In this document: positions 1-64,000 of the stretch, piece after piece
Position numbering within the stretch: position 1 is the first letter of the stretch
Layout of the letters: the number at the start of each line of letters is the position of its first letter
Origin: Pedobacter sp. Leaf41
Lineage (GTDB): Bacteria; Bacteroidota; Bacteroidia; Sphingobacteriales; Sphingobacteriaceae
Direction: 5' to 3'
DNA length: 64,000 nt
NCBI RefSeq assembly: GCF_001422545.1
Contig: NZ_LMLE01000001.1
Coordinates: 1,300,127-1,364,126, forward strand
The notes under the pieces: generated by a model
Seen by the model: only the letters and a program-made list of their open reading frames with translations
Database searches by the model: none
What the model was told of the DNA's origin: nothing
Position numbers and translations under genes: made by a program

Positions 1-201
1 TTCTTTATTCGTGTCTTTAGCCAAAACTGATATTAATTTGCAAAAGCTATAAAGATAACATCATTCGTCGTTCTACGGCGGTTTTGTTGAAAAGTTGAGA
101 GATTGTTAATGATGACACAGAGACATCTGATAGTCTATTTGACTTTATTTTTAAAAATCATCTTAAAAAAATTACTTTAGGATAAATTTTACGCACTCGA
201 A

Positions 202-3200
202 ATGAAATCAAGTTTTTTTTCCCTTATATTTTTTTTATTTCTTGGATTTGCGGCAACGGCAGATACGTTCGTTGTGACAAGCAATTTAGATGCAGGAGCT
301 GGAACACTTCGGGAAGCACTGACTCTTGCCGCCGCAAATGGAACAATTCAGAAAGATTTCATAAACTTTAATCTTAAAGGGAACAGTGAAAATGAAAGAA
401 CGATTATATTGAAACAAGAGCTACCTTTTGTTACATCCAATATAGTAATTGATGCATCCACCCAGCCAGGATCGTTTCTGGGCATTAGCCCTGCCAAAAT
501 ATGTATAAAAGCAGACAGATCTGTTTATCAAACCACCGAGTATTACACAGGTTGTTTAAATTTAAGAAATGTAGAAAATGTTGAGATTTATAGTCTTTAC
601 ATTCGAGAATTCTATAGTTTAATAAATCAATATGGAGGTTTTGGTTTAACTCAATCTTCGGCAATCTACTTGCAGTTTGCCAAAAATATTATTGTTGGCG
701 CACCCGGCAAGGGTAATGTTTTTGATCTGGATTACATTTGTATTAACGCATCAACTAGCGACCAATATCAGATTGTAAACAGTAAAATCAAAATCCAATC
801 AAACTGGTTTGGTTTACATACCGATGGTAACCAAGGTGTTAGTGTTGGTATTTACATGAGACCGAATAGTTTAGGAAATTTATCTGCGGATGACTCTGAA
901 TTTGGTGGAATAGATGAAAGTTTTGGTAATATACTCGGTGGCTACACTTCGTATGGGTTAGCGTTTAGCGGCAAGAGTAATAATGTGCGCTTCAACAAAT
1001 TCGGTTTTGAGGCTAATAGTTTCTCGAACTCAAGTATTATACCTCTTTACTTATCAATAGATGGCGGAGAATTTTCCGATAACAAATCAACCAGATTCAG
1101 GATTGAATTAAATTTTAAAAGCAAAAATTTTAAAATTCTAAGGAATGAAGAATTATTTGATCCTTCAAAAGCATATTATGGCGGAATAGAAATGGCTTAC
1201 TCAGAAAATATTCAAATAGGATCTGATGACTTTCAGGATGTTAATATTTTTCTTCAAAATACAAATACCATAAAAAACTTTGGATCTAAAAATATTGAGA
1301 TCAGAAAAAACGTTATTTATTGCTCTGAATATGCATATTCAATAAGGGATCAGAAAAGTATTTCAATACAAGTTTTGGTAAACAACGATAGTGAATATTC
1401 TGGAATCGCAACCCCTAACTCAGAGGTATACATTTATAATGACAATACAGGTTGTACATCTTGTAGTCCAGTTAGTTTTTACTCTAAAATCAATGCGGAT
1501 GCATCTGGTAAATGGGCTATGACAGGAAACTTTAAAAGCACTAGATTTGTTGCCAATGCAACCTTAATTAATACTTCCAGTGAATTTACTCAACCTCATA
1601 TTAGGACGACAAATGGTAGCTGGTATTCAAGCGTAAATCCATCTTGCGGATTAAGTAATGGATCCTTGGAAATGTTGATGCCTGAACATATTTTAAGTGT
1701 TGAATGGTATAATTCGAAAGATGAAAAAGTTGGTGAAGGCTTGAGAGTAGAAAATTTACCTGCAGGAACATACTATGCATTAGGTTTTAATGGTAAGTGC
1801 TTTACTAAAGCTTCATCCGCCGTTTTGATTAATAATGAACCGACCTTTATTACCAATAATTTAAAGGTGCAACAGCCTTCTTGTGGAAAAAACAATGGTT
1901 CGATTACTGGAATAATTTATTATTCCGGAGGCTCAGCAAACGGAGTATGGTATGACGAAAATAAAAAGGAAGTTGCTAAAACTAATTTTTTAGACTTAAA
2001 TAACTTATATCCCGGTAGCTATACTTTAACTGTTACTACTCTTAATGGATGTTCAAAGTCTTATGGACCAATCATTCTCAAAAGCACAGAGGGACCAAAT
2101 ATAGAACGATCAAATCAAAAAATTCAGGCTGCAAACTGTAACAGTAGTGATGGTAGCATAAGGGGGATCTCTGCTACTGGATTAGGGCTGCTAGATTTTC
2201 TTTGGAAAGATAAAAATGGATTGATTTTGTCTAAGTCTGCAGATTTAACTGATGTTCGCAGTGGTGAATACACACTGGAGGTAAGAGATGAAAGTACATG
2301 CGGGTTATTGACAGCATCATTTTTTATTCCTGAAACAAATTCTATTTCAATTGATGTTACCAGATTGAATATTGGCAATGCAACCTGCAATTTATCTAAT
2401 GGTTCAATTACAGGTATTAACGTCAGTGCAAAGGATGAGTTAAAATGGTTTAATGAAAAAGGAGATGTAGTAGGTTTCGAGATAGATTTAAAAAACGTAC
2501 GATCAGGAAAATACAGGTTACAAATTTCAAATAGTCACTGCTCTAAAACAACTGAATTTTATACTATTCAAGAAAACACTAGCAACGAAAATTATTTGGT
2601 GATTAGAGAGATTGAAGACGCATTTTGTAATGGCAAAAATGGAAAAATAACGATTCGATTTAATGGGCACAGTCCGAAATCATTGAGATGGGCTGATGAA
2701 AGCAATAATTTTATTAGTAATCAAACTTCACTATCAAACCTTTCTAAAGGAAGCTATAAACTTTACATCACAAATGACAAAAATTGTGAAACCTTATATG
2801 ACGTTTTTATGGTGAACGAAATTGAACAGTTGAAAATTAACCAAGACGCATTAGTACTGGCAAATGATAAATGTGGCTTGCAAAAGGGCTTTATAAATGG
2901 TCTTATTGTTCAGGGTGGTATACCTCCATATCGTTACGAATGGAGAAATATAAAAAATGAACTTGTAGGTAATCAGTTAGAGTTAGCAAATGTATCAGTT
3001 AATAAATATGTTTTAACAGTTTATGATAGTAAAAACTGTACTGTCTTAAGCGATATTTTTAGTATCAATTTTGAGTCCTCTAAATTAATTCCTCCTAGTG
3101 ACATTGCACCGATTCAAATTTGTGCCTCCGGTAATGCCTCCTTTTCTTTGCCTGAAATCAAGCATGGGGACTATTTGCTCTACGATCAGAGAAATTCTTC

Positions 3201-3594
3201 TTTTCCAATTGCAAAAAGTCGAAATAGTTTCTCCGTTAATGTGATGCAATCACAGAATTATTTTGTTAGTTATTCTGAAGGTGCTTGTGAAAGCGAAAAA
3301 ACAGTTATTTCAATTGTAGTGGCTGAAAGCGCTATAGGTATTCCGAATTCATTTAGTCCTAATAATGATAATATAAATGATACTTGGTCGATAAAAGGGT
3401 TAAATAGTTATCCTGAGTTTATGATCAGGTTATTCAATAGAAATGGTATGCTAATTTTCTCTTCTTCAGATCCAAATTTTTCTTTTGATGGGAAAACTAA
3501 AGGTATTGAATTACCAATAGGTATCTATTACTACACCTTAAAACTTAGAACAGGTTGCTCAATTCTTTCTGGAAGTTTAACTTTACTTAGATAA
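202..3594 (+). CDS. Giant secreted surface protein with SprB-like repeats and T9SS type B sorting domain
   Basis: A 1130-residue protein with a signal peptide (residues 1-20, hydrophobic, ending ATA). Residues about 27-380 begin with a TLREAL motif and read like a parallel beta-helix. Residues about 480-950 hold six repeats, each starting with a Cys and a G-S/K-I step (for example NATCNLSNGSITGI), similar to the SprB repeats of gliding bacteria. The last 85 residues begin IPNSFSPNNDNINDTW and end in a beta-rich stretch; this is the gliding motility-associated C-terminal domain that type IX secretion uses to export and anchor proteins. A surface adhesin role is inferred. It stands alone, and the 200 bases upstream show no recognisable operon partner. 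Confidence 0.85.
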   Translation: MKSSFFSLIFFLFLGFAATADTFVVTSNLDAGAGTLREALTLAAANGTIQKDFINFNLKGNSENERTIILKQELPFVTSNIVIDASTQPGSFLGISPAKICIKADRSVYQTTEYYTGCLNLRNVENVEIYSLYIREFYSLINQYGGFGLTQSSAIYLQFAKNIIVGAPGKGNVFDLDYICINASTSDQYQIVNSKIKIQSNWFGLHTDGNQGVSVGIYMRPNSLGNLSADDSEFGGIDESFGNILGGYTSYGLAFSGKSNNVRFNKFGFEANSFSNSSIIPLYLSIDGGEFSDNKSTRFRIELNFKSKNFKILRNEELFDPSKAYYGGIEMAYSENIQIGSDDFQDVNIFLQNTNTIKNFGSKNIEIRKNVIYCSEYAYSIRDQKSISIQVLVNNDSEYSGIATPNSEVYIYNDNTGCTSCSPVSFYSKINADASGKWAMTGNFKSTRFVANATLINTSSEFTQPHIRTTNGSWYSSVNPSCGLSNGSLEMLMPEHILSVEWYNSKDEKVGEGLRVENLPAGTYYALGFNGKCFTKASSAVLINNEPTFITNNLKVQQPSCGKNNGSITGIIYYSGGSANGVWYDENKKEVAKTNFLDLNNLYPGSYTLTVTTLNGCSKSYGPIILKSTEGPNIERSNQKIQAANCNSSDGSIRGISATGLGLLDFLWKDKNGLILSKSADLTDVRSGEYTLEVRDESTCGLLTASFFIPETNSISIDVTRLNIGNATCNLSNGSITGINVSAKDELKWFNEKGDVVGFEIDLKNVRSGKYRLQISNSHCSKTTEFYTIQENTSNENYLVIREIEDAFCNGKNGKITIRFNGHSPKSLRWADESNNFISNQTSLSNLSKGSYKLYITNDKNCETLYDVFMVNEIEQLKINQDALVLANDKCGLQKGFINGLIVQGGIPPYRYEWRNIKNELVGNQLELANVSVNKYVLTVYDSKNCTVLSDIFSINFESSKLIPPSDIAPIQICASGNASFSLPEIKHGDYLLYDQRNSSFPIAKSRNSFSVNVMQSQNYFVSYSEGACESEKTVISIVVAESAIGIPNSFSPNNDNINDTWSIKGLNSYPEFMIRLFNRNGMLIFSSSDPNFSFDGKTKGIELPIGIYYYTLKLRTGCSILSGSLTLLR

Positions 3595-3708
3595 AACAAC
3601 TAAATGAAATCGACTCAAAATCAATTACTTGATAAATAAACTTAAGATTTAAAAACGTTTATTCTTACTATCTGTTAATTTAATAATTTTTAACTTAAAC
3701 TTTTTATT

Positions 3709-4023
3709 ATGACGATTCAACTGAATACCGACAAAAATTTAACCATTCACCAAGAATACGAAGATAAAATTAAAGGGGCAATCAATGATGCTTTAGGAAG
3801 GTTTGATGATCTAATTACCCGCTTAGAGGTACATCTATCTGACGAGAATGGCAGTAAAGAAGGCCTGGATGACAAACGTTGTTTAATTGAGGCAAAAATT
3901 GCCGGCAAAGAACCTATCGCGGTTACTAATCTTGGAAATAACTACGATTTGGCACTTAACGGGGCACTTTCAAAGTTAAAAAGTAAGCTCGAAACCATTG
4001 CTGGAAAAATGAAAGCACATTAA
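3709..4023 (+). CDS. HPF/RaiA family ribosome-associated (hibernation) protein
   Basis: A 104-residue cytoplasmic protein of the sigma-54 modulation/HPF-RaiA fold. The middle holds the family pattern SDENG...DKRCLIEAKIAG followed by PIAVTN, and the C-terminal helix has the usual AL.GALSKLKSKLET heptad. Members bind the 30S decoding centre and inactivate or store ribosomes when growth stops; that function comes from the family. It is the short type, without a C-terminal dimerisation domain. It is monocistronic, closed by its own hairpin terminator, and convergent with mqnA. The ATG follows an AT-rich leader with no Shine-Dalgarno sequence, as is usual in Bacteroidota. Confidence 0.8.
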   Translation: MTIQLNTDKNLTIHQEYEDKIKGAINDALGRFDDLITRLEVHLSDENGSKEGLDDKRCLIEAKIAGKEPIAVTNLGNNYDLALNGALSKLKSKLETIAGKMKAH

Positions 4024-4028
4024 AATTG

Positions 4029-4062
4029 AAAAGGCAATTCCAAAAATAGGGATTGCCCTTTT
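4029..4062 (+). terminator. Intrinsic terminator after the HPF/RaiA gene
   Basis: AAAAGGCAAT pairs with ATTGCCCTTTT with one bulged base, starting 5 bases after the stop codon. The A-run on one side and T-run on the other could let it work for both strands, also closing the convergent mqnA unit. Confidence 0.7.
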
Positions 4063-4145
4063 ACATCAGTTTATCCTCTAAAACCTTCAGATAAACCTTG
4101 AATGTTCCGAACTGGACGACCAATTAGTGATATAAGAAATTTGGT

Positions 4146-4886
4146 TTATATTCTTTCCTTCTCCAACTTTTCAATATAACCTAAGAACAATTTCAAGGCT
4201 TTAGTCCTGTCTTCTGTAACTTCAAATTGAAGTTTATGATACAAGTAATCTTCTAAATCGAAATTACTAACAACTGGCAAGTTTTTCAAAACTTCAATTC
4301 TGTTTGCTAATCCAAGTTGCAAAGCAATATTAAATTCAGCCTTAAACTCTGTAGAAATTTCTTTGTTTGCTACCCATGCAGCATACATAAAGGGTAAACC
4401 TGTAAAGTTTTTCCATTCCTCACCCATATCATAGGCAAAAGCATAATCATCTTTTTTTCCAAAAGTTCTATCACCTATCAAAACAACAGCATCAGTCTTG
4501 GCAGCGGGGTCTGTCGTAAATGCTACTTCTTGTTTCCAGTAAAACTTCAACAGCACCTTAGCCAGATTATTTGAAGTTCTGGAATGGGAATCCAGCCTCA
4601 AAGTTTTGATTTCTTTAACAGGAACATCACTAAAAATAAACACAGAATTAACTGCGCCATCGCTACCGATACAATAATCTGCAACAATATTCGCATTTGG
4701 AACCAAGGGAATTGCAGCCACGGGCATCAAACCCATATCTACCTCACCACTAATTACTTTAGCAGCGCAATCTGAAGGAATATCTAAACTTAATTCTATC
4801 TTATTAATGATGTCCGAATGCTCTAATCCGTATATAAAAGCTTTGGTGTTGGTATAGGCAACAGCCGATATTTTAATCTTATTCAA
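4146..4886 (-). CDS. mqnA: Chorismate dehydratase MqnA (futalosine menaquinone pathway)
   Basis: A 246-residue protein of the MqnA/MqnD periplasmic-binding-protein-like fold. The family signatures are the N-terminal ISAVAYTNTKAFIYGL, then SGEVDMGLMPVAAIP, SDGAVNSVFIFS, and LDSHSRTSNNLAKVLL, the last two being the substrate pocket. MqnA removes water from chorismate to give 3-[(1-carboxyvinyl)oxy]benzoate, the first step of the futalosine route to menaquinone. It lies downstream of a histidine phosphatase and mqnE on the same strand (gaps 44 and 93 bases), so the three may be co-transcribed. Length is normal for the family. Confidence 0.9.
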   Translation of the reverse strand: MNKIKISAVAYTNTKAFIYGLEHSDIINKIELSLDIPSDCAAKVISGEVDMGLMPVAAIPLVPNANIVADYCIGSDGAVNSVFIFSDVPVKEIKTLRLDSHSRTSNNLAKVLLKFYWKQEVAFTTDPAAKTDAVVLIGDRTFGKKDDYAFAYDMGEEWKNFTGLPFMYAAWVANKEISTEFKAEFNIALQLGLANRIEVLKNLPVVSNFDLEDYLYHKLQFEVTEDRTKALKLFLGYIEKLEKERI

Positions 4887-4930
4887 TGGTGTTATATATG
4901 TTTTGCGTTACGCGTTTGGCGTTAAGCAGA

Positions 4931-5554
4931 TTACCCAATTACTAAACCATCCAAATGAATGGCACTATTAAATTCAAGAACAGTGAACTTTCCATCTTCA
5001 AACCCCATTTTATATAAAACGGTATTTTGATGTGGAAATTCTGTCATTTCGCTTAGTGGTTTTTCAAGAAGAAGGCAAAGGAAAACACGCATTGCCCTAC
5101 CATGCATGCAAAGTAAAACGGTTTCTTCTTCAGGCCTTGTGGAAAGCAATTCCATTGGCTGTTTCAAGCGTTCGTAAACATCTTGAACACTTTCACCACC
5201 TTCAAAATGAGCTGCGTAATTGCCGTCTTCCCAGGCTTGCAACATTTCTCGAAAAGCATCTCTGGAATCTTCTGTATTCGGCTTACCTTCCCAAACTCCC
5301 CAAGCCAGTTCATCCAAACCAGAAAGTTTTTCCCAAGGTAATCCTGAATCAATAAACTTTTGAACGGTTTGCCAGGTACGTTTTAATTCAGAAGTATAAA
5401 TTTTATCGAAAGGAACATCCTTATATTTTTGGTAAAAAGCCTCCGCCTGGGCTCTTCCCGTATCGTTTAAGTCTGAATTTATACCTCTGCCTTGTACTAT
5501 TCCCTGTCTGTTAAGTTCTGTTTCGCCGTGGCGGATAATATAAATTTGCTTCAT
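4931..5554 (-). CDS. Histidine phosphatase family protein
   Basis: A 207-residue protein of the phosphoglycerate-mutase-like branch. The phosphohistidine motif RHGE is at residues 8-11, a second arginine follows in the TSELKRTWQT segment, the acid residue lies in FEGGESVQDVYER, and the second catalytic histidine is in LLCMHGRAMR near residue 150. Members remove phosphate from small molecules or proteins; the substrate cannot be read from the sequence. It sits between mqnE and mqnA on the same strand. A role in menaquinone or nucleotide handling is possible but is only suggested by position. Start ATG at 5554 with no competing upstream start. Confidence 0.85.
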   Translation of the reverse strand: MKQIYIIRHGETELNRQGIVQGRGINSDLNDTGRAQAEAFYQKYKDVPFDKIYTSELKRTWQTVQKFIDSGLPWEKLSGLDELAWGVWEGKPNTEDSRDAFREMLQAWEDGNYAAHFEGGESVQDVYERLKQPMELLSTRPEEETVLLCMHGRAMRVFLCLLLEKPLSEMTEFPHQNTVLYKMGFEDGKFTVLEFNSAIHLDGLVIG

Positions 5555-5647
5555 TTTTTAAAATTATTGAATGATTAATTTTGAATGATTGAATTAAATT
5601 AAGCGTTTTGCACTAATTCACTCATTTTTCATTCAGTCATTCTATCA

Positions 5648-6841
5648 TTAGTTTACGACTGGTAACTTATAATAAGCTGGTTTCTTTTCTTCCTCAAAAA
5701 CAACGTTCTCGAAGTCGGTAACTACGTTATATAAGGTATCACGTTCTATCGCTTTTCGCCCAACCTGTTTAATCAATTCAACCAATTCGCGAGTACTCAT
5801 TGCAGGGGTTTGCTCTTCAGCCCCAGCCATGGAGTAAATTTTTGTCGTATCATCTAGAGTTCCATCAATATCGTCAACACCATAATTTAATGACAGTTGA
5901 GCAGTTTCGCGACTAATCATTGCCCAATAAGCCTTAATATGGTCGAAGTTGTCCATGTAAATACGGGCGATGGCATAATTCCTCAAATCTTCGATTACTG
6001 AAGATTCGGCTACATTGCTCATTTGATTGTGTTGGTTCCTGAATTTTAAAGGAATAAAAGTTTGAAAACCTCCAGTTCTATCCTGCAAATCACGGAGTTT
6101 TTCCATGTGATCAACACGGTGTTTAAACTCCTCGATATGGCCATAAAGCATCGTTGCGTTACTTCTCATTCCTAACTTATGCCATTCCTCGTGTATCGCC
6201 AGCCATTGTTCACCAGTGCACTTATCTTTAGCAATTTGCTCGCGTATTTCAGGATGAAAAATCTCAGCACCGCCCCCAGGCATAGATTGTAAACCAGCAT
6301 CTTTCATCAACTTCATACCGGTAGCATAATCAATTTTAGCTTTCTTGAAAATGTAATGGTATTCAACGGGTGTTAATGCTTTAACGTGCAAATCAGGACG
6401 ATGCGCTCTGATTGCAGTAAATAATGCAGAATAGAAAGCCACATCATATTGAGGCAAAACACCGCCTACAATATGTACTTCGGTAACAGGCTCATCATCG
6501 TATTTTTTAACAATATCGAGCATTTGTTCCATCGTTAAAGCCCAGCCTTCTTCTTTTTGCTTTATCAAACGGGAATAAGAACAAAACTTACAATCATAAA
6601 CACAAAGATTTGTAGGCTCTAAATGGAAATTGCGATTGAAATAAGTCTTATCACCATGTTTTTCCTCACGGATGAAGTTTGCCAAAACCCCCAGATAACC
6701 TAATTCTGCATGCTCGTAAAGGTAAACGCCTTCATCAAAAGTAATCCGTTCTTTATGGAGAACTTTATGTGCTATGTTTTGTAGTTCAGTTGATAATGAA
6801 GTATCAGCTAATATTTTTTCAACTTGCTCAGTTGTATTCAT
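5648..6841 (-). CDS. mqnE: Aminofutalosine synthase MqnE (radical SAM)
   Basis: A 397-residue radical-SAM enzyme. Cys80, Cys84 and Cys87 (CVYDCKFC) form the CX3CX2C cluster site. Further family marks are HIVGGVLPQ, SMPGGGAEIF, and FIPLKFRNQHNQMS, the last typical of MqnE rather than MqnC. It joins the MqnA product to SAM and gives aminofutalosine. A TTG 21 bases upstream (6862) would extend the frame by seven residues, but that codon lies inside a promoter -7 element (TACTTTTG, 6860-6867), so ATG 6841 is the start. With mqnA 760 bases downstream, it shows that menaquinone is made by the futalosine route. Confidence 0.92.
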   Translation of the reverse strand: MNTTEQVEKILADTSLSTELQNIAHKVLHKERITFDEGVYLYEHAELGYLGVLANFIREEKHGDKTYFNRNFHLEPTNLCVYDCKFCSYSRLIKQKEEGWALTMEQMLDIVKKYDDEPVTEVHIVGGVLPQYDVAFYSALFTAIRAHRPDLHVKALTPVEYHYIFKKAKIDYATGMKLMKDAGLQSMPGGGAEIFHPEIREQIAKDKCTGEQWLAIHEEWHKLGMRSNATMLYGHIEEFKHRVDHMEKLRDLQDRTGGFQTFIPLKFRNQHNQMSNVAESSVIEDLRNYAIARIYMDNFDHIKAYWAMISRETAQLSLNYGVDDIDGTLDDTTKIYSMAGAEEQTPAMSTRELVELIKQVGRKAIERDTLYNVVTDFENVVFEEEKKPAYYKLPVVN

Positions 6842-6859
6842 TCCTGATTTTATTTTGCA

Positions 6860-6867
6860 CAAAAGTA
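6860..6867 (-). promoter_or_regulatory. Bacteroidota -7 promoter element for mqnE
   Basis: Reads TACTTTTG on the minus strand, an exact match to TAnnTTTG, 19 bases ahead of the chosen ATG. The -33 part is weak (TTTTC about 20 bases upstream), so confidence is moderate. It decides the start codon of mqnE. Confidence 0.5.
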
Positions 6868-7051
6868 CAATATTGAGGCGATTTGAAAATCATTTTGTTG
6901 TAACAAACGAATAGTTCACTGGCCGATTGGTTTATTAGTCATTGGGTTGGGCGCCATAACCAATGATACTAATAGACTATTGAACAAATGAACTAAACAA
7001 AAAAAAACACCTCTTTTCAGAAGTGCTTTCAATATATTACTAAGGTTTTTA

Positions 7052-7546
7052 TTAGTTTACTGCCGGCGAAAACGTCAACACGATATTTGCTGTTTTGCCT
7101 CCAAATTCAATCGGAGATTTCATCACCATATTGCCTTTTGAAAGTTGTGTTAACACCAGGCGATATCCTTCTGTAACGTTTTTAGCTTTATCACCTTCAT
7201 AGATTTTCTTAAATTGAAAAGTTTCTTCTGATGGCGTAGCCGACCAAAAAATAGTTTGCATTACCTCGCCACAAGTGCTTGATGCTGGTAAAGTGTATGA
7301 TCCGTTTCCGCTATTGGTTAATTTCCATGTACTTCCCTGAAAACATTTGTACGATTTTTCTCCAAACAAACCTTGCACAGCTTGATCTGGCAAGCCCTCT
7401 AAGGCCACGTTGTTTAAAACCCAAGTTCCTGTAACGGTACCTCTACCGCCACTAATACCTGTTGCAGCGTTTTTAGTTGATGAACAACTTTGTAACATTA
7501 CTAAAGTAGAACATGCTATTGCGATAGCTATAAATAATCTTTTCAT
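7052..7546 (-). CDS. Small lipoprotein, lipocalin/META-like
   Basis: A 164-residue envelope lipoprotein. A 20-residue signal peptide ends in the lipobox LQSC with the lipidated Cys at 21, followed by SSTKNA. The mature part opens with GTWVLNNVALEGLP, the usual first strand of lipocalin-like and META domains in Bacteroidota, and has Cys residues at YKCFQG and SSTCGEV that may form a disulfide. The exact function is unknown. It is divergent from the next gene and separated from mqnE by about 200 bases, so it is probably its own unit. Two other small lipoproteins of this general plan occur in the window (14632-15087 and 55182-55637). Confidence 0.7.
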   Translation of the reverse strand: MKRLFIAIAIACSTLVMLQSCSSTKNAATGISGGRGTVTGTWVLNNVALEGLPDQAVQGLFGEKSYKCFQGSTWKLTNSGNGSYTLPASSTCGEVMQTIFWSATPSEETFQFKKIYEGDKAKNVTEGYRLVLTQLSKGNMVMKSPIEFGGKTANIVLTFSPAVN

Positions 7547-7668
7547 TTTAGTTTAATTTAATTTCGGGAAACTGTTTACATAAATCTTGCCAAAACAATT
7601 TCGAACCTTAAATTAGCAGCAAATTATTAATTTGCAATGCAATTATTTTGCACTACAATCAAATCATT

Positions 7669-8784
7669 ATGAAACCCGAAACCCTTGCTATTCACGCATC
7701 TAATCTTGTTAAAAACAATACCGGAGATGTTACCCCGCCAATAAACTTATCGACAACTTTTTTTCGTGATGAGAATGGAGGCTATCCTGGAGGGCACATG
7801 TATAGCCGCGTGAGCAACCCGAACAGGTCTGCTTTAGAAAACACTGTAGCTAAATTAGAATATGGGGAAGATGCAGCAGCTTTTGCTTCTGGAAATAATT
7901 GTGGAATGAGTTTGTTCCAAGCACTAAAACCTGGCAGCCACATTATTGCTCCGGATGACATGTATTGGGGAATAAAAAAGCAGCTTCTCACCATATTTAA
8001 TGAAGTTTTAGAATTCGATTTTGTTGATCAAACGGACTTGGAACTAATTAAATCGAGTATAAAACCAAACACAAAATTAATTTGGATTGAAACCCCATCA
8101 AACCCATTATTAAAGATTACGGATATTGAAGAAATCGGGAAAATTGCAAAGCAGAATAACATTACCTTTGCTTGCGACAGTACCTTCGCCTCTCCTATTT
8201 TACAAAACCCAATTTTATTAGGCGCTGACATTGTAATGCATAGTAGCACTAAATATTTAGGTGGTCACAGCGATGTTTTAGGTGGAATCTTGGTCACTGC
8301 CAAAAAAGATGAGCTTTGGGAAAGAATAAAAAATATACAACAAACCGGTGGAGCGGTTCCTTCTCCGTTTGATTGTTACCTACTCTGTAGAAGTATAAAA
8401 ACCCTGGCTTACCGCATGAAGGGCCATTGCGAAAACGGCAAATTAGTTGCGCAATATCTGGTTAACCATCCAAAAGTAGAGGCTGTATTCTTCCCCGGAT
8501 TAGAAACGCATCCTCAATATGAGATTGCTAAAAAACAGATGAAGGATTTTGGTGGAATGATGTCTTTCTTAGTTAAAGGTGATGTGGAAGAAACGAGCAG
8601 AGTGGTTAATAAAGTAAAGTTATTTGCGCAAGCAACCAGCTTAGGAGGCGTGGAAAGTTTAATTGAACACCGCTATTCAGTTGAGGGACCAGACAGTAAA
8701 ACCCCAAAAAACTTATTAAGAATTTCTGTTGGTTTGGAGCACGTGGATGATATTATTGCTGATTTAGCACAAGCACTTAGGTAA
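7669..8784 (+). CDS. Trans-sulfuration PLP enzyme (cystathionine gamma-synthase/beta- or gamma-lyase family)
   Basis: A 371-residue Cys/Met-metabolism PLP enzyme. Marks are the tetramer-contact motif YSRVSNPN near residue 45, FASGNN, IETPSNPLLKITDI, and the PLP-lysine motif HSSTKYLGGHSD (Lys about 195). The C-terminal SLGGVESLIEHR is the usual substrate-side segment. It handles cystathionine or homoserine esters; synthase and lyase cannot be told apart by eye. The open frame extends to a TTG at 7648, but ATG 7669 aligns with the family N terminus (MKPETLAIHASN). Unlike the methionine genes downstream, it has no SAM riboswitch in front. Confidence 0.88.
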   Translation: MKPETLAIHASNLVKNNTGDVTPPINLSTTFFRDENGGYPGGHMYSRVSNPNRSALENTVAKLEYGEDAAAFASGNNCGMSLFQALKPGSHIIAPDDMYWGIKKQLLTIFNEVLEFDFVDQTDLELIKSSIKPNTKLIWIETPSNPLLKITDIEEIGKIAKQNNITFACDSTFASPILQNPILLGADIVMHSSTKYLGGHSDVLGGILVTAKKDELWERIKNIQQTGGAVPSPFDCYLLCRSIKTLAYRMKGHCENGKLVAQYLVNHPKVEAVFFPGLETHPQYEIAKKQMKDFGGMMSFLVKGDVEETSRVVNKVKLFAQATSLGGVESLIEHRYSVEGPDSKTPKNLLRISVGLEHVDDIIADLAQALR

Positions 8785-8791
8785 TTTAAAC

Positions 8792-8818
8792 CGTCATTGC
8801 GAGGCACGAAGCAATCTT
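8792..8818 (+). repeat. Dispersed short repeat, CGTCATTGCGAGG type
   Basis: The 5' part CGTCATTGCGAGGCACGAAG is followed by CAATCTT. The same sequence with one change occurs at 24159-24184, and a related form occurs at 23443-23466. It lies just after the trans-sulfuration gene in a 239-base non-coding stretch. Such elements are common between genes in this phylum. Confidence 0.6.
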
Positions 8819-9023
8819 AAAACTGTGGGTTATAGCAAATGAAATAAGATTGCTAACGGTGTTTCAAATAGAAATCCTAGTAATGACTTGCTGACAAAAC
8901 TCTGTTTTTAAATCCCAGCCTACGGGTGGCAAACTATTTAGCGTTACCCCTTTCTCATCGTGGCTACAACTAAAAGCGGGATTGTAAATTCTTGACAATT
9001 ACAGTCCCGCTCTTATTCAAAAT

Positions 9024-10031
9024 CTATTTCGGGTTACAAACCGTTACCAATTTCGTGGAATAGTTTGGCTCTAATGGCTCGTTTGTTTGGGCCAACCGCT
9101 GAGAACCAGTATTTGCAGGACAAGCAATATCGCCGGCAGCATCATAAACAATTTTGTTTCCATTCGCCAACAACTCCTTCGGTACATAAACCTGAACTTT
9201 AGTAACGGAATAACCAGACGGAAAATAGCGAACGTAATAACCGTCGGGGTGTTTAGTCCAAATACCACTTGGTACATCTGCTCTAGGTGGCGCCATACCT
9301 GCAATAATGGCGTATTTTTCCATATCGGCATAAGTATAGTTTCCAGAAGAAACCAACTGACGGATATTATTTTCAGCCTCGAAAACAGCTTTAATCCCTG
9401 AGGGAAGCTGATCTTTAGCTTTTTCCATTACATCGAAAGGTAAAATACCTAATGCACCGCCTTCCAGTTGGGTTAATTGTTTCGGTGTTAAAAGTTTCAA
9501 TGCTGTTAGCTTTACTGGTCCTGCATAATCAGCAAATTTTGTTCTGGCAATAATCGTCCAAAGCAAAATTTGAATATCATGCTGTTCCACCTCTGGATGT
9601 TTTTCTGCACTCTTTAAAATGGCAACCACAATCTCTTCTTTCGGACCTAAAACAGGAGCAAACATATAGCCATCTCCTTTCGAAGGCGCAAAAGTTCCAG
9701 CTTTTAAACAGTAACTTTTATTCGTCATTTCATAAAACCCCTCACATAAAACGAAACCTCCATCAGGGTTTTTTGGTAATAAATATAGTGGCTGAAATTT
9801 TGCCTTGGCATTAAAATCAGGCATTTTTTCACCCTCCCGGTTTACATCCTCAAATGCTGTAGTAATGGCAGCGGGTTGCTTTAAAAATTTATCAACACCA
9901 AGAGCTTTAGCACCTTGAGCCGTTCCAACTTTTAATAGTTTGTCTTTTAATCCCCCAAATTGTGCTTGAGCTGTTAATCCTGAAATTGCGAATAGCAATA
10001 CAAAGGAAATAGATTTTATTTTTTTCATCAT
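9024..10031 (-). CDS. Secreted protein of unknown function
   Basis: A 335-residue protein with a clear signal peptide (MMKKIKSISFVLLFAISGLTAQA, cleavage before QFGG). I recognise no domain. The mature part has a helical N-terminal segment (FGGLKDKLLKVGTAQGAKALGVDKFL), a segment with NPDGGFVLCEGFYEMTNKSYCLKAG holding two Cys, and a C-terminal PSGIWTKHPDGYYVRYFPSGYSVTKVQVYVP that looks beta-rich. Three Cys in the second half could form disulfides. It is monocistronic. The start could be Met1 or Met2 with no effect on the mature protein. The 595 bases upstream hold the SAM riboswitch of the next, divergently placed, operon. Confidence 0.6.
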   Translation of the reverse strand: MMKKIKSISFVLLFAISGLTAQAQFGGLKDKLLKVGTAQGAKALGVDKFLKQPAAITTAFEDVNREGEKMPDFNAKAKFQPLYLLPKNPDGGFVLCEGFYEMTNKSYCLKAGTFAPSKGDGYMFAPVLGPKEEIVVAILKSAEKHPEVEQHDIQILLWTIIARTKFADYAGPVKLTALKLLTPKQLTQLEGGALGILPFDVMEKAKDQLPSGIKAVFEAENNIRQLVSSGNYTYADMEKYAIIAGMAPPRADVPSGIWTKHPDGYYVRYFPSGYSVTKVQVYVPKELLANGNKIVYDAAGDIACPANTGSQRLAQTNEPLEPNYSTKLVTVCNPK

Positions 10032-10222
10032 GATTAGATAGGTATCACAAACATAAAATTTTTAAGGTTAACTTTATTTTATGATTTCAATTAAAATTAC
10101 GAATTTGATTCACAAGTAGTTAACAAATTATCCGAATTTAATTTTGTTGTTTCGAAATTAAATTAGATATTTGAAATATTATTTGGTGAACAACTGAATA
10201 AAAGTCAATCTTTAATCGGATT

Positions 10223-10333
10223 GATTTATAAAGAAGTGGCGAGAGACTGGCTCTATGACCCACTGGCAACCCTCAGAAAGAGAAGGTGCCAATTCCTGAC
10301 CGAGTAACATGGTGTTATTTGGAGATATAAATT
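10223..10333 (+). ncRNA. SAM-I (S-box) riboswitch upstream of metY-metX-hom
   Basis: The aptamer core is readable: GCGAGAGACTGGCTC, TATGACC, CTGGCAACC, then AGGTGCCAATTCCTGAC, all S-box landmarks in the right order. GATTTATA (10223-10230) can pair with TATAAATT (10326-10333), with one wobble, to close helix P1. It senses S-adenosylmethionine and should turn the methionine genes off when SAM is high. It lies 294 bases before metY. How it acts is not plain: a hairpin at 10440-10470 could be part of the expression platform, but it lacks a good T-run. Confidence 0.88.
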
Positions 10334-10439
10334 ATAACTGATGAAAATATTAAATCTTCAATCGCAAAGCGAACCTCAGCTAAACCTCATTCAGGTAGAG
10401 AACTCTTCTATTTCATTGATTTGTTGTGATATGCGGGCG

Positions 10440-10470
10440 ATTACTTGTATGTGCTGTTGCATACAGTAAT
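10440..10470 (+). other. Hairpin between SAM riboswitch and metY
   Basis: ATTACTTGTATG pairs with CATACAGTAAT with one bulged T, and a TTTAAAAATCTT stretch follows. It is a candidate terminator or expression platform for the riboswitch, but the run of T is short. A second small inverted repeat, TCCCGAT/ATCGGGA, lies further down near 10513-10528. Confidence 0.35.
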
Positions 10471-10563
10471 TTAAAAATCTTCCTCCTTTGTTTCTGTTTC
10501 AAATTGGAAGGTCCCGATAGATCGGGATACGCCCTACAAAATTATCTTGATTTATGGTGATAA

Positions 10564-11958
<1,395 letters not shown>

Positions 11959-12018
11959 TACTATCCATCCCTTGAAAGGGTTGCAACAAAACATGTTTAA
12001 AAATTTACAGTCAATAAT

Positions 12019-13101
12019 ATGACCGATAGAAGTTCAAAGACCTCTTCAGAGGTTGGGGTGTATAGTTATCCCAAACAGTTTAAGCTAGAAAGCGGCAAGA
12101 AAATTCGAAACCTGCAAATCGCTTTTCAAACTTATGGAAAATTAAATGCCAAAAAAGATAACGTAATTTGGGTTTGCCATGCTTTAACCGCAAATGCCGA
12201 TGTTTTTGAGTGGTGGGATGGTTTATTTGGGCAAAATGCTTTGTTTAATCCGGAAGAACATTACATCATTTGTGCGAATGTTTTGGGTTCGAACTATGGA
12301 ACAACCAATCCTTTAAGTACCAATCCTGTAAACGGCTTACCTTATTATCTATCATTCCCACAATTTACTATCCGCGATTTTGTATCTGCTCACCAACTAT
12401 TGGCCAATCATTTAGGAATTGGAAACATCAAATTATTAATAGGCGGTTCATTAGGTGGTCAGCAGGCAGTAGAATGGGGAATAATTGAGGCAAACAGAAT
12501 TGAAAATCTAATTTTGGTTGCTACAAATGCAGTTCATTCTCCGTGGGGAATTGCTTTTAATGAAAGTCAGCGTTTGGCGATTACTACCGATAGGACTTTT
12601 TACGCTAACCAGCCAGATGGCGGTAGTAAAGGACTTAAAACTGCTCGCAGTATTGCACTTTTAAGCTACAGAACTTACCACGCTTATGGCAATACGCAGG
12701 TGGAAAGTGTAAACGATAAAACGGATAATTTCAGAGCTTCATCATACCAAAATTATCAGGGTGAAAAATTGATAAACCGCTTTAACGCTTATAGTTATTA
12801 TTATTTAACTAAAGCAATGGATAGCCACAACGTTGGTCGCAACCGTAAATCAATTGCCGAGGCTTTGAAGCTGATTAAAGCAAATACGCTAGTAATAGGA
12901 ATTGAAAATGACTTCCTTTTTCCAATTTCAGAGCAGAAATTTTTAGCTGGTCATATTAATGATGCGGAGTTCGCCTCCATTCATTCTGAATATGGTCATG
13001 ACGGTTTCTTGATTGAAACAAATGCATTAACAAACATCATCGGAAATTTCATCAAAGAAAGCAGAAACAAAAAGATTATCAAGCTGCAGCATACCGCCTG
13101 A
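12019..13101 (+). CDS. metX: Homoserine O-acetyltransferase MetX
   Basis: A 360-residue alpha/beta-hydrolase-fold acyltransferase. The nucleophile elbow is GGSLGGQQ (Ser about 144). The other triad members are Asp about 298 in ENDFLFP and His about 327 in YGHDGFLIE. LGSNYGTTNP near residue 92 is a conserved family motif. It acetylates homoserine with acetyl-CoA, activating it for MetY just upstream. O-acetyl and O-succinyl specificity cannot be fully settled by eye, but pairing with a MetY argues for the acetyl form. It belongs to the riboswitch-controlled unit; the next gene, hom, follows after 211 bases that contain an inverted repeat. Confidence 0.92.
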   Translation: MTDRSSKTSSEVGVYSYPKQFKLESGKKIRNLQIAFQTYGKLNAKKDNVIWVCHALTANADVFEWWDGLFGQNALFNPEEHYIICANVLGSNYGTTNPLSTNPVNGLPYYLSFPQFTIRDFVSAHQLLANHLGIGNIKLLIGGSLGGQQAVEWGIIEANRIENLILVATNAVHSPWGIAFNESQRLAITTDRTFYANQPDGGSKGLKTARSIALLSYRTYHAYGNTQVESVNDKTDNFRASSYQNYQGEKLINRFNAYSYYYLTKAMDSHNVGRNRKSIAEALKLIKANTLVIGIENDFLFPISEQKFLAGHINDAEFASIHSEYGHDGFLIETNALTNIIGNFIKESRNKKIIKLQHTA

Positions 13102-13170
13102 TCAGGTATAAGGTTAAACGGTGGAAGGTTTGAGGCGAAACCCGAGGTTAAAATATAAAAAAATTAATTA

Positions 13171-13221
13171 GCCACGGAAAATTAGGGTATCTAATTCAGT
13201 GTAAATCCGCGTTTCCGTGGC
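13171..13221. repeat. Inverted repeat between metX and hom
   Basis: GCCACGGAAA (13171-13180) is the exact complement of TTTCCGTGGC (13212-13221). Inside it, ATTAG/CTAAT makes a second small stem. The arm resembles the GCCACGAAAA text in the repeat at 19705-19856. It may be a small dispersed element inserted in the operon or an RNA hairpin that sets the metX/hom ratio. Confidence 0.5.
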
Positions 13222-13312
13222 AAATAGAAAATAACAAAAACAAATGGTAGCGAAAACCTTTTTGAGCATCTAATCTTGATACTTTTTCCGCTACTCGATA
13301 CGATAAAACACC

Positions 13313-14557
13313 ATGAGCAAGAATTTAAAAATCGGATTATTTGGTTTCGGAGTTGTAGGACAAGGTTTATTGGACATCATCCAAAGTCAGAACCTTAACC
13401 TTGAAATCATTAAAATTGCGATTAAAGACCCAAGAAAGAAACGTACCCTCAATAAAGATCTATTTACAACGGATAAAAATGAGATTCTCAATAATTCCGA
13501 AATCAATACGATTGTAGAGTTGATAAATGATGCTGACGCGGCTTACGAAATTGTGACTACGGCATTGAAGAATGGTAAAAACGTAGTTTCAGCAAATAAA
13601 AAGATGATTGCGACGCACTTGAAAGAGTTAGTAGATCTACAACAGCAACATGGCACGTCGTTACTTTACGAAGGAGCAGTTTGTGGAAGTATTCCAATCA
13701 TCAGAAACCTGGAAGAATATTATGATAATGAACTTTTCCATGCCTTGAGCGGAATTTTCAACGGGTCGTCGAATTATATCTTATCGAAAATTTTTAACGA
13801 AAATCAGAGTTATGATTCGGCACTAAAAGAGGCACAAGACTTAGGTTTTGCAGAAACTGACCCAATTTTGGATGTTGGTGGATATGATCCAAAATACAAA
13901 TTAGCTATTGCAACGGCGCATGCTTATGGCTTGTTCGTAAACCCTGATGCGATACTGAACATTGGAATTCAAAACCTGTCTCAATACGACATTAAATATG
14001 CTCGTGAAAAAAACTTCAAAATTAAACTGGTTCCAACAGCTAGAAAAGTTAACACAAAGGATATTGTAACCTACGTATTGCCAAAATTGGTTGCAAAAGA
14101 CGACTTCTTATACAATGTAGAGAATGAATACAATGCGGTAACGGTTCAGGCGGCTTTTGCTGATAAGCAGTTTTTCTTTGGCAAAGGTGCAGGTGGCCAC
14201 CCAACAGGCGCTGCCGTACTTTCTGATATTGCTGCACTACGTTACGATTATCGTTATGAGTACAAAAAATATCACTCAGAAAACGCCGTAAAACACACCG
14301 AAGATATTTTATTGGAAATTTATTTGCGTTATGCTGATGAAGATTTAATCAGCTTACTTGAATTCGATAACATCAGTGAGCGTTATTCAGCTAGTGAGTA
14401 CAAATACGTAATCGGGACGGTGAAATTGAAAAATTTGATTAGTAATCGTGATCTTCTATTAGATAAAAATGTTTTTGTGGCCTATACGGGTAGGCAGATT
14501 TACAAACAGGAGCAGGTTGCTGCAAATGTCTTCGCGGAAGAACTAGCGTCGATATAA
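13313..14557 (+). CDS. hom: Homoserine dehydrogenase
   Basis: A 414-residue monofunctional enzyme. The NAD(P)-binding loop is LFGFGVVGQGLL (residues 9-20). SANKKMIATH and YEGAVCGSIPIIRNL, followed by GIFNGSSNYILSKI, are the homoserine dehydrogenase catalytic signatures, with the catalytic Lys expected in the GYDPKYKLAIATAHAYG region. It reduces aspartate semialdehyde to homoserine, the substrate of MetX. It is not fused to aspartokinase, and a C-terminal segment of about 90 residues could hold a regulatory domain. Placement behind metY-metX suggests a methionine-dedicated copy. A strong terminator follows. Confidence 0.9.
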   Translation: MSKNLKIGLFGFGVVGQGLLDIIQSQNLNLEIIKIAIKDPRKKRTLNKDLFTTDKNEILNNSEINTIVELINDADAAYEIVTTALKNGKNVVSANKKMIATHLKELVDLQQQHGTSLLYEGAVCGSIPIIRNLEEYYDNELFHALSGIFNGSSNYILSKIFNENQSYDSALKEAQDLGFAETDPILDVGGYDPKYKLAIATAHAYGLFVNPDAILNIGIQNLSQYDIKYAREKNFKIKLVPTARKVNTKDIVTYVLPKLVAKDDFLYNVENEYNAVTVQAAFADKQFFFGKGAGGHPTGAAVLSDIAALRYDYRYEYKKYHSENAVKHTEDILLEIYLRYADEDLISLLEFDNISERYSASEYKYVIGTVKLKNLISNRDLLLDKNVFVAYTGRQIYKQEQVAANVFAEELASI

Positions 14558-14602
14558 GAAATTTTTAAGGTTAATTTTTTTATTTGTTTTGTTGTTAAGT
14601 AC

Positions 14603-14628
14603 AAAGGTCGGAGCGATTCCGACCTTTT
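14603..14628 (+). terminator. Terminator of the methionine operon
   Basis: AAAGGTCGGA pairs perfectly with TCCGACCTTT around a 5-base loop, followed by T. It ends 4 bases before the stop of the convergent lipoprotein gene, and the A-run on the other side makes it usable in both directions. Confidence 0.8.
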
Positions 14629-14631
14629 GCG

Positions 14632-15087
14632 TTATTTAATTTCTCTGACATATCTTTCGATAATTAACCGATCAACACCTTCTTTTTCAACTTTTTCCAC
14701 TCCTGTTTGAGTGAGTGTATCTTTCGCCACACTAATTTTAAAAGCGAATTTTTGCCCTTCCCAATTTTTGTTTTTATAATATTGAAGATGCTCTGTGTAA
14801 GCATTGCCATTTAGCGTATACCTTCCTCCACCAGCATCAAAACCTAAACTATCTTTAGGATTCGTAGAGTGCTTTAAAAAGGCAAAATGTGTATCATTTA
14901 TAACCTTAATCATTTCGAAATTCATTGAATACTCACTAGTTTTTCCAGCGTGTTTATCAATAATTTTTCCTGATATCAATTTCCAGGTGCCTCTAATATC
15001 ATTTGGTTTAGCTTCCGCGCCAACAGATTTTTCCTTACAGGCATATAAAAATGTTAAGGCAGCTATTATTATAAAAATCTTTTTCAT
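14632..15087 (-). CDS. Small lipocalin-like lipoprotein
   Basis: A 151-residue lipoprotein with a short signal peptide and lipobox LYAC (Cys17), then KEKSVGAEAKPND. The mature domain starts IRGTWKLISGKIID, the typical first strand of the lipocalin-like family of Bacteroidota, and continues with alternating strands (GGGRYTLNGNAYTEHLQYY, LIIERYVREIK). No ligand can be predicted. It begins 15 bases after the queuosine-precursor transporter on the same strand, so the two are probably co-transcribed, though a functional link is not evident. It shares a bidirectional terminator with hom. Confidence 0.65.
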   Translation of the reverse strand: MKKIFIIIAALTFLYACKEKSVGAEAKPNDIRGTWKLISGKIIDKHAGKTSEYSMNFEMIKVINDTHFAFLKHSTNPKDSLGFDAGGGRYTLNGNAYTEHLQYYKNKNWEGQKFAFKISVAKDTLTQTGVEKVEKEGVDRLIIERYVREIK

Positions 15088-15102
15088 ATTTATTAAATGA
15101 AG

Positions 15103-15873
15103 CTATCCCCTTCCTGCCATTTCAGTTAGTTTTTTTGCTAAATCTTTCCCTAAATAACCATCAATTATGGTATGAACGATATAGAGAATGGGTGTCATTA
15201 AAATAGCGACGATAAATTTGTAAGTATAATTCACTAAACCAATGGCAGCAACCATTTGCCAGCTATAGTGATATTGAGGGTTTAAATAAAATGCGATGAA
15301 AATTACTACGAAACTATCAATCAGTTGAGAAACCAAAGTTGATCCAGTAGCTCTTAACCATAGCGACTTCTCTCCGGTTATCTTTTTTATTCGATGGAAT
15401 ATTAAAACATCGGCGAGCTGTCCCACAATAAAAGCAATGATCGAGCCCACGATAATCCACATCCCTTGGCCGAAAATACCAGCGAAGGCGTTATTCATAT
15501 TCAAATCTTCACCGTTTATATTTTGATGAACCCAAAAATCGGCTGCGCTTAAATGCATAGAGCCCCAAACTACTAAAAATGCAAAAGCTATCAATACAGA
15601 CGTTAAAATAGATAGAAACCGCACTTGTTTTACGCCAAAATATTCGTTGATGATATCGGTCATGATAAAAATGATTGGCCAGGTAAGCACACCTGCCGAC
15701 ATCACAAACGAAAGATTAGGCACACCAAATAAGTTAATATCAAACTTTTTAAAGCCTAATGTTTCTTCAACACTAAATAATTTTACACCGATAAATTCTG
15801 ATAAGATTGCATTCGCCACAAAAAAACTTCCCAGAACGAGAAGTAAGCGGCTTTCTTTAGTTTTAAAAGTCAT
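15103..15873 (-). CDS. Queuosine precursor transporter (YhhQ family)
   Basis: A 256-residue inner-membrane protein with six or seven hydrophobic segments. The family signatures are WPIIFIMTDIINEYFG near residue 65, IVGQLADVLIFHRIKKITG near 140, and LWLRATGSTLVSQLIDSFVVIFIAF near 175. Members import preQ0/preQ1-type precursors for the wobble base queuosine. The frame starts at ATG 15873; no riboswitch of the preQ1 type was recognised upstream. It is divergent from the exporter gene at 16018 and leads the lipoprotein gene downstream. Confidence 0.85.
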   Translation of the reverse strand: MTFKTKESRLLLVLGSFFVANAILSEFIGVKLFSVEETLGFKKFDINLFGVPNLSFVMSAGVLTWPIIFIMTDIINEYFGVKQVRFLSILTSVLIAFAFLVVWGSMHLSAADFWVHQNINGEDLNMNNAFAGIFGQGMWIIVGSIIAFIVGQLADVLIFHRIKKITGEKSLWLRATGSTLVSQLIDSFVVIFIAFYLNPQYHYSWQMVAAIGLVNYTYKFIVAILMTPILYIVHTIIDGYLGKDLAKKLTEMAGRG

Positions 15874-16017
15874 AGCGTATAAATCTAAAGATAAATCGAA
15901 CGAAATTTAGTTTTTAAGCCGTAATTTTTTCCAAGACTTTTACACTCATTCGACCTTAAAAATAGGTTTGCAAAAATAATCTACCAATCTTTGCGACTTC
16001 AAAAAATCGGAATATTC

Positions 16018-17244
16018 ATGGCTAAGAAACAGCGCTTCTATCTTATATTAATTTTAGGTTCCTTGGCGGCACTTGGCCCCTTTTCAATTGACATGTACTT
16101 GCCAGGCTTTGTTGATATTGCAAACGATTTAAAAAGCACCGAATCTACCGTTGCATTATCGCTATCGAGTTTCTTTATCGGAATATCTGCTGGCCAGCTA
16201 CTTTATGGCCCTTTGTTAGATAAATACGGAAGAAAAACACCGCTGTTTTTTGGATTGGCTTTGTATATCGTGTCCTCATTTTTATGCTTAGCCGTTACAG
16301 ATGTAAATCAATTAATTGTTTTGCGTTTTGTACAAGCTATTGGCAGTTGCGCTACGGCAGTAGCTTCGGTAGCAATGGTTCGCGATTTGTTTTCTGTTGA
16401 AGAAAGTCCGAAAGTGTTTGCATCGCTGATGCTAGTTATCGCCGTTTCACCGATGCTTGCACCAACTGCTGGCGGCTATTTGATATCCGCATTAGGTTGG
16501 AAATATGTTTTCGTATTTTTAGGCTTTATGGCTATAATAATATTGCTGGCCTCCATTTTCAAACTTCCCGAAAGCTATAAACCTGATCCCAATTATTCGT
16601 TAAAGCCGAAACCAATTTTAAAAAATTTCTTAACGGTTTTGAAAGAGCCGCAGTTTTCCACTTATGCACTCATCAGCTCAATTACATTTTCGGGTCTATT
16701 TGCTTACGTATCATCATCGCCACAGGTATTTATGAAGATTTACGCTGTTAGCAAAACTGGTTATGGGTGGATCTTTGCACTGCTTTCTGTAGCTTTCATT
16801 GGTTCGAGCCAACTAAACAGTTTATGTTTACGATGGTTAACTAGCAAAAAAATTGTTACGATAGCGCTTTTAGCTCAATGTGTATTCAGTTTAATATTCT
16901 TGATTTTTGCTTTAAACAATTGGTTAAATTTATATTCAACCATTGGTTTTATAGCTTTATTCCTATGTTGCTTGGGCTTTATCAATCCAAATGCAGCAGC
17001 TTTATCATTGGCTCCATTCAGCAAAAATGCGGGGAGTGCATCTGCGCTTATGGGCGCTTTACAAATGGGTCTTGGTGCACTAGCTTCTGTAATGGTGAGT
17101 TTATTTAGTGAGCATTCAGTTATTCCTATGCCTTTGGTGATGACCGCTGCATCATTTATCGCTTTAGTATGCCTATTGATCGGAAAACGGTTTATCAAAA
17201 CTGAAATCGAGGCCTCAGAAAACACAGCAATTGTTGCGCATTAG
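16018..17244 (+). CDS. MFS multidrug exporter, Bcr/CflA type
   Basis: A 408-residue inner-membrane protein with twelve predicted helices. LGPFSIDMYLPGFVDIANDL at the N terminus and GPLLDKYGRKTPLFFG (motif A, near residue 70) mark the Bcr/CflA drug exporters; LRFVQAIGSCATAVASVAMVRDLF fits motif B/C. It is expected to expel drugs such as bicyclomycin or other small molecules by proton antiport; the substrate is unknown. The open frame can be extended to a TTG at 15991, but ATG 16018 (MAKKQRFYLIL) fits the family N terminus. It is convergent with the TonB receptor downstream. Confidence 0.88.
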   Translation: MAKKQRFYLILILGSLAALGPFSIDMYLPGFVDIANDLKSTESTVALSLSSFFIGISAGQLLYGPLLDKYGRKTPLFFGLALYIVSSFLCLAVTDVNQLIVLRFVQAIGSCATAVASVAMVRDLFSVEESPKVFASLMLVIAVSPMLAPTAGGYLISALGWKYVFVFLGFMAIIILLASIFKLPESYKPDPNYSLKPKPILKNFLTVLKEPQFSTYALISSITFSGLFAYVSSSPQVFMKIYAVSKTGYGWIFALLSVAFIGSSQLNSLCLRWLTSKKIVTIALLAQCVFSLIFLIFALNNWLNLYSTIGFIALFLCCLGFINPNAAALSLAPFSKNAGSASALMGALQMGLGALASVMVSLFSEHSVIPMPLVMTAASFIALVCLLIGKRFIKTEIEASENTAIVAH

Positions 17245-17255
17245 CGCTTTCCAAA

Positions 17256-19682
17256 CTATGGTTTGTTTTTCAACTTCACGATCAACTTCAGGTTAAACTG
17301 TCTGCCGGTTAAATAATTTGGAATTGCGTACTGCACATTATCCACGTCTTTCAACCACAGGTATGACACAGTATTATCGATGTTCAACATATTAAATACC
17401 TCGAAAAACAGCATGACAGCGCTAAAGTTTTTATCCAGAAACTTCGGCTTGTGAAGCGCCGCATCGTCGAGAAAATCTTTGGAGAAACCAATATCAACCC
17501 GCTTATAAGATGGAACATAAAACTTATCCAAATAACGCGGCGTTTGCGATGGACCAATTGGCAACCGAGAGCCGTAAAGGGCGTTTAAGTGTACTTTGTA
17601 GGTTGGACTATTTAACAATTTATCCTGAAAGAAGATAGAAAAATTTAGTCTCTGGTCGGTTGGGCGTTTTAAGTATCCTGGATAAATCGTTTCTTCATTT
17701 TGCATATAGCTATCTCCGATAAGATCTTCATTGGCATGCATCACCGACATACGGAAATAAGAAACCAGATCTTTTACAAACTCGCCACCAATACTAAAAT
17801 CGGCACCATATGCATAACCTCGTGAAACTTCGTTGGCCAAGTATTTAATTCGCAGATTGTCAATTTTGTATGGGATTAATCTATCAGAATATTTGAAATA
17901 TGCTTCAGAAGTGAACTTTAACCGCGTTCCAAAAGCATCGAAAGCATAATCGTAACCTACGGATGTGTTATAAGAACTTTGTGCCTTTTGGTTGATATTC
18001 AGCTTCCCTGTAAAATCGCGAATGGTTCGGTACGATGGCGGCTGCTTATAAACCCCAGCTGTAAACCTTAAAATTTTATTATTTGAGTTGGGGCGATAAG
18101 CAATCAACAACCTCGGACTAATTAACAGTTGTTTACTTAATGAACTATAGGTTGCACGGGCACCAAGCTGAAGTTCTGCATAATTTGAAAGCGAATAACT
18201 ATCTTGAATATAAGCACTGTAATTTTTAATGTCGATGTTGTTTTCTACATTGATGGCATTTTGTAATTCAATGCTTTTCGAACGATTAGGCAAAATATAT
18301 CCAGCAGAATCAATATAGTTGTATTCATTCAAGCGATCATCATATTTAGATTTGTCAAACTTCAATCCCCAGGAAAAAACGTGATTGTCGAAATTTTGAT
18401 CCACTTTAATTTCTGATGCAAAAATCTGGGTATTCAAACTATTACGGCCATAATTATAATAACTTCCAATGCCTTTGTTTTTAGTAACTGGACCGAAGTT
18501 TTCTACAGGAAAAGTATTGTCAACTTCATCAAAAATATAACTCCCATCTATATCAAATCGTTCTCTTTCTATGGTATTGAAGTAGCTATTTATGAACTTA
18601 ATTACCAAATTGGGTTTGGGAGAATAAGTTGCCGTAACTGCCGATCCTAAAGTCTGGTAGTCATCAATTTCCTGTCCGGTATAATCAACATCTAAGCGCA
18701 GTGTGGTATTTAACGTCCCGAATTGAGTTTCACGGTTTGTAGGTTCTAGTTTAAACTGGCCCACATTCAGATTTCCAAAAACGTTTATGTTAAATTTTGA
18801 GGAGAAATCGTACTGATACATCAACTGTACATCTGCAAAATTAGGATTGTAACTCCCCTTTTCATCTTGTTTAATCAGTACGCTTGAATTGTTTTTGTAC
18901 CGCAAACCTGCCAGTAAAAAGCTACGCTTAAAAATCCACTTTGCTGTTAAAGAAGTGTTCAAAAGGCTTGTACTTAAAATGGTTTGGTTACTATCAGGTT
19001 TATCATATCTAATATCCAAAACAGACGAAAGTTTATCGCCATATTTTGCCTCAAAACCACCTGCTGAAAATTTTGCCTTACTAACCAGTTCTGAATTTAT
19101 AAAACTAAGCCCCTCCTGTTGACCGTTGCGAATTAAAACGGGTCGGTTTATTTCAACATCATTAATATAAATGAGATTTTCATCGAAATTTCCACCTCTA
19201 ACACTGTATTGCGCACTTAATTCATTGTTTGTTGAAACACCAGGTAGGGTTTTAAGCATGGTTTCGAAGTTTCCGGAAACCAAAGGCATGGAGGCAATAT
19301 CTGCAATGTTAATCGTGGTGGTATTACTGAGCTGATTTTGTTTATTCGTGATGTTTACTTGCTCTAATTCATTAATATTGGCAACTAGCTTTACCTGTTG
19401 AGTAATTCTAGCGCCCGAACGCTCATTAAACTTTAAAGTTTGTGGCCGGTATCCGAGCAAGGAATATTTGATACTAAAGGTTCGCGATTTCGAATAGATG
19501 GTATAAACACCAAATTCATCGGTTACAGTTGATTGCGCCTGCCCTAAAACGATAACGGTAACCTGCGAAAGTGGCAACTTTTCTTCGTTGTAAACTATGC
19601 CCGAAATCCTAACCTGTGGCTGAGCAATAGCTAAACTGCAACCAGCAATAAAAAGGAAAAAGAGCAGCCGAAATTTGAGCAT
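17256..19682 (-). CDS. TonB-dependent receptor with carboxypeptidase-regulatory-like N-terminal domain
   Basis: An 808-residue outer-membrane protein. Signal peptide 1-20; residues about 24-110 form a carboxypeptidase-regulatory-like beta-sandwich (VRISGIVYNEEKLPLSQVTV). The plug follows from about 115 (MPLVSGNFETMLKTLPGVSTNN, SVRGGNFDENLIYINDVEI), then a 22-strand-type barrel ending in LIVKLKNKP. There is no SusD partner next to it, so it is a stand-alone transporter; metal complex, cofactor or peptide uptake are all possible. The leader reads GCTAACCA directly before the ATG, a motif shared with several glycan genes of this window. A repeat element lies upstream. Confidence 0.85.
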   Translation of the reverse strand: MLKFRLLFFLFIAGCSLAIAQPQVRISGIVYNEEKLPLSQVTVIVLGQAQSTVTDEFGVYTIYSKSRTFSIKYSLLGYRPQTLKFNERSGARITQQVKLVANINELEQVNITNKQNQLSNTTTINIADIASMPLVSGNFETMLKTLPGVSTNNELSAQYSVRGGNFDENLIYINDVEINRPVLIRNGQQEGLSFINSELVSKAKFSAGGFEAKYGDKLSSVLDIRYDKPDSNQTILSTSLLNTSLTAKWIFKRSFLLAGLRYKNNSSVLIKQDEKGSYNPNFADVQLMYQYDFSSKFNINVFGNLNVGQFKLEPTNRETQFGTLNTTLRLDVDYTGQEIDDYQTLGSAVTATYSPKPNLVIKFINSYFNTIERERFDIDGSYIFDEVDNTFPVENFGPVTKNKGIGSYYNYGRNSLNTQIFASEIKVDQNFDNHVFSWGLKFDKSKYDDRLNEYNYIDSAGYILPNRSKSIELQNAINVENNIDIKNYSAYIQDSYSLSNYAELQLGARATYSSLSKQLLISPRLLIAYRPNSNNKILRFTAGVYKQPPSYRTIRDFTGKLNINQKAQSSYNTSVGYDYAFDAFGTRLKFTSEAYFKYSDRLIPYKIDNLRIKYLANEVSRGYAYGADFSIGGEFVKDLVSYFRMSVMHANEDLIGDSYMQNEETIYPGYLKRPTDQRLNFSIFFQDKLLNSPTYKVHLNALYGSRLPIGPSQTPRYLDKFYVPSYKRVDIGFSKDFLDDAALHKPKFLDKNFSAVMLFFEVFNMLNIDNTVSYLWLKDVDNVQYAIPNYLTGRQFNLKLIVKLKNKP

Positions 19683-19704
19683 TGGTTAGCGTAGAGATTT
19701 GGTT

Positions 19705-19856
19705 AAATTTTACCACAGATGCACACAGAATTTTGTTGCCACGAAAACACGGATTGACACGGAATTAAACTTTCAGTGATTTCAGTGTTTCTGTGCCCGA
19801 TTATTTTTTTTTACATCTTTATCTGCGTTCATCCTTTTTATCTGTGGTTAAAATTT
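19705..19856. repeat. Dispersed repeat with inverted ends (ACCACAGAT type)
   Basis: AAATTTTACCACAGAT (19705-19720) is repeated inverted as ATCTGTGGTTAAAATTT (19840-19856), with one extra base. Between them are further phrases of the same kind (GCCACGAAAACACGG, GACACGG, TTTCTGTG). Related ACCACAGATT-type elements are common between genes in many genomes. Here the right arm reaches into the stop codon of rpe. Confidence 0.6.
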
Positions 19857-20526
19857 AAATACTGATACCAGTGGTTATTAAACTTTTCATTTTCGAAATT
19901 ATTTCAGCTGGGTTTTCGTCCGCAAAAATGGCGTTTCCAGCAACAAAAGCGTTAGCACCAGCCGCAACTAATGATGCCAGATTGGATAATCCGACACCAC
20001 CATCAACTTCAATAATCAATTCGTCATTTACGCCTTGAATCAGACGTTTTAAATCTTGAATTTTCTTGTAGGTATTGTGAATAAATTGTTGCCCTCCGAA
20101 ACCTGGGTTTACGGACATGATCAAAACCAAATCCAGGTCTTCAATTACATCTTGCAATAAAGTAACTGGTGTATGTGGATTTAAAGCGACACCAGCTTTA
20201 CATCCTGATGATTTTATGAGCTGAATGGTTCTATGCAAATGAGTGCAGGCTTCGTAATGAACGGTAATTCTATCTGCACCTGCTTTGGTAAATTCAGGAA
20301 TAAATTTGTCAGGATCAACAATCATTAAATGAACATCCAAAGGTTTTGTTGCATGTTTTTTAACAGCTGCCATAACAGGGAAGCCAAAAGAAATATTGGG
20401 CACAAAGACACCATCCATCACATCAACATGAAACCAATCGGCTTCACTTTGATTTATCATTTCGATATCGCGTTGTAAATTGCCAAAGTCGGCAGAAAGT
20501 ATGGATGGGGCAATGATGTATTTCAT
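19855..20526 (-). CDS. rpe: Ribulose-phosphate 3-epimerase
   Basis: A 223-residue TIM-barrel enzyme that interconverts ribulose 5-phosphate and xylulose 5-phosphate in the pentose phosphate pathway. Marks are MKYIIAPSILSADFGNL, WFHVDVMDGVFVPNISFG (metal-binding His and Asp), LDVHLMIVDPD, VMSVNPGFGGQ and EVDGGVG. The open frame runs back to a TTG at 20550, but ATG 20526 matches the family start exactly. It follows pnp on the same strand but is separated from it by a strong terminator, so it should have its own promoter within the short gap. Confidence 0.95.
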   Translation of the reverse strand: MKYIIAPSILSADFGNLQRDIEMINQSEADWFHVDVMDGVFVPNISFGFPVMAAVKKHATKPLDVHLMIVDPDKFIPEFTKAGADRITVHYEACTHLHRTIQLIKSSGCKAGVALNPHTPVTLLQDVIEDLDLVLIMSVNPGFGGQQFIHNTYKKIQDLKRLIQGVNDELIIEVDGGVGLSNLASLVAAGANAFVAGNAIFADENPAEIISKMKSLITTGISI

Positions 20527-20554
20527 AGGATAAAGATATAGAATTAGCAATAAA

Positions 20555-20586
20555 CAAAAAACCCTTTCAGCCGAAACTGAAAGGGT
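20555..20586 (-). terminator. Terminator after pnp
   Basis: On the minus strand ACCCTTTCAG pairs with CTGAAAGGGT around a 6-base loop and is followed by TTTTTTG. It separates pnp from rpe. Confidence 0.85.
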
Positions 20587-20632
20587 GAATAATATTTTCC
20601 TTCGACAAGCTCAGGATGACAACAAGCCCTAT

Positions 20633-22768
20633 CTACGCCTGAGGCGCAGCTGGTTTTTCTGGTCTAGGTAATAAAACTTTACGAGAAAGTTTCATTTTAC
20701 CTTGTTTATCGATGTCTAACAATTTAACCTCGATTTTATCACCTTCTTTTAATACACCGTCCATAGTTTCTAAACGTTCCCATGAAATTTCAGAGATGTG
20801 TAATAAACCATCTTTACCTGGCATAACCTCAACAAATGCACCAAATGGCATAATTGATTTTACTTTACCTTGGTAAACTTCACCAATTTCTGGTTTAGCT
20901 ACGATGTTACGGATACGGGTTACAGCAGCATCAATTGCAGCTTTATTGTCAGCAAAAATTTCAACGATACCTTTACCATCAACTTCTTCGATAGAGATTG
21001 AAGCACCGGTTTCGCGTTGCATTTCTTGAATAATTTTACCTCCAGGGCCGATAATTGCACCAATGAATTCTTTCTCAATAGTGATGGAAACGATACGTGG
21101 AGCATGCGGCTTCATATCTTCATTAGGCTGAGCAATCGTTTTCTTCATCTCGTTTAAGATGTGTAAACGACCTTCTTTAGCCTGTAATAAAGCTTTAGTT
21201 AATACTTCGTATGATAAGCCATTGATTTTTAAATCCATTTGACAAGCAACAATACCATTTTCCGTACCTGTTACTTTGAAATCCATATCACCTAAGTGAT
21301 CTTCATCACCTAAAATATCAGAAAGGATTGCATATTTACCAGTTTTCTCATCAGTAATTAAACCCATTGCGATACCAGAAACTGGAGATTTAATTTTGAT
21401 ACCAGCATCCATTAATGCTAGTGTACCAGCGCAAACAGTTGCCATTGATGATGAACCGTTAGATTCTAAAATATCAGAAACAATACGGATAGTATATGGA
21501 TTAGCTTCACCTTGAGGTAAAACTTTTTTCAACGAACGTTGCGCTAAAGCACCGTGACCAATTTCGCGGCGACCAGCACCTCTGTTCGGTCTAACCTCTC
21601 CAGTTGAGAAACCAGGGAAATTATAGTGCAATAAGAATTTTTGGTAACCGTTAAAGAAAGCACCATCAATCATTTGCTCATCATCTTTGCTACCTAAAGT
21701 AACTGAAGTTAACGATTGAGTTTCACCACGTGTAAACACTGCCGAACCGTGAGCAGCAGGTAAATAACCAACTTCACTCCAGATAGGACGAATTTCAGTA
21801 GTCTTACGACCATCTAAACGAATACCTTCATCTAACAACAGATTTCTAATGGCATCATACTGAACATCATGGTAATAATGTTTAGCCATTGCCTTAGTTA
21901 AATCTGCAGTATCTTCTGGCATTGCCTCGAAAAATTCGTTGATAATTGCAGTGAAACCAACTTTACGCTCATCTTTGTTCGAACCAGATTTCGCAACTGC
22001 GTAAACTTTATCGTAAGTATCTGCATAAACCTTCGCTTTCAAATCAGCATCATGGTCTTCATGGCTATATTCGCGTTTTACTGTTTTACCAGTTGCTTCA
22101 GTTAATTCAACCTGAATCGCACATTGAACTTTAATTGCATCATGTGCAAATTTTAAAGCCTCAACCATTTCATCTTCCTGAATTTCATCACACTCACCTT
22201 CAACCATACCGATATCGTTAGCCGAACCAGCAACCATAAACTCTAAAGTTGCACGCTCTAAATCGCTAGCATATGGATTGATTACCAATTTGCCATCAAT
22301 TTTAGCAACACGTACTTCAGAAATTGGACCGTTGAAAGGAATATCAGAAACTGATAAAGCTGCAGATGCTGCTAAACCAGCTAAACAATCTGGCATTATA
22401 TTTTTATCAGCAGAAATTAATGAAATCATCACCTGTGTATCAGAGTGATAATCTGAAGGGAACATTGGGCGCAAAGCTCTGTCAACTAAACGAGAAATTA
22501 AAACCTCGTAGTCAGATAATCTTGCCTCGCGGCGTAAAAAGCCCCCTGGAATACGACCAGTAGCCGCATATTTCTCTTGATAATCAACCGATAAAGGTAA
22601 AAAATCAGTACCCGGTTTAGCGCCAACCGTAGATACAACTGTTGCTAACAACATCGTATCGCCCATTTTAACTACCACCGAACCATCAGCTTGCTTAGCC
22701 AATTTCCCTGTTTCGATTTCTACAATTCTGCCATCGCCCAAATCGAACGATTTTTTTATTACATTCAT
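20633..22768 (-). CDS. pnp: Polynucleotide phosphorylase
   Basis: A 711-residue exoribonuclease of the normal family length. Two RNase PH-like halves (residues about 10-235 and 310-545) are followed by a KH domain (about 550-610, with [13 protein letters not shown]) and an S1 RNA-binding domain (about 620-690, [20 protein letters not shown]). [20 protein letters not shown] and [21 protein letters not shown] are the phosphate and RNA contact loops. It degrades RNA from the 3' end using phosphate. It lies downstream of rpsO, as in many bacteria, but a strong terminator stands between them here. Confidence 0.97.
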
Positions 22769-22900
22769 TTAAATAGAATTATGGTGTGTTTTCCTCTTTC
22801 TACACGCCGTTGTTTATATATGTTTTTGTTTTTGCAAACGAAGATAAGATTAAAACACCTATCTATAATAAATCCCGTTAAAATATTTAACAGGAAACGT

Positions 22901-22928
22901 AAAAAGCCATTCTCTAAAGAATGGCTTT
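22901..22928 (-). terminator. Terminator after rpsO
   Basis: AAAGCCATTCT and AGAATGGCTTT form an 11-bp perfect stem with a 4-base loop; on the minus strand a run of T follows. It lies 17 bases after the rpsO stop. Confidence 0.88.
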
Positions 22929-22944
22929 CGTTGATAAAATTCGC

Positions 22945-23229
22945 TTATTTTTGTTTGATGATATCACGAAGCGATAAAGCTTTAATGATAGCACGATAGC
23001 GCTCAATATCTTTTTTGTATAGGTAAGCCAAAATACCTCGGCGTTTACCTACCAATTTTTGAAGTGACAACTGAGTAGAGAAATCTTTACGATTTTTCTT
23101 TAAGTGTTCTGTTAAGTGCGCAATACGGTATGTAAATAACGCTACTTGACCTTCTGCAGAACCAGTGTTGGTTTCTACTTCGCCGTGTTGTTTAAAGATT
23201 TCGGCTTTCTTTTCTGGACTTAAATACAT
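22945..23229 (-). CDS. rpsO: 30S ribosomal protein S15
   Basis: A 94-residue S15 protein. MYLSPEKKAEIFKQHGEVETNTGSAEGQ is the classic N terminus (QHG..NTGS..GQ), and the HLKKNRKDFSTQLSLQKLVGKRRGILAYLYKKD segment holds the RNA-binding helices. It binds 16S rRNA at the platform in 30S assembly. The open frame continues upstream to 23298, but that part overlaps a perfect promoter (23296-23326), so ATG 23229 is the start. It forms a separate unit with its own promoter and terminator rather than a joint one with pnp. Confidence 0.95.
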   Translation of the reverse strand: MYLSPEKKAEIFKQHGEVETNTGSAEGQVALFTYRIAHLTEHLKKNRKDFSTQLSLQKLVGKRRGILAYLYKKDIERYRAIIKALSLRDIIKQK

Positions 23230-23295
23230 TTCTTGAATAATATTAAAGCAATAAAAATTAATTAATTGTTTCAAAAGGATTTCTTTTGAATGCCG

Positions 23296-23326
23296 CAAAG
23301 ATAGAGCTAATTTTGATTATTAGCAA
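23296..23326 (-). promoter_or_regulatory. Promoter of rpsO
   Basis: On the minus strand TTG, a 20-base spacer, then TATCTTTG, an exact match to TAnnTTTG. It places the transcript start about 60 bases before the rpsO ATG. Confidence 0.7.
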
Positions 23327-23442
23327 GTGGAATTACAAGATAGTTAAACGGCTCATTTACCGGGTTTAACATTTGGAAAATAAATTGCAGTTTTAATCGG
23401 TTGCTGCACTCCCACCCTTGCTGCAATCTTGTTTAAACCCTG

Positions 23443-23502
23443 TCATTCTGAGGAACGAAGAATCTGTAAGAGATGAAACAGATTCTTCGTTCCTCAGAAT
23501 GA
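23443..23502. repeat. Perfect 24-bp inverted repeat (GTCATTCTGAGG type)
   Basis: The left arm (23443-23466, starting TCATTCTGAGGAACG) is the exact complement of the right arm (23479-23502) with a 12-base loop. It lies in the 343-base gap between the divergent rpsO and thioesterase genes. The arm is related to the CGTCATTGCGAGG elements at 8792 and 24159. Confidence 0.75.
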
Positions 23503-23641
23503 AAGCATATTAAAGGTCGCTGCAATTTTAAAAGTATTTTCGCTAATTTTTTAGCGAACTTAAAATTGAATAAGCAAGTTAGTTTCTCCTTGCAATCGTT
23601 CAAACCAAACAAATCCTTACTTTTACACAAAACATTTACCA

Positions 23642-24061
23642 TTGGAAAAGAATCAATTTAGCATTTTCGAAAGCGAGTTACGTGTGCGCCCTGATGATAT
23701 AGACATGTTTAACCATGTGCATAACAGCAAATATCTGGATTATGTATTGGCCGCCCGTTACGAGCAAATGGAAAAATTCTATAATATGCCTTGGGAACAT
23801 TTCACAAAGCAGGGTTTAGGTTGGGTGGTGAGTCATGTGGATATTAATTTCAAACGTCCGCTTTTGATGAACGACCTGATGTTAATACGAACAGGCATTT
23901 TAACCATGCATGATAAAGGTTGTTCTGTTCAGTTTGAAATCATCAACAAAAAAACGGGCAAAGTTGCTTCTGACGGGATCTTCGATTATGTACTAATTGA
24001 TTTAAACACCAGCCGCGGAACGAAAGTGACAGAAGAAATGATTAAGGCATATAGCGTCTAG
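23642..24061 (+). CDS. Acyl-CoA thioesterase, hotdog fold (YbgC/4HBT type)
   Basis: A 139-residue thioesterase. The motif RVRPDDIDMFNHVHNSKYLDYVLAARYEQM (residues about 14-45) holds the active-site Asp and the N-H-V-x-N signature of the 4-hydroxybenzoyl-CoA thioesterase branch. HVDINFKRPLLMNDLMLIRT and a final FDYVLIDLNT complete the fold. It hydrolyses acyl-CoA thioesters; the chain is unknown. The start is a TTG: there is no in-frame ATG between the upstream stop and residue 23, and the N terminus is needed by the fold. This rare start may keep expression low. Confidence 0.83.
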   Translation: MEKNQFSIFESELRVRPDDIDMFNHVHNSKYLDYVLAARYEQMEKFYNMPWEHFTKQGLGWVVSHVDINFKRPLLMNDLMLIRTGILTMHDKGCSVQFEIINKKTGKVASDGIFDYVLIDLNTSRGTKVTEEMIKAYSV

Positions 24062-24158
24062 ATTAGATTAACGAGCGATCTTGCATTTTAAAAATACATG
24101 CCTAAACCGATGACAATTTTTAATATTGCTGTCATTCTGAGAATGACGTTAAAACTGT

Positions 24159-24184
24159 CGTCATTGCGAGGCGCGAAGCAATCT
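24159..24184 (+). repeat. Dispersed short repeat, second CGTCATTGCGAGG copy
   Basis: Reads CGTCATTGCGAGGCGCGAAG followed by CAATCT, one base different from 8792-8818. Just upstream, GTCATTCTGAGAATGAC (24131-24147) is a palindrome built from the related GTCATTCTGAG form. It lies in the 673-base gap before the MATE gene, which otherwise holds only the leader described below. Confidence 0.6.
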
Positions 24185-24558
24185 CTTTGAATAAAATAAT
24201 TTACAAATGAGATTGTGCCAAAGGCATTCCTCTGGAGCTTCAATCGATAAAAAATCGGGATCGCCTACCTGCCGCAAGACAAGCAAAAGATGGAAAGTAA
24301 AAACTTCAATGATATACACGAAGAATCCGCAACCTAGTTGTTCTGTCCCAAAATATCGTTCACTTTTTTCGTGGATAAATTAGCACTTGGATTTCATTGT
24401 TTCGAGATTTTTCACCATATTCAGAATAACAACCCACAGACATCTCGCATTGCTTCATTTATTCTGCATGCGAATAAAATGTTTAAATAAAATTCCATGC
24501 TCTTTGGTATTTCGTGGCAAACAAATTAATCAACCAGCTAAATATCAGTCATCAAAAA

Positions 24559-24587
24559 TTGACAATTCAAAAATTTATTTATATTTG
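24559..24587 (+). promoter_or_regulatory. Promoter ahead of the MATE leader
   Basis: TTG, an 18-base spacer, then TATATTTG, an exact TAnnTTTG match. The transcript would begin near 24595, leaving a leader of about 140 bases before the MATE start. Confidence 0.6.
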
Positions 24588-24609
24588 CTTCATCAAAAAG
24601 AACAGAACC

Positions 24610-24642
24610 ATGATAGTATCTGCAATCCGTTTTAGGTTTTAA
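24610..24642 (+). CDS. Possible 10-residue leader peptide upstream of the MATE gene
   Basis: ATG to TAA encodes MIVSAIRFRF. It begins about 15 bases after the predicted transcript start of a canonical promoter. A perfect 12-base palindrome, GCAGCTAGCTGC (24682-24693), lies between it and the MATE start at 24735. The arrangement (promoter, tiny ORF, palindrome, exporter gene) is like attenuation leaders, but the peptide has only two Arg and two Phe, and no T-run follows the palindrome. A chance ORF of this size is quite possible. Confidence 0.3.
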   Translation: MIVSAIRFRF

Positions 24643-24734
24643 ATAACCGAGGATTCCCTCCCATTTCAATTTAAGATTTGTGCAGCTAGCTGCCTATCTT
24701 TTGGTTTATTCATTACATATTACAATATATTTTT

Positions 24735-26159
24735 ATGTCAGAGTCAGCAAAGACACAGGGCAAACTATCATCTTTTTTTGATGTACTTATACAATCGTTA
24801 AAAGGCCACGAAGTTGATTTAACTTCAATCAGTACCAAACGGGCGATTATTTTATTAGCCATTCCAATGATGCTGGAAATGGCCATGGAATCTGTTTTCG
24901 CTTTAGTCGATTTATATTTTGTAGGCCACTTAGAAAACAGTAGCCACGCCATACAAACCGTGGGTTTAACCGAGTCGGTTTTAACCATTATTTATTCATT
25001 AGCCATTGGTTTAAGTATGGCTGCAACTGCCGTTGTAGCCAGAAGAATTGGCGAGAAAAACCCAGAAGCCGCTGCAAAAGCTGGTATGCAAACTATTGTG
25101 ATAGCAGTAGTAGTTAATATCTTAATCAGCATTGCTGGATTAATTTATGCCCGAGATATCCTTCTAGTAATGGGAGCTTCAATAGAAACTGCAAACCACG
25201 GAACCACTTTCGTACGCATTATGATGGGCGGAAGTGTTATCATTGTTTTATTATTTTTAATCAACGGAATTTTTAGAGGTGCTGGAAACGCAGCAATCGC
25301 GATGCGAAGTTTATGGATTGCAAACATTGCAAATATCATCCTCTGCCCTATTTTTATCAATGGATTCGGACTAGTTCCTGCATTTGGGTTAACAGGAGCA
25401 GCAATTGCAACAACAATTGGGCGTGGATTGGGCGTTTGTTACCAGATTTACAATTTATTCAACGGAAAAAATACTTTAAAAATCCGGATCAGTCAATTTC
25501 TTCCTGATTTAAAGCAGATCAAAGCCATTGTTAAAATTGCTGCTCCAGCTATCCTTCAATTTGTAATAGCGAGTTGCAGCTGGGTATTTCTGGCGGAATT
25601 AGTAGCAACCACTGGTGGGGATGAAGGTTCTGCAGGCTATCAAACTGCATTAAGATTAATGATGTTTTTCATGCTTCCAGCCTGGGGATTAAGTAATGCT
25701 GCTGCAACTTTGGTTGGACAAAATTTGGGTGCCGGACATATTGATAGAGCGGAAAAATCTGTTTTCCAAACGTTAAAATACATCATCATTTTCATGGCTG
25801 TGGTAAGTGTTGTATTTTTAACCTGTGGCCATTTATTTGCTTCCTTCTTTACATCCGATATAAAAGTGATTGAAATTGCAAGTCGTGCTTTAAAAATTTT
25901 AAGTATTGGTTTTGTTATTTATGGTGCTGCTATGGTATTTAGTAGTGCTTTTAACGGTGCAGGCGATACCTGGACGCCAACCAAAATCAACATATTCGCT
26001 TTTTGGCTGTTTCAGATTCCTTTGGCTTACTTTCTGGCTAAATATTTAGAAATGGGTCCAACAGGTGTTTTCATTGCTATTCCAACGGCCGAAGCAGGAA
26101 TCGCTGTAGCGGCTTTCATCCTATTTAAAAAAGGTAAATGGAAGAAAACGATGGTGTAA
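24735..26159 (+). CDS. MATE family efflux transporter
   Basis: A 474-residue inner-membrane protein with about twelve helices in two homologous halves. After a soluble N-terminal stretch of about 30 residues, the MATE fold starts at STKRAIILLAIPMMLEMAMESVFALVDLYFVGHLE. GLTESVLTIIYSLAIGLSMAATAVVARRIGEKN and the second-half ATLVGQNLGAGHIDRAEKSV are family marks. It exports cationic drugs or metabolites using Na+ or H+ gradients; the substrate is unknown. It has a promoter and a 140-base leader of its own and is convergent with the sugar transporter gene. Confidence 0.9.
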   Translation: MSESAKTQGKLSSFFDVLIQSLKGHEVDLTSISTKRAIILLAIPMMLEMAMESVFALVDLYFVGHLENSSHAIQTVGLTESVLTIIYSLAIGLSMAATAVVARRIGEKNPEAAAKAGMQTIVIAVVVNILISIAGLIYARDILLVMGASIETANHGTTFVRIMMGGSVIIVLLFLINGIFRGAGNAAIAMRSLWIANIANIILCPIFINGFGLVPAFGLTGAAIATTIGRGLGVCYQIYNLFNGKNTLKIRISQFLPDLKQIKAIVKIAAPAILQFVIASCSWVFLAELVATTGGDEGSAGYQTALRLMMFFMLPAWGLSNAAATLVGQNLGAGHIDRAEKSVFQTLKYIIIFMAVVSVVFLTCGHLFASFFTSDIKVIEIASRALKILSIGFVIYGAAMVFSSAFNGAGDTWTPTKINIFAFWLFQIPLAYFLAKYLEMGPTGVFIAIPTAEAGIAVAAFILFKKGKWKKTMV

Positions 26160-26259
26160 TGGTCTCAAAACTTCAAATATTTACATTGTTTGAGAAAAAT
26201 GCAAAACATTAAAGGTTAGGAAGATTTACCTGATCAAAAGATGCTTGGCCAGGTAGGTC

Positions 26260-27564
26260 TTACTTATGTTTAAACCCCACCTTGTGACCTTTAATCGCAA
26301 AGTATATAATGTACAGATATGCAGGAAGCATAGCAAACAAAAATGCATGTTGAAAATCGATATGCAACTTGTCTTTTAAAAAGCCATAAATTAAAGGCCA
26401 AATTGCACCACCAGCAATTCCCATAATCATAATGGCCGATCCGGTCTTAGTAAACTTACCTAATCCCTTAATTCCCAATGGAAAAATAGCCGGCCACATC
26501 AAAGAATTTGCCAACCCTAATAAAGCAACGGAATAATAAGAGACATAACCAGTTGTAAAAACCGAAACAATAGTTAATAGAATACCCGAAAGCGCACAAA
26601 TTCTTAATGCCATTTGCTGTGATACAAAACGAGGGATAGTGGCTATCCCTAATACGTAACCCACAAGCATACATATTAGAGTAAAAGATGTCGAGAAACG
26701 CAGCAAATCGGCGTCGATATGTAATTCACGGCCATAAGTATTTATAATATCGCCGGCCATAACTTCTACGGCTACGCAACTGAATATGGCCAAAGCACCC
26801 AAAAATAAATGTGGATATTGGAAAATACTGGTTTTAGCAACAACCGGCGTTAGCGACTCATCATTTACTAAAACTTCATCATCGTCTTCTGCATTAATTT
26901 CAGGCAAATGCACAAATTTAATAAGGATTGCAAAGAGCACAAATACCACAGCCAATACAATATAAGGGGTATGAACCCGATGTAGAAGTTCATCTAAAAT
27001 CGCATTCTTGGCATTTACATCTATGGTTGTTTCTAATTTTGAGGTAACCTCCTTTGCATTGTTTAGAAATAAAATACCGAAAATGATGGGTACCATAACA
27101 CCTGCGCCCTTGTTACATAAACCTGCTATTGAGATACGAGCTGCTGCACTATCGATGGGACCAATAATACTTAGATATGGATTTACAGCAGTTTGCAACA
27201 ATGCCATCGCAGATCCCTGAACAAATATTCCTGCTAAAAATAAGCTAAAGCTTCTATTATCGGCAGCCGGGATAAATATTAAAGAACCTACTCCCAAAAT
27301 TACCATACCCAATACCAATCCATTTTTAAAGCCTATCTTTTTTAAGATCCATGAACTTGGTAATGCTAAGAAGAAGTAAGCGATGTAGGATGCAAATGTT
27401 ACAAAGAATGCCTGTAAATCAGTTTTTAGGTTGAGTGCTAATTTCAAAAAAGGGATTAAGGTTCCATTAGCCCAGGTTACAAAGCCAAAAATAAAAAACA
27501 AGGCACAACAAATTATCATGGGTAATAGTGCCGTTTTCTTTTGCGGTATAGAGGGATTAATCAT
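26260..27564 (-). CDS. Sugar MFS transporter, FucP/GluP type
   Basis: A 434-residue inner-membrane protein with twelve helices. FFIFGFVTWANGTLIPFLKLALNL near the N terminus is the FucP-family signature, followed by FFVTFASYIAYFFLALPSSWILKKIGFKNGLVLG and later QTAVNPYLSIIGP. Members carry fucose, glucose, galactose or related sugars with protons. A perfect CAAACGTTTG palindrome 76 bases upstream suggests control by a LacI-type repressor. No sugar kinase or repressor gene lies beside it. It may serve monosaccharides released by the glycan loci further right, but that link is inference. Confidence 0.88.
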   Translation of the reverse strand: MINPSIPQKKTALLPMIICCALFFIFGFVTWANGTLIPFLKLALNLKTDLQAFFVTFASYIAYFFLALPSSWILKKIGFKNGLVLGMVILGVGSLIFIPAADNRSFSLFLAGIFVQGSAMALLQTAVNPYLSIIGPIDSAAARISIAGLCNKGAGVMVPIIFGILFLNNAKEVTSKLETTIDVNAKNAILDELLHRVHTPYIVLAVVFVLFAILIKFVHLPEINAEDDDEVLVNDESLTPVVAKTSIFQYPHLFLGALAIFSCVAVEVMAGDIINTYGRELHIDADLLRFSTSFTLICMLVGYVLGIATIPRFVSQQMALRICALSGILLTIVSVFTTGYVSYYSVALLGLANSLMWPAIFPLGIKGLGKFTKTGSAIMIMGIAGGAIWPLIYGFLKDKLHIDFQHAFLFAMLPAYLYIIYFAIKGHKVGFKHK

Positions 27565-27639
27565 TTTTTATAGTTGTTAAAGTTGGTTTGTTTAGTTGAT
27601 AGGACCAAACTAAGCAATTTAAACTATAACTTTTCAACT

Positions 27640-27649
27640 CAAACGTTTG
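27640..27649. promoter_or_regulatory. LacI-family-type operator upstream of the sugar transporter
   Basis: CAAACGTTTG is a perfect palindrome of the form bound by LacI/GalR regulators, 76 bases before the transporter start. The rest of the 383-base gap between the transporter and the tRNA shows only the tRNA promoter. Confidence 0.45.
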
Positions 27650-27875
27650 CGTGATTTTCAGTTTTAATTCTGTTGAGTGTCTCTGTTCTAACTGTTAGAT
27701 AACTCTTTATGTCAATTAAACCAATAAATTTCAATGGTTGACAACCAAACGAATTAAAAATGACCATCACGGTTAATTTATTACTATTTCGAATTGAGGT
27801 TTTAGTTCAAAATTGTGAGCACGAATAATTAATTGCCTTATAAATCAATACAGTAGCACTTTTTCAATATTTTTA

Positions 27876-27907
27876 TTTGCATGAGATATATCGTAACCCT
27901 ATATTTG
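27876..27907 (+). promoter_or_regulatory. Promoter of tRNA-Lys
   Basis: TTTG, a 20-base spacer, then TATATTTG, an exact match to both promoter boxes, 40 bases before the mature tRNA. Confidence 0.75.
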
Positions 27908-27947
27908 CATCACTTTAAAGGAAACGGACAACGTTTTTAGTAAAGAA

Positions 27948-28020
27948 GATTCCGTAGCTCAGCTGGTAGAGCATTACACTTTTAATGTAGTGGTCCTGGG
28001 TTCGAATCCCAGCGGGATCA
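27948..28020 (+). tRNA. tRNA-Lys (anticodon TTT)
   Basis: A 73-base cloverleaf. The acceptor arms GATTCCG and CGGGATC pair with one wobble. The D arm is GCTC..GAGC, the anticodon loop is CTTTTAA, and the T arm CTGGG-TTCGAAT-CCCAG is perfect. CCA is not encoded. It has a promoter upstream and a terminator just after. It marks the left edge of the region with broken genes, as tRNA genes often do for integrated DNA. Confidence 0.97.
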
Positions 28021-28044
28021 CACCAAAGACTATCAAAATGTATA

Positions 28045-28078
28045 AAACCCTGCAATCGCACGATTAGCAGGGTTTTTG
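28045..28078 (+). terminator. Terminator of tRNA-Lys
   Basis: AAACCCTGC and GCAGGGTTT form the outer stem, with an inner AATCG/CGATT stem, followed by a T-run. Confidence 0.88.
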
Positions 28079-28123
28079 CTTTTAGGGAGGTGCCAAAATT
28101 CGCATGTTTTCATAAAACTTTGG

Positions 28124-28177
28124 TGAGTGATTCGGTAAGTAAGGTAAATTGGTTAAAAGTTACTCACCGAATAGCAC
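28124..28177. repeat. Imperfect inverted repeat just after tRNA-Lys
   Basis: GTGAGTGATTCGGTAAGTAA is partly mirrored by TTACTCACCGAATAGCAC; the shared core is ATTCGGT-R-AGTAA. Its position, between the tRNA terminator and the first broken gene, fits an old attachment or junction site, but no integrase is present to confirm this. Confidence 0.35.
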
Positions 28178-28200
28178 ATATTCATTTATTGTACAGGTTG

Positions 28201-28479
28201 TTATAAACTGAACATCTTGTATGTTTTTTTTGCATTATCACAAACGGTGATCACGTAGTCGAAATCGATATCCATGTACTCATCAATGTTGCTTGATTTA
28301 TGTCCGGAAATATCAATGCCATCCCTTTTCATGATCTAAATGGCCTTTGGATTAACCCCGTGGGTTTCAATTCCCGCACTGTAAACTTCCGTTTTATCTC
28401 CAGCAAAATGTCTTAAATAACCTTGCGCAATCTGGCTCCTGCAACTGTTTCCCGTGCGGAGAACTAGTATCTTCTTCAT
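28201..28479 (-). pseudogene. Decayed arsenate reductase (low-molecular-weight phosphatase type ArsC)
   Basis: The start reads [16 protein letters not shown]. In the live family this is V-L-C-T-G-N-S-C-R-S, with the first Cys as nucleophile of the CX5R loop; here that codon is CGC (Arg, 28456-28458), one transition from TGC. An in-frame TAG (28336-28338) follows NPKAI, after which the same frame continues with family sequence (KRDGIDISGHKSSNIDEYMDIDFDYVITVCDNAKK) and then ends early at 28201. The normal protein is about 140 residues; this one stops at about 92 codons. So it has lost its catalytic residue, has a nonsense codon and is truncated. It starts 11 bases after the acetyltransferase remnant. 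Confidence 0.85.
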
Positions 28480-28490
28480 AAATTTTATTG

Positions 28491-28976
28491 TCAAATGATT
28501 GTTGTACTTCTTCTTTCCAAAAGCACCGTGTCCCTCCAAACTCCATTTTGCTTTCCAATTTTCTCCCTAACGCCAAGCGTTCTAAAGCCAGCTTTTTCGT
28601 GGATGCGAAGGCTACCGATGTTCTCAGAAAATATACCTGCCTGTAATGTTCATATTCCTTCTACCTCACTCAAGCCAACAAGCTCTTCTAAAAGCGCAAG
28701 TCCGATTCCTTTACCTGATTGTTCGGGGTCAACATATACGCTGACTTCAGCTACACCTGAATACACGCAACATGAAGAGACTGGTTTCAGTGCTCCCCAG
28801 CCAACTATTTTTCCACTTTCTTGGGCAACAATTCTGCAAGTGCCAAGATGTGAACTGTCCCATTCTTCCCAGGAGGGTGCGCTGGTCTGGAAAGTGGCGT
28901 TGTCTGTAGCAATGCCTTTCTCATAGATTGATCTCACCGAATCCCAGTCCGATGGCAGTAGATTTCTTATTTTCAT
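28491..28976 (-). pseudogene. Decayed GNAT acetyltransferase, ArsN-like
   Basis: The first 108 codons give a GNAT fold (MKIRNLLPSDWDSVRSIYEKGIATDNATF, then VYVDPEQSGKGIGLALLEEL as the acetyl-CoA loop). A TGA at 28650-28652 interrupts the frame after SEVEGI. The same frame continues TLQAGIFSENIGSLRIHEKAG and [11 protein letters not shown] to a natural stop at 28491. The family normally has Trp (TGG) at the TGA position, so one base change explains the break. Related proteins in arsenic clusters acetylate phosphinothricin or arsenical analogues. Without the last 50 residues the product should not fold. A single sequencing error could mimic this, but its two neighbours are broken too. Confidence 0.8.
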
Positions 28977-29037
28977 AGCAACGGTTAACAGCAACCGCCT
29001 CCAGGGGTACAACTGTTTGCCGCCGCTGCCAGATTAA

Positions 29038-29449
29038 CTATTCCTTTTTTGAAGTTTCTTCCACGCCGAAAGCCTTCCTTGCAAGACAGGCAGTCTGCTT
29101 TGCAAGTAAAAGAAAGTTCGTCCCATCAAAGCCAAGGTCATATTTGCCTATGTTTCCAGATTGGTATTCAACTTCTGTTTCCAGGTCTTCCATGCCCAAT
29201 ACCTTTTCTGAAAGGGAAATGATATTCAACAGTTTGCCTGCTTTCAGGCGATGGTCGTAGTCGTCTGCATCCCATAACTGGAATTTGCTACCTTTTCATG
29301 GCGGACCTTGCCTCCACAATCGATAAACTCCTTGGTAATGATCCCCACTTCTGTTACGCGGAAATGTTCTTGTACAGTTTCACCGTTTTCTACTTGGAAA
29401 TTAACTGCTTCAGCTGTTGCCAAGTGGTTTTGATTTCTGATAGTTTTAT
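29038..29449 (-). pseudogene. Decayed DUF6428-like gene of an arsenic cluster
   Basis: Conserved sequence is spread over different frames. ATAAAACTATCAG at 29437-29449 lines up with an expected MKLSEIK start in which ATG has become ATA. An A-run just after it is one base short, shifting the frame into NHLATAEAVNFQVENGE and HFRVTEVGIITKEFIDCGGKVRHEK. Near 29300 a second shift leads to KFQLWDADDYDHRLKAGKLLNIISLSEK and on to the stop at 29038. Genes of this type sit between arsR and arsC in many Bacteroidota. The family name is from memory and would need a profile search; the three lesions are visible directly. Confidence 0.65.
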
Positions 29450-29466
29450 ATATTCTCTATTTATGT

Positions 29467-29482
29467 ATCGTAATTTTGCGAT
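29467..29482. promoter_or_regulatory. ArsR operator, downstream copy
   Basis: ATCGTAATTTTGCGAT, 15 of 16 bases identical to the inverted reading of the box at 29841-29856. It lies between arsR and the broken DUF6428-like gene, where it would control the resistance genes. Confidence 0.6.
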
Positions 29483-29502
29483 GGATTTACTCAAAAAAAG
29501 GG

Positions 29503-29832
29503 TTAGCAACACCCTTTGGGATCAACATATGAACCCATAAACTCCCCGAACAGCTTTTGCAAAAGGGTCCACGTTTTCCGCTCTATGCAATAGCATACCT
29601 TTACTCCATCGATCGTTCCCTGTATAATACCCGCGTTTTTTAGCTCTTTCAAATGCTGTGAGATCGTAGCCTGCGCCAGTCCAAGTTCTTCCACAAGGTC
29701 GCCACAGATACACGCATTGGCTGAAATAATCTGCTGCAATATCGCAATACGTGCAGGATGTGCAATCGCCTTCAAAAGTGTCGAAAGTTCGTTCTGCTCC
29801 TGCGTAAATATTTCTGTCTTTGTAAGCCCCAT
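29503..29832 (-). CDS. ArsR/SmtB family repressor
   Basis: A 109-residue winged-helix regulator. LSTLLKAIAHPARIAILQQI is the usual opening helix pair; ACICGDLVEELGLAQATISQHLKELKNAGIIQGTIDGVKVCYCIE is the DNA-binding region. Cys residues in ACICGDL and the terminal KGCC are candidate metal sites. The open frame could begin at 29871, but ATG 29832 (MGLTKTEIF) fits the family, and the longer form would overlap the operator. It appears intact, unlike the three genes behind it. Its own promoter region carries a palindromic box repeated before the next gene, so it should repress itself and the (now broken) cluster. Confidence 0.85.
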   Translation of the reverse strand: MGLTKTEIFTQEQNELSTLLKAIAHPARIAILQQIISANACICGDLVEELGLAQATISQHLKELKNAGIIQGTIDGVKVCYCIERKTWTLLQKLFGEFMGSYVDPKGCC

Positions 29833-29840
29833 AATTTTAT

Positions 29841-29856
29841 ATCGCAATATTACGAT
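29841..29856. promoter_or_regulatory. ArsR operator at its own promoter
   Basis: ATCGCAATATTACGAT is a near-perfect palindrome 8 bases before the arsR ATG; its inverse is ATCGTAATATTGCGAT. A matching copy lies at 29467-29482. Confidence 0.65.
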
Positions 29857-30028
29857 AATTATTTCAAACAAAAAAATTCCTTTAAGTCAATTTATGAAAG
29901 TACAACGTATTGTGACCACAGGCTTCGCATGATTAATATAAAGAATAATTACCTTAACGCTAAAACCAATCATGCCCCAGCCCGAATCCGGACTGGGGCA
30001 TAATTCCCAAAACAGTAATCTTAATTGA

Positions 30029-30205
30029 TTACTTTGTATTTTTCTTTTCTGTTACCTCAGCTCTGATTTCCTGAGCAAGATTTTTCAAATCCTGCATACC
30101 TTTACGAACACGTGTTCCAGCAGCAGCGTTTCCTGCGTTGTAAAACTTTTCAGCATCAGCTTCAACTGAAGACACAAGCTCTTTGATTTTTGCAAATTTT
30201 TCCAT
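30029..30205 (-). CDS. Histone H1-like small DNA-binding protein
   Basis: A 58-residue protein, MEKFAKIKELVSSVEADAEK followed by FYNAGNAAAGTRVRKGMQDLKN and LAQEIRAEVTEKKNTK. It matches the short histone-H1-like proteins that are widespread in Bacteroidota: helical, with acidic and basic residues mixed and the conserved G-N-A-A-A-G-T-R-V-R-K-G block. A nucleoid role is inferred from the family. A full promoter (TTTG-N19-TATATTTG, 30227-30257) stands just ahead, so it is expressed. It is an intact, conserved gene in the middle of broken ones. A GC-rich inverted repeat, TGCCCCAG/CTGGGGCA (29973-30000), follows its stop. Confidence 0.8.
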   Translation of the reverse strand: MEKFAKIKELVSSVEADAEKFYNAGNAAAGTRVRKGMQDLKNLAQEIRAEVTEKKNTK

Positions 30206-30226
30206 GATAGATTAATATTTAAGCAG

Positions 30227-30257
30227 CAAATATATCAGAAGGATCGGAAAACACAAA
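30227..30257 (-). promoter_or_regulatory. Promoter of the histone H1-like gene
   Basis: On the minus strand TTTG, a 19-base spacer and TATATTTG, exact at both boxes. Confidence 0.7.
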
Positions 30258-30422
30258 AATCCAGACGTAACAAAGCAGGGGGCAAACACTCCCTGCTAAG
30301 CCTCAACAAAAGTAAAACTTAATACAAAGGCTATCTGCCCTTACCCTTTTTTGTTTCCATGGCCACCTCAGGCTCCTGGACAACTGCCTCACCGGCCACT
30401 TCCTTCTGGTCCAAAGCCTTGC

Positions 30423-30580
30423 TGATTTTCAAAAAATATGAAAGAATATCAAGGTCTGGAGAGGGCTCCGGTATCGGATTGTACCTGGTCAAAGAAATTA
30501 TCGAGGCATCGGGTGGCAAGATCGAAGTCGAAAGCAGCTTAGGCGATGGAACAGTATTTCGCTTGCACGTAAAGCTGTAA
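30423..30580 (+). pseudogene. Tail fragment of a histidine kinase (HATPase)
   Basis: Only the last 50 or so residues of an ATPase domain are present: FKKYERISRSGEGSGIGLYLVKEI, then SGGKIEVESSLGDGTVFRLHV, holding the G2 box and the final strands. The H box, N box and G1 box are absent. Ahead of 30423 the frame turns into unrelated sequence. The opposite strand from about 30420 down to 30331 reads like the tail of another protein, with a K/E-rich end and KGKGR before the stop. The point near 30420 is thus probably a junction between two unrelated pieces. Confidence 0.65.
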
Positions 30581-30652
30581 AATATCAGCAAAAGAATATC
30601 AGTTCTTAGCTATATGATTAAAGGAGCGCATCCCCGAGTCATACAAAATGAA

Positions 30653-31228
30653 CTACTCATTCACCAAAGCAGTTTTTTCCAGCAGTTTGGTTGCAATATC
30701 TTTTGGGGACAGTACATAGTCAGGATGGTCGTTTGCAACAAGCGATCCCGGCATTAATCCGAACTGGGCGGTATCCGGATCCTGCACAATAATCAGCCCT
30801 TGCTTATCTTCTATTGCCATCGCACCTTGCAAACCATCCAACCCTGCTCCGGAAAGGATCACTCCTATCGCATAATGCCCTATGTCTTTGGCAAGACTGA
30901 TAAAAAGCTCATCGATTCCCCTATTGATATTTTCCTCTTCTGATCTGTCTCTTAACGTCAGCGTACCGTTTATAACCGTCATGATTTTGCCTATACCCAG
31001 TGCATAGATTTTCCCCTTTTCCACTTTCATATCCTCCACAACTTTTATAACCGGTATATCTGTTACCCTTTGAAGAATCAATGCAAGATTACTGTTATTG
31101 CCTTTTGGAATGTGATGAATCAAAACAATTGCAGCATTGAATGGATGAGCCAACTGACTTAGTATATTTTGTAGTGGCTCGAGCCCCCCTGCGGATGAGC
31201 CGATTGCAATAACGGTAAATGCTGACAT
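30653..31228 (-). CDS. Stand-alone CheB-type methylesterase domain protein
   Basis: A 191-residue protein made only of the CheB catalytic domain. The triad is visible: Ser12 in AIGSSAGGLEP, His38 in VLIHHIPKG and the Asp in SGAGLDGLQGAMAI near residue 130; the spacing matches CheB. There is no receiver domain. The frame opens at 31246 with MIDLVY, but Met at 31228 (MSAFTVIAIGSSAGG) fits the fold. There are no chemotaxis receptors or CheR nearby, so it more likely acts in a stress-signalling set with PAS kinases, such as the divergent kinase at 31324, 95 bases away. That pairing is inference. Confidence 0.83.
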   Translation of the reverse strand: MSAFTVIAIGSSAGGLEPLQNILSQLAHPFNAAIVLIHHIPKGNNSNLALILQRVTDIPVIKVVEDMKVEKGKIYALGIGKIMTVINGTLTLRDRSEEENINRGIDELFISLAKDIGHYAIGVILSGAGLDGLQGAMAIEDKQGLIIVQDPDTAQFGLMPGSLVANDHPDYVLSPKDIATKLLEKTALVNE

Positions 31229-31323
31229 GTATACTAAATCAATCAAGATGTATTTTTGTTTTGGCCCGGTCTCAGCTCAAACACTTATGCATAAAAAATG
31301 TTAAGAATACAGTAGCGTAAAAT

Positions 31324-32763
31324 ATGAAAAAAGATAGTGAAAAGCATGGCTTTGAGCAGCGGTTTAGGGAGTGTGATGCAAAGTTCAATAGTATATTTGA
31401 ACTCAGCAGCGTCGCCACAAAAATCATAAATTCAGATCTCACCATTTTAAAAGTTAATAAAGCACTTTGTGAGCTCCTCGGTTATACAGCTGAAGAAATT
31501 CTGGGCACAAGAATTTTGGATCATGCCTGCGAAGAACATATAGACCACTGGCATCATCTCCTGGAAGAACTTTGGGCTACACAGGTACCGAACTTTAAGC
31601 TAAAAGCATGCCTCTACCGCAAAGATCGGGAAATTGTATGGGTAGATGTAACTACAATTTTATATACCGACCAGGGTGAAACATTCGGTTTTACGGTGCT
31701 CGACGACATCACCGGACTGAAACATTTTGAAAATAGCCAAAAGCGGTTAAATGTTGCATTAAAATATTCAGGGACGGCCATATGGGAGCTTGATGTTAAA
31801 TCGGGTGAAGTATTCCGGTCAGCTGATCATGATCAGCTCTTTGGTTATGATTCCAATAGGGAAAAGTGGTTTTTAGAAGATTATAATCCTCACCTATACC
31901 AACGTGATCTTGAATGGTTTAAAAGCGCTTTACAAAAAATCAACGAAACAGATGGTCTGGATGTGCAGGTGCGAGTACTGAGAAAGGATGAGCAGTTGCA
32001 ATGGCTGAATATTAAAGGTACGCCCGAAAGGGATCATTCCGGTCAGGTGGTCAGGGTAATTGGCGTGATCAATGATATCACCAAAGACAAACTGATAGAG
32101 CGGCATAAAGATGACTTCATCAGTATTGCCAGTCACGAGCTGAAAACACCCGTTACCAGTCTTAAAGCTTCGCTACAACTTCTCGACCGTAGTCAGGATG
32201 GTTCCTCAGAGCGTGTTAAATCGCTGATCCTTCAGGCCAACAAGGGAATCAACAGAATCACCGCAATTATTGACGACCTGTTAAATGCCGGGAAAAATTA
32301 TGAAGAGCAGCTCTCGCTAAGAAAAGAAAATTTTGACATCTACCTGTTGGCGGAGGAGGTGATAGATCAGTTTGAAGCGTTGCCCACTCAATCCATTGAG
32401 CTACTGGGACACAAGAATAGTATGCTTAGGGCAGATGCGGAACGCATAGGGCGTGTATTAACCAACCTGATCGGCAATGCCATCAAATACGCCCCTAAAT
32501 CCAGCAAGATAAAAGTTCACATTGAAAATCAGCAGGAAAGCATCCGGGTTTCGGTTGTCGATAAAGGACCCGGAATACCCGAAGATAAGATACCACTTCT
32601 TTTTGACCGTTATTATCAGGCGACAGATAACCAGAACAGCGCTTCAGGTTTAGGGCTTGGCTTGTTCATCAGTGCAAATATTGTCCGCAAGCATCTTGGA
32701 AAAATCGGGGTGAGCAGTCATCCGCTCGCTGGTACGAACTTTTGGTTTGAGCTGCCAAAGTGA
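31324..32763 (+). CDS. PAS-domain sensor histidine kinase
   Basis: A 479-residue kinase with no obvious membrane helix, so probably cytoplasmic. Two PAS domains (about 15-130 and 140-255, each with a PAC-like ending such as GFTVLDDITGLKHFE and RVIGVINDITKDKLIE) precede the HisKA domain with SIASHELKTPVTSLKA (His about 270). The HATPase follows with NLIGNAIKYAPKSSK (N box), VVDKGPGIPEDKIPLLFDRYYQ (G1/F) and GLGLGLFISANIV (G2). All catalytic boxes are intact. No response regulator is next to it, so it is an orphan kinase. It is divergent from the CheB-domain gene. Base usage here looks richer in G and C than in the flanking genes. Confidence 0.88.
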   Translation: MKKDSEKHGFEQRFRECDAKFNSIFELSSVATKIINSDLTILKVNKALCELLGYTAEEILGTRILDHACEEHIDHWHHLLEELWATQVPNFKLKACLYRKDREIVWVDVTTILYTDQGETFGFTVLDDITGLKHFENSQKRLNVALKYSGTAIWELDVKSGEVFRSADHDQLFGYDSNREKWFLEDYNPHLYQRDLEWFKSALQKINETDGLDVQVRVLRKDEQLQWLNIKGTPERDHSGQVVRVIGVINDITKDKLIERHKDDFISIASHELKTPVTSLKASLQLLDRSQDGSSERVKSLILQANKGINRITAIIDDLLNAGKNYEEQLSLRKENFDIYLLAEEVIDQFEALPTQSIELLGHKNSMLRADAERIGRVLTNLIGNAIKYAPKSSKIKVHIENQQESIRVSVVDKGPGIPEDKIPLLFDRYYQATDNQNSASGLGLGLFISANIVRKHLGKIGVSSHPLAGTNFWFELPK

Positions 32764-32877
32764 AAACCATTTTTTTCAAAATAGCATAATCTATTCACGT
32801 ATTTTTAGAAATAAAAAACCGTACATAAGTGTGTAAAATACGCATCTTTCCTGTCTGCAATTTTTTTAATATTGCAG

Positions 32878-33111
32878 ATGCACTTTTTTATTTATCAGTC
32901 TTCCTGCGGATATTTCAAGCGGGAATTCAATCATATATCAGATGGGATCAAGCAACGCATTCATTCCCAAACCACCGATAAGTTGATATGCATCATCGAC
33001 CGGAAATATAACCGTTTTATATATCAGTGCGGAGATTTCGACTGGCATCTTAACAATTTAAAAACTGGCGTAAATACTAGACTTCTATCATTATTCTATT
33101 CCCAGGATTAA
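32878..33111 (+). CDS. Hypothetical short protein, possibly a fragment
   Basis: A 77-residue frame with ATG at 32878 (a TTG two codons earlier is also possible). I recognise no family. The middle (DKLICIIDRKYNRFIYQCGDF) has the feel of the first strands of a PAS-like or sensor domain, so it may be the start of a longer gene that lost its rest. It follows the kinase by 114 bases on the same strand. Confidence 0.25.
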   Translation: MHFFIYQSSCGYFKREFNHISDGIKQRIHSQTTDKLICIIDRKYNRFIYQCGDFDWHLNNLKTGVNTRLLSLFYSQD

Positions 33112-33613
33112 CCGAATGATCATAACAGATCACTGATCCTAAGCTCAAGTCGACCAAACCAAAAATCCAGTAACACATCAGTCAAATGAGGCTACCAGTA
33201 TTGTTATGAGATTTTGGTCGCTGATTTAATCAAATAAAGATATCAGAAACCCGGCTGATAAATGGACACCAAAGGTATGCGCATTGGAATTATTAAGATA
33301 ACAAAAGAAAAATTCTTGCTCTAGTTTAGCTTATAAACCCTGGTTGCGCTTTTTTTGAAGTAAGTGCTTCAATCAAAAATCTACACTGCTGAACTTGCAT
33401 TTCCATATCGGAGGTGATCCGATTGAGGATTGTATAAGCCTTTCTGATCGGTCAAGAAGATTCCTAGTCTTAACCTCTCCATCCTACTCAAACTCTTTCT
33501 TGATCATCATTAGTCAATTCTAAAACAATACTGCGTAACCATGATTGGTAAGGAACATGCAGGTCTTCTAATGAACTTTTATAAAGCTAAACAATTAATA
33601 AACCTATTGAGAA
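33112..33613. other. Non-coding stretch, nothing recognised
   Basis: About 500 bases with stops in all frames. I see no gene, RNA or repeat that I can support. It lies between the kinase side and the first fossil gene of this part and is probably decayed DNA. Confidence 0.4.
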
Positions 33614-33840
33614 TTAATTCCTTTTAATGGTATGATTAAATACATCCCATATCATCTCAGGATCTTTCCTGGTATCTACTAGCTCAGGGTTTTGAAAGCT
33701 TGTACTATCAAACTGGTACTGGAGCCATTCCAAAACAACATTTTTTTGGTTACATGAAGTTCAAGAGACTGAACGGTTTTACCCACAAGTCCTCGATGAA
33801 GGTTTTTCGCCATTACGGCTAAATCGGGAAGTTCTGGCAT
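33614..33840 (-). pseudogene. Fossil with the N terminus of a Fpg/Nei-like DNA glycosylase
   Basis: ATG 33840 opens MPELPDLAVMAKNLHRGLVGKTVQSL, then ELHVTKK. MPELP, with its N-terminal Pro as the catalytic amine, is the hallmark of the Fpg/Nei family. After about 34 residues this sense is lost, and the frame ends at a TAG (33679-33681). In another frame the sequence LEWLQYQFDSTSFQN, PELVDTRKDPEMIWDVFN, HTIKRN runs to a stop at 33614; it reads like a true protein end. So the piece is either a glycosylase gene with a large internal deletion and a frameshift or a join of two genes. It lacks the zinc-finger and most of the enzyme. Confidence 0.55.
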
Positions 33841-34080
33841 TTGGGATGAATCTGGGTGCTAATGTAAAGCAACAACCCAAAGCGCCTGGCGATTGTTTTA
33901 TCAACAGATTCGATTTCCATAAAAGAGTTTATACATAGTTGCGATCAAAGGTTCGCACTCTGTATTTTCCAACCGAAATAGAAATAAATTTGGAGTTGGA
34001 CAAAACAATCAGATGATGTAAGCGTTATCATACCGTCATTAATAAACAATAACATACATTTGGTTAGTGGATAATATTGA

Positions 34081-34109
34081 AAAGGCTGTCGTAAGATAGC
34101 CTTTCTTTT
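34081..34109 (+). terminator. Hairpin terminator in decayed region
   Basis: AAAGGCTGTC pairs with GATAGCCTTT (one G-T) around GTAA, followed by CTTTTG. No live gene lies directly ahead of it on the plus strand. Confidence 0.5.
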
Positions 34110-34215
34110 GAGCGATCTTTCAATTACATTTTCGTACTGATCTTCGTACAAATGGTTTTAATTGAAGTTTTATATATTTGAACATTCTTAACAATCCGGG
34201 ACGATTATTAGGTTC

Positions 34216-34247
34216 AAAGCCCTGTAGAAATGCAGGGCTTTTCTTTT
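34216..34247 (+). terminator. Hairpin terminator in decayed region
   Basis: AAAGCCCTG pairs with CAGGGCTTT, followed by TCTTTT. It lies in the 624-base stretch 33841-34464, where I find no supportable gene; only this and the two neighbouring hairpins stand out. Confidence 0.6.
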
Positions 34248-34251
34248 AAAC

Positions 34252-34275
34252 AAAAAAACGCCCCTCCCAGGGGCG
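34252..34275 (-). terminator. GC-rich terminator after the broken secreted gene
   Basis: CGCCCCT pairs with AGGGGCG around a 3-base loop; on the minus strand a run of seven T follows. It would end the transcript of the pseudogene at 34465-34860. The phrase GGGACGATTA flanks this hairpin pair on both sides (34198 and 34293). Confidence 0.7.
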
Positions 34276-34464
34276 CTCCTTTCATTATAATCTGGGACGA
34301 TTAAATGTTTAGCTAATATAATACTGCAATTCAATATTCCTGTTAAATTAATAAAATATATTTACGCTGTAACCTTTAGGGGAAATAGTAGGTCGAATCA
34401 GACCAAATATTTGGTAATCTGCCGATATTCATGTTGTTGGGCTTCGAATAACTTACAGGTGCGG

Positions 34465-34860
34465 TTAAATGTTTTTTCTCGTTCTCCTAATTGCCATACC
34501 CCCTGCACCCGTCACTATCAATGCGAATATACCTAAGTTTGTATCAAGATCGCAGGGTATATTTGTAAATTGATACACGGTATTGAAAACACTACAATCT
34601 GTGTCAATACAGCATTGAACCACTGGTAGCTTTTGGTTATAAACCAAGAATCTCGGACAAACAGCAGTACTGGCCGTTAGTGTTTATACAGGTGAAGTGT
34701 TATATTTAGGCTTACTAGTATTGCCAGTGACGGCACCGAAACCATTTAATTGATAATGGATAACGGGATTTAAGGCTTTGTTACAGCCCTCTAGCGATTG
34801 AGCAAAAACATTGCCCTCACCTAATGCAAAAAAAACAAAAACAAACAATAATTTCCTCAT
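34465..34860 (-). pseudogene. Small secreted/membrane-anchored protein with an in-frame stop
   Basis: A single frame of 131 codons from ATG 34860 to TAA 34465 is interrupted only by a TAA at codon 59 (34684-34686). The first part is a clean signal peptide (MRKLLFVFVFFALGEG, ending NVFAQ) followed by a short mature segment. The second part has several Cys (VVQCCIDTDCS, NIPCDLDTN) and ends in a hydrophobic helix and basic tail (LGIFALIVTGAGG, MAIRRTRKN), a layout seen in small cell-surface proteins of this phylum. The frame is otherwise kept on both sides, so the stop is recent or is a sequence error. The function is unknown. Confidence 0.6.
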
Positions 34861-35390
34861 TAGGCTATCTGGCTAGTAGAATTAAATTTAACTAGAAACC
34901 AGTTATTTAGCGCTGTTCATCTTGTTCAAATAGGATTGAGAAAAGCTTATACAAAAACTATTTATGTATGACTCGTTTTAAATAGAATTGGTTTTTCTTC
35001 ATGCAGATTACAAACTTCTGTACTGCATTTTAATACGAAGCAGTTTCAAAATAACCGTTGCCGGAACAGGCTCACCCATATCACATTTCCAGAATTTTGT
35101 CCAGAAACATTTTAAATTAATAATAGATGCTCTGATTTCAACTTCCAATCATCTGTCGAACTGTTAATGGTTTACCTTTCTTCAAGATGGAACTTTCTTT
35201 GCAATATCCGCTATACTTGCCTTATCGCTTTAGGACAATAGATCGCTGAAATGAATGTTAAAGGCAACATGGATATTGCTAATGAAATCAGATTCAATAT
35301 TGCAACTGTATTTCAAGCTTAATTGAAAATCATAGGCGAACCACTCGCTCGAAAAGGCTTAAATTTGACTGACAGAGAGTTTAAACTCAT
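34861..35390. other. Non-coding stretch, nothing recognised
   Basis: About 530 bases broken by stops in all frames. One very short plus-strand frame near 35250 (starting MNVKGNMDIANEIRFN) is too small to judge. No repeat or RNA was recognised. Confidence 0.35.
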
Positions 35391-35415
35391 AAAAAAACCA
35401 CCCTATTGAGAGTGG
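35391..35415 (-). terminator. Strong terminator after the 59-aa ORF
   Basis: On the minus strand CCACTCT pairs with AGGGTGG (one G-T) around CAAT, followed by seven T. It lies 75 bases after the stop of the small ORF at 35491-35670. Confidence 0.75.
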
Positions 35416-35490
35416 CCCATACCAGACAATAACTTTTATTCATGCATTTCCCTTGAATGGGCAAACCTTTTTCTCTAAGCTGAAACAATA

Positions 35491-35670
35491 TTATGCTACC
35501 TTTTTATGCTCCTGCTCATGACTTACAACCATTTCCGTTAAATCGGCACGGAACTCTAAGAAGACTTTTTTTGTTCCTCTTACTGATTTAACATTCTTAT
35601 CGCAATACAAATGATTTTTTCCCCTTAAAATAGTGATGAACGCTGCTACGGCATAATATAATCTTCTCAT
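35491..35670 (-). CDS. Hypothetical 59-residue protein
   Basis: ATG 35670 to TAA 35491 gives MRRLYYAVAAFITILRGKNH, LYCDKNVKSVRGTKKVFLEF, RADLTEMVVSHEQEHKKVA. It has a weakly hydrophobic start, a basic middle and a charged helix at the end. I do not recognise a family. Support comes from a strong terminator 75 bases downstream on the same strand and a purine-rich GAGGGAAGA stretch close to the ATG. It could be a real small gene or a surviving piece of a larger one. Confidence 0.4.
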   Translation of the reverse strand: MRRLYYAVAAFITILRGKNHLYCDKNVKSVRGTKKVFLEFRADLTEMVVSHEQEHKKVA

Positions 35671-36300
35671 GTTGCATCTTCCCTCTTAAAATTTATTAAG
35701 GTCTAAAATTAACCCATTAACGGACGTCGCACAAATTTTATCGTCCGATTGTTACATTTAACAGCAGAATAGAGCTTTTAGGTTTAAGAAAAATATAGAG
35801 TAATAATGTTCTCGGACAATTTAAAAGGATCACAAAAATCATTAATCATTCTCTCCTAATCCATATTATAATCTCAGCAACAAAGTATTAGGAATATCAT
35901 TGCGAAAGGAGGATTCTCAACGTCCCGATCAAATCCATGCAAGGAATTCGGTGAAGAAGGCAAACAAATTTTTCGTTGACGCGTTATTCTAACATGTCAC
36001 CATTTAAAGCAGCAGTCATAGTCGGCGTAACAATTGGCCTTGTTTCATTCATTGGTATCAGGTTATTGTCCAGTCGTCATTCCGGCGCAGAAGCTGACCG
36101 ATTATTTATTTAAAATTTACGCTATTGTTAAGTACCAAATTTCACTATTAATACGACCTGAGCATCCCTCATCAATGTTTACAACATAAAATTAAATCTT
36201 AAATACTTGCTTTTATAACGGTGTTGATATGAATAGTTTTAATCAAACTACAATCGCCTATAACTAGTATCAGCTGAACCACTAAAAAGAGAACTTGAAC
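35671..36300. other. Mostly non-coding stretch with one tiny ORF
   Basis: Between the 59-residue ORF and the oxidoreductase only the 39-residue frame at 35994-36113 stands out. No RNA gene or repeat was recognised. Confidence 0.3.
35994..36113 (+). CDS. Possible 39-residue membrane peptide
   Basis: ATG 35994 to TAA 36113 gives MSPFKAAVIVGVTIGLVSFI, GIRLLSSRHSGAEADRLFI: one clear membrane helix followed by a polar tail. No promoter or terminator supports it and chance is possible. Confidence 0.25.
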   Translation: MSPFKAAVIVGVTIGLVSFIGIRLLSSRHSGAEADRLFI

Positions 36301-37431
36301 TTATCCAGAGGCTAAAAGCGCAATTTTCAAGGCTAAAACACCATCTTCTATGGTTACCTTAAGTTTATGGTTTTTATTCTCTATTTTTTGTATCAGATCA
36401 CTCAATATAGATTGCACACAATTCCCATACACCTCGCCTTTAGATTGATTAATTTCAAAAGTACCCATAATTACTTCATCTATGGGATAAGCAATTCCAG
36501 AAAAAAGTTTGGTGGCTGTATCATTGCTGTTGTCAGCGCTACCCCATCCCTCCGGTCTCGACATATCTTTGGATGATTCCAATGACTCACTGTTTTGAAT
36601 TATCCAACCCGGTAGTTTACTGATTTCTGCCTTGGTCTTGTTATTTACCATTGCGTGTATTTTTCCTTTCAAGGGCATCCAGCCTTCAATTTCTATTCTC
36701 GCCAGGTCATATGCAAGTTGTATAGTGGTCTGTTCAAACATTCCTGGTCCTGAGAAAGCATGATAATAACTGCCAATCAGCCCATCATCATATAAAACCA
36801 TCGCCGCTACCCGGTCTCGCTGCTTACTGTTCCGGTGATGTGAAGCTCCAAATACCTTCTGAAAGTTTTGTTTGGTCAGTGAATTAACAATATCAAAAAA
36901 ATGTACACCATGTTCCACCAGGATGCCACCGGACATCTCTTCATCCCAGAACCAGTGTTCTATCGGCAAGGCCTCATCCTGGGCATAATTATTCACCACA
37001 ACATGTCTCAATTCTCCAAAGGCACCACTTTCACCCAGTTCTTTAACTTTCTGCATGATGCTATTATACCGGATCATGTGATTTACAGTGATGATTTTGC
37101 CTGTCTCTTTTTGTACTTTAAGAATTTCCTCTGCCGTCTCTTCTGTTATGGCTACTGGTTTTTCGAGTAATACATGTTTGCCTGCCTTCATTGCTTCGCA
37201 TGCCATCTCCGCATGTAAGCCCGGTGGAGTAACAATACTCACAATATCGATGTTCGGATCGCCGAGCAGCTCTTTCCAATCATAGTAAACCTTGCAGCCA
37301 GGAATATCTTGGGTACGCTGACCGGTTTCAGCGATGGCAACAACCTTTGTATTTTCCATTTTATCAAACCAATGGTGAAGAAACTTTCCGAATCCACCGT
37401 AACCAATTATTCCTATTCTATAGTTTTCCAT
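36301..37431 (-). CDS. Gfo/Idh/MocA family oxidoreductase
   Basis: A 376-residue NAD(P)-dependent sugar oxidoreductase. The Rossmann start is RIGIIGYGGFGKFLHHW, VSIVTPPGLHAEMACEAMKAGKHVLLEKPVAIT holds the EKP catalytic motif (near residue 93), and ILVEHGVHFFDIVNSL carries the active-site His. Members oxidise or rearrange sugars and inositols; the substrate is not known. It has no signal peptide, so it acts in the cytoplasm. The open frame starts two codons earlier (MHMENY), but Met at 37431 gives the usual N terminus. It stands alone, 1.3 kb before the glycan locus and on the opposite strand; use on sugars from that locus is possible. It is intact, although its surroundings are decayed. Confidence 0.85.
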   Translation of the reverse strand: MENYRIGIIGYGGFGKFLHHWFDKMENTKVVAIAETGQRTQDIPGCKVYYDWKELLGDPNIDIVSIVTPPGLHAEMACEAMKAGKHVLLEKPVAITEETAEEILKVQKETGKIITVNHMIRYNSIMQKVKELGESGAFGELRHVVVNNYAQDEALPIEHWFWDEEMSGGILVEHGVHFFDIVNSLTKQNFQKVFGASHHRNSKQRDRVAAMVLYDDGLIGSYYHAFSGPGMFEQTTIQLAYDLARIEIEGWMPLKGKIHAMVNNKTKAEISKLPGWIIQNSESLESSKDMSRPEGWGSADNSNDTATKLFSGIAYPIDEVIMGTFEINQSKGEVYGNCVQSILSDLIQKIENKNHKLKVTIEDGVLALKIALLASG

Positions 37432-37573
37432 GTGCAAATGCGTGATCAGTTGTATTACTGTATTCTAACCAGTCTTGTACGCAATTGGTTTTACCTTTCG
37501 TAGCTATACGGTAGATAAAGTGTGCGGATAGGGACACCAACTGTAAGTGAATAGATGAAGAACATAAAAATAT

Positions 37574-37802
37574 TTATTCCAGCTTATTGGATTTAACCGT
37601 ATGCGACTTAAACATATCATAAAGCGTTGGCTCAATTGCCATTTCTGCAAAAGCATGGTCATCCACCCATACACAAGCAGCCATTTGAGCAGCCCGATCT
37701 ATAATATTCTTTTCAATGGTTGAAGTGATGCGGGTGACTTCTCAAATCGGTTACCGTTAACTCCTCATACCTAGTTGAATCAATAATGTCTGTATCTACC
37801 AT
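37574..37802 (-). pseudogene. Frameshifted remnant of an unknown small gene
   Basis: From ATG 37802 one frame gives MVDTDIIDSTRYEELTVTDL and soon ends. Near 37741 the sense moves to another frame: EVTRITSTIEKNIIDRAAQM, AACVWVDDHAFAEMAIEPTL, then YDMFKSHTVKSNKLE to the stop at 37574. Joined, the two make a protein of about 75 residues. I do not recognise it. The smooth junction suggests a single-base shift. The gene lies upstream of the oxidoreductase on the same strand. Confidence 0.4.
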
Positions 37803-38004
37803 AATTTCCCTATATGGATCAGCTTGAATCATTTCTATTAATCAGCAGGTGTCGAAAGAAGATCCGTAAGTGTAGTAATTCCACCAAACAAGAATAGCCT
37901 AAACACCTCGGGCGATAATTGCTTCAATTTATTTGGCTAAGGTGGTAGATTATCAAACATTATTGTTTTAAATGGATTGTATTCTTACAACAACCCCTTC
38001 AACT

Positions 38005-38208
38005 ATGAAAACGAAAATTTTTATACTAACTGTTGCACTAGTTCTGGCACTAAGTGCATGCAATGGCAAACAGGCGGATGAGCAGAATGTTGAAGAAATG
38101 AACCAGTATACTGATAGCACAACAAGTCAAGATTCATTGAGTGCCGACACTACTCACGATAAAACCACCAACGCACCAGCCGATGCTGGCACGGAACAAA
38201 AACAATAA
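38005..38208 (+). CDS. Small lipoprotein, 67 residues
   Basis: ATG 38005 opens a signal peptide with lipobox ALSAC, then a short, very polar tail rich in D, E, T, S and Q (NGKQADEQNVEEMNQYTDST) ending EQKQ. Such tails are disordered. The open frame starts 11 codons earlier at 37972, but the signal peptide fits the inner ATG. The function is unknown; tiny lipoproteins of this kind are frequent in Sphingobacteriaceae. Confidence 0.6.
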   Translation: MKTKIFILTVALVLALSACNGKQADEQNVEEMNQYTDSTTSQDSLSADTTHDKTTNAPADAGTEQKQ

Positions 38209-38558
38209 TCATTTTTCCATGGTAAATTGACGACCAGTTTGAGAAGGCTGGGCGTTTTTTTGGGTTAATAACAGTTCGTATCTTCTGCTCAAAGGTCATG
38301 ATATGGTATGTAAAGTTTAAACCAGACAAATCCTGCCAATACTCTGAATCCAATATGTTTTTTACGATAAATGGAGTGTACCATTAAATTACTACAATAA
38401 ATATTAATCTTCCGATATCACCCTTGCCCTTTGTAGTTTATAAGACAGCTATTTTCATCCAAGAGTAGACAAACCAGACGTCAGGAAGCAAAATCCCATC
38501 CGTGAAAGTTTTCAGCAACTCCTATTCCCTTGATTTTTCAAGAAATTTAACACTCCTT

Positions 38559-38628
38559 ACAGGATAGAACAGGACGGAATAAATGTTTAAAACCGCTAAC
38601 ATCGCATAAGTTTAACCAAATATATATC
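38559..38628 (+). promoter_or_regulatory. Upstream element A of the glycan locus (before susC)
   Basis: Begins with a direct repeat, ACAGGATAGA-ACAGGACGGA, continues through GTTTAAAACCGCTAACATCG and ends TTTAACCAAATATATAT. A similar stretch (element B, 44164-44233) precedes the glycosidase unit. It lies about 150 bases before the susC ATG within the 567-base gap 38209-38775, which has no other gene I can support. A second TAACCAAATATTA lies at 38748-38760, nearer the start codon. It is either a regulator-binding site or a dispersed repeat. Confidence 0.5.
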
Positions 38629-38775
38629 CGTATCAACGACTAACTTACAGCCTGTAAATCCGCAATCTTATTATTTTTTCACTATGATCGCTGGGTTACC
38701 GAAAGGTAAACTACTGGAAGACGTTTCGCAAATCATTGATCGCTTATTAACCAAATATTAATTAAAATCATTACC

Positions 38776-41700
38776 ATGAATTTGAATTTCCAATCAAAAT
38801 CAAATCATCGGCTAAATGTATCAAGCAGAAAAAAAATCCTGATTGTAGGTGTTTCTGCATTGTCGTTTATGCTCATGAGTAACACCGTTAATGCGGCATC
38901 AGGCGCTGAAATTGTGCGCATTGTTCATGCAAAAAACAGTAAAAAACTCGATGTTACTGTAAAAGGAAAAATTACTGACGACAAAGGCGAAACCCTGGTA
39001 GGCGTTAGTATAAAAATTAAAGGCACAGCCCTGGCAACTACAACAGATGCCAACGGTGCATTTTCAATAAACATCCCCTCGACGGTTACAAACCCTGTTT
39101 TAGAGGTAAGTTATATTGGGTATGCAAGCCAGGATGTTCCGGTAAATGGAAGAACAACTATCACTGTTCAGTTGAAAAGTTCAATTAACGATCTTGATGA
39201 GGTAGTGATTGTGGGGTATAACAGCGTTAAGAAAAGCGATTTAACGGGAGCTGTAGTAAGTGTAGGTGCCGAAGAAATTAGATCCAGGCCGGTAACCAAT
39301 GCGTTGCAAGCTATTCAGGGTAAAGCAGCCGGCGTTGATATTACATCGAATGAACGCCCAGGGCAATTGGGGAGTATATTGATTCGTGGTGTTAGATCAA
39401 TCAACGCCAGTAATGCACCGCTATATGTAGTAGATGGGATTCCATTACAATTTGGCGGGATTGATGCGATCAATCCAAATGACATAGAAAATATTGACAT
39501 TTTGAAGGATGCATCCGCTACGGCTATTTATGGTTCACGTGGGGCAAACGGCGTAATTTTAGTCACGACAAAAAAAGGTAAGACAGGTCGTTTAACTATG
39601 GACTATGTGGGTACAGCAACGATTGAAAGCCTTCAGGATAGAATGGAAATGATGAACTCAGAACAATATGTTCAGTTTAGAAGAGATGCATATCGTAGGG
39701 TTGGCTTTTTAAACCCTAATGCAGCTGCTAATTCTACCTATCCTTTGATACCAACATTGGCTGATGATAGAAGAATTTTTGCAGGAGATAACTACACGCT
39801 TGAAAACATTCAAAAAGGCTGGGCTAATGGCACCTACGACGGAAGCTTAATTCCAACCACTGATTGGGGAGATTTGGTAACTCGAACAGGAGTTACACAA
39901 GATCATGTGTTAAGTGTAAGCGGTGGTACCGATAAAATAAAAGCTTATGGTTCATTCGGCTATCTAAACCAAACAGGAACCCAGTTGGGTCAGGATTTTG
40001 AACGGTATAGTGGCAAATTAAGTGTTGAACTTAACCCTGTCAAATGGTTTAAAATGGGATTGAATCTAAATGCAACTTATGGTTTGCAGAACTATGGTTT
40101 TCAAGCAGCAAGTGCATCTGGTGCAGGCAACATTTATGCTGCTGCTCGAGGTATGCTTCCTTTAGCCATTCCTTTTGATGCAAATGGCAACAGAATTAAC
40201 CTGCCAGGAGGAGATATTAATATTCAGAACCCTGTCTTAGAAGCAGATTACAATATTAACTTACGTAAAACACTAAGAACCTTAGGTTCTGCTTTTGCCG
40301 AATTTAACCTGATGAAAGGTTTAAAATACCGTCTGAATTTCGGACCAGACTTCTCAAACTTCTACAATGGTAGATATCAGGATGCTCGTTCTGTAAATAG
40401 GGATGCTGGTGTACCTGGTTCAAATAACAACTTTGCTCAACTAGATCAAAGTAATAAGTTTGCCTATACATTAGATCATCTAATCTATTATGATAAAACC
40501 ATTGGCAAGCATAATTTTGGTGTAACTTTATTACAAAGCTCTTCATACAATAAGGATGAATCTTCCTCCATGCGTGGTAGCCGAATCAATCTGGCTGCAC
40601 CACTTTGGTATGGATTAAGAGGCGCTAATATCACCGCTTTAGATGGTTTTGACACCAACCTTACAGAGACCAATTTAGAATCTTACATGGGAAGGATTAA
40701 TTATACTTTTAATAACAGATATTTATTAACAGCATCCGGTCGTTGGGATGGCGCCTCACAACTTGCAGTTGGCAATAAGTGGGACTTTTTCCCTTCTGCT
40801 GCGTTTGCCTGGCGTATAGATCAGGAAGACTTTCTGAATGACATTAAATGGATCAATTCACTAAAAGTTAGGTTAGGCGTGGGAAGCACTGGGAATTCAT
40901 CAGTACAAATTGGTAGTACACTAGGCCTTTTACAACCGCTTACCTATACCTTTGGTAGTGCTGCACAAGTGGGATACGTAGCATCTGATGCTTCTCTGGC
41001 CAATCCAATTTCTTTCCCAAATAAGCTTTTAAGCTGGGAAAAAACGTTACAGTATAATTTAGGTTTAGATTTCGGATTATTAGAAGGCAGAATTTCTGGT
41101 TCATTGGATATTTATAAATCAAGAACTACTGGCCTAATTTTATTAAAAGATATTCCAATTATTAATGGCTATCCATTTTCTTTCGATAACATAGCCGAAA
41201 CCAAAAACAGAGGGCTGGATTTAACATTAAACACAGTTAATATTAAGACCAAAGATTTTACATGGGAATCAACATTAAATTTCTCTGTGAGCAAGGATGA
41301 AATTGTGAAACTGAATGCTGGCGACATCGTTTCAAATCGATTATTTCTTGGTCAAAGAAATGGTGTAGCTTATGATTTTGTAAAGGATGGAATATGGCAA
41401 AACACTGCAGAAGATTTAGCCGAAATGGCAAAATTTAGAGCCAATGGTGCAAATTTTAATCCTGGAGATATTAGAGTAAGAGATTTAAATGGTGATTACA
41501 GGATCGATGCCAATAATGACCGCCAAATACTTGGCCATTACAACCCAAGTTGGACAGGCGGTTTAACAAACACATTTGGTTACAAAAACTTTGATTTATC
41601 GATTTTCATGGTGGCTCGCTACAATTTCTTAATCGAAACTGGTGCAGAGGCCTTACAGGGTCGTTTTGCGCAACGTGTTCTAGACTATTGGACGCCAACG

Positions 41701-41988
41701 AATCCGACAAATGATTACCCATCACCAAATTATGCCAGTGCAGCTGGAGATCAGTATAAGAGTTCGATGAACTATCAGGATGGATCATTTATTAAAATCA
41801 GAAATATATCACTAGGTTATAATTTTGCTGAAAGTATTGCCAAGAAATTAACTCTATCGAGATTAAGAATTTATGCGCAAGCAATTAATCCGGGTTTGAT
41901 CTATTCCAATATCAAATGGATTGACCCTGACTTAGGAGGTTCTACATTTAACAGAGGCGTGGTATTTGGAGTTAATGCAAGTTTCTAA
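38776..41988 (+). CDS. SusC/RagA family TonB-linked outer membrane transporter (locus 1)
   Basis: A 1070-residue protein. A long cytoplasmic-side start and hydrophobic signal segment (ILIVGVSALSFMLMSNTVNAA) precede a carboxypeptidase-like sandwich (about 60-140, VKGKITDDKGETLVGVSIKIKGT). The linker ends DLDEVVIVGYNSVKKSDLTGAV, the plug carries LQGIQ-like ALQAIQGKAAGVDI and YVVDGIPL, and the barrel ends in FNRGVVFGVNASF. SusC proteins import oligosaccharides with a SusD lid, powered by TonB. The susD gene follows after 67 bases. The family's usual DATAIYGSRGANGVILVTTKKG motif is present (SATAIYGSRGANG). Upstream element A and a TAACCAAATATTA motif stand before the start. Confidence 0.95.
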   Translation: MNLNFQSKSNHRLNVSSRKKILIVGVSALSFMLMSNTVNAASGAEIVRIVHAKNSKKLDVTVKGKITDDKGETLVGVSIKIKGTALATTTDANGAFSINIPSTVTNPVLEVSYIGYASQDVPVNGRTTITVQLKSSINDLDEVVIVGYNSVKKSDLTGAVVSVGAEEIRSRPVTNALQAIQGKAAGVDITSNERPGQLGSILIRGVRSINASNAPLYVVDGIPLQFGGIDAINPNDIENIDILKDASATAIYGSRGANGVILVTTKKGKTGRLTMDYVGTATIESLQDRMEMMNSEQYVQFRRDAYRRVGFLNPNAAANSTYPLIPTLADDRRIFAGDNYTLENIQKGWANGTYDGSLIPTTDWGDLVTRTGVTQDHVLSVSGGTDKIKAYGSFGYLNQTGTQLGQDFERYSGKLSVELNPVKWFKMGLNLNATYGLQNYGFQAASASGAGNIYAAARGMLPLAIPFDANGNRINLPGGDINIQNPVLEADYNINLRKTLRTLGSAFAEFNLMKGLKYRLNFGPDFSNFYNGRYQDARSVNRDAGVPGSNNNFAQLDQSNKFAYTLDHLIYYDKTIGKHNFGVTLLQSSSYNKDESSSMRGSRINLAAPLWYGLRGANITALDGFDTNLTETNLESYMGRINYTFNNRYLLTASGRWDGASQLAVGNKWDFFPSAAFAWRIDQEDFLNDIKWINSLKVRLGVGSTGNSSVQIGSTLGLLQPLTYTFGSAAQVGYVASDASLANPISFPNKLLSWEKTLQYNLGLDFGLLEGRISGSLDIYKSRTTGLILLKDIPIINGYPFSFDNIAETKNRGLDLTLNTVNIKTKDFTWESTLNFSVSKDEIVKLNAGDIVSNRLFLGQRNGVAYDFVKDGIWQNTAEDLAEMAKFRANGANFNPGDIRVRDLNGDYRIDANNDRQILGHYNPSWTGGLTNTFGYKNFDLSIFMVARYNFLIETGAEALQGRFAQRVLDYWTPTNPTNDYPSPNYASAAGDQYKSSMNYQDGSFIKIRNISLGYNFAESIAKKLTLSRLRIYAQAINPGLIYSNIKWIDPDLGGSTFNRGVVFGVNASF

Positions 41989-42055
41989 CCTATAAAGCGA
42001 TTATAAAGTTTACATAATCTATTCCTGTAAACTTCACTTCATAAAAAATATTCAG

Positions 42056-44023
42056 ATGAAAAAGATTATAAATTTAATATCAGGTGCTGCAATAATTGGA
42101 GGCTTAATGGTTTTACCAACCTCTTGCAAAAAAAGTTTTCTTGATGAAAATATTATCAATGCCAGAACAACTGCTGATTTCCAAACTATAGGTGGACTGG
42201 AAGATTTAGCGGTAGGAATGTACCAATCCTTAAAATTTCACTTCAATTATACCTGGGCTTATACCAGCAACAATTATGGCGTAGATGAATTTACAGTAGG
42301 CGGAGATAGAACTGAACAAATGTGGAACTCTTATGATGGCACATTAAATTCTTTCAACAGTGATGTCAGGGCTATTTTCGACAATATGTACGCAAATATC
42401 AATTCGGCAAATATCATGATTAAAAATGTACCCATTTATTATGAAGGTGCAAACAAAAACGCCCGCTTAGGTGAGGGTTACTTTATGCGTGCTTTCGATT
42501 ACTTTAAACTGGTCAAGCAATTTGGCGGAGTTCCTTTACAACTTGAATCTTTAGAAGTAATCAAAGAGCAATTTACCAGAAATTCAGCTAAAGAAGTTTA
42601 TGATCAGGTAATTAAAGATTTTACGCAAGCTTACGACTTACTTCCTGCAACGCCAGGGCAAACTGGGAGAATTACCAAATGGGCAGCTGCTCACTTTTTA
42701 GCCAAAGCTTATTTGTTTCGTGCAAGCGAACTTTATAACGACTGGAATAGTGATACAAAAACTGCTGACCTTCAAAATGCAGTCAAATATGCTGATTTAG
42801 TTATTAATAGTGGAGCACACACTTTGGCAACTAATTATAGCGATCTTTGGAATTTCACTACAGTTGATGGGCCAAATGAAACGAATAGAGAAGTAATTTT
42901 AGCGGCACAGTTTTCTAATAATACTGCTACACAAGGTCGTTACGGAAATCAGGTACACTTGTATTATCCTTCCATCTATCAAACATTGCCTGGTATGGTT
43001 CGTGATATTGCTGGTGGACGTGAATTTCAAAGATTGAAGACAACAGATTATGCAATTGACGTTTTCGATCGCGTTAATGACTCCAGGTTCTGGAAGAGTT
43101 TTAAAACAAGGTATATTGCGAACAATGCCAATAACTTACCTAAATGGACTGCTGCTAATGCGCCAACACCAGCTCTGGTAAATCAAAATAAGTTTAGCGT
43201 TGGCCAGGAATCGATTTTATACATTGTTAATGATGCTGGCGATAGCCGCTACACCAGTTCAAACATTGGCTTAAGAGCTCCGAGTATGTTTGTAAGGTAT
43301 TTTTCGGGCCAGGCGCAAAGCTATTTAAACCCTCATGGAAATTATGGCGTTAGCCAATACGTAGCATTATCAAAATTCATGGATGGTTCCAGAAATTTGG
43401 TTGCTTCGCAATTTGGTCAACGTGATGGTATATTAGCGAGGTTGGGTGAAACTTACTTAATTGCAGCGGAAGCTGCCGGAAGACAAGGTTTGTATGCTCA
43501 AGCTATTACCTATATCAATAGAGTTCGTGACCGTGCTGCTTATAAAGACGGTGAAGATCGATCTTCGTATGTTGATGGTGGAGTATCTTACAAAACAAAC
43601 CCTGCAGTGACCAACCTTAATGTGTCTTATTCAGATAAAAACACCTATTTCGAATCGAATAATATCCCAGTTACCACGACAAATACGTTGACATCAATGC
43701 ACTTGACAAGTGAAAATGATATCTTTAATTCGAATAAAGACTTTTATGATAAGGTTGGTGCCGTATCTAATGCTGATAAATTTAATGCTTTCATATTAAA
43801 CGAACGTTCAAGAGAACTAATGGGAGAATTAATAAGATGGGAAGATCTAGCCCGTACGAAAACATTGGTTGCAAGAACGGCGGCATTTAACCTAGAGGCT
43901 AAGCCGCTTGAGAACAAACACTATTTGCGACCACTACCTCAATCCTATTTGGATGTAATCAAAATCAATGGAGCTGCCTTATCACCAGCGCAAAAGCAAG
44001 AGATGCAAAATCCTAACTGGTAA
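42056..44023 (+). CDS. SusD/RagB family glycan-binding lipoprotein (locus 1)
   Basis: A 655-residue lipoprotein with a signal peptide ending in a lipobox at TSCKKSFLDE. TPR-like helices (ARLGEGYFMRAFDYFKLVKQFGGVPL is the conserved SusD core) and a C-terminal RELMGELIRWEDLARTKTLVAR...NKHYLRPLP are typical. It is longer than many SusDs, with an insert between about residues 300 and 420. It captures the glycan and closes over the SusC pore at the cell surface. It forms an operon with susC and is followed by a strong terminator that cuts it off from the enzymes. Confidence 0.95.
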   Translation: MKKIINLISGAAIIGGLMVLPTSCKKSFLDENIINARTTADFQTIGGLEDLAVGMYQSLKFHFNYTWAYTSNNYGVDEFTVGGDRTEQMWNSYDGTLNSFNSDVRAIFDNMYANINSANIMIKNVPIYYEGANKNARLGEGYFMRAFDYFKLVKQFGGVPLQLESLEVIKEQFTRNSAKEVYDQVIKDFTQAYDLLPATPGQTGRITKWAAAHFLAKAYLFRASELYNDWNSDTKTADLQNAVKYADLVINSGAHTLATNYSDLWNFTTVDGPNETNREVILAAQFSNNTATQGRYGNQVHLYYPSIYQTLPGMVRDIAGGREFQRLKTTDYAIDVFDRVNDSRFWKSFKTRYIANNANNLPKWTAANAPTPALVNQNKFSVGQESILYIVNDAGDSRYTSSNIGLRAPSMFVRYFSGQAQSYLNPHGNYGVSQYVALSKFMDGSRNLVASQFGQRDGILARLGETYLIAAEAAGRQGLYAQAITYINRVRDRAAYKDGEDRSSYVDGGVSYKTNPAVTNLNVSYSDKNTYFESNNIPVTTTNTLTSMHLTSENDIFNSNKDFYDKVGAVSNADKFNAFILNERSRELMGELIRWEDLARTKTLVARTAAFNLEAKPLENKHYLRPLPQSYLDVIKINGAALSPAQKQEMQNPNW

Positions 44024-44045
44024 GTTTGATCTGTCATTATTACAA

Positions 44046-44078
44046 GAGCAATTAACTTGAAGTTAATTGCTCTTTTTT
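44046..44078 (+). terminator. Terminator after susD of locus 1
   Basis: GAGCAATTAACT pairs perfectly with AGTTAATTGCTC around TGA, followed by TTTTTTG. It splits the locus into a transport unit and an enzyme unit. Confidence 0.9.
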
Positions 44079-44163
44079 GTTTGAAGGAGTTCGTATTACA
44101 CCTATTTTTTCAAACGATTGAAATTTAAGTCTAGCCTCTCGATCCTTTTTGAACCTACTTTAA

Positions 44164-44233
44164 ACAGGATGGAACAGGATGGTATACCAATTTTTAAACC
44201 GTAAAATCGTGTAAGCTATTTAACCGAATATTT
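44164..44233 (+). promoter_or_regulatory. Upstream element B of the glycan locus (before the glycosidases)
   Basis: ACAGGATGGA-ACAGGATGG direct repeat, then TTTTTAAACCGTAAAATCG and TTTAACCGAATATTTG. It aligns along its whole length with element A at 38559-38628. It lies after the susD terminator and 55 bases before the first glycosidase ATG, where a promoter is needed. Confidence 0.5.
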
Positions 44234-44288
44234 GAGTCTTAAGATTGTTGACAACACCATGTTGCGGCATGCTGAAGCATTACATCTT

Positions 44289-45302
44289 ATGAAAATCTTT
44301 ATCTATAAAAAAATTATCTTCGCTTGCTTGCTTTTAGTTTCCATATTCAGTGTTGCACAACAAAAAGGCACATCATTAATTAATAAACCTCTTTTCAGAG
44401 ATCCTATATTTGATGGAGCGGCAGATCCAGTCGTCATTTGGAATAAGAGTGAAAAAAAGTGGTTTATGTTTTATACTAACAGGCGAGCCAATGCAAAAAA
44501 TCTTGATGGAGTGAGCTGGGTACATGGAACCAGAATTGGCATCGCCGAATCAAAAGATGGCATAAAATGGAAATACCGTGATACTTGCGACATCCAATAT
44601 CGCCTAACGGATTACACCCACTGGGCGCCAGAAGTGATAGAAAACAAAGGCACCTACCACATGTACCTTACCTACGTACCGGGAGTTTTTAAAGATTGGC
44701 GCCATCCACGGTATATTATTCATTTAACCAGTAAAAACTTAATTAACTGGAAATTCGAATCAAAATTGCCTCTAGCCTCCGATCGTTGCATAGATGCCTG
44801 CGTATTTAAGTTGCCTAATAACCAGGGTTGGCGGATGTATTACAATAATGAAGTGGCAGGCAAATCGATCTTCTACGCTGATAGCAAAGACCTTTACCAT
44901 TGGGTTGATAGCGGGAAAAGAATTGTTGGCGATAAAGGATGCGAAGGGCCAAAGGTTTTCTACTGGAAAAATACCTATTGGATGATTGTTGACAACTGGA
45001 AAGGCCTTGGTGTCTATTCCTCAACTGATCTATTAACCTGGAAAAGGCAGGAAAAAAACATATTGCAGTCGCCAGGCAAAGGCGTAGATGATGGCGTGAT
45101 GGGTGGCCATTGCGATGTGCTGGTCAACAATGGAAAAGCTTACGTTTATTATTTCACACATCCCGGCAAAACACCTGAAAATAAAGGCATAGATAATTAC
45201 ACCACCAGAAGAAGCTCCATACAAATGGCTGAACTGAAATATGAAAATGGTGAAATAACTTGCCACAGAGATGAACCTCTTTATGTGAAATTAACACACT
45301 AA
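44289..45302 (+). CDS. Secreted five-bladed beta-propeller glycosidase (GH43/GH32-like)
   Basis: A 337-residue protein with a signal peptide (MKIFIYKKIIFACLLLVSIFSVAQ). The propeller begins FRDPIFDGAADPVVIWNKSEKKWFMFYTN, where the Asp of ADPVV is the expected catalytic base. HWAPEVIENKGTYHMYLTYVPG, GCEGPKVFYWKNTYWMIVD and DDGVMGGHCDVLV hold further acid candidates; the GCEGP Glu fits the acid position. The family could be GH43 or a near relative such as GH117; this cannot be settled by eye. The frame opens 19 codons earlier at 44232, but the signal peptide fixes ATG 44289. It is the first gene of the enzyme unit, 9 bases before GH2. Confidence 0.7.
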   Translation: MKIFIYKKIIFACLLLVSIFSVAQQKGTSLINKPLFRDPIFDGAADPVVIWNKSEKKWFMFYTNRRANAKNLDGVSWVHGTRIGIAESKDGIKWKYRDTCDIQYRLTDYTHWAPEVIENKGTYHMYLTYVPGVFKDWRHPRYIIHLTSKNLINWKFESKLPLASDRCIDACVFKLPNNQGWRMYYNNEVAGKSIFYADSKDLYHWVDSGKRIVGDKGCEGPKVFYWKNTYWMIVDNWKGLGVYSSTDLLTWKRQEKNILQSPGKGVDDGVMGGHCDVLVNNGKAYVYYFTHPGKTPENKGIDNYTTRRSSIQMAELKYENGEITCHRDEPLYVKLTH

Positions 45303-45311
45303 CCAAATAAA

Positions 45312-48266
45312 ATGAAATACCTCTACCTCATCGTTTTATGCGGCCTCATGGCAGGTAACCTTCACGCACAAAATCAGCGGAAAACCTATAATTTTAACCC
45401 TGGCTGGAAACTTCTTGTAGGCGATCAGGAAGATGCCAAAAACGTTGAATTTGATGACAACAGCTGGAAATCAATCACGCTTCCCCACGCCTGGAATGAA
45501 GATGAGGCATTTAAAAAATCTATAGAACAGCTCTCTACTGGCATCGTCTGGTATAGAAAACATTTCAAAGTTGAAGGCTCAAAAGACCATAAAGTTTTCC
45601 TTGAATTTGAAGGAATCAGGCAGGCCGGAGAATTTTATTTAAATGGGGTGTTTATTGGTCGGCATGAAAATGGGGTAACTGCTTTCGGCTTTGATATCAG
45701 TGATTTAATTCAGCCAGACAAAGACAATGTGCTTGCCGTACGAATTGATAATGCCTGGAATTACAAAGAGAAGGCTACAAACTCGGGTTACCAATGGAGT
45801 GATAAAAATTTTAATGCCAATTACGGCGGAATCTCTAAAAATGTTCGCCTGCACCTCACGGGAAAGATTTATCAAACTTTGCCATTAAATGCTTTACTAA
45901 AAACAACGGGCAATTATATTTATGCCAAAAACTTTGATATCACAGGTAAAAAAGCAGTAATTGTTTCTGAATCGCAAGTGCGTAATGAGACCTCAGCAAT
46001 AAGCGAAGTGCAGTATGAGGTGCAAATTAAAGATGCATCAGGTAAAGTGATTAAAACTTTTCAATCGACAGCTCAGAACTTAGCGCCAGGAACAACCGCA
46101 ATGCTAAAAGCAGAGGCAATGGTTGAGGGATTGAATTTCTGGAGTTGGGGCTATGGATATTTATACACGGTTACTTCCCGAATTAAAATAAACGGCAATA
46201 CCGTTGATGAATTAAATACGAAAACCGGATTTAGGAAGGCTGAATTTGAAGATGGTATGGTTTACCTCAATGATCGGGTATTGATGATTAAAGGATACGC
46301 ACAACGCACCAGCAACGAGTGGCCTGCCATTGGTTTGTCGGTACCCGCCTGGTTGAGTGATTACAGCAATCAATTGATGGTAGAAAGCAATGCCAATTTA
46401 GTAAGATGGATGCATATTGCGCCATGGAAACAAGATGTAGAATCCTGCGACCGGGTAGGTTTAATTCAAGCAATGCCTGCCGGTGATGCCGAAAAAGATG
46501 TAACGGGAACCCGGTGGGATCAACGAAAGTCAGTAATGACAGATGCCATTATTTACAATCGAAATAACCCAAGCATCCTGTTCTACGAATGTGGTAATGA
46601 ATCTATTAGTGCCGCCCACATGGTTGAAATGAAGGCAATTCGAGATCAGTACGACCCTAACGGAGGCCGGGCGATCGGCTCCAGAGAAATGTTGGACATT
46701 CCTTCCGCAGAATATGGCGGCGAAATGCTTTACATTAATAAAAGCGCTTCGAAACCCTTGTGGTCGATGGAATATTCCAGAGATGAAGGTTTAAGAAAAT
46801 ACTGGGACGAGTTTTCGCCTCCCTTTCATAAAGATGGTGCGGGTCCGCTTTACAAGGGTGCAGATGCCAGCATTTATAATAGAAACCAGGATACACATGC
46901 TATAGAAAACGTAGTGAGATGGAATGAATATTACAAAGAAAGACCAGGGACAGGAAAAAGGGTAAGTTCTGGAGGCGTGAATATCATCTTTTCGGACTCT
47001 AACACCCATTACCGTGGAGAAGAAAATTACCGTCGCAGTGGCGAAGTAGATGCGATGAGAATCCCTAAAGATGGATTTTATGCGCATAAAGTGATTTGGG
47101 ATGGCTGGGTTGATACCAAGAAAACAGGCATTCATATTATCGGTCACTGGAATTATAAAGCTGGAATTAAAAAGGATATTCACGTAATCGCCTCAGGCGA
47201 TAAAACTGAACTGTTTGTTAATGGAAAATCATTGGGTTTTGGAGCCAAAAGAGATGGCTTTGTGTATACTTTTAAAGATGTTGCTTATAAATCTGGAAGC
47301 TTAAAGGCAATTTCTTATGACGATAAAGGTGTTAAATTAGCTGAAAAGCAAGTAAAAACCGCCGGAACGCCTGTTGCCATTAAACTGACCAAGCTACAAC
47401 ATCCCACAGGATTTAAAGCAGATGGTGCTGATTTGGCACTTGTTCAAGTTGAGGTTGTAGACGCTGAAGGAAATAGGAACCCGATCGCATTGAACTTAAT
47501 TAATTTCGAAATAAGTGGTCCGGCAGAGTGGCGTGGTGGTTTAGCGCAAGGGCCAGATAACTACATCTTATCCAAACAGTTGCCGGTTGAAGGCGGCGTA
47601 AACCGGCTATTAATTCGATCAACCACAACGCCGGGTAAAATCAATATCATTGCAAAAGCTGATGGATTAAAATCCGCTACAATTACATTAGAAACGCTTC
47701 TCGTAAATGTTAAAGATGGTTTATCGGTCCAGTTTCCGGCTGACGGATTAAAATCAAACTTACAGCGTGGAGAAACACCAGTGGCACAAACTTATCAAAT
47801 GAGCAGAACACCTGTAACCATTTTATCAGCTTCTGCCGGCGCTAATACAGAAAAGGCTAAGCTAAGTTATGATGATAATGAGCTCAGCGACTGGGTAAAC
47901 GATGGTAATTTAAACACCGCCTGGATCAAATATAATTTGGCTAAAGAAACCAGGGTTACAGAAGTTGAATTGAAAGTAAATGGTTTTAGAACTAAAGCGT
48001 ATCCAATAAGAATTTTGGTGGACGACAAAGAAGTTTTCAAAGGCAATACCATCCCAAGTTTGGGCTATTTTACCGCTGTGTGTAAACCAACAACAGGCAA
48101 AACGGTAACTATTCAGCTTCTTGGTTCTGGAAAAGAGACGGCGGAGAGCGAAAAAATCGGCGTTGAAGTGAATGGCAAAAAGCTTGATGACGGCATCGAG
48201 CGGGCTGAAACCAAATCAAAGGGAGGCTTAAGCATTATCGAAACCGAAATTTACGGAGCTAAATAG
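45312..48266 (+). CDS. Glycoside hydrolase family 2 enzyme
   Basis: A 984-residue secreted enzyme (signal peptide MKYLYLIVLCGLMAGNLHA). Order of parts: sugar-binding jelly roll (about 30-190), immunoglobulin-like domain (about 200-310) and TIM barrel. NPSILFYECGNES holds the acid/base Glu (about 428) and PLWSMEYSRDEG the nucleophile Glu (about 486). Two further beta domains and a discoidin-like segment (YDDNELSDWVNDGNLNTAWIKY) follow near 860. The family includes beta-galactosidases, glucuronidases and mannosidases; the barrel end ELFVNGKSLG belongs to the DUF4982-like group common in these loci. Its ATG is preceded by TAACCAAATAAA. It lies in the enzyme operon between the propeller glycosidase and GH43. 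Confidence 0.88.
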   Translation: MKYLYLIVLCGLMAGNLHAQNQRKTYNFNPGWKLLVGDQEDAKNVEFDDNSWKSITLPHAWNEDEAFKKSIEQLSTGIVWYRKHFKVEGSKDHKVFLEFEGIRQAGEFYLNGVFIGRHENGVTAFGFDISDLIQPDKDNVLAVRIDNAWNYKEKATNSGYQWSDKNFNANYGGISKNVRLHLTGKIYQTLPLNALLKTTGNYIYAKNFDITGKKAVIVSESQVRNETSAISEVQYEVQIKDASGKVIKTFQSTAQNLAPGTTAMLKAEAMVEGLNFWSWGYGYLYTVTSRIKINGNTVDELNTKTGFRKAEFEDGMVYLNDRVLMIKGYAQRTSNEWPAIGLSVPAWLSDYSNQLMVESNANLVRWMHIAPWKQDVESCDRVGLIQAMPAGDAEKDVTGTRWDQRKSVMTDAIIYNRNNPSILFYECGNESISAAHMVEMKAIRDQYDPNGGRAIGSREMLDIPSAEYGGEMLYINKSASKPLWSMEYSRDEGLRKYWDEFSPPFHKDGAGPLYKGADASIYNRNQDTHAIENVVRWNEYYKERPGTGKRVSSGGVNIIFSDSNTHYRGEENYRRSGEVDAMRIPKDGFYAHKVIWDGWVDTKKTGIHIIGHWNYKAGIKKDIHVIASGDKTELFVNGKSLGFGAKRDGFVYTFKDVAYKSGSLKAISYDDKGVKLAEKQVKTAGTPVAIKLTKLQHPTGFKADGADLALVQVEVVDAEGNRNPIALNLINFEISGPAEWRGGLAQGPDNYILSKQLPVEGGVNRLLIRSTTTPGKINIIAKADGLKSATITLETLLVNVKDGLSVQFPADGLKSNLQRGETPVAQTYQMSRTPVTILSASAGANTEKAKLSYDDNELSDWVNDGNLNTAWIKYNLAKETRVTEVELKVNGFRTKAYPIRILVDDKEVFKGNTIPSLGYFTAVCKPTTGKTVTIQLLGSGKETAESEKIGVEVNGKKLDDGIERAETKSKGGLSIIETEIYGAK

Positions 48267-48393
48267 AAGAAAAATTACGAGGTGTATAGCTGATTATCAT
48301 AGTAAGACGCGATCATCTTAAAGAATGAGTTTGCGGCAGTGACCAGGCGTATCGAAATTCTAGCACTAGAAAATAAAGTCAATTGAAAATTAA

Positions 48394-50001
48394 ATGAGCA
48401 AAATAAAAAATCATTTCAAACTACCTGTTCTAATACTTACTTTTTTGCTTTTGCTTACCGCTGTAAATAATCTACAGGCACAGTTTGCAAAAATCAAAAA
48501 TGATAATTTCTGGAAAACGATAGATGGCCAGCCAATTTATAGTCAAGGCGGTGGTATTTTTCAGTTTACCGATCCAAAATCTGGCACTAAAAAATATTTC
48601 TGGTATGGAGTCAAATATGCGGAGGCCGAACTTTACCTAAACAATCCATCAGTTACCTATCCAAATGCAACATTCGAATCCGTTACTTGCTATAGTTCTA
48701 CTGATTTGGTGAACTGGATCAGCGAAGGTAACGTGCTAACCAAAGATGAAATTAGCAGAGTACCTAAAACCTGGGTTGGTAGATTGGGTGTGGCCTATAT
48801 TGCAACTCTAAAAAAATACGCCATGTTTGTTCAGCATGGTAATCAGGTGCTCATTACTACTGCTGATACTCCGAACGGTGCCTTTGAATGGCATCAACGA
48901 ATAAACATGGAACCAATGATTGGAACCAGCAATACTGGGGATCAAACTGTTTTTACGGATGAGGATACTGGAAAATCATATCTGGTTTATTCTTATGGTC
49001 GCGGTCGCAATAAAATTTATCTTTCAGAAATCGGAGTAAAAAACGGCAAAGTTAACTTGCTTGATTGTGTAGAAATTTTCAAGGGCGAGAGCCGTGAGGG
49101 CAATTGCATGTTCAAATATGGAGGGAAATATTACATGTATGCCTCAAATATTTATGGATGGGATGGCTCGCTGGCTTACTATTTAGTGGCCGATAACATC
49201 AGTGGACCGTATTTACCTAGCAACAAAATGCTGGTTACGAACGGAAGCGCTGATGATTATGCTCACATTTCACAAACAGGTTTCTTCGTTAACGTCAAAG
49301 GTTCAAAAGCAGAAACTGTTGTTTTTTGTGGTGATCGCTGGGCTAATTTCGCTGGAAATGGATTAGGTTATAATCAATGGTGTCCACTATCTTTTGCAGG
49401 AAAAACGCCGTTTTTCAATTCTCTGAACTCATGGAATCTCAATATTGAAACAGGCACCTGGAAAGTTGCTGAAGATAATGACTTTGTTAAAAATGGTAGC
49501 TTTGAAGCAGATAGAAAACGGATTCCAAGCGTGTTTAAGCCAGTTCAGATGCAATTAACAGGTTGGAAAACGTCTGTCATTAAAGGAAATCAAATTAGCC
49601 TGGATAGTTTAACCTCCCCAACGTTAAATCATTTCAACAGCACAGCAGAAAGAAAAATTGTTATTGGCGAGAAGAGTTTAAATGTTAGCGATAAAGTAAA
49701 TTTCCAGCGAAAAATTAATCAGATTATTACTTCAACTATCCCTGTGCAATTGGTTCACGGGCGCTATAAATTAACCGCAAAAGTAAAAAACAATGGCCGA
49801 TTTAAGAATCTGGAAATGTATGCTGTAAGCGGAGGCAAAAGACTCAGTCATCACTTTGAAAAAGAAAGTAATGATTGGAATACTATTATGCTCGAGAACA
49901 TTGGTATTGTTAACGGGAAAGTTGAAATTGGCTTTTTGGCCGAGGGAATGGCTGGTGCCAGCTGCTTGATAGACGATGTTTCTTTAATTAAAAGTAAATA
50001 A
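48394..50001 (+). CDS. GH43-like glycosidase with C-terminal binding module
   Basis: A 535-residue secreted protein (signal peptide ending NNLQAQ). The propeller runs from about 40 to 350: PIYSQGGGIFQF, KKYFWYGV, VTCYSSTDLVNW, DQTVFTDEDTGKSYLVYSYG, GESREGNCMFKYGGKYYMYASN and VVFCGDRW. These follow the pattern of GH43 exo-beta-1,3-galactanase-like subfamilies. A C-terminal sandwich (about 365-535, DFVKNGSFEADRKRIPSVF to GASCLIDDVSLIK) looks like a carbohydrate-binding module of the CBM4/CBM22 type. It starts after a 128-base gap and ends 5 bases before the next GH43, so the two are co-transcribed. Substrate: probably a galactan; this is inference. Confidence 0.78.
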   Translation: MSKIKNHFKLPVLILTFLLLLTAVNNLQAQFAKIKNDNFWKTIDGQPIYSQGGGIFQFTDPKSGTKKYFWYGVKYAEAELYLNNPSVTYPNATFESVTCYSSTDLVNWISEGNVLTKDEISRVPKTWVGRLGVAYIATLKKYAMFVQHGNQVLITTADTPNGAFEWHQRINMEPMIGTSNTGDQTVFTDEDTGKSYLVYSYGRGRNKIYLSEIGVKNGKVNLLDCVEIFKGESREGNCMFKYGGKYYMYASNIYGWDGSLAYYLVADNISGPYLPSNKMLVTNGSADDYAHISQTGFFVNVKGSKAETVVFCGDRWANFAGNGLGYNQWCPLSFAGKTPFFNSLNSWNLNIETGTWKVAEDNDFVKNGSFEADRKRIPSVFKPVQMQLTGWKTSVIKGNQISLDSLTSPTLNHFNSTAERKIVIGEKSLNVSDKVNFQRKINQIITSTIPVQLVHGRYKLTAKVKNNGRFKNLEMYAVSGGKRLSHHFEKESNDWNTIMLENIGIVNGKVEIGFLAEGMAGASCLIDDVSLIKSK

Positions 50002-50006
50002 AACTG

Positions 50007-51419
50007 ATGCGTAAATGCAAACTTTTGAGCATTCTATGGAGCATGCTGCTTTTTCAAGCGTTGAATTTATTTGCTCAACAGCCTGGAAAAACTGATGCAA
50101 TTTATTCTGGTTTATCGTGGTATGATCAAAATGGTAATGTAGTAAGTGCTCACGGGGGAAATATCATTAAAGAAGGAAGTCGGTATTATCTGTTTGGCGA
50201 ATCACATAGCGATACCAGCAATGCATTCGAAGGTTTCAACTGCTACTCTTCACAAGACCTTTACAACTGGAAATTTGAAAGCGTTGCTCTTCCAAAACAA
50301 CTAAACGGAAAGCTCGGTCCAAATCGAGTTGGAGAACGCGTAAAAGTGATGAAAAATCCCTCTTCAGGACTTTTTGTGATGTTGATGCATGTTGATACTT
50401 TAGGCTATAAAGATCAATTTGTCGGTTATGCTACTTCAAAAAACATCACAGGACCCTACCTATTTAACGGACCTCTTTTATTTAAGGGAAAAGCGATCAA
50501 AAAATGGGATATGGGTACTTTTCAGGATGATGATGGAAAAGGGTACTTGCTTACCCATGGCGGAATTATTTATCGGTTAAGTGACGATTACCAATCTGCA
50601 AGTGAACTGCTGAATCAAAATATATCTACAGGTTTTGAATCGCCCACACTGTTTAAAAGAAGTGGAATTTATTATTTTATTGGATCTCATCTAAGCTCTT
50701 GGGAAAAGAATGATAATTATTATTATACTTCATCTTCGCTGTCAGGTCCATGGAAATTTGGTGGAATATTAGCACCAAAAGGAAAACTTACGTGGAATTC
50801 ACAATCAACCTTTGTACTGGAAATACCTGGAAAATCTGATACAACTTACATGTTTATGGGCGATAGGTGGTCCTATCCAAAACAGCATTCTGCTGCGAGC
50901 TATGTTTGGCAACCCATCAGTTTTGCAGCTGATTCGATTTCTATCTCTACATTTCTACAGGCCTGGAAAATAAATCAAGTTAGTGGCAAAGCAACGGTGA
51001 AAGCGCTTGATTATCAAATGCTTTTAAGCAATAACAAACTCCTAAAATATGCCGGGCGGTGGGTCGATACGACTATCAACGAATCTCCAGTTATGCGATC
51101 AATCGACTCTAAATCTTCGCTTTCTGTCGAATTTATCGGTACTCAAATTGGAATTTATGGATTAACCTTACCTGATAATGGTTACGCAAGAGTATCTGTG
51201 AGCAATAAAAGCGGAAAAATTTTGGTAAATACACTGGTAGATTTTTATTCCAAAACTCCTGCTTCGCAATTGATATTTTTATCGCCAATATTAAAAAAAT
51301 CAAGTTATAAACTAAGGTTAGAGGTAACAGGCGAGCGCCCAAATTGGTCCGATAAGAAAAAAACGGTTTACGGCAGCACAGCAAATAATATCTCCCTATC
51401 AAAAATAATTATCAAATAA
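50007..51419 (+). CDS. GH43-like glycosidase (exo-beta-1,3-galactanase-like)
   Basis: A 470-residue secreted protein (signal peptide ending LNLFAQQ). NVVSAHGGNIIKEGSRYYLFGE, FNCYSSQDLYNWKFE, NRVGERVKVMKNPSSG, MGTFQDDDGKGYLL, GFESPTLFKRSGIYYFIGSHLSSW, WNSQSTFVLEI and YMFMGDRWS follow the GH43 subfamily 24 type step by step. That group cuts beta-1,3-galactan backbones of type II arabinogalactan. A smaller beta domain closes the protein (about 340-470). It starts 5 bases after the previous GH43 and ends 11 bases before GH115, so it is within one operon. The pair probably arose by old duplication, given the shared layout but low identity. Confidence 0.8.
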   Translation: MRKCKLLSILWSMLLFQALNLFAQQPGKTDAIYSGLSWYDQNGNVVSAHGGNIIKEGSRYYLFGESHSDTSNAFEGFNCYSSQDLYNWKFESVALPKQLNGKLGPNRVGERVKVMKNPSSGLFVMLMHVDTLGYKDQFVGYATSKNITGPYLFNGPLLFKGKAIKKWDMGTFQDDDGKGYLLTHGGIIYRLSDDYQSASELLNQNISTGFESPTLFKRSGIYYFIGSHLSSWEKNDNYYYTSSSLSGPWKFGGILAPKGKLTWNSQSTFVLEIPGKSDTTYMFMGDRWSYPKQHSAASYVWQPISFAADSISISTFLQAWKINQVSGKATVKALDYQMLLSNNKLLKYAGRWVDTTINESPVMRSIDSKSSLSVEFIGTQIGIYGLTLPDNGYARVSVSNKSGKILVNTLVDFYSKTPASQLIFLSPILKKSSYKLRLEVTGERPNWSDKKKTVYGSTANNISLSKIIIK

Positions 51420-51430
51420 TAAAAGCAAAG

Positions 51431-53785
51431 ATGAATTTAAAACTACTACTCCTGCTGATTGTTTCCTTTGCAGTACCCCAGCTCCTATTCGCCGACTTTA
51501 TCTTTCGCAACGGGAAGAATATGGAAATCTCATTCCCTGGCGGAGAAGAAGATGTAGTACAAACGGCAGTTGATATTTTTTCAAAAGATTTTAGCGCTGT
51601 TTTTAATGCAAATTTATTGAAAGGTTCAAACGCTCAGATTATAGTCGGCACTCTTGGGAATCATTCCCTTGCAGAAAAACTGATTGATCAGGCCTCTTTG
51701 GAAAAGCTGAAAATTCATTCTGAAGGTTATGCCTTATGGGTTGAAAAAGACAAAATGTACATCTTGGGTAGCGACAAAAGAGGCACCGCCTATGGCATAC
51801 TCGAATTATCTCGTCGCATCGGCGTTTCACCTTGGGAATGGTGGGCAGATGCGGCCATCGCCAGGAAAAATTCACTAAGCTTTAAAAATGGGTTTCAATT
51901 ATTAGAACATCCATCGGTGGCATATCGTGGTATATTTATCAACGATGAAGATTTCGGTTTGATGCCCTGGAGTTCCCGCACTTTCGAACCTTCGAAAATT
52001 AAAGGGCAAATAGGGCCAAAAACACATGCCCAAATTTTTGAACTGCTGTTGCGTTTAAGGGCAAATGCTTTTTGGCCAGCCATGCACGAAGTTTCTGTAG
52101 CTTTTTTTCAAACGCCTGGTAATAGGGAAATGGCTGATAAATATGGAATCGTTGTTGGTTCATCACATTGTGAACCGATGATGAGAAGTGCCAATACAGA
52201 ATGGAAAATTGATGGTAAAGGCAATTATGACTATGTAAATAATCGTGAAAATGTGTTGCGCTTTTGGGAAACCCGAGTGAAGGAACTTACAAACTCTGAC
52301 AACATTTATACCTTAGGAATTAGAGGGGTTCACGATGGAAAAATGCAAGGGGCAAATACCTTAAAGGAACAATTTGATGCCATCACCTCGATAATTAAAG
52401 ATCAACGCATCATGATCAGTGAGAATTTAAATCCCGATTTGACTAAAGTTCCGCAAGTTTTTATTCCTTACAAAGAGGTTCTGGATGTGTATAAAATGGG
52501 CCTTAAAGTGCCTGATGATGTGACTTTGATGTGGACAGATGATAATTATGGCTATATCCGCCACTTCCCTACCGAAGCAGAGCGGAACCGCAAAGGCGGA
52601 AACGGGATTTACTACCACATTTCTTACTGGGGTCGCCCGCATGATTACCTTTGGCTGTCTACCAATCATCCTGCGCAAATTTACACGCAAATGAAGCTCG
52701 CTTATGATAAAGGTGCTAAAGACATGTGGATCCTGAACGTTGGTGATATTAAGCCAGGGGAGTATTTAACAGAACTATTCTTGGATATGGCTTGGAATAT
52801 CGATTCGATTGAAGATAATAAAAAAGGATTGGATCAACATTTAAAAACATGGCTTACAAGAGAGTTTGGCCAGCCATATGCTGCTGATTTACTCGCCGTA
52901 ATGAATGAATACTATCGTTTGGCCTATATCCGAAAACCCGAATTTATGGGAAACACCCGAACTGAGGAAACCGACCCGAAATTTAAAGAAGTTACTGATC
53001 TACCCTGGAGTGAGCAGGAAATAAAAAACCGTATCGCCGACTATGATAAAATTTCGGAAAAAGTAGTCCAGCTTTCTAAAGCTATACCAGCCGACAAGCA
53101 AAATGCCTGGTTTGAATTAATTGAATACCCCGTACGTGGGGCAGCAGAGTTAAACAGAAAGCTGCTATATGCGCAACTTGCCAGACATGGTCGTGCGAAT
53201 TGGTCGCAAAGCGAAGCCGCTTATGACGCCATTGAAAAACTCACGACTAAGTATACAACTTTGGCGAATGGAAAATGGAAAAACATGATGGATTTCAAAC
53301 CAAGAAATCTTGCAGTTTTTCAAAAACTACCGCAAGTAAAATCAGCAACTCCGCTTAAAACTTTTCAAGCCCCTTTTGCAACATTCAACGGAAATGAATT
53401 TGTAAAATTTGAAGGTACAAAACCTGTATCACATGGCTTAGGTCACCAAAGTGGAGCGGTATCTATCAAAAAAGGAGATCACGCAGTTTATGAATTTAAT
53501 AGCCTTGCAAAGGATTCGATAAGAGTTGAAGTAGCGCTTGCTCCGAATTTACCGGTGGAAGGAAAATTGATTCGGTTTGAAATCAAAATTGATGATCAGG
53601 CTCCAAAAATTGTGGATTACCATACCAGCGACAGAAATGAGGAATGGAAAATCAATGTTTTAACCAATCAAGCCAAACGTATGATTATTACCAGGTTGGA
53701 CAATAAACAACGCAACCACTCCATTACCATTAAAGCGTTGGATGAGAACGTTGTTTTGGATCAAATAAAAATTTATAACCTATAG
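51431..53785 (+). CDS. Glycoside hydrolase family 115 alpha-glucuronidase
   Basis: A 784-residue secreted enzyme (signal peptide ending PQLLFA). The family marks are clear: GTAYGILELSRRIGVSPWEWWADA, YRGIFINDEDFGLMPWSSRTF, LRLRANAFWPAMHE, YGIVVGSSHCEPMMRS, LGIRGVHDGKM, MWTDDNYGYIRHFP and GIYYHISYWGRPHDYLWLST. GH115 removes (4-O-methyl) glucuronic acid from xylan or arabinogalactan side chains. Together with the galactanase-like GH43 pair upstream, arabinogalactan is the better guess here. A C-terminal beta domain (about 680-784) completes the protein. It is the last gene of the enzyme operon and is convergent with GH28 with only 20 bases between the stops. Confidence 0.92.
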   Translation: MNLKLLLLLIVSFAVPQLLFADFIFRNGKNMEISFPGGEEDVVQTAVDIFSKDFSAVFNANLLKGSNAQIIVGTLGNHSLAEKLIDQASLEKLKIHSEGYALWVEKDKMYILGSDKRGTAYGILELSRRIGVSPWEWWADAAIARKNSLSFKNGFQLLEHPSVAYRGIFINDEDFGLMPWSSRTFEPSKIKGQIGPKTHAQIFELLLRLRANAFWPAMHEVSVAFFQTPGNREMADKYGIVVGSSHCEPMMRSANTEWKIDGKGNYDYVNNRENVLRFWETRVKELTNSDNIYTLGIRGVHDGKMQGANTLKEQFDAITSIIKDQRIMISENLNPDLTKVPQVFIPYKEVLDVYKMGLKVPDDVTLMWTDDNYGYIRHFPTEAERNRKGGNGIYYHISYWGRPHDYLWLSTNHPAQIYTQMKLAYDKGAKDMWILNVGDIKPGEYLTELFLDMAWNIDSIEDNKKGLDQHLKTWLTREFGQPYAADLLAVMNEYYRLAYIRKPEFMGNTRTEETDPKFKEVTDLPWSEQEIKNRIADYDKISEKVVQLSKAIPADKQNAWFELIEYPVRGAAELNRKLLYAQLARHGRANWSQSEAAYDAIEKLTTKYTTLANGKWKNMMDFKPRNLAVFQKLPQVKSATPLKTFQAPFATFNGNEFVKFEGTKPVSHGLGHQSGAVSIKKGDHAVYEFNSLAKDSIRVEVALAPNLPVEGKLIRFEIKIDDQAPKIVDYHTSDRNEEWKINVLTNQAKRMIITRLDNKQRNHSITIKALDENVVLDQIKIYNL

Positions 53786-53805
53786 ATTATCAAAACAAAA
53801 AATGA

Positions 53806-55056
53806 TTACTTTTTCACCACCAATGGTTCACCATTCACAATAACATTTTCGTATTTAACTTCATCATATTTATTTTTAAGCACCGGATTTTTAGTAGTGA
53901 TCTGTAAATTTTGAAAGGTAAAACCAGAAAGTTTGTCCAGGGGATTGCCATTCATTTCACCAAATTTGTTGGCTTCTACTTTGATGTTGCTCATTTTGAT
54001 ATTCCTAATGGTGCCAAAAGGTTGTTCAGTGCTACCTGCTAAATCAAAGAACTGCTTCCAGGGATTAAGGCTAATTATCGAACCACATTTACCGGTTATA
54101 TTTTCAATAGTAATGTTTTCATAAATTTGAAAAGTATCACCTCTCATCTTCAAGTTCAAAATCGGACAATTATTTTCCATTACGCAGTTGCGAAGAATGA
54201 TGTTGTTGGCGTGTACACATTCGCTGCCCAAGGTAAGCACCGCGTGTGAGTTTCCAAAAGTGCAGTTTTCAATTAATACATCTTCAACCGTTCCGTTTTC
54301 TGGCAGCTGATGAGCGGTTGGTCCTTTACCTCCTTTGATAGCAATAGCGTCGTCATTTACAGAGATATAGCAATTTCTGATGATTACGTTTTTGCATACA
54401 TCAAGGTCAATTCCATCGGTGCTTGGTGCAGGAACGGGTTGATATGGCGATCGGATATCAGTATTCTCTACTAAAATGTTATTGCATTTGTAGAAATGGG
54501 TTGTCCAAAAGCCGGCATTGCGAAGTTTAATATTTTGAATTTTGACGTTGTCACTTCCCCAAATAAAAATTAATCTCGGCCTGCTCACTTCCAAATTGGT
54601 ACTTTCCTTGCCAATTTTGCGAACCGAATCGCGATGCGACCAAAACGTTTTCCAAAATTTTGATCCATTGCCGTCAATGGTCCCAGGTCCTTCGATACTG
54701 AAATCATTTACCTGATAGGCATTAATAACGGCCGCAAAATACTTCAGGCTTCTCCCTTCCATCCTTGATGGGATAAAGGGATAATTCTTAATATCATCTG
54801 ACCCTTTTAGTACTCCACCCTCTTTTAAAACTAATTTTGTTTTCTTTTTGAAAAACAAAGCACCAGTCAAGAAAGTGCCTTTAGGTATCACAATCTTTCC
54901 TCCACCTCTTGAGGCAGCTCGATCGATTACTTTTTGTATGGCTTTGGTTTGAACGATGTTGCTATCTGCTTTTACACCAAACTTCATGATGTCGTATTCT
55001 TGCGCATTAAGCTTTAACGCAGTGATGAAAAGGATAACGGTTATTAAATATTTCAT
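53806..55056 (-). CDS. Glycoside hydrolase family 28 (polygalacturonase-like)
   Basis: A 416-residue secreted beta-helix enzyme (signal peptide ending LKLNAQ). YDIMKFGVKADS and IQKVIDRAASRGGGKIVIPKGTFLTGAL form the usual start. STDGIDLDVCKNV, NDDAIAIKGGKG and NSHAVLTLGSE hold the three catalytic Asp positions and the substrate-side His. GH28 cuts or trims galacturonan and related uronic polymers; this one could act on rhamnogalacturonan or galacturonate side groups. It faces the GH115 gene and has its own promoter region. CTAACCAAAT lies directly ahead of its ATG, as before susC and GH2 of the same locus. Confidence 0.9.
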   Translation of the reverse strand: MKYLITVILFITALKLNAQEYDIMKFGVKADSNIVQTKAIQKVIDRAASRGGGKIVIPKGTFLTGALFFKKKTKLVLKEGGVLKGSDDIKNYPFIPSRMEGRSLKYFAAVINAYQVNDFSIEGPGTIDGNGSKFWKTFWSHRDSVRKIGKESTNLEVSRPRLIFIWGSDNVKIQNIKLRNAGFWTTHFYKCNNILVENTDIRSPYQPVPAPSTDGIDLDVCKNVIIRNCYISVNDDAIAIKGGKGPTAHQLPENGTVEDVLIENCTFGNSHAVLTLGSECVHANNIILRNCVMENNCPILNLKMRGDTFQIYENITIENITGKCGSIISLNPWKQFFDLAGSTEQPFGTIRNIKMSNIKVEANKFGEMNGNPLDKLSGFTFQNLQITTKNPVLKNKYDEVKYENVIVNGEPLVVKK

Positions 55057-55181
55057 ATTTGGTTAGCGATCAACATAAAATCGACCCATTTCAAATATCA
55101 ATAAATGGCCAACGAATTGCGTCCTGTAGTATCCTGCCATTTGAAGAATGGGAAACTTATGCTAAACGACTTATCACCTAA

Positions 55182-55637
55182 CTATGGTTCTCTGCTTAAA
55201 TATATAGCCTTTACACCTTTGGCAGCTACCTGATTTTTCCCATAAGTGAGTTGAGATTTATCATTAATTTGTGCGGAAATGACCATTGCATTGCTCGACA
55301 GCTCATCAACTATCCAGTTATTGAAGGTGGCAATGGCAGCATTTTCAACCATAAGCGTTCTTGTACCAACCGTATTGAGCACTTTATAATTTGATGTTTT
55401 AACATCGGCATTGATATCGTTGGATAATTTAATTTGACTTTGATCAAAGGTCCAATAAGTTTTAATGGCGTCTACAACGGAGTGGCTAACCACTTCTCCC
55501 GATGAATTATAGAGGATGATATCGTAACCGCCGGTTGACCATTTTCCTTTTAGTGTCTCGGTGGTAGTTGCATTGTTATCTTTTTTACAGGAAAAGATGC
55601 AAAAAACCATTACAAAGGCTAGAAAAGTACTTCTCAT
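55182..55637 (-). CDS. Small lipocalin-like lipoprotein
   Basis: A 151-residue lipoprotein: signal peptide with lipobox IFSC (Cys17), then KKDNNATTTETLKGKWSTGGYDIILYN. The K-G-K-W start and alternating strands are of the lipocalin-like plan of the other two small lipoproteins in this window, with no strong identity to them. The function is unknown. It lies 125 bases upstream of GH28 on the same strand, so it may share the transcript; a role at the surface with the glycan locus is possible but unproved. Confidence 0.6.
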   Translation of the reverse strand: MRSTFLAFVMVFCIFSCKKDNNATTTETLKGKWSTGGYDIILYNSSGEVVSHSVVDAIKTYWTFDQSQIKLSNDINADVKTSNYKVLNTVGTRTLMVENAAIATFNNWIVDELSSNAMVISAQINDKSQLTYGKNQVAAKGVKAIYLSREP

Positions 55638-56123
55638 ATCATTTTGGATGTATGTTAAAGATAAATATTCTTAATAAAAGCACAAAGCTTTCATTTAAAA
55701 GCAATTAGATAGTTAGCAGGGCGATAGTTATTTTTATAAAACCTTTAAAAACAGAAAAGGACAATCCATCCGGAACTGTCCCTTTTTCTAACCAAATATA
55801 TACCTGTTATGAGTCAGGTAATTTTTTATGTTTGCAGCCTCAACGACTGAAATTATCTTGTATATAACGTTATGCAGTTATGCTCTTTATTTCCAGAAAT
55901 TCATATTTAAAAATTGAAACCAGATGGGTACGGTTGGTTTGCTTTTGATGAATATTTGGTTAAAGAGCCTTGCTTATTTTCAAAATTTTACTTCATTTAA
56001 AGCAAGTTTAAAACGTTAAACAAATCTAAGTTATTTTTTACTAATAAATATATTATTTATATAAAAAATTTTCAATTTAAAAACCTTCATTATTGATAAG
56101 GTTTTTAAATTGAATCTTGGTGT
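55638..56123. other. Gap between the two glycan loci, with a hairpin and a TAACCAAATATATA motif
   Basis: No gene in 486 bases. A hairpin of AAAAGGACA and TGTCCCTTTTT (55755-55787) could end transcripts coming from the left-hand or right-hand locus. Directly after it, TAACCAAATATATACCTGTTAT (first 14 bases identical to 38613-38626) repeats the end of upstream element A. The rest is AT-rich and blank. Confidence 0.45.
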
Positions 56124-57875
56124 TTATTTCCATTCAAAAGGTAAATACCAATTTTCAGGATTTAGCAGCTTTGCTCTAGCTGAGCTAGCTGTTGGATCGC
56201 CATCTTTTAAAAGCTTTTGGTAAACCCTTTCCGCTAAAAAAGCAGGGTTATTCTGGCGTCTAGCTATCCGCACTAAATCTGGCCAGCGATTGCCTTCGAA
56301 AGCCAATTCCAAAGCGCCTTCATCAATTAGCTTTCCTTCTAAACCAATCATATCGCTTTGCAAACTGGCATCAAGCGGAGTTAGGCCAGCACGGTTGCGA
56401 ATACCTGTATTGCGGTACCAGGGGCTTTTATAATCATTATTGTTTCTAGCATCCAGATAGTAAGGTGCCGGATAAGGCGTTTGCATGGTATTAATTTCAT
56501 CAAATGATACTGGTGTTGGTGCTCCAGCTGAGGAACGTGTACCGGTGTAAAAAGTATTGGCGATACCAATGTTTAACAATGCCCAGCCCAATTTACTCTT
56601 ACCATCACGATTAGCTGCCTCCGAATAGCGTAAATGCAATAATCCAGCACGATAAATGCCCCATTTACCACCTTTGTTTAGGTTTGTAACTGGGATAATA
56701 TTATCGGTTAACTTAGTAATTGCCGGCCCAGTAGCAGTTGTTTCATAAGATAGTCTACCTCTCGCATCGTAAGGAATACCACTGTTCTGCCTTTGCGCAT
56801 TCCAATTATCGATAGCGGCTTTTGACGGTTTTATCAGGTATTTACCATATACTGGAGAACACAACTCGATCATCGGATTACCCGGCTTGAAGCTCGAACT
56901 GTAAGGAATACCCCAGAAAAACTCCGAATTCCATACATTATTGGTGTTTTGAGCACTAAACATACTTTTCCAGCCTTGATCATACAGCAAAGTACTTTCG
57001 TCTTGATATTTCGCATAGCGTACAGCCTGATCATTATAGCCAGAATTTCCATAATAAACTACTTTATAGGAGTCAAAAGCAATGTTAATATTGGTATTGT
57101 TGTTTTCAACGTTCAATATCTTACTATAATTCTCTGCAGCTTTTAAATAGTTATTGCTCCATAAATATAAATCACCAAGTACAAATGGTTTACAGATAAA
57201 TATCTTTTGTGTATTGTTTCCATCTATGGTGATCACCAATGGATTTCCGGTTGGATAAGCGTACACTTCCTTGTAAGGTAATTTTTCAGTAAAATCTATA
57301 AGTTTTGTTAAAAGCTCCTCAAAAGAAATACGTGGATAGGCCGACAAGTTTTTAATGTCATCTACATTCTCCACCGGATTTGTAATATAGGGAACGCTAC
57401 CATATTGAATCCCCAACTGCAAATAAATCCAGCTCCTTAATGCGCCAATATCAGAGTAGTGTTTGTTGTAATCATCCACACTCATGCGGAAGTCATCCCG
57501 CATCAATTGGAAATTCTTCAAAGCGTCATTACAGTTTAAAATTACTTTGTAATATGGCCTCGGATCTATGTAAGGATTATCTTTTGTAACGCTGTGGTTA
57601 GCCAACTGTTTTAAATAAGGATCGGCATTTGCTGTAACGTTTACCAAATCAGCTCTCAATTCATTTTGAAGGATATATGTTTTTTGTAATCCCAAAAACT
57701 GACCGTAAATACCGATCACTGCGGCATCGGCGTCGGTAGAATTTCGGTAAGCATTTGATACATCAAGCGTCGCTTCTGGCTCTTCATCTATTATTTTTTT
57801 GCAAGACCATGAACCTGTTGCAAGCAGGGCTACTGCTAAAAGGGCAATAACTTTTTTATTAAAATCCATCTTCAT
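56124..57875 (-). CDS. SusD/RagB family lipoprotein (locus 2)
   Basis: A 583-residue lipoprotein with lipobox GSWSCKK. SusD marks are LDVSNAYRNSTDADAAVIGIYGQFLGLQ, IGALRSWIYLQLGIQYGSVPYITNP and the C-terminal GALELAFEGNRWPDLVRIARR with ENWYLPFEWK. It should act as surface lid of the SusC encoded just upstream. The open frame reaches back to a TTG at 57893, directly after the susC stop; ATG 57875 or 57869 is more likely, with a repeated TTGATAA phrase between. It is translationally close to susC. No terminator with a T-run directly follows; a hairpin lies about 340 bases on. Confidence 0.93.
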   Translation of the reverse strand: MKMDFNKKVIALLAVALLATGSWSCKKIIDEEPEATLDVSNAYRNSTDADAAVIGIYGQFLGLQKTYILQNELRADLVNVTANADPYLKQLANHSVTKDNPYIDPRPYYKVILNCNDALKNFQLMRDDFRMSVDDYNKHYSDIGALRSWIYLQLGIQYGSVPYITNPVENVDDIKNLSAYPRISFEELLTKLIDFTEKLPYKEVYAYPTGNPLVITIDGNNTQKIFICKPFVLGDLYLWSNNYLKAAENYSKILNVENNNTNINIAFDSYKVVYYGNSGYNDQAVRYAKYQDESTLLYDQGWKSMFSAQNTNNVWNSEFFWGIPYSSSFKPGNPMIELCSPVYGKYLIKPSKAAIDNWNAQRQNSGIPYDARGRLSYETTATGPAITKLTDNIIPVTNLNKGGKWGIYRAGLLHLRYSEAANRDGKSKLGWALLNIGIANTFYTGTRSSAGAPTPVSFDEINTMQTPYPAPYYLDARNNNDYKSPWYRNTGIRNRAGLTPLDASLQSDMIGLEGKLIDEGALELAFEGNRWPDLVRIARRQNNPAFLAERVYQKLLKDGDPTASSARAKLLNPENWYLPFEWK

Positions 57876-57893
57876 CTTTTTATCAATTATCAA

Positions 57894-60800
57894 TTATAAA
57901 CCAATTCTAACACCCAATTGAACCGATCTGAACTGTGGCTCTAAAGTGGTATCTACACCTTGAGTGAAAATACTTCCAGTAGCGCTAAATTCAGGATCGT
58001 AGCCCAGGTATTTGGTTAGGGTAAGTAAATTATTTCCGGTGGCATAAATTCTAGCATATTTAATCGCTTTCGTTTTTAAAGGCACGTTGTAGGTTAAATT
58101 TACCGAACGTAAGCGCAGGTACGAACCATCTTCAATCCAACGATCAGAAAACTGAGCATTGCCCATCGGATCGCCAAAGCTGGCTTTAGGTACGTTGGTA
58201 ACCTGCCCCTCGCCTCTCCAACGGTTTCTCATAATTTCTGATTGGTTGTAATAAGCATTTCCCGATTCGAGCACCGAGCGTGTGTAGTTGTAAATGTCGT
58301 TTCCTAATACGAAGGAAACCAATACATCCAGTGTCCAGTTTTTGTATACAAGGGTGTTGTTGAAACTTCCAAAAAGATCCGGATTTGGATTTCCAATCAC
58401 CACACGATCAGCTCCGTTGATAATTTTATCACCATTGGTATCGATAAACCTCATATCGCCACCTTTAAAAGGTACGGTTACCCCTGCACTATTTACAATA
58501 GATAATCCTGAAGCTGTAGCTTCGGCATCCGTAGCGTAAACACCGTTGGTGCGCTGACCGTAAAATAAATTAGCTGTTTCGCCAACTCTTGTTAAGTATG
58601 TGCCGTTTGCATAATTGGTAACAATATCATTTCCGTTGGATAAACTTTGAATTTTATTTCTGTATAGGCCTAGATTAATGCCTAAATCCCATTTTATTTT
58701 TTTGTTTACTACACGGGCATTCAAACCAAAATCAAAGCCATTGGTTTGCATACCTCCTTGATTATCAACATAAGAATCTACACCGGCAATTGAAGTAACT
58801 GGAATATAGTTTAGCATTTTACTGGTGGTGTGCACATAATAATCTAAACTCATGCTTAAACGTTCATTAAAAAAGGAACCATCTACTCCAACATTAAACT
58901 TGGCTACACGTTCCCACTGGATATTGGGGTTGGCCACATTGCCACGAACCACACCTTGGAGACCCAATAAATTTTGCGAAACATAGTATTGTCTGTTATT
59001 ATAGTTTCCGATATCATCATTCCCTACAATGCCATAACTAGCCCGAAGTTTCAGCAGATCTATACCTTTATAACCTTGCATAAAATCTTCTGATGATACA
59101 ATCCAGGCACCACTTAAAGCTGGTAAAAGAGCCGTTTTGCCACCAAATAAATTTAATCCGTATCCACTTGTACTTGCTGATGTGTTTCCATCACTTCTAC
59201 CAAAACGCGATGAGGCATCTGCCGCTACAGCCAGACTTAAAAAGTACTTGTCTTTATAACTGTAATCTGTAGTGAAGTAAGTATTTAGAGAACTCCAATT
59301 GCCGATATCTCCACCAAAAAATCGTAGGGCAGCATTACTGTTGCCAATACTAATCAACACATCAGTTGCAGAATTGTAACCTATGGCAAAATCCTGTTCG
59401 CTAGAATTTTTTGAATAACGCGTTCCCAAACTCATTTTTAAGTTGTGATCTTTGGCGAATGTTTTGTTGAATGCGAAGCGAAAATCATTAAAAACGTTTG
59501 AATAACGAATTACTTGCGAACCCAACTTGCTATCGCCGATGGTATTTTCTAACACCTCATTTGTTACGCCTTTACGAGGGATAAACAAAGTTTCCTGTGT
59601 TTTATCGTATGTTAAGCCGGTTAAGTTAGATATCTTGAAATTTTTATTGAATTCATAGTTGAACACGATGTTACCAAAGAAACGGTAAGCTTTCTTCTGA
59701 TTCAATCCCTTTTCTATTAGTGCTCTGGGATTACTTACACCCAGTGTATCCGCCTCTGCAAGATTTGGAGAAACTGCGCCGGTAGCACTAATTTCATTTT
59801 TGGCAAGAAAAGGTGCTTTTACCAACGATAAAAATATTGGGTTGGTACGTGGAGCAATCCCCTGGTCTTTTAAGCTTTGCTCCGTATAGCTAAAAGATAG
59901 ATTTGTACTTGCCTGAAGCTTCTTCGTTAAATTTAAATCACTGTTGAAGCGCATGTGATAGTTTGTGTTATTCGTTGAATCGATAACACTTTTATTTTTC
60001 GAGTAACCTGCCGAAAGTGCATATTTAGCGATGTTATCGCCACCGCTTACTTTCAGAAAATAGTTTTGATTGAAACTACGTTTGAAAACTTCTTTTTGCC
60101 AATCGGTATTTTGGTGATACATGGCATAAGTTGGGTTAGTGGCTTGGTTTGGATCATCGTTCATGTAAGGCAAAGCTGCAATAGCACTATTGCTCAAACC
60201 ACGGCTTTGTAAAATATCAGAAAGATAAGTTCTAAAATCACCTCCATTCATTACCGAAAGTTTTTTTGGAACTAGGTTGATACTGCTATATGCCGCAAAA
60301 TCTATCTGAGTAGCCAAATCTTTAGCATGGTTGGTGGTAATAATCATTACCCCATTGGCAGCTTTGGTTCCATAAACTGCTGCCGCTGCTGCATCTTTAA
60401 TTAAGCTCACGCTTTCAATATCGTGAACATCAATAAACTGTAGCGGATTATTGCGGTGCCCGGCCGTTAAAGATGAGCCGTACGAATTGGCGTCGAAAAT
60501 CATTCCATCCACCACGTACAAAGGCTGATTGGTTGCATAAAGTGAAGTGAAGCCTCTTACAAATAAATCGGCTCCAATTCCAGGGGTTCCTGATCTTCTA
60601 ATAGAATTTAACCCTGCCATTCTTCCTTGCAAATAGCTGTCTGGCGTTTCTGCATTTACTGTCCAGCCACCTTGCGGATTGGCATAAGAAATAGCTGATG
60701 AAGTTCTGGCCAGGTTTTGGGTACCCGATGGCAACACCACCTCGGTAAACAAGGAAGCAAAAGAACTCGGGTAAATTTTAATCGTTGCGAGTTTACCTTT

Positions 60801-61151
60801 GTGAACAGCCAGCAACTTAGTGTGGTAGCCAATATTACTAATGGTGATTGTTGCATTATAATCTGGAACAGTAATCGAGAAGCGACCTTTATCATCGGTT
60901 AGGGCGCCAGAAAAATCTGTTACGGTTAATTTTACACCGGTAACAGGTTTATTAGTTGCGCCATCTACCACGATGCCGGTTATTTTCTGTCCGACAAGCT
61001 TTTTAACTTTCACTTTAACCGTTGTGGTATCGGTGCTGTACTTACTTGTATCTGTTGTTGTGGTATCTGTCTGCGCAAAAACCGCAGTAGCAAACATCAT
61101 TCCGAACAGTGTAAGTGAAACTCTTTTTTTTATGATGGTAAAATTATACAT
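57894..61151 (-). CDS. SusC/RagA family TonB-linked transporter (locus 2)
   Basis: A 1085-residue outer-membrane protein. The signal peptide runs from ATG 61151 (MYNFTIIKKRVSLTLFGMMF, ending FAQ). A Thr/Asp-rich, low-complexity linker (TDTTTTDTSKYSTDTTTVKV) follows, which is unusual, then a carboxypeptidase-like domain (VGQKITGIVVDGATNKPVTGV). The plug has YVVDGMIFDAN and KDAAAAAVYGTKAANGVMIIT, and the barrel ends QLGVRIGL. The frame could start at 61190, but that would overlap the upstream fasciclin gene by 20 bases. It is coupled to susD. Substrate unknown: no glycosidase is encoded beside it in the window. Confidence 0.93.
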   Translation of the reverse strand: MYNFTIIKKRVSLTLFGMMFATAVFAQTDTTTTDTSKYSTDTTTVKVKVKKLVGQKITGIVVDGATNKPVTGVKLTVTDFSGALTDDKGRFSITVPDYNATITISNIGYHTKLLAVHKGKLATIKIYPSSFASLFTEVVLPSGTQNLARTSSAISYANPQGGWTVNAETPDSYLQGRMAGLNSIRRSGTPGIGADLFVRGFTSLYATNQPLYVVDGMIFDANSYGSSLTAGHRNNPLQFIDVHDIESVSLIKDAAAAAVYGTKAANGVMIITTNHAKDLATQIDFAAYSSINLVPKKLSVMNGGDFRTYLSDILQSRGLSNSAIAALPYMNDDPNQATNPTYAMYHQNTDWQKEVFKRSFNQNYFLKVSGGDNIAKYALSAGYSKNKSVIDSTNNTNYHMRFNSDLNLTKKLQASTNLSFSYTEQSLKDQGIAPRTNPIFLSLVKAPFLAKNEISATGAVSPNLAEADTLGVSNPRALIEKGLNQKKAYRFFGNIVFNYEFNKNFKISNLTGLTYDKTQETLFIPRKGVTNEVLENTIGDSKLGSQVIRYSNVFNDFRFAFNKTFAKDHNLKMSLGTRYSKNSSEQDFAIGYNSATDVLISIGNSNAALRFFGGDIGNWSSLNTYFTTDYSYKDKYFLSLAVAADASSRFGRSDGNTSASTSGYGLNLFGGKTALLPALSGAWIVSSEDFMQGYKGIDLLKLRASYGIVGNDDIGNYNNRQYYVSQNLLGLQGVVRGNVANPNIQWERVAKFNVGVDGSFFNERLSMSLDYYVHTTSKMLNYIPVTSIAGVDSYVDNQGGMQTNGFDFGLNARVVNKKIKWDLGINLGLYRNKIQSLSNGNDIVTNYANGTYLTRVGETANLFYGQRTNGVYATDAEATASGLSIVNSAGVTVPFKGGDMRFIDTNGDKIINGADRVVIGNPNPDLFGSFNNTLVYKNWTLDVLVSFVLGNDIYNYTRSVLESGNAYYNQSEIMRNRWRGEGQVTNVPKASFGDPMGNAQFSDRWIEDGSYLRLRSVNLTYNVPLKTKAIKYARIYATGNNLLTLTKYLGYDPEFSATGSIFTQGVDTTLEPQFRSVQLGVRIGL

Positions 61152-61170
61152 AGTCAATTTATAATTCAGA

Positions 61171-62613
61171 TTATGGAAGAATAGGTTCAAATCTCAAATA
61201 ATCCAATATGAGCGTACTTACATTTTTAGCTGTGCTAGCGGCACTGGTTAACCTGAGGTCTAATAGCCCAAACTGCTTAGGCGTAAATTCGCCCATGTAA
61301 ACCTCATCATAATTGAGTGGCGTTACATTATGAGTGGCGAATAAATCATAAACAGGAGCTGTTGGCGTAGAGGTTAACGGGTTGAAAATAAAATAGCGCT
61401 GTGTAAATGCTGCAACCTGTGCATCGCCTGCGGCACCTGCAACTGCCCGGGCATAAACTTTATATTTAGCCACCGGCACGTTACTTCTTAAGTACCTGAT
61501 GTAATATTCTGATACGCTGTGGTCATAAACCTCAATATCTTTATATTGAACTCCTTTGTTATCTAATTTAGTTCTGTATAGCGTATTTCCATCCCTGTTT
61601 ATTCTGAAACTAAAAGGAAGTTCTCCCTCAATTTTGAATGTAGGTACTTTATCCTTTAGTCTAAAAGGAAGTGCACTCATTACATGTACAATTCCGTTAC
61701 TTGCTTTGTAAGACTTTACTATTGCAGCCTTACTGATCGGAATTTTAACTCCGCGTGTTGAAAGCAACGTATCAGGTAATTTATCTGCGGTATATAAACC
61801 TTTCACGGTAAAGTCGCTTACTAATCCCAGTTTATCGAATAAAGAATAGTATGGCGTAAGCTTCGCCGTTTCACTATTGAAAGCAGCATCCTGAAGCATA
61901 AAAAACGTGTACTGTTGATTTTCGGTTCGAAGATCGGCCACGGTAGTCCAATATAAATTTCTGGAAACCATTGGTGGATTGGCTGCAAAAATCGGGTTAC
62001 CCGAATTATTATAACCAATGATCACTGCATTAGCGGTATCAATAACCATTGATGATATATTGCTGATGTAATTAGTCTGCAGTGGTGCATCCGCACTGCT
62101 TAACATGTACTCCCATACATTAAATTTAGTTGGAACAGCTTTATCAATGGTGTATAAAGCACCGTTTTTAACAAATTGACCACCACCTGTAACAGCAGCT
62201 TCTTCAAATGTGTTGCCTACCAGTGTAGCGAATTTTTTATTGATCAACTGAATGCGTAAAGTATCTGAAGCGGTTTTTGGAGCCACCACCGTAGTTAAAG
62301 CAATGTGGTTGGCTACAAAATCTTTGAGTTTTGCCGGATCGGATGAAATTGCAGCATCTAAAGAAGTTAACGCGTCGTTTGTTGGTGCCCAAACCGTATA
62401 ATTTTGAGATGATGCCAACAGTTTGTCGTAACCTGTACTTCGTACAAAATCACTAAACTTACTTAAATTAGGTTGCGCAGATAGTTTCTGAAAAACGTCG
62501 ATCGTGTTATCAACATTCACAATTTCTGTATGCTCTTCCAATACATCTTTACATGCACTTAGCCAAAAAATGGTACTAAGCAGTAATATGGTGTGAAGTA
62601 TATTTGTTTTCAT
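61171..62613 (-). CDS. Fasciclin-domain lipoprotein (locus 2)
   Basis: A 480-residue lipoprotein with lipobox LSACKD. A FAS1 domain covers about 40-165: FSDFVRSTGYDKLLASSQNYTVWAPTNDAL is the H1 box, LKDFVANHIALTTVV the middle, and FVKNGALYTIDKAVPT the H2 box. A second, looser beta-rich part follows, with another short fasciclin-like piece near 255-320 (YSLFDKLGLVSDFTVKGLYT, ASNGIVHVMSALPFRLKDKV). FAS1 domains bind carbohydrates or other proteins. It lies 19 bases before susC on the same strand, so it belongs to the operon, perhaps taking the place of SusE/SusF surface binding proteins. Its leader has CTAACCAAAAG. Confidence 0.85.
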   Translation of the reverse strand: MKTNILHTILLLSTIFWLSACKDVLEEHTEIVNVDNTIDVFQKLSAQPNLSKFSDFVRSTGYDKLLASSQNYTVWAPTNDALTSLDAAISSDPAKLKDFVANHIALTTVVAPKTASDTLRIQLINKKFATLVGNTFEEAAVTGGGQFVKNGALYTIDKAVPTKFNVWEYMLSSADAPLQTNYISNISSMVIDTANAVIIGYNNSGNPIFAANPPMVSRNLYWTTVADLRTENQQYTFFMLQDAAFNSETAKLTPYYSLFDKLGLVSDFTVKGLYTADKLPDTLLSTRGVKIPISKAAIVKSYKASNGIVHVMSALPFRLKDKVPTFKIEGELPFSFRINRDGNTLYRTKLDNKGVQYKDIEVYDHSVSEYYIRYLRSNVPVAKYKVYARAVAGAAGDAQVAAFTQRYFIFNPLTSTPTAPVYDLFATHNVTPLNYDEVYMGEFTPKQFGLLDLRLTSAASTAKNVSTLILDYLRFEPILP

Positions 62614-62673
62614 TGAGAATTTTCTTTTGGTTAGAATTCGTTTGCCGGAGCATTGCTACCCCGGCTTTATAAG

Positions 62674-64000
62674 TTATGGGCGGTTAAACACTGTTCCAAA
62701 GGTTGAAAAACGTGGGTAGTTCTGGTCGGCATCAACAGGAATAAAATGGATCATATCCAAGTAGGTTGCATTACTAAGACCGGCGTTGCTTACTACAGTT
62801 AACCTCACCCAGTGCCTGTCAGTAGTTTGAATATCAGCAGTACCTGCCAAGCGGCCAACCAGTTGATCCCATCCAGAACCGTTTATAGAAACTTCTCCCC
62901 TTGCTGTACCCTGGAAATCGGCAGTTGTTGCCATGTAACGTTTGTAACCGTTAGTTAACATTAAAGCATCTGCCGATGGTAGCGTGGCCGTTGTTGCACT
63001 AATACCGGAAGAGCCGAGGTATTGTCTAAAATCGACTAAATTTGGCAGAATTTGTTCCCCTGGCCTACCCACATCCACACCAACTTGAAATAAGTTTGAA
63101 TTTCCGTTTTGAGCATAACATATCCATATTTTATATTTTCCTTTTACCAACATCGGCGTGCGGATATCGATGTATTGAATCCTCGCTGTACTTACTCCCA
63201 TCGATAAATTGAAAAAATCGTTGTAGGCATATTTACGGGTTGCATTAGGTACGATTACCCTTTCATAATTACTTCCTTGACTTACTTTGGAAAGGTCGTT
63301 ACCGAAAAGCAATCCATTTACCGTGGTTAATCCATTCGCATACAACGGAATGGTTCCGGCAGCGGCGCCTCTCCATTTAGGGTTAATTCTCAAATCTGCA
63401 TGATCAGAAACATCAAAATAAACGGCAGATTGTACCCTCACTTTTATTGCAAATGGTTTTTTCACTTCATGAGATACGCCATTTGACGCCGTTACATCGC
63501 TAAAAGTTCTATTCAGTTCAACACCAGGTTCTACTACTCCATTAAATTCATCTTCATTCAGCAAAATTTTCTGTCCAGAAAATTTTGTTGTGATCACCTC
63601 TTTAGGTGCCAATGTATAAATTGCTGGCGAGCTGATGATATCAGGTGTGTAAGACGGACCTGTAGAAATGTGATAAGCCATGTATAACCATAAACTATCA
63701 GCATGATTTTTAGGATCTCCCGTTTTTGAATATCTGCTTTTAAAACTAGCGTAGCTCGAATATCCTGCAGCTTTCAAAGCAGAGTCTGACTCTAAAATTA
63801 AAGTTTGAAAACGGCGGGTGGTGTCTTTAGCTGCAGCGCCATCAATGTTTAGTGAATCATAAAACCCAGTCTCTTTTAATGCCTGAGTAAAATAGCTGTA
63901 GCGAGAATTGGCTTCGACACTTTTGGCTAATGTTAAAGTTGCTGGTACAAGTACATGATCTAACACATGGATAATTCCATTGCCTACTCTAATATTCGAC
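62674..64000 (-). CDS. Fasciclin-domain protein, 5' end beyond the window (locus 2)
   Basis: The frame is open from the stop at 62674 to the window edge. The codons before 63966 read NIRVGNGIIHVLDHVLVP, the classical end of a FAS1 domain, so the GTG at 63966 is not the start and the gene begins outside. After the FAS1 end come about 420 residues with a second fasciclin-like segment (RYSYFTQALKETGFYDSLNI...) and a C-terminal beta-sandwich (YFDVSDHADLRINPKWRG, YIDIRTPMLVKGKYKIWICY, YLDMIHFIPVDADQNYPRF) resembling the DUF5108-type tail. It is the first visible gene of the operon and lies 60 bases before the other fasciclin gene. Confidence 0.82.
   Translation of the reverse strand, partial: SNIRVGNGIIHVLDHVLVPATLTLAKSVEANSRYSYFTQALKETGFYDSLNIDGAAAKDTTRRFQTLILESDSALKAAGYSSYASFKSRYSKTGDPKNHADSLWLYMAYHISTGPSYTPDIISSPAIYTLAPKEVITTKFSGQKILLNEDEFNGVVEPGVELNRTFSDVTASNGVSHEVKKPFAIKVRVQSAVYFDVSDHADLRINPKWRGAAAGTIPLYANGLTTVNGLLFGNDLSKVSQGSNYERVIVPNATRKYAYNDFFNLSMGVSTARIQYIDIRTPMLVKGKYKIWICYAQNGNSNLFQVGVDVGRPGEQILPNLVDFRQYLGSSGISATTATLPSADALMLTNGYKRYMATTADFQGTARGEVSINGSGWDQLVGRLAGTADIQTTDRHWVRLTVVSNAGLSNATYLDMIHFIPVDADQNYPRFSTFGTVFNRP

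Follow-up and report, generated by a model that had tools for sequence, protein, structure and literature searches.

In the 64,000-nucleotide stretch of Pedobacter sp. Leaf41 DNA analysed here (the window), two similar elements, A and B, precede two transcription units and are probably operator-promoters of an L-rhamnose regulon, bound by a GntR-type regulator, RhaR, that would act as an activator at the -33 position. It is likely that the GntR protein encoded in the rha locus binds the elements, and, with comparable confidence, that the signal is L-rhamnose or a derivative; activation rather than repression is the probable mode. Sites, spacing, orientation, target genes and conservation are read directly from the sequence; regulator, signal and sign are inferred. 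The features concerned are the following, in window coordinates.

38559-38577, plus strand: element A, predicted operator, ACAGGATAGAACAGGACGG (ACAGGAT-aga-ACAGGACGG), 31.4 bits, at about -50 to -32
38597-38604, plus strand: -7 promoter box of unit A, TAACATCG, 19 bp 3' of the repeat; predicted transcript start about 38609
38776-41988, plus strand: SusC-like TonB-dependent receptor, first gene of unit A
42056-44023, plus strand: SusD-like lipoprotein, second gene of unit A
44164-44182, plus strand: element B, predicted operator, ACAGGATGGAACAGGATGG (ACAGGAT-gga-ACAGGATGG), 31.2 bits
44202-44209, plus strand: -7 promoter box of unit B, TAAAATCG, 19 bp past the repeat as in unit A; start of transcription predicted near 44214
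44289-45302, plus strand: opening gene of unit B, a GH43-family protein; its ATG at 44289 shares the frame of the listed TTG 44232
45312-48266, plus strand: GH2-family protein, unit B
48394-50001 and 50007-51419, plus strand: two GH43 proteins, unit B
51431-53785, plus strand: GH115 protein, unit B
53806-55056, minus strand: GH28 protein, target of the third element, closest to rhamnogalacturonidase BT4153
55092-55099, minus strand: -7-like box of the third element, GATATTTG, with the 19-bp spacing of A and B
55137-55119, minus strand: third, weaker element, GCAGGAT-act-ACAGGACGC, 22.2 bits, genome-wide E 9e-4
55182-63966, minus strand: downstream portion of a convergent gene run that encodes fasciclin and SusC/SusD proteins, putative operon

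Each site consists of two ACAGGAT half-sites one helical turn apart, a direct repeat of 10-bp period and 19 bp in total. An earlier, sequence-only reading had claimed two similar elements before two units, and both sites hold up: they are the sole matches at three mismatches or fewer in the 64-kb window, where 0.01 would be expected by chance. The 11-base spacing given for the repeat was wrong, the unit being 10 bp (ACAGGAT plus 3 bp). The likeness of A and B does run on past the repeat into the TTTAAA/CCG and ATCG blocks, as had been noticed; ATCG is simply the 3' end of the -7 box. TTTAACC-AATAT, also assigned to the element, is generic leader sequence: AACCAAWTA lies mostly in the sense of the next gene, and its density in intergenic DNA is about seven times that in genes. 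The first gene of unit B probably starts at ATG 44289, TTG 44232 being merely the first TTG. An orthologue of the unit B GH2 gene is directly preceded by a site in two relatives. The third element, on the minus strand, had been overlooked. The minus-strand run starts beyond the end of the window, where its first genes stand behind site C (G000:C1:1371829-1371847, minus strand).

A second conserved block, TAnnTTnG, emerged unasked in the genus sites at a fixed offset of 38. TA...T occurs at this offset in 30 of the 32 non-redundant genus sites and at any other offset in six at most; in these 30 the -7 box stands exactly 19 bp past the repeat. This consensus matches the Bacteroidota sigma-A -7 box, TAnnTTTG, whose strict form occurs in none of the 32 non-redundant genus sites and is present in several rha promoters and flavobacterial sites. 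The Flavobacterium -7 box spans -12 to -5 (PMC9723704); the 19-bp gap therefore puts the repeat at about -50 to -32, the position of a -33 box. At the usual spacing for such a box (offsets 10-20) no TTG is found in the 32 genus sites. Spacings of 16-18 bp instead of 19 matched no genome of the genus. Because the GTDB-wide and rha-locus scans required 19 bp from the outset, the genus set is the only unbiased test of this spacing; flavobacterial rhaT promoters have 20 bp. Upstream of the repeat there is no conserved second copy, and the stretch from -70 to +129 around it contains no other conserved box.

The mechanism proposed from this geometry is as follows. (i) RhaR would bind the 19-bp site head-to-tail, where the -33 box would be, upstream of the sigma-A-type -7 box. 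(ii) With L-rhamnose or a derivative as its signal, it would recruit RNA polymerase. (iii) A single trans-acting RhaR would turn on SusC/SusD import together with rhamnogalacturonan and arabinogalactan enzymes. (iv) In other species, it may also turn on rhamnose transport and catabolism. The shared activator site suggested earlier is supported as a shared regulatory site; activation, suggested by the rigid spacing to the -7 box and the lack of a -33 TTG, is plausible rather than proven. The same regulon could, less probably, be run by the same GntR-type RhaR acting as a repressor, covering the -33 region until released by rhamnose. The operator does overlap the core promoter, and repression is common among GntR-family regulators that respond to sugars, examples being AraR of B. 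subtilis and FucR of B. thetaiotaomicron. PMC3878776 assigns FucR to the GntR family. Repression, however, does not need the near-invariant spacing between operator and promoter, and the -33 position has no TTG.

The sequence-only reading had left the choice between a regulon and a repeat to a genome scan, which favours the regulon. Four strong copies occur in the 4.8 Mb of Pedobacter sp. Leaf41, all intergenic, all directed at a gene, and all within one rhamnogalacturonan/arabinogalactan supercluster, a pattern of few upstream, sense-oriented copies at genes of one function that marks a regulatory site. Weaker copies precede GH28, GH2 and L-lactate dehydrogenase (lldD) genes, and the lldD element is kept in 12 of 12 close Pedobacter orthologues. 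The exact pattern is present in 36 of 145 genus genomes, reversed-pattern controls giving 0. Across GTDB, 116 stretches carry repeat and -7 box, nearly all in Bacteroidota, with rhaT (L204, L258), GH106, GH78, GH88, GH28, pectate lyase and SusC genes as targets. Sites confined to SusC/SusD loci had been named as support for a regulon; such loci are indeed targets, and the regulon reaches further, to rhamnose transport and catabolism.

The link to rhamnose comes from the catabolic operons. Half-degenerate copies lie in the rhaEW promoters of L204, L258 and L168, where TATTTTTG/TATTTTGG occupies offset 38. In 20 further rha regions, from 19 further genomes, 18 core matches at three mismatches or fewer were found, against 0.3 in shuffles; regions without such a match have diverged copies, seen by inspection. 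A site at the catabolic operon, as expected of an L-rhamnose regulon, is thereby seen in L204, L258, L168 and the 20 further regions. Diverged copies stand upstream of the L-rhamnose operon in the lineages checked, the spacing being the same or nearly so. The Pedobacter rhaT promoter has such a diverged site, TCATAAC-agt-GCATAACAG, with the 19-bp spacing kept; an alternative reading with the repeat 5 bp out of register was dropped in its favour.

The absence of a regulator gene from the window, noted earlier, fits a regulator encoded elsewhere: the likely one lies on another contig, in the rha locus (G000:C11:419613-420644), and is not adjacent to the elements in this genome. It combines an N-terminal GntR helix-turn-helix (HTH) with a C-terminal periplasmic-binding-like domain, an AraR-like architecture. 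PF00392 scores above cut-off; PF13377 just misses its cut-off (26.3 against 26.5 bits) but passes it in the homologues from L258 and L168. Among NCBIfam models, PdxR fits the HTH region best. Of 12 Pedobacter regions, 11 encode a GntR/Peripla_BP_3 protein in the rha locus and the other is cut short; outside Pedobacter the gene for this protein usually adjoins rhaEW. Every one of the 34 genus genomes with true sites has RhaR, whereas 18 site-less genomes lack it (P 0.006); 13 of 13 further site-bearing genomes have it as well. Against the assignment, the exact site is missing from 93 of 127 RhaR-bearing genus genomes, and the Pedobacter recognition helix reads SRDTAEKGY rather than SRDTVEKAY; with the Pedobacter rha site also diverged, that one protein reads both site types is an assumption. 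A palindromic operator as in B. subtilis AraR was not found, the site being a direct repeat. GntR operators are typically palindromic (PMC4494728), which also counts against the candidate; direct-repeat-binding, activating GntR proteins are known in the MocR subfamily (PMC5320631).

An improbable alternative to RhaR is that the elements are bound by another trans-acting regulator whose control of rhamnose-related genes is coincidental: an AraC-type hybrid two-component system (HTCS), a lone AraC protein or an OmpR-type response regulator. Systems of these kinds commonly govern Bacteroides polysaccharide utilization loci (PULs; PMC3878776). The genome encodes 25 AraC-type domains, and one lone AraC gene lies some 13 kb away from site D; OmpR-type regulators often bind 10-bp direct repeats. 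Predicted HTCS sites, however, have a period of about 21 bp, and SusR sites need two boxes 67 or 77 bp apart; the 10-bp elements, with no conserved upstream copy and no second box from -70 to +129, are neither. The local candidate, the AraC gene by site D (L008:17520-18416), was rejected because in relatives no orthologue of it lies near a site. The supercluster has no conserved regulator in the eight best-covered genomes, the first 80 loci scanned around sites contain no AraC domain, and AraC domains in 13 genomes have no shared neighbour among the matches listed. A dispersed repeat without regulatory role, the alternative offered originally, can be dismissed on the genome and genus scans: the copies are short, near-identical and intergenic, yet just four strong ones occur per genome, always gene-directed, locked to the -7 box and conserved across genera, and of 58 retrieved genus sites 55 are intergenic (three intragenic), each of these preceding a same-strand gene.

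On balance, the data lean towards a phylum-wide, previously undescribed rhamnose regulon of Bacteroidota. Its one activator, of GntR/periplasmic-binding type and encoded with monosaccharide catabolism, would control whole rhamnose-rich glycan loci (rhamnogalacturonan, arabinogalactan, possibly ulvan) in trans, acting at a direct-repeat operator in place of the -33 box. The usual picture of Bacteroidota polysaccharide loci is that they are switched locally, by sensors for their own oligosaccharides; in this case entire loci seem to be controlled in trans by a regulator of the monosaccharide that is released, in soil, plant-associated and marine lineages. A site this simple allows rhamnose-regulated loci to be predicted from any genome. 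It also opens the signal for the use of pectin, and perhaps of ulvan, to direct testing and supplies a candidate rhamnose-inducible promoter for Bacteroidota.

Several known systems resemble parts of this one. The AraR subfamily, with its GntR HTH and LacI-like sensor domain, has the architecture of the candidate RhaR. B. subtilis AraR is an arabinose repressor with palindromic operators, unlike the direct repeats and probable activation here. The MocR activators PdxR, GabR and TauR (PMC5320631) have a GntR-type HTH as the candidate does, and read direct repeats and activate, as proposed for it; they carry an aminotransferase-like domain in place of the periplasmic-binding-like one. L-rhamnose regulons (RhaR/RhaS) of AraC, DeoR and LacI type, the only families named, were surveyed by Rodionova et al. 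2013 (PMC3870299). There too, one rhamnose regulator governs rhaT, rhaEW, rhaI and rhaK with rhamnoside or rhamnogalacturonide genes, and DeoR-type RhaR sites are direct repeats of 10-11-bp period. The present regulon differs in its GntR and periplasmic-binding-like regulator and in including large SusC/SusD loci. The HTCS/SusR regulons of Bacteroides PULs (Ravcheev et al. 2013, PMC3878776) likewise have direct repeats before susC/susD and glycosidase units, rhamnogalacturonan loci included. Their periods are longer than the 10 bp found here, and their sensor gene is usually local, whereas the likely regulator here is encoded far off, with monosaccharide catabolism.

ACAGGAT repeats precede both transcription units of the glycan locus:

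38559-38577: element A, before the susC-susD pair
44164-44182: element B, before GH43-GH2-GH43-GH43-GH115

Both are present as the sequence-only reading described, and they are the sole matches in the window at up to three mismatches (expected 0.01). The first GH43 gene of unit B probably starts at ATG 44289. The half-site is indeed repeated in both elements, but with a period of 10 bp, one DNA turn, rather than the 11-base spacing first given. The TTTAACC-AATAT block is also there; it is generic rather than site-specific and falls within the leader, past the predicted start. AACCAAWTA is strongly enriched between genes, sense to the next gene, and occurs in many leaders (e.g. window 38612-38624 and 44220-44232); it is a generic leader element.

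The proposed genome scan was run and gave six matches in 4.78 Mb at up to three mismatches: A, B, two intragenic copies and two further intergenic ones (C1, own-genome contig numbering):

C1:1371829-1371847, minus: site C, 162 bp upstream of a fasciclin protein gene, then susC-susD
C1:1388687-1388705, minus: site D, before a 70-codon open frame (L008:4391-4603, minus)

All four intergenic sites lie inside approximately 50 kb, in one supercluster encoding GH106, GH88, GH28, GDSL esterase, GH43, GH51-type, GH127 and GH115 proteins. Its GH106 and GH28 proteins are nearest to the Bacteroides thetaiotaomicron rhamnogalacturonan enzymes BT4145 and BT4153, with scores below NCBIfam cut-offs. The minus-strand gene run behind site C extends into the right end of the window. 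Its fasciclin and SusC/SusD genes (window 53806-63966 and L007:617-7669, both minus) start behind site C, outside the window, and are convergent with unit B. Site D is probably a promoter left over from a decayed gene, because its frame corresponds to the N-terminal part of a longer gene in a close relative (L128, 66%) and of a GH95 gene in another (L096, 41%). The frame itself appears to be an N-terminal fragment left from a GH95-like glycosidase gene that is intact in relatives. A cupin-AraC regulator gene (L008:17520-18416, plus) lies approximately 13 kb from site D; it has no orthologue near sites in relatives. A profile built from 45 sites ranked the four strong sites first in the own genome, followed by three of lower score:

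before lldD: 24.3 bits
before GH28, within the window: 22.2 bits
before GH2: 18.0 bits

In the genus Pedobacter, 36 of 145 genomes carry the exact pattern (reversed-pattern control, 0 of 145). Genomic surroundings, retrieved for most of these sites, place 55 between genes and three within them; the next downstream gene is on the same strand in 55/55 intergenic cases. Most often the site precedes the fasciclin-SusC-SusD unit, in 20 genomes, or the susC behind element A, in 15; GH43, GH2, GH115, GH95 and GH28 genes come next. The shared regulatory site first proposed is right; its alternative, a dispersed intergenic repeat, is wrong.

Alignment on the repeat, with nothing required downstream, brings out another block of conserved positions, T38 A39 n n T42 T43 n G45 (offsets from the repeat start). 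TA...T stands at offset 38 in 30 of 32 non-redundant genus sites, and in at most six at every other offset. The block agrees with the Bacteroidota -7 box, TAnnTTTG, which in Flavobacterium occupies -12 to -5 (PMC9723704). The repeat would thus lie at about -50 to -32, in place of the -33 box; no TTG was found at the -33 position in the 32 sites. Such near-constant spacing would be required by an activator contacting RNA polymerase, but not by a repressor.

A scan of 84,980 genomes for repeat and -7 box together found at least 116 stretches. Among the matches listed, nearly all are from Bacteroidota (Pedobacter, Flavobacterium, Chryseobacterium, Zobellia, Maribacter, Winogradskyella, Algibacter, Arenibacter, Pontibacter, Sphingobacterium, Saprospiraceae and others); the two clear non-Bacteroidota matches and two Bacteroidota matches lie inside open frames. 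Targets among the matches listed include SusC, GH106, GH78, GH88, GH43, GH2, GH5 and pectate lyase genes; rhaT, encoding the rhamnose transporter, is a target twice. Marine sites in Winogradskyella and Psychroserpens (L175, L254) lie upstream of GH5-type genes, followed in L175 by GH3-like and sulfatase-like genes; these loci possibly target ulvan, another rhamnose-rich glycan.

The site adjoins the rhamnose operon in Flavobacterium sp. Sd200, Mangrovimonas and one Saprospiraceae genome, where each rhaEW promoter contains a half-degenerate copy; in each, TATTTTTG or TATTTTGG stands precisely at offset 38. A further 20 rha regions, from 19 additional site-bearing genomes, gave 18 core matches (up to three mismatches, with the -7 box) versus 0.3 in shuffled sequence, mostly at rhaEW. 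The remaining regions hold diverged copies, judged by inspection: AAAGGAT-agt-ACAGGACAG in Flavobacterium (spacing 20 bp), ACATGAT-agt-GCATGACAG in P. cryophilus and GCATGAC-agt-GCATGACGG in Arcticibacter. Pedobacter rhaT promoters carry TCATAAC-agt-GCATAACAG or a near variant in 11 of 12; the twelfth had a misplaced start codon. LldD is L-lactate dehydrogenase, whose substrate is the product of L-lactaldehyde oxidation. In several flavobacteria its gene is a member of the rha run, and the element upstream of Pedobacter lldD is kept in 12/12 close orthologues; none was found upstream of a distant lldD homologue in one genome without RhaR. Most likely, the sites belong to a phylum-wide rhamnose regulon that acts on pectin loci.

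The candidate regulator, RhaR, is a GntR protein with a periplasmic-binding-like domain, encoded after rhaK in every uncut Pedobacter rha region examined; homologues adjoin or lie near rhaEW in most other genera. At E 1e-12 the own genome encodes no other protein of this kind. RhaR is present in 34/34 genus genomes with true sites, and true sites occur in 0/18 without it (P 0.006, uncorrected for genome relatedness), a profile that by itself lends RhaR weak support. For the recognition helix, flavobacteria have SRDTVEKAY and Pedobacter SRDTAEKGY, a difference that would fit the drift of the rha site; the lldD site suggests that Pedobacter RhaR may read ACAGGAT as well. As the helix changes from TVEKAY to TAEKGY, the rha operator seems to drift from ACAGGAT, by way of ACATGAT/GCATGAC, to GCATAAC (L272:14614-15645, L330:3766, L324:3752). 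Operator and helix may be a case of operator-regulator co-evolution. We infer the identity of the regulator, its signal and the sign of control.

Known systems differ in geometry and regulator type. HTCS sites have a period of approximately 21 bp and SusR sites 67/77 bp (PMC3878776), against 10 bp here. The rhamnose regulators of the main survey are of AraC, DeoR and LacI types (PMC3870299), whereas the present candidate is of GntR type; searches of open-access text turned up no published GntR-type rhamnose regulon for Bacteroidota. Direct-repeat binding with activation, the mode proposed for RhaR, has a precedent among GntR proteins in the MocR subfamily, which are activators that recognise direct repeats (PMC5320631).

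Follow-up and report, generated by a model that had tools for sequence, protein, structure and literature searches.

Which glycan is handled by the susC-led locus of Pedobacter sp. Leaf41, and how is the locus controlled? The window, the whole stretch of 64,000 nucleotides that was analysed, contains a confirmed SusC/SusD glycan locus whose closest listed relatives are Pedobacter. The gene content and coordinates given in an earlier note, from susC at 38776 to the GH28 gene ending at 55056, and the strands were correct. We consider it probable that the locus makes up the left arm of a large region devoted to the degradation of rhamnogalacturonan I (RG-I), that it handles arabinogalactan-type side chains with (4-O-methyl)glucuronate, and that its units are co-regulated via a direct repeat. 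The RG-I region starts near 38.5 kb of the window and runs on for about 38 kb past the window's right edge. The features in this part of the window are:

38776..41988, + strand, susC, SusC-type TonB-dependent transporter (TIGR04056, 807.6 bits)
42056..44023, + strand, susD, SusD-type lipoprotein (PF14322, PF07980)
44044..44074, + strand, intrinsic terminator separating susD from the enzyme genes
44232..45302, + strand, predicted GH159 furanosidase (alpha-L-Araf and/or beta-D-Galf; PDB 7zei)
45312..48266, + strand, GH2 enzyme, specificity unassigned (6hpd, 491 bits)
48394..50001, + strand, GH43_24-like enzyme (GH43a; alignment, fold) with an extra C-terminal region
50007..51419, + strand, GH43_24 exo-beta-1,3-galactanase candidate, BT_2959 relative (3nqh, 455 bits; 5flw, 183 bits)
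51431..53785, + strand, GH115 enzyme of BtGH115A type
53806..55056, - strand, GH28 enzyme, rhamnogalacturonidase-like (NF049899, 547.1 bits, cut-off 650)
56124..57893, - strand, second SusD-like gene, in the opposite-strand arm
57894..61190, - strand, second SusC-like gene
61171..62613, - strand, fasciclin-domain protein (PF02469)

The second SusD-like and SusC-like genes, kept in the Pedobacter loci L002 and L003, were named by reading the sequence, for the former also the gene order, outside the Pfam scan. That scan found no STN signalling domain in the SusC protein 38776-41988.

For gene 44232-45302 the Pfam match to GH43 was 42 bits versus 305 bits for Ch_Gaf159A, the sole solved relative found. 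The four tested active-site residues of Ch_Gaf159A, D19, D142, E190 and H244, are all present as D65, D188, E238 and H293; the first three are essential in that GH159 enzyme (PMC9278983). Judged by its sequence, the gene encodes a GH159 furanosidase and not a GH43 enzyme, which the earlier note had missed. It differs from Ch_Gaf159A in the signal-peptide-like start read from the sequence (by eye, ATG 44290 is the likelier start) and in its PUL setting. Both Ch_Gaf159A and the founding member of GH159 are active on pNP-beta-D-Galf, and alpha-L-Araf activity was shown in the same paper (PMC9278983). With the active-site residues conserved, the former activity would fit a Galf-containing glycan as substrate, GH159 serving as beta-D-galactofuranosidase beside a beta-1,3-galactanase and an alpha-glucuronidase. 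Such a substrate is most improbable, weakened as it is by the RG-I setting of the close GH159 homologues and by the alpha-L-Araf activity: 10/11 loci with a close homologue contained one RG-I marker or more, against 0/9 for distant homologues. Galf-containing glycans occur, for example, in green algae. To our knowledge plant RG-I contains no Galf, thus on an RG-I side chain the enzyme would remove a terminal furanose that is most likely alpha-L-Araf.

A galactanase-like GH43 pair had been claimed without naming its genes; 48394 and 50007 are the best fit. Both fit by fold and sequence, but they are unequal. The subsite -1 set of GH43_24 consists of E57, E102, R103, Y126, D158, E208, W229 and Q263 (Pc numbering, PMC7939473). 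Gene 50007 keeps 8/8 of these residues and shares them with the exo-beta-1,3-galactanases Pc1,3Gal43A, Ct1,3Gal43A and BT3683 and also with BT_2959, on which, together with BT2949, a literature search found nothing useful. In the sequence alignment 48394 keeps 5/8: E57 is replaced by P, an uncertain placement, E102 by G and Y126 by H. With G at the E102 place, recognition of the galactose C4-OH by E102 would therefore be lost. Glycine at position 129 was found in 15 of 15 aligned sequences, the own one included. The acid E235 and the unusual Gln base Q294 are shared with the known enzymes. A structural model (pLDDT 70.8) gives 48394 a GH43_24 fold: the top nine structural matches were GH43_24 or BT_2959 chains (Z 27.1-31.4, rmsd 2.8-3.5), the next chain having Z 23.9. 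Lost residues and neighbour genes weaken the candidacy of 48394 as a plain second beta-1,3-galactanase; GH53, for type I galactan, occurred in 2/12 loci of its homologues.

The GH115 protein aligned over nearly its whole length with BtGH115A (PDB 5by3) at 952 bits, while the five other solved GH115 sequences listed reached at most 361, so that it groups with BtGH115A rather than with the xylan enzymes, by bit scores only and without a tree. BtGH115A was reported active on arabinogalactan and inactive on xylan; the other characterised GH115s are described as xylan enzymes (PMC9063842). The latter is what would speak for a glucuronoxylan locus with GH115 as xylan alpha-glucuronidase, a hardly credible reading given the closeness to BtGH115A and the lack of any xylanase family among the proteins scanned. 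The linkage cleaved by BtGH115A is disputed, since the GlcA of arabinogalactan is beta-linked (PMC9063842). As a difference from BtGH115A, the GH115 gene here, with its predicted arabinogalactan-type substrate, sits in an RG-I region. In favour of the proposed reading, homologues of 50007 had GH115 nearby in 4/8 loci. Counter-evidence to the RG-I reading was seen in the neighbourhoods of three genes: RG-I markers were present in 1/12 loci of GH43a homologues and in only 2/8 loci of 50007 homologues, and markers were absent in 34/56 long named GH115 loci, or in 10/29 with a GH115 above 800 bits.

Homologues of GH2 45312 had RG-I markers nearby in 18 of 21 loci fetched. The motif positions E430 (GNE) and E487 (MEYS) were located in this protein, and we take them to be its putative catalytic Glu sites. 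The GH28 assignment of the earlier note stands, its label polygalacturonase-like does not: the best NCBIfam match was rhamnogalacturonidase BT4153 with 547 bits (cut-off 650), the next had 159.

Past the right end of the window follow SusC/D, fasciclin, GH106, GH31, GH88/105, GH2, two GDSL esterases and PL11 (C1:1384016-1385434); no PL9 was seen. The right-hand GH2 lies above the cut-off for the exo-beta-1,4-galactosidase BT4151 (1662.6 vs 1500), and GH106 is nearest to BT4145 (1088 bits, cut-off 1300). The region thus joins SusC/SusD with the RG-I backbone enzymes PL11, GH28, GH88/105 and GH106. In the P. jejuensis locus L006, SusCD, GH43a and GH115 adjoin GH106, GH88, GH2, GDSL and PL11 genes. 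By the description in the review PMC8002723, the RG-I PUL BT4145-BT4183 of B. thetaiotaomicron shares the BT4151-type GH2, GH106, GH28, GH88/105, PL11 and SusC/D. The region here differs in its repeat, in that no HTCS turned up within it or close by, and in an arm that carries GH159, GH115, GH43_24 and GH2 45312.

The arm could also be a free-standing locus for arabinogalactan-protein or gum that lies beside the RG-I cluster by chance. The GH43_24 residues and the BtGH115A-type GH115 suggest arabinogalactan, and GH39, present in the relatives L003, L004 and L007, recalls a gum-arabic GH39 enzyme (PMC8939339). This explanation is nevertheless improbable: homologues of GH159 and GH2 go together with RG-I markers, one repeat precedes both the arm and the RG-I backbone units, and no GH16-type endo-galactanase occurred among the proteins scanned, a lack that also counts against the RG-I side-chain reading. 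We prefer the RG-I arm. The prediction of acidic arabinogalactan or pectin side chains is supported by GH115, by the eight residues of 50007 and by the RG-I cluster to the right, and its two alternatives seem to merge into a single one: side chains of arabinogalactan type on RG-I.

The units of the region are connected by the 19-bp direct repeat RCAGGAYRSHRCAGGWYGS, two like halves 10 bp apart. Three copies lie in the window:

38559..38577, + strand, operator-like repeat copy 1 (period 10); the susC ATG lies 198 bp downstream
44164..44182, + strand, operator-like repeat copy 2, just 3' of the terminator and upstream of GH159
55119..55137, - strand, operator-like repeat copy 3; GH28 lies 62 bp downstream

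A putative -7 box, TAACATCG, stands 19 nt beyond copy 1. The pattern from two window copies led to a third copy with 1 mismatch in 4.78 Mb, located before a fasciclin/SusC unit of the region; this search also gave two off-cluster places. The refined pattern, drawn by eye from the own genome, the Pedobacter loci L002-L005 and L007 and the genomes G145, G125, G084, G113 and G091, matched the 4.78-Mb genome perfectly at six sites, on which the consensus partly rests. All lie within the 50-kb region C1:1338685-1388705, and each precedes a transcription unit. In this genome no copy was found at 1 mismatch, and four at 2 mismatches lay elsewhere, versus five at up to 2 mismatches for the reversed control. 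The claim that a strong terminator splits transport and enzyme units holds for the terminator itself, in which a T run follows a 14-bp stem (z -5.05). Uncoupling need not follow, because the same repeat stands 3' of the terminator. The hairpin is identical in L002 and replaced by a different one at the same place in L007; at this junction P. jejuensis L006 has none.

In 151 family genomes the repeat was counted 142 times versus once for the reversed pattern, and 117 times versus once when the six source genomes of the pattern were left out, as in all out-of-sample tests. A perfect copy was present in 28/32 genomes with a strong PL11, absent from four of them, and present in 26/119 others (Fisher p 1e-11); these 26 therefore indicate a regulon wider than the PL11-bearing RG-I loci. 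Near PL11 lay 29/61 repeat sites versus 2.9/61 expected, a rough upper estimate with +/-50 kb per gene. For 18 other genomes, 54 perfect out-of-sample sites were among the matches listed, two duplicated sites being counted once. At one fixed offset 35 of these 54 had the -7 box TAnnTTTG; each of the other 39 offsets had it in at most three. Upstream of the same listed sites no second conserved box was found at -1 to -40, only a slight A/T preference and the absence of C at -1; an HTCS-style second operator box was likewise discarded as a candidate.

The absence of a local sensor had been taken to mean control from elsewhere. HTCS genes were found neither in the window, where two HTCS queries matched only the kinase domain of a PAS histidine kinase (31324-32763), nor in C1:1364000-1441400, where the ORFs of at least 150 aa queried gave only an AraC gene. 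The cis element is nevertheless local, standing upstream of susC, GH159 and GH28. As a general regulator the local AraC gene (L189:220-1116) was rejected: G125 has no homologue at E 1e-50 and G145 one of 39 % on another contig, while both carry repeat clusters. As regulator of this locus only, it is possible.

According to the portion of PMC3878776 available, the HTCS_Rgu-1/-2 sites of B. theta are 12- or 14-bp with 9- or 6-bp spacers and lie about 21 bp apart. Both these operators and the repeat are direct repeats preceding rhamnogalacturonan operons, but here the halves are 10 bp apart in 19 bp total, and two sites about 21 bp apart are not seen. DeoR-type RhaR motifs show a 10-11-bp periodicity in the accessible text of PMC3870299. 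The repeat was not found in the portions available of these two papers on rhamnogalacturonan regulons, and 'CAGGA' had 0 matches in that of PMC3870299.

The constant spacing of 19 nt between repeat and -7 box and three ECF sigma genes downstream of repeat copies would also suit recognition by an alternative sigma factor, with the repeat as its extended -33 element instead of an operator. This is rather unlikely: the repeat has two similar halves with a period of 10 bp, the copies do not conserve the ECF -35 sequence GGAAC, and the -7 box TAnnTTTG is of the housekeeping type of Bacteroidota. The occurrence of the repeat at promoters throughout the larger pectin region hints at a shared regulator. 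A single trans-acting regulator, for which no gene was recognised in the locus, would bind RCAGGAYRSHRCAGGWYGS, positioned around -33 in each promoter, and activate or repress transcription. A wider and more tentative proposal, with slightly less than even chances, has two parts. In the first, the repeat would be bound by a trans-acting regulator of an undescribed kind, different from HTCS and from the local AraC; through one promoter class it would run a family-wide pectin/RG-I regulon that takes in ECF sigma units as well as transporters, lyases, esterases and fasciclin-domain proteins. In the second, GH43 48394 would found a sister group of GH43_24 that kept the Gln base and acts on a sugar other than galactose, perhaps at an acidic side-chain end.

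For the degradation we infer the following substrate, order of reactions and location of proteins. SusC/SusD would import the glycan, from which GH159 would take the terminal furanose and GH115 the uronic cap. GH43 50007, perhaps also 48394, would then shorten the galactan from the non-reducing end, and GH2 45312 may remove a further beta-sugar. GH28 would cut GalA from the RG-I backbone, which GH106, GH88/105, the BT4151-type GH2 and PL11 would also attack.

A glycan locus without a local sensor is thus tied to a regulon through a cis element alone. With the repeat as a marker, RG-I genes can be searched for within one Bacteroidota family, and the question of what senses RG-I here is reduced to a simple pull-down or reporter experiment. 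The ties of GH159 and the arabinogalactan-type GH115 to RG-I settings leave fewer substrates to test.

The enzymes of the locus at 38776-55056 and of the genome to its right, together with a 19-bp, operator-like direct repeat, are arranged as follows:

38776-55056: SusC/SusD pair, then five enzyme genes on the + strand (44232, GH159; 45312, GH2; 48394 and 50007, GH43; 51431, GH115); GH28 gene 53806 on the - strand
right of the window, - strand, first part: SusD, SusC, fasciclin protein, GH106 (nearest BT4145), GH31, GH88/105
right of the window, - strand, onward: GH2, two GDSL esterases, PL11, MG2-domain protein
beyond the MG2-domain protein: two GH51-like and two GH43 genes (+); GH127-like, GDSL and GalB-type GH2 genes (-); AraC gene (+)
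sites of the repeat: before susC, GH159, GH28, fasciclin/SusC3, BT4151-type GH2 and MG2/PL11

The GH2 listed just ahead of the two GDSL esterases scored above the cut-off for the exo-beta-1,4-galactosidase BT4151. In the closest named relative among those listed, Pedobacter sp. MC2016-05, the GH115 is 93% identical and the gene order is that of the window without gene 50007 (L002 9846-10001, between the first GH43 and GH115 genes), thus close relatives differ by the gain or loss of this gene. Other relatives carry an extra GH39 gene behind GH2 (L003:5289-6962, L004:4524-6188, L007:14899-16566), absent from the window. On the left, tRNA-Lys (27948-28021) is followed by a gene-poor, decayed-looking stretch (27900-36200) with split arsenate-reductase-like frames, GNAT, ArsR, a histidine-kinase tail, CheB, a PAS kinase and a DNA-glycosylase-like N-terminal fragment, several recognized by eye, ending in about 3 kb without a clear gene.

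The strong terminator of the earlier note is real (44044-44074, z -5.05); its position was kept in two of three relatives folded, with the same sequence in L002, another hairpin in L007 and none in L006. susC and GH159 have 5' regions that can be aligned with each other, and both carry ACAGGAYRGAACAGGAYGG (38559 and 44164); with up to 3 mismatches allowed, 0.01 matches to it would be expected across the window. At this threshold the whole genome yielded both window copies and four more (reversed control: 2): upstream of the right-hand fasciclin/SusC unit (1 mismatch), upstream of the MG2/PL11 unit (3 mismatches) and two elsewhere. Scanning of relatives refined the pattern to RCAGGAYRSHRCAGGWYGS, with six perfect matches in the own genome, all within C1:1338685 to 1388705 (contig coordinates), none at 1 mismatch and four at 2 mismatches elsewhere; the reversed pattern gave five at up to 2 mismatches. 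As RCAGGAYRSHRCAGGWYGS was drawn partly from these six sites, fair tests are those in other genomes.

At up to 1 mismatch, 25 genomes with the GH2 of the window (45312) contained 147 matches against 6 of the reversed pattern, and 17 genomes of the same genus without it 20 against 1, half of the 20 in two PL11-bearing genomes (G088, G120). Among 151 family genomes, perfect matches numbered 142 against 1, or 117 against 1 without the six pattern-source genomes. A perfect copy was present in 24/25 genomes with and 30/126 without the GH2 (p 6e-12), and in 28/32 with strong PL11 against 26/119 others (p 1e-11; G067, with one weak PL11 match, counted as lacking it). All six source genomes belong to both the GH2-bearing and strong-PL11 groups; their removal left 22/26 against 26/119 for PL11. 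In the 22 non-source PL11 genomes with a copy, 29 of 61 perfect sites lay no more than 50 kb from a PL11 gene, where about 3 were expected. Among the named GH115 loci, the repeat (up to 1 mismatch) occurred in all six from Pedobacter (L002-L007), five of which had contributed sites to RCAGGAYRSHRCAGGWYGS, and in 1/74 others.

Downstream sequences were evaluated at 54 sites among the matches listed in 18 non-source genomes (56 rows, two stretches overlapping). A same-strand ORF started within 1 kb at 53 sites, and one site lay inside an ORF. The next gene was judged to be SusC-like (10), an RG-I or other CAZyme/esterase (22, with several CAZyme labels taken from weak matches, three at 25-26% identity), fasciclin-type (14; Pfam identified two, and the other twelve resemble one of these), an ECF sigma factor (3) or of no assigned type (5). 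The -7 box of Bacteroidota has the consensus TAnnTTTG. With at least 5/6 letters it stood at exactly offset 20 in 35/54 sites, and at most 3 times at each of 39 other offsets shown; the own six sites have TA (5) or GA (1) at this place. Since the bases flanking the box are barely conserved in the 54 sites, the fixed offset is poorly explained by descent of entire promoters from a common ancestor. The 3' half of the repeat covers what we take to be the place of the -33 element, so that activation and repression are both possible. The repeat is very probably a functional regulatory site.

The ECF-type sigma factor genes directly downstream in three genomes (L196, L210, L220) hint at a regulatory cascade. 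Proteins with a fasciclin domain are met repeatedly next to SusC/SusD pairs and also downstream of the repeat (61171-62613; L139:5405-7669; L194:540-2756). A AACCAAATAT-like stretch recurs in 5' leaders about 37-54 nt past the repeat, e.g., at 38614 and in L139 near 7790; the one ahead of GH28 extends into the start codon. Control from elsewhere, as proposed earlier, agrees with the failure of BLAST to find a hybrid two-component regulator (HTCS) either in the window or over the next 77 kb on the right, but the shared repeat stands locally before susC, GH159 and GH28. The AraC gene is not co-distributed with the repeat. The period of predicted HTCS operators in B. theta is close to 21 bp (available text of PMC3878776), unlike the period of 10 found here, which is also that of DeoR-type RhaR motifs as described in an excerpt of PMC3870299.

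GH115 scored 952 bits against BtGH115A and at most 361 against five other solved GH115 sequences listed. BtGH115A is presented, in the part of PMC9063842 available, as the only GH115 characterised on arabinogalactan, inactive on xylan and with a puzzling reported alpha-linkage. Markers of rhamnogalacturonan I (RG-I; PL11, PL9, GH106, GH105, GDSL/CE12-like, GH28) were found in 22/56 long loci among 80 named GH115 loci, and in 19/29 long ones with a GH115 above 800 bits. P. jejuensis (L006) has the same combination of SusC/D, first GH43 and GH115, adjoining RG-I genes. The GH28, earlier called polygalacturonase-like, is nearest to the rhamnogalacturonidase BT4153 (547 bits, below the cut-off of 650; next family 159), which the consulted section of a review (PMC8002723) lists among RG-I enzymes. 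GH2 45312 is not close to any named relative (6hpd, 491 bits). With BT4151-type GH2 also counted as a marker, its homologues had RG-I markers nearby in 18/21 loci fetched, at least two in 15/21; these 21 stretches derive from 30 matches spread over 25 genomes. This GH2 (about 55-67% identity) and GH115 also lie close together in distant Bacteroidota (L009, L010, L018, L020, L026, L028, L036, L061, L067) and in one MAG that carries the label Paenibacillus (L045).

Gene 44232 gave a weak Pfam GH43 match (42 bits); its sole solved relative found was the GH159 enzyme Ch_Gaf159A (305 bits). The portion of PMC9278983 available reports D19, D142 and E190 as essential, H244 as a putative metal site, and beta-D-Galf and alpha-L-Araf as GH159 model substrates; by sequence comparison the residues correspond to D65, D188, E238 and H293. 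GH159 is present in 21/151 family genomes, own counted. Neighbourhoods were taken for 20/22 matches, setting aside the gene in the window and a weak match at 40% that was partial. In the 20 kb retrieved, at least one RG-I marker lay near 10/11 close homologues (57-79%) and near 0/9 distant ones.

The two genes that fit the galactanase-like GH43 pair of the earlier note differ. Gene 50007 (455 bits against 3nqh, BT_2959; 183 against a putative exo-beta-1,3-galactanase) retains all eight residues, Gln base included, that form GH43_24 subsite -1 according to the accessible text of PMC7939473. Gene 48394 retains five (R103, D158, E208, W229, Q263), while P, G and H replace E57, E102 and Y126, the E57 place being least certain since sequence lengths differ there. 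E102 is the residue that recognises galactose by its axial C4-OH; G129 at its place is invariant in 15/15 aligned sequences. The best structural matches of the gene 48394 model (pLDDT 70.8) are GH43_24 (top nine Z 27.1-31.4, then 23.9), and with the residue changes this predicts a GH43_24-like enzyme with a changed sugar site. Homologues of gene 50007 had GH115 nearby in 4/8 and RG-I markers in 2/8 loci; those of gene 48394 had an RG-I marker in 1/12 and GH53 in 2/12. Three of the latter lie beside a PETase-like hydrolase (L133, L135, L136), with GH53 (L133, L136) or GH2 (L133, L135), possibly a type I galactan setting.

Because the own genome extends rightward into RG-I-type genes, the window locus forms the left-hand part of a larger RG-I region; its target is probably the arabinogalactan side chains linked to RG-I.
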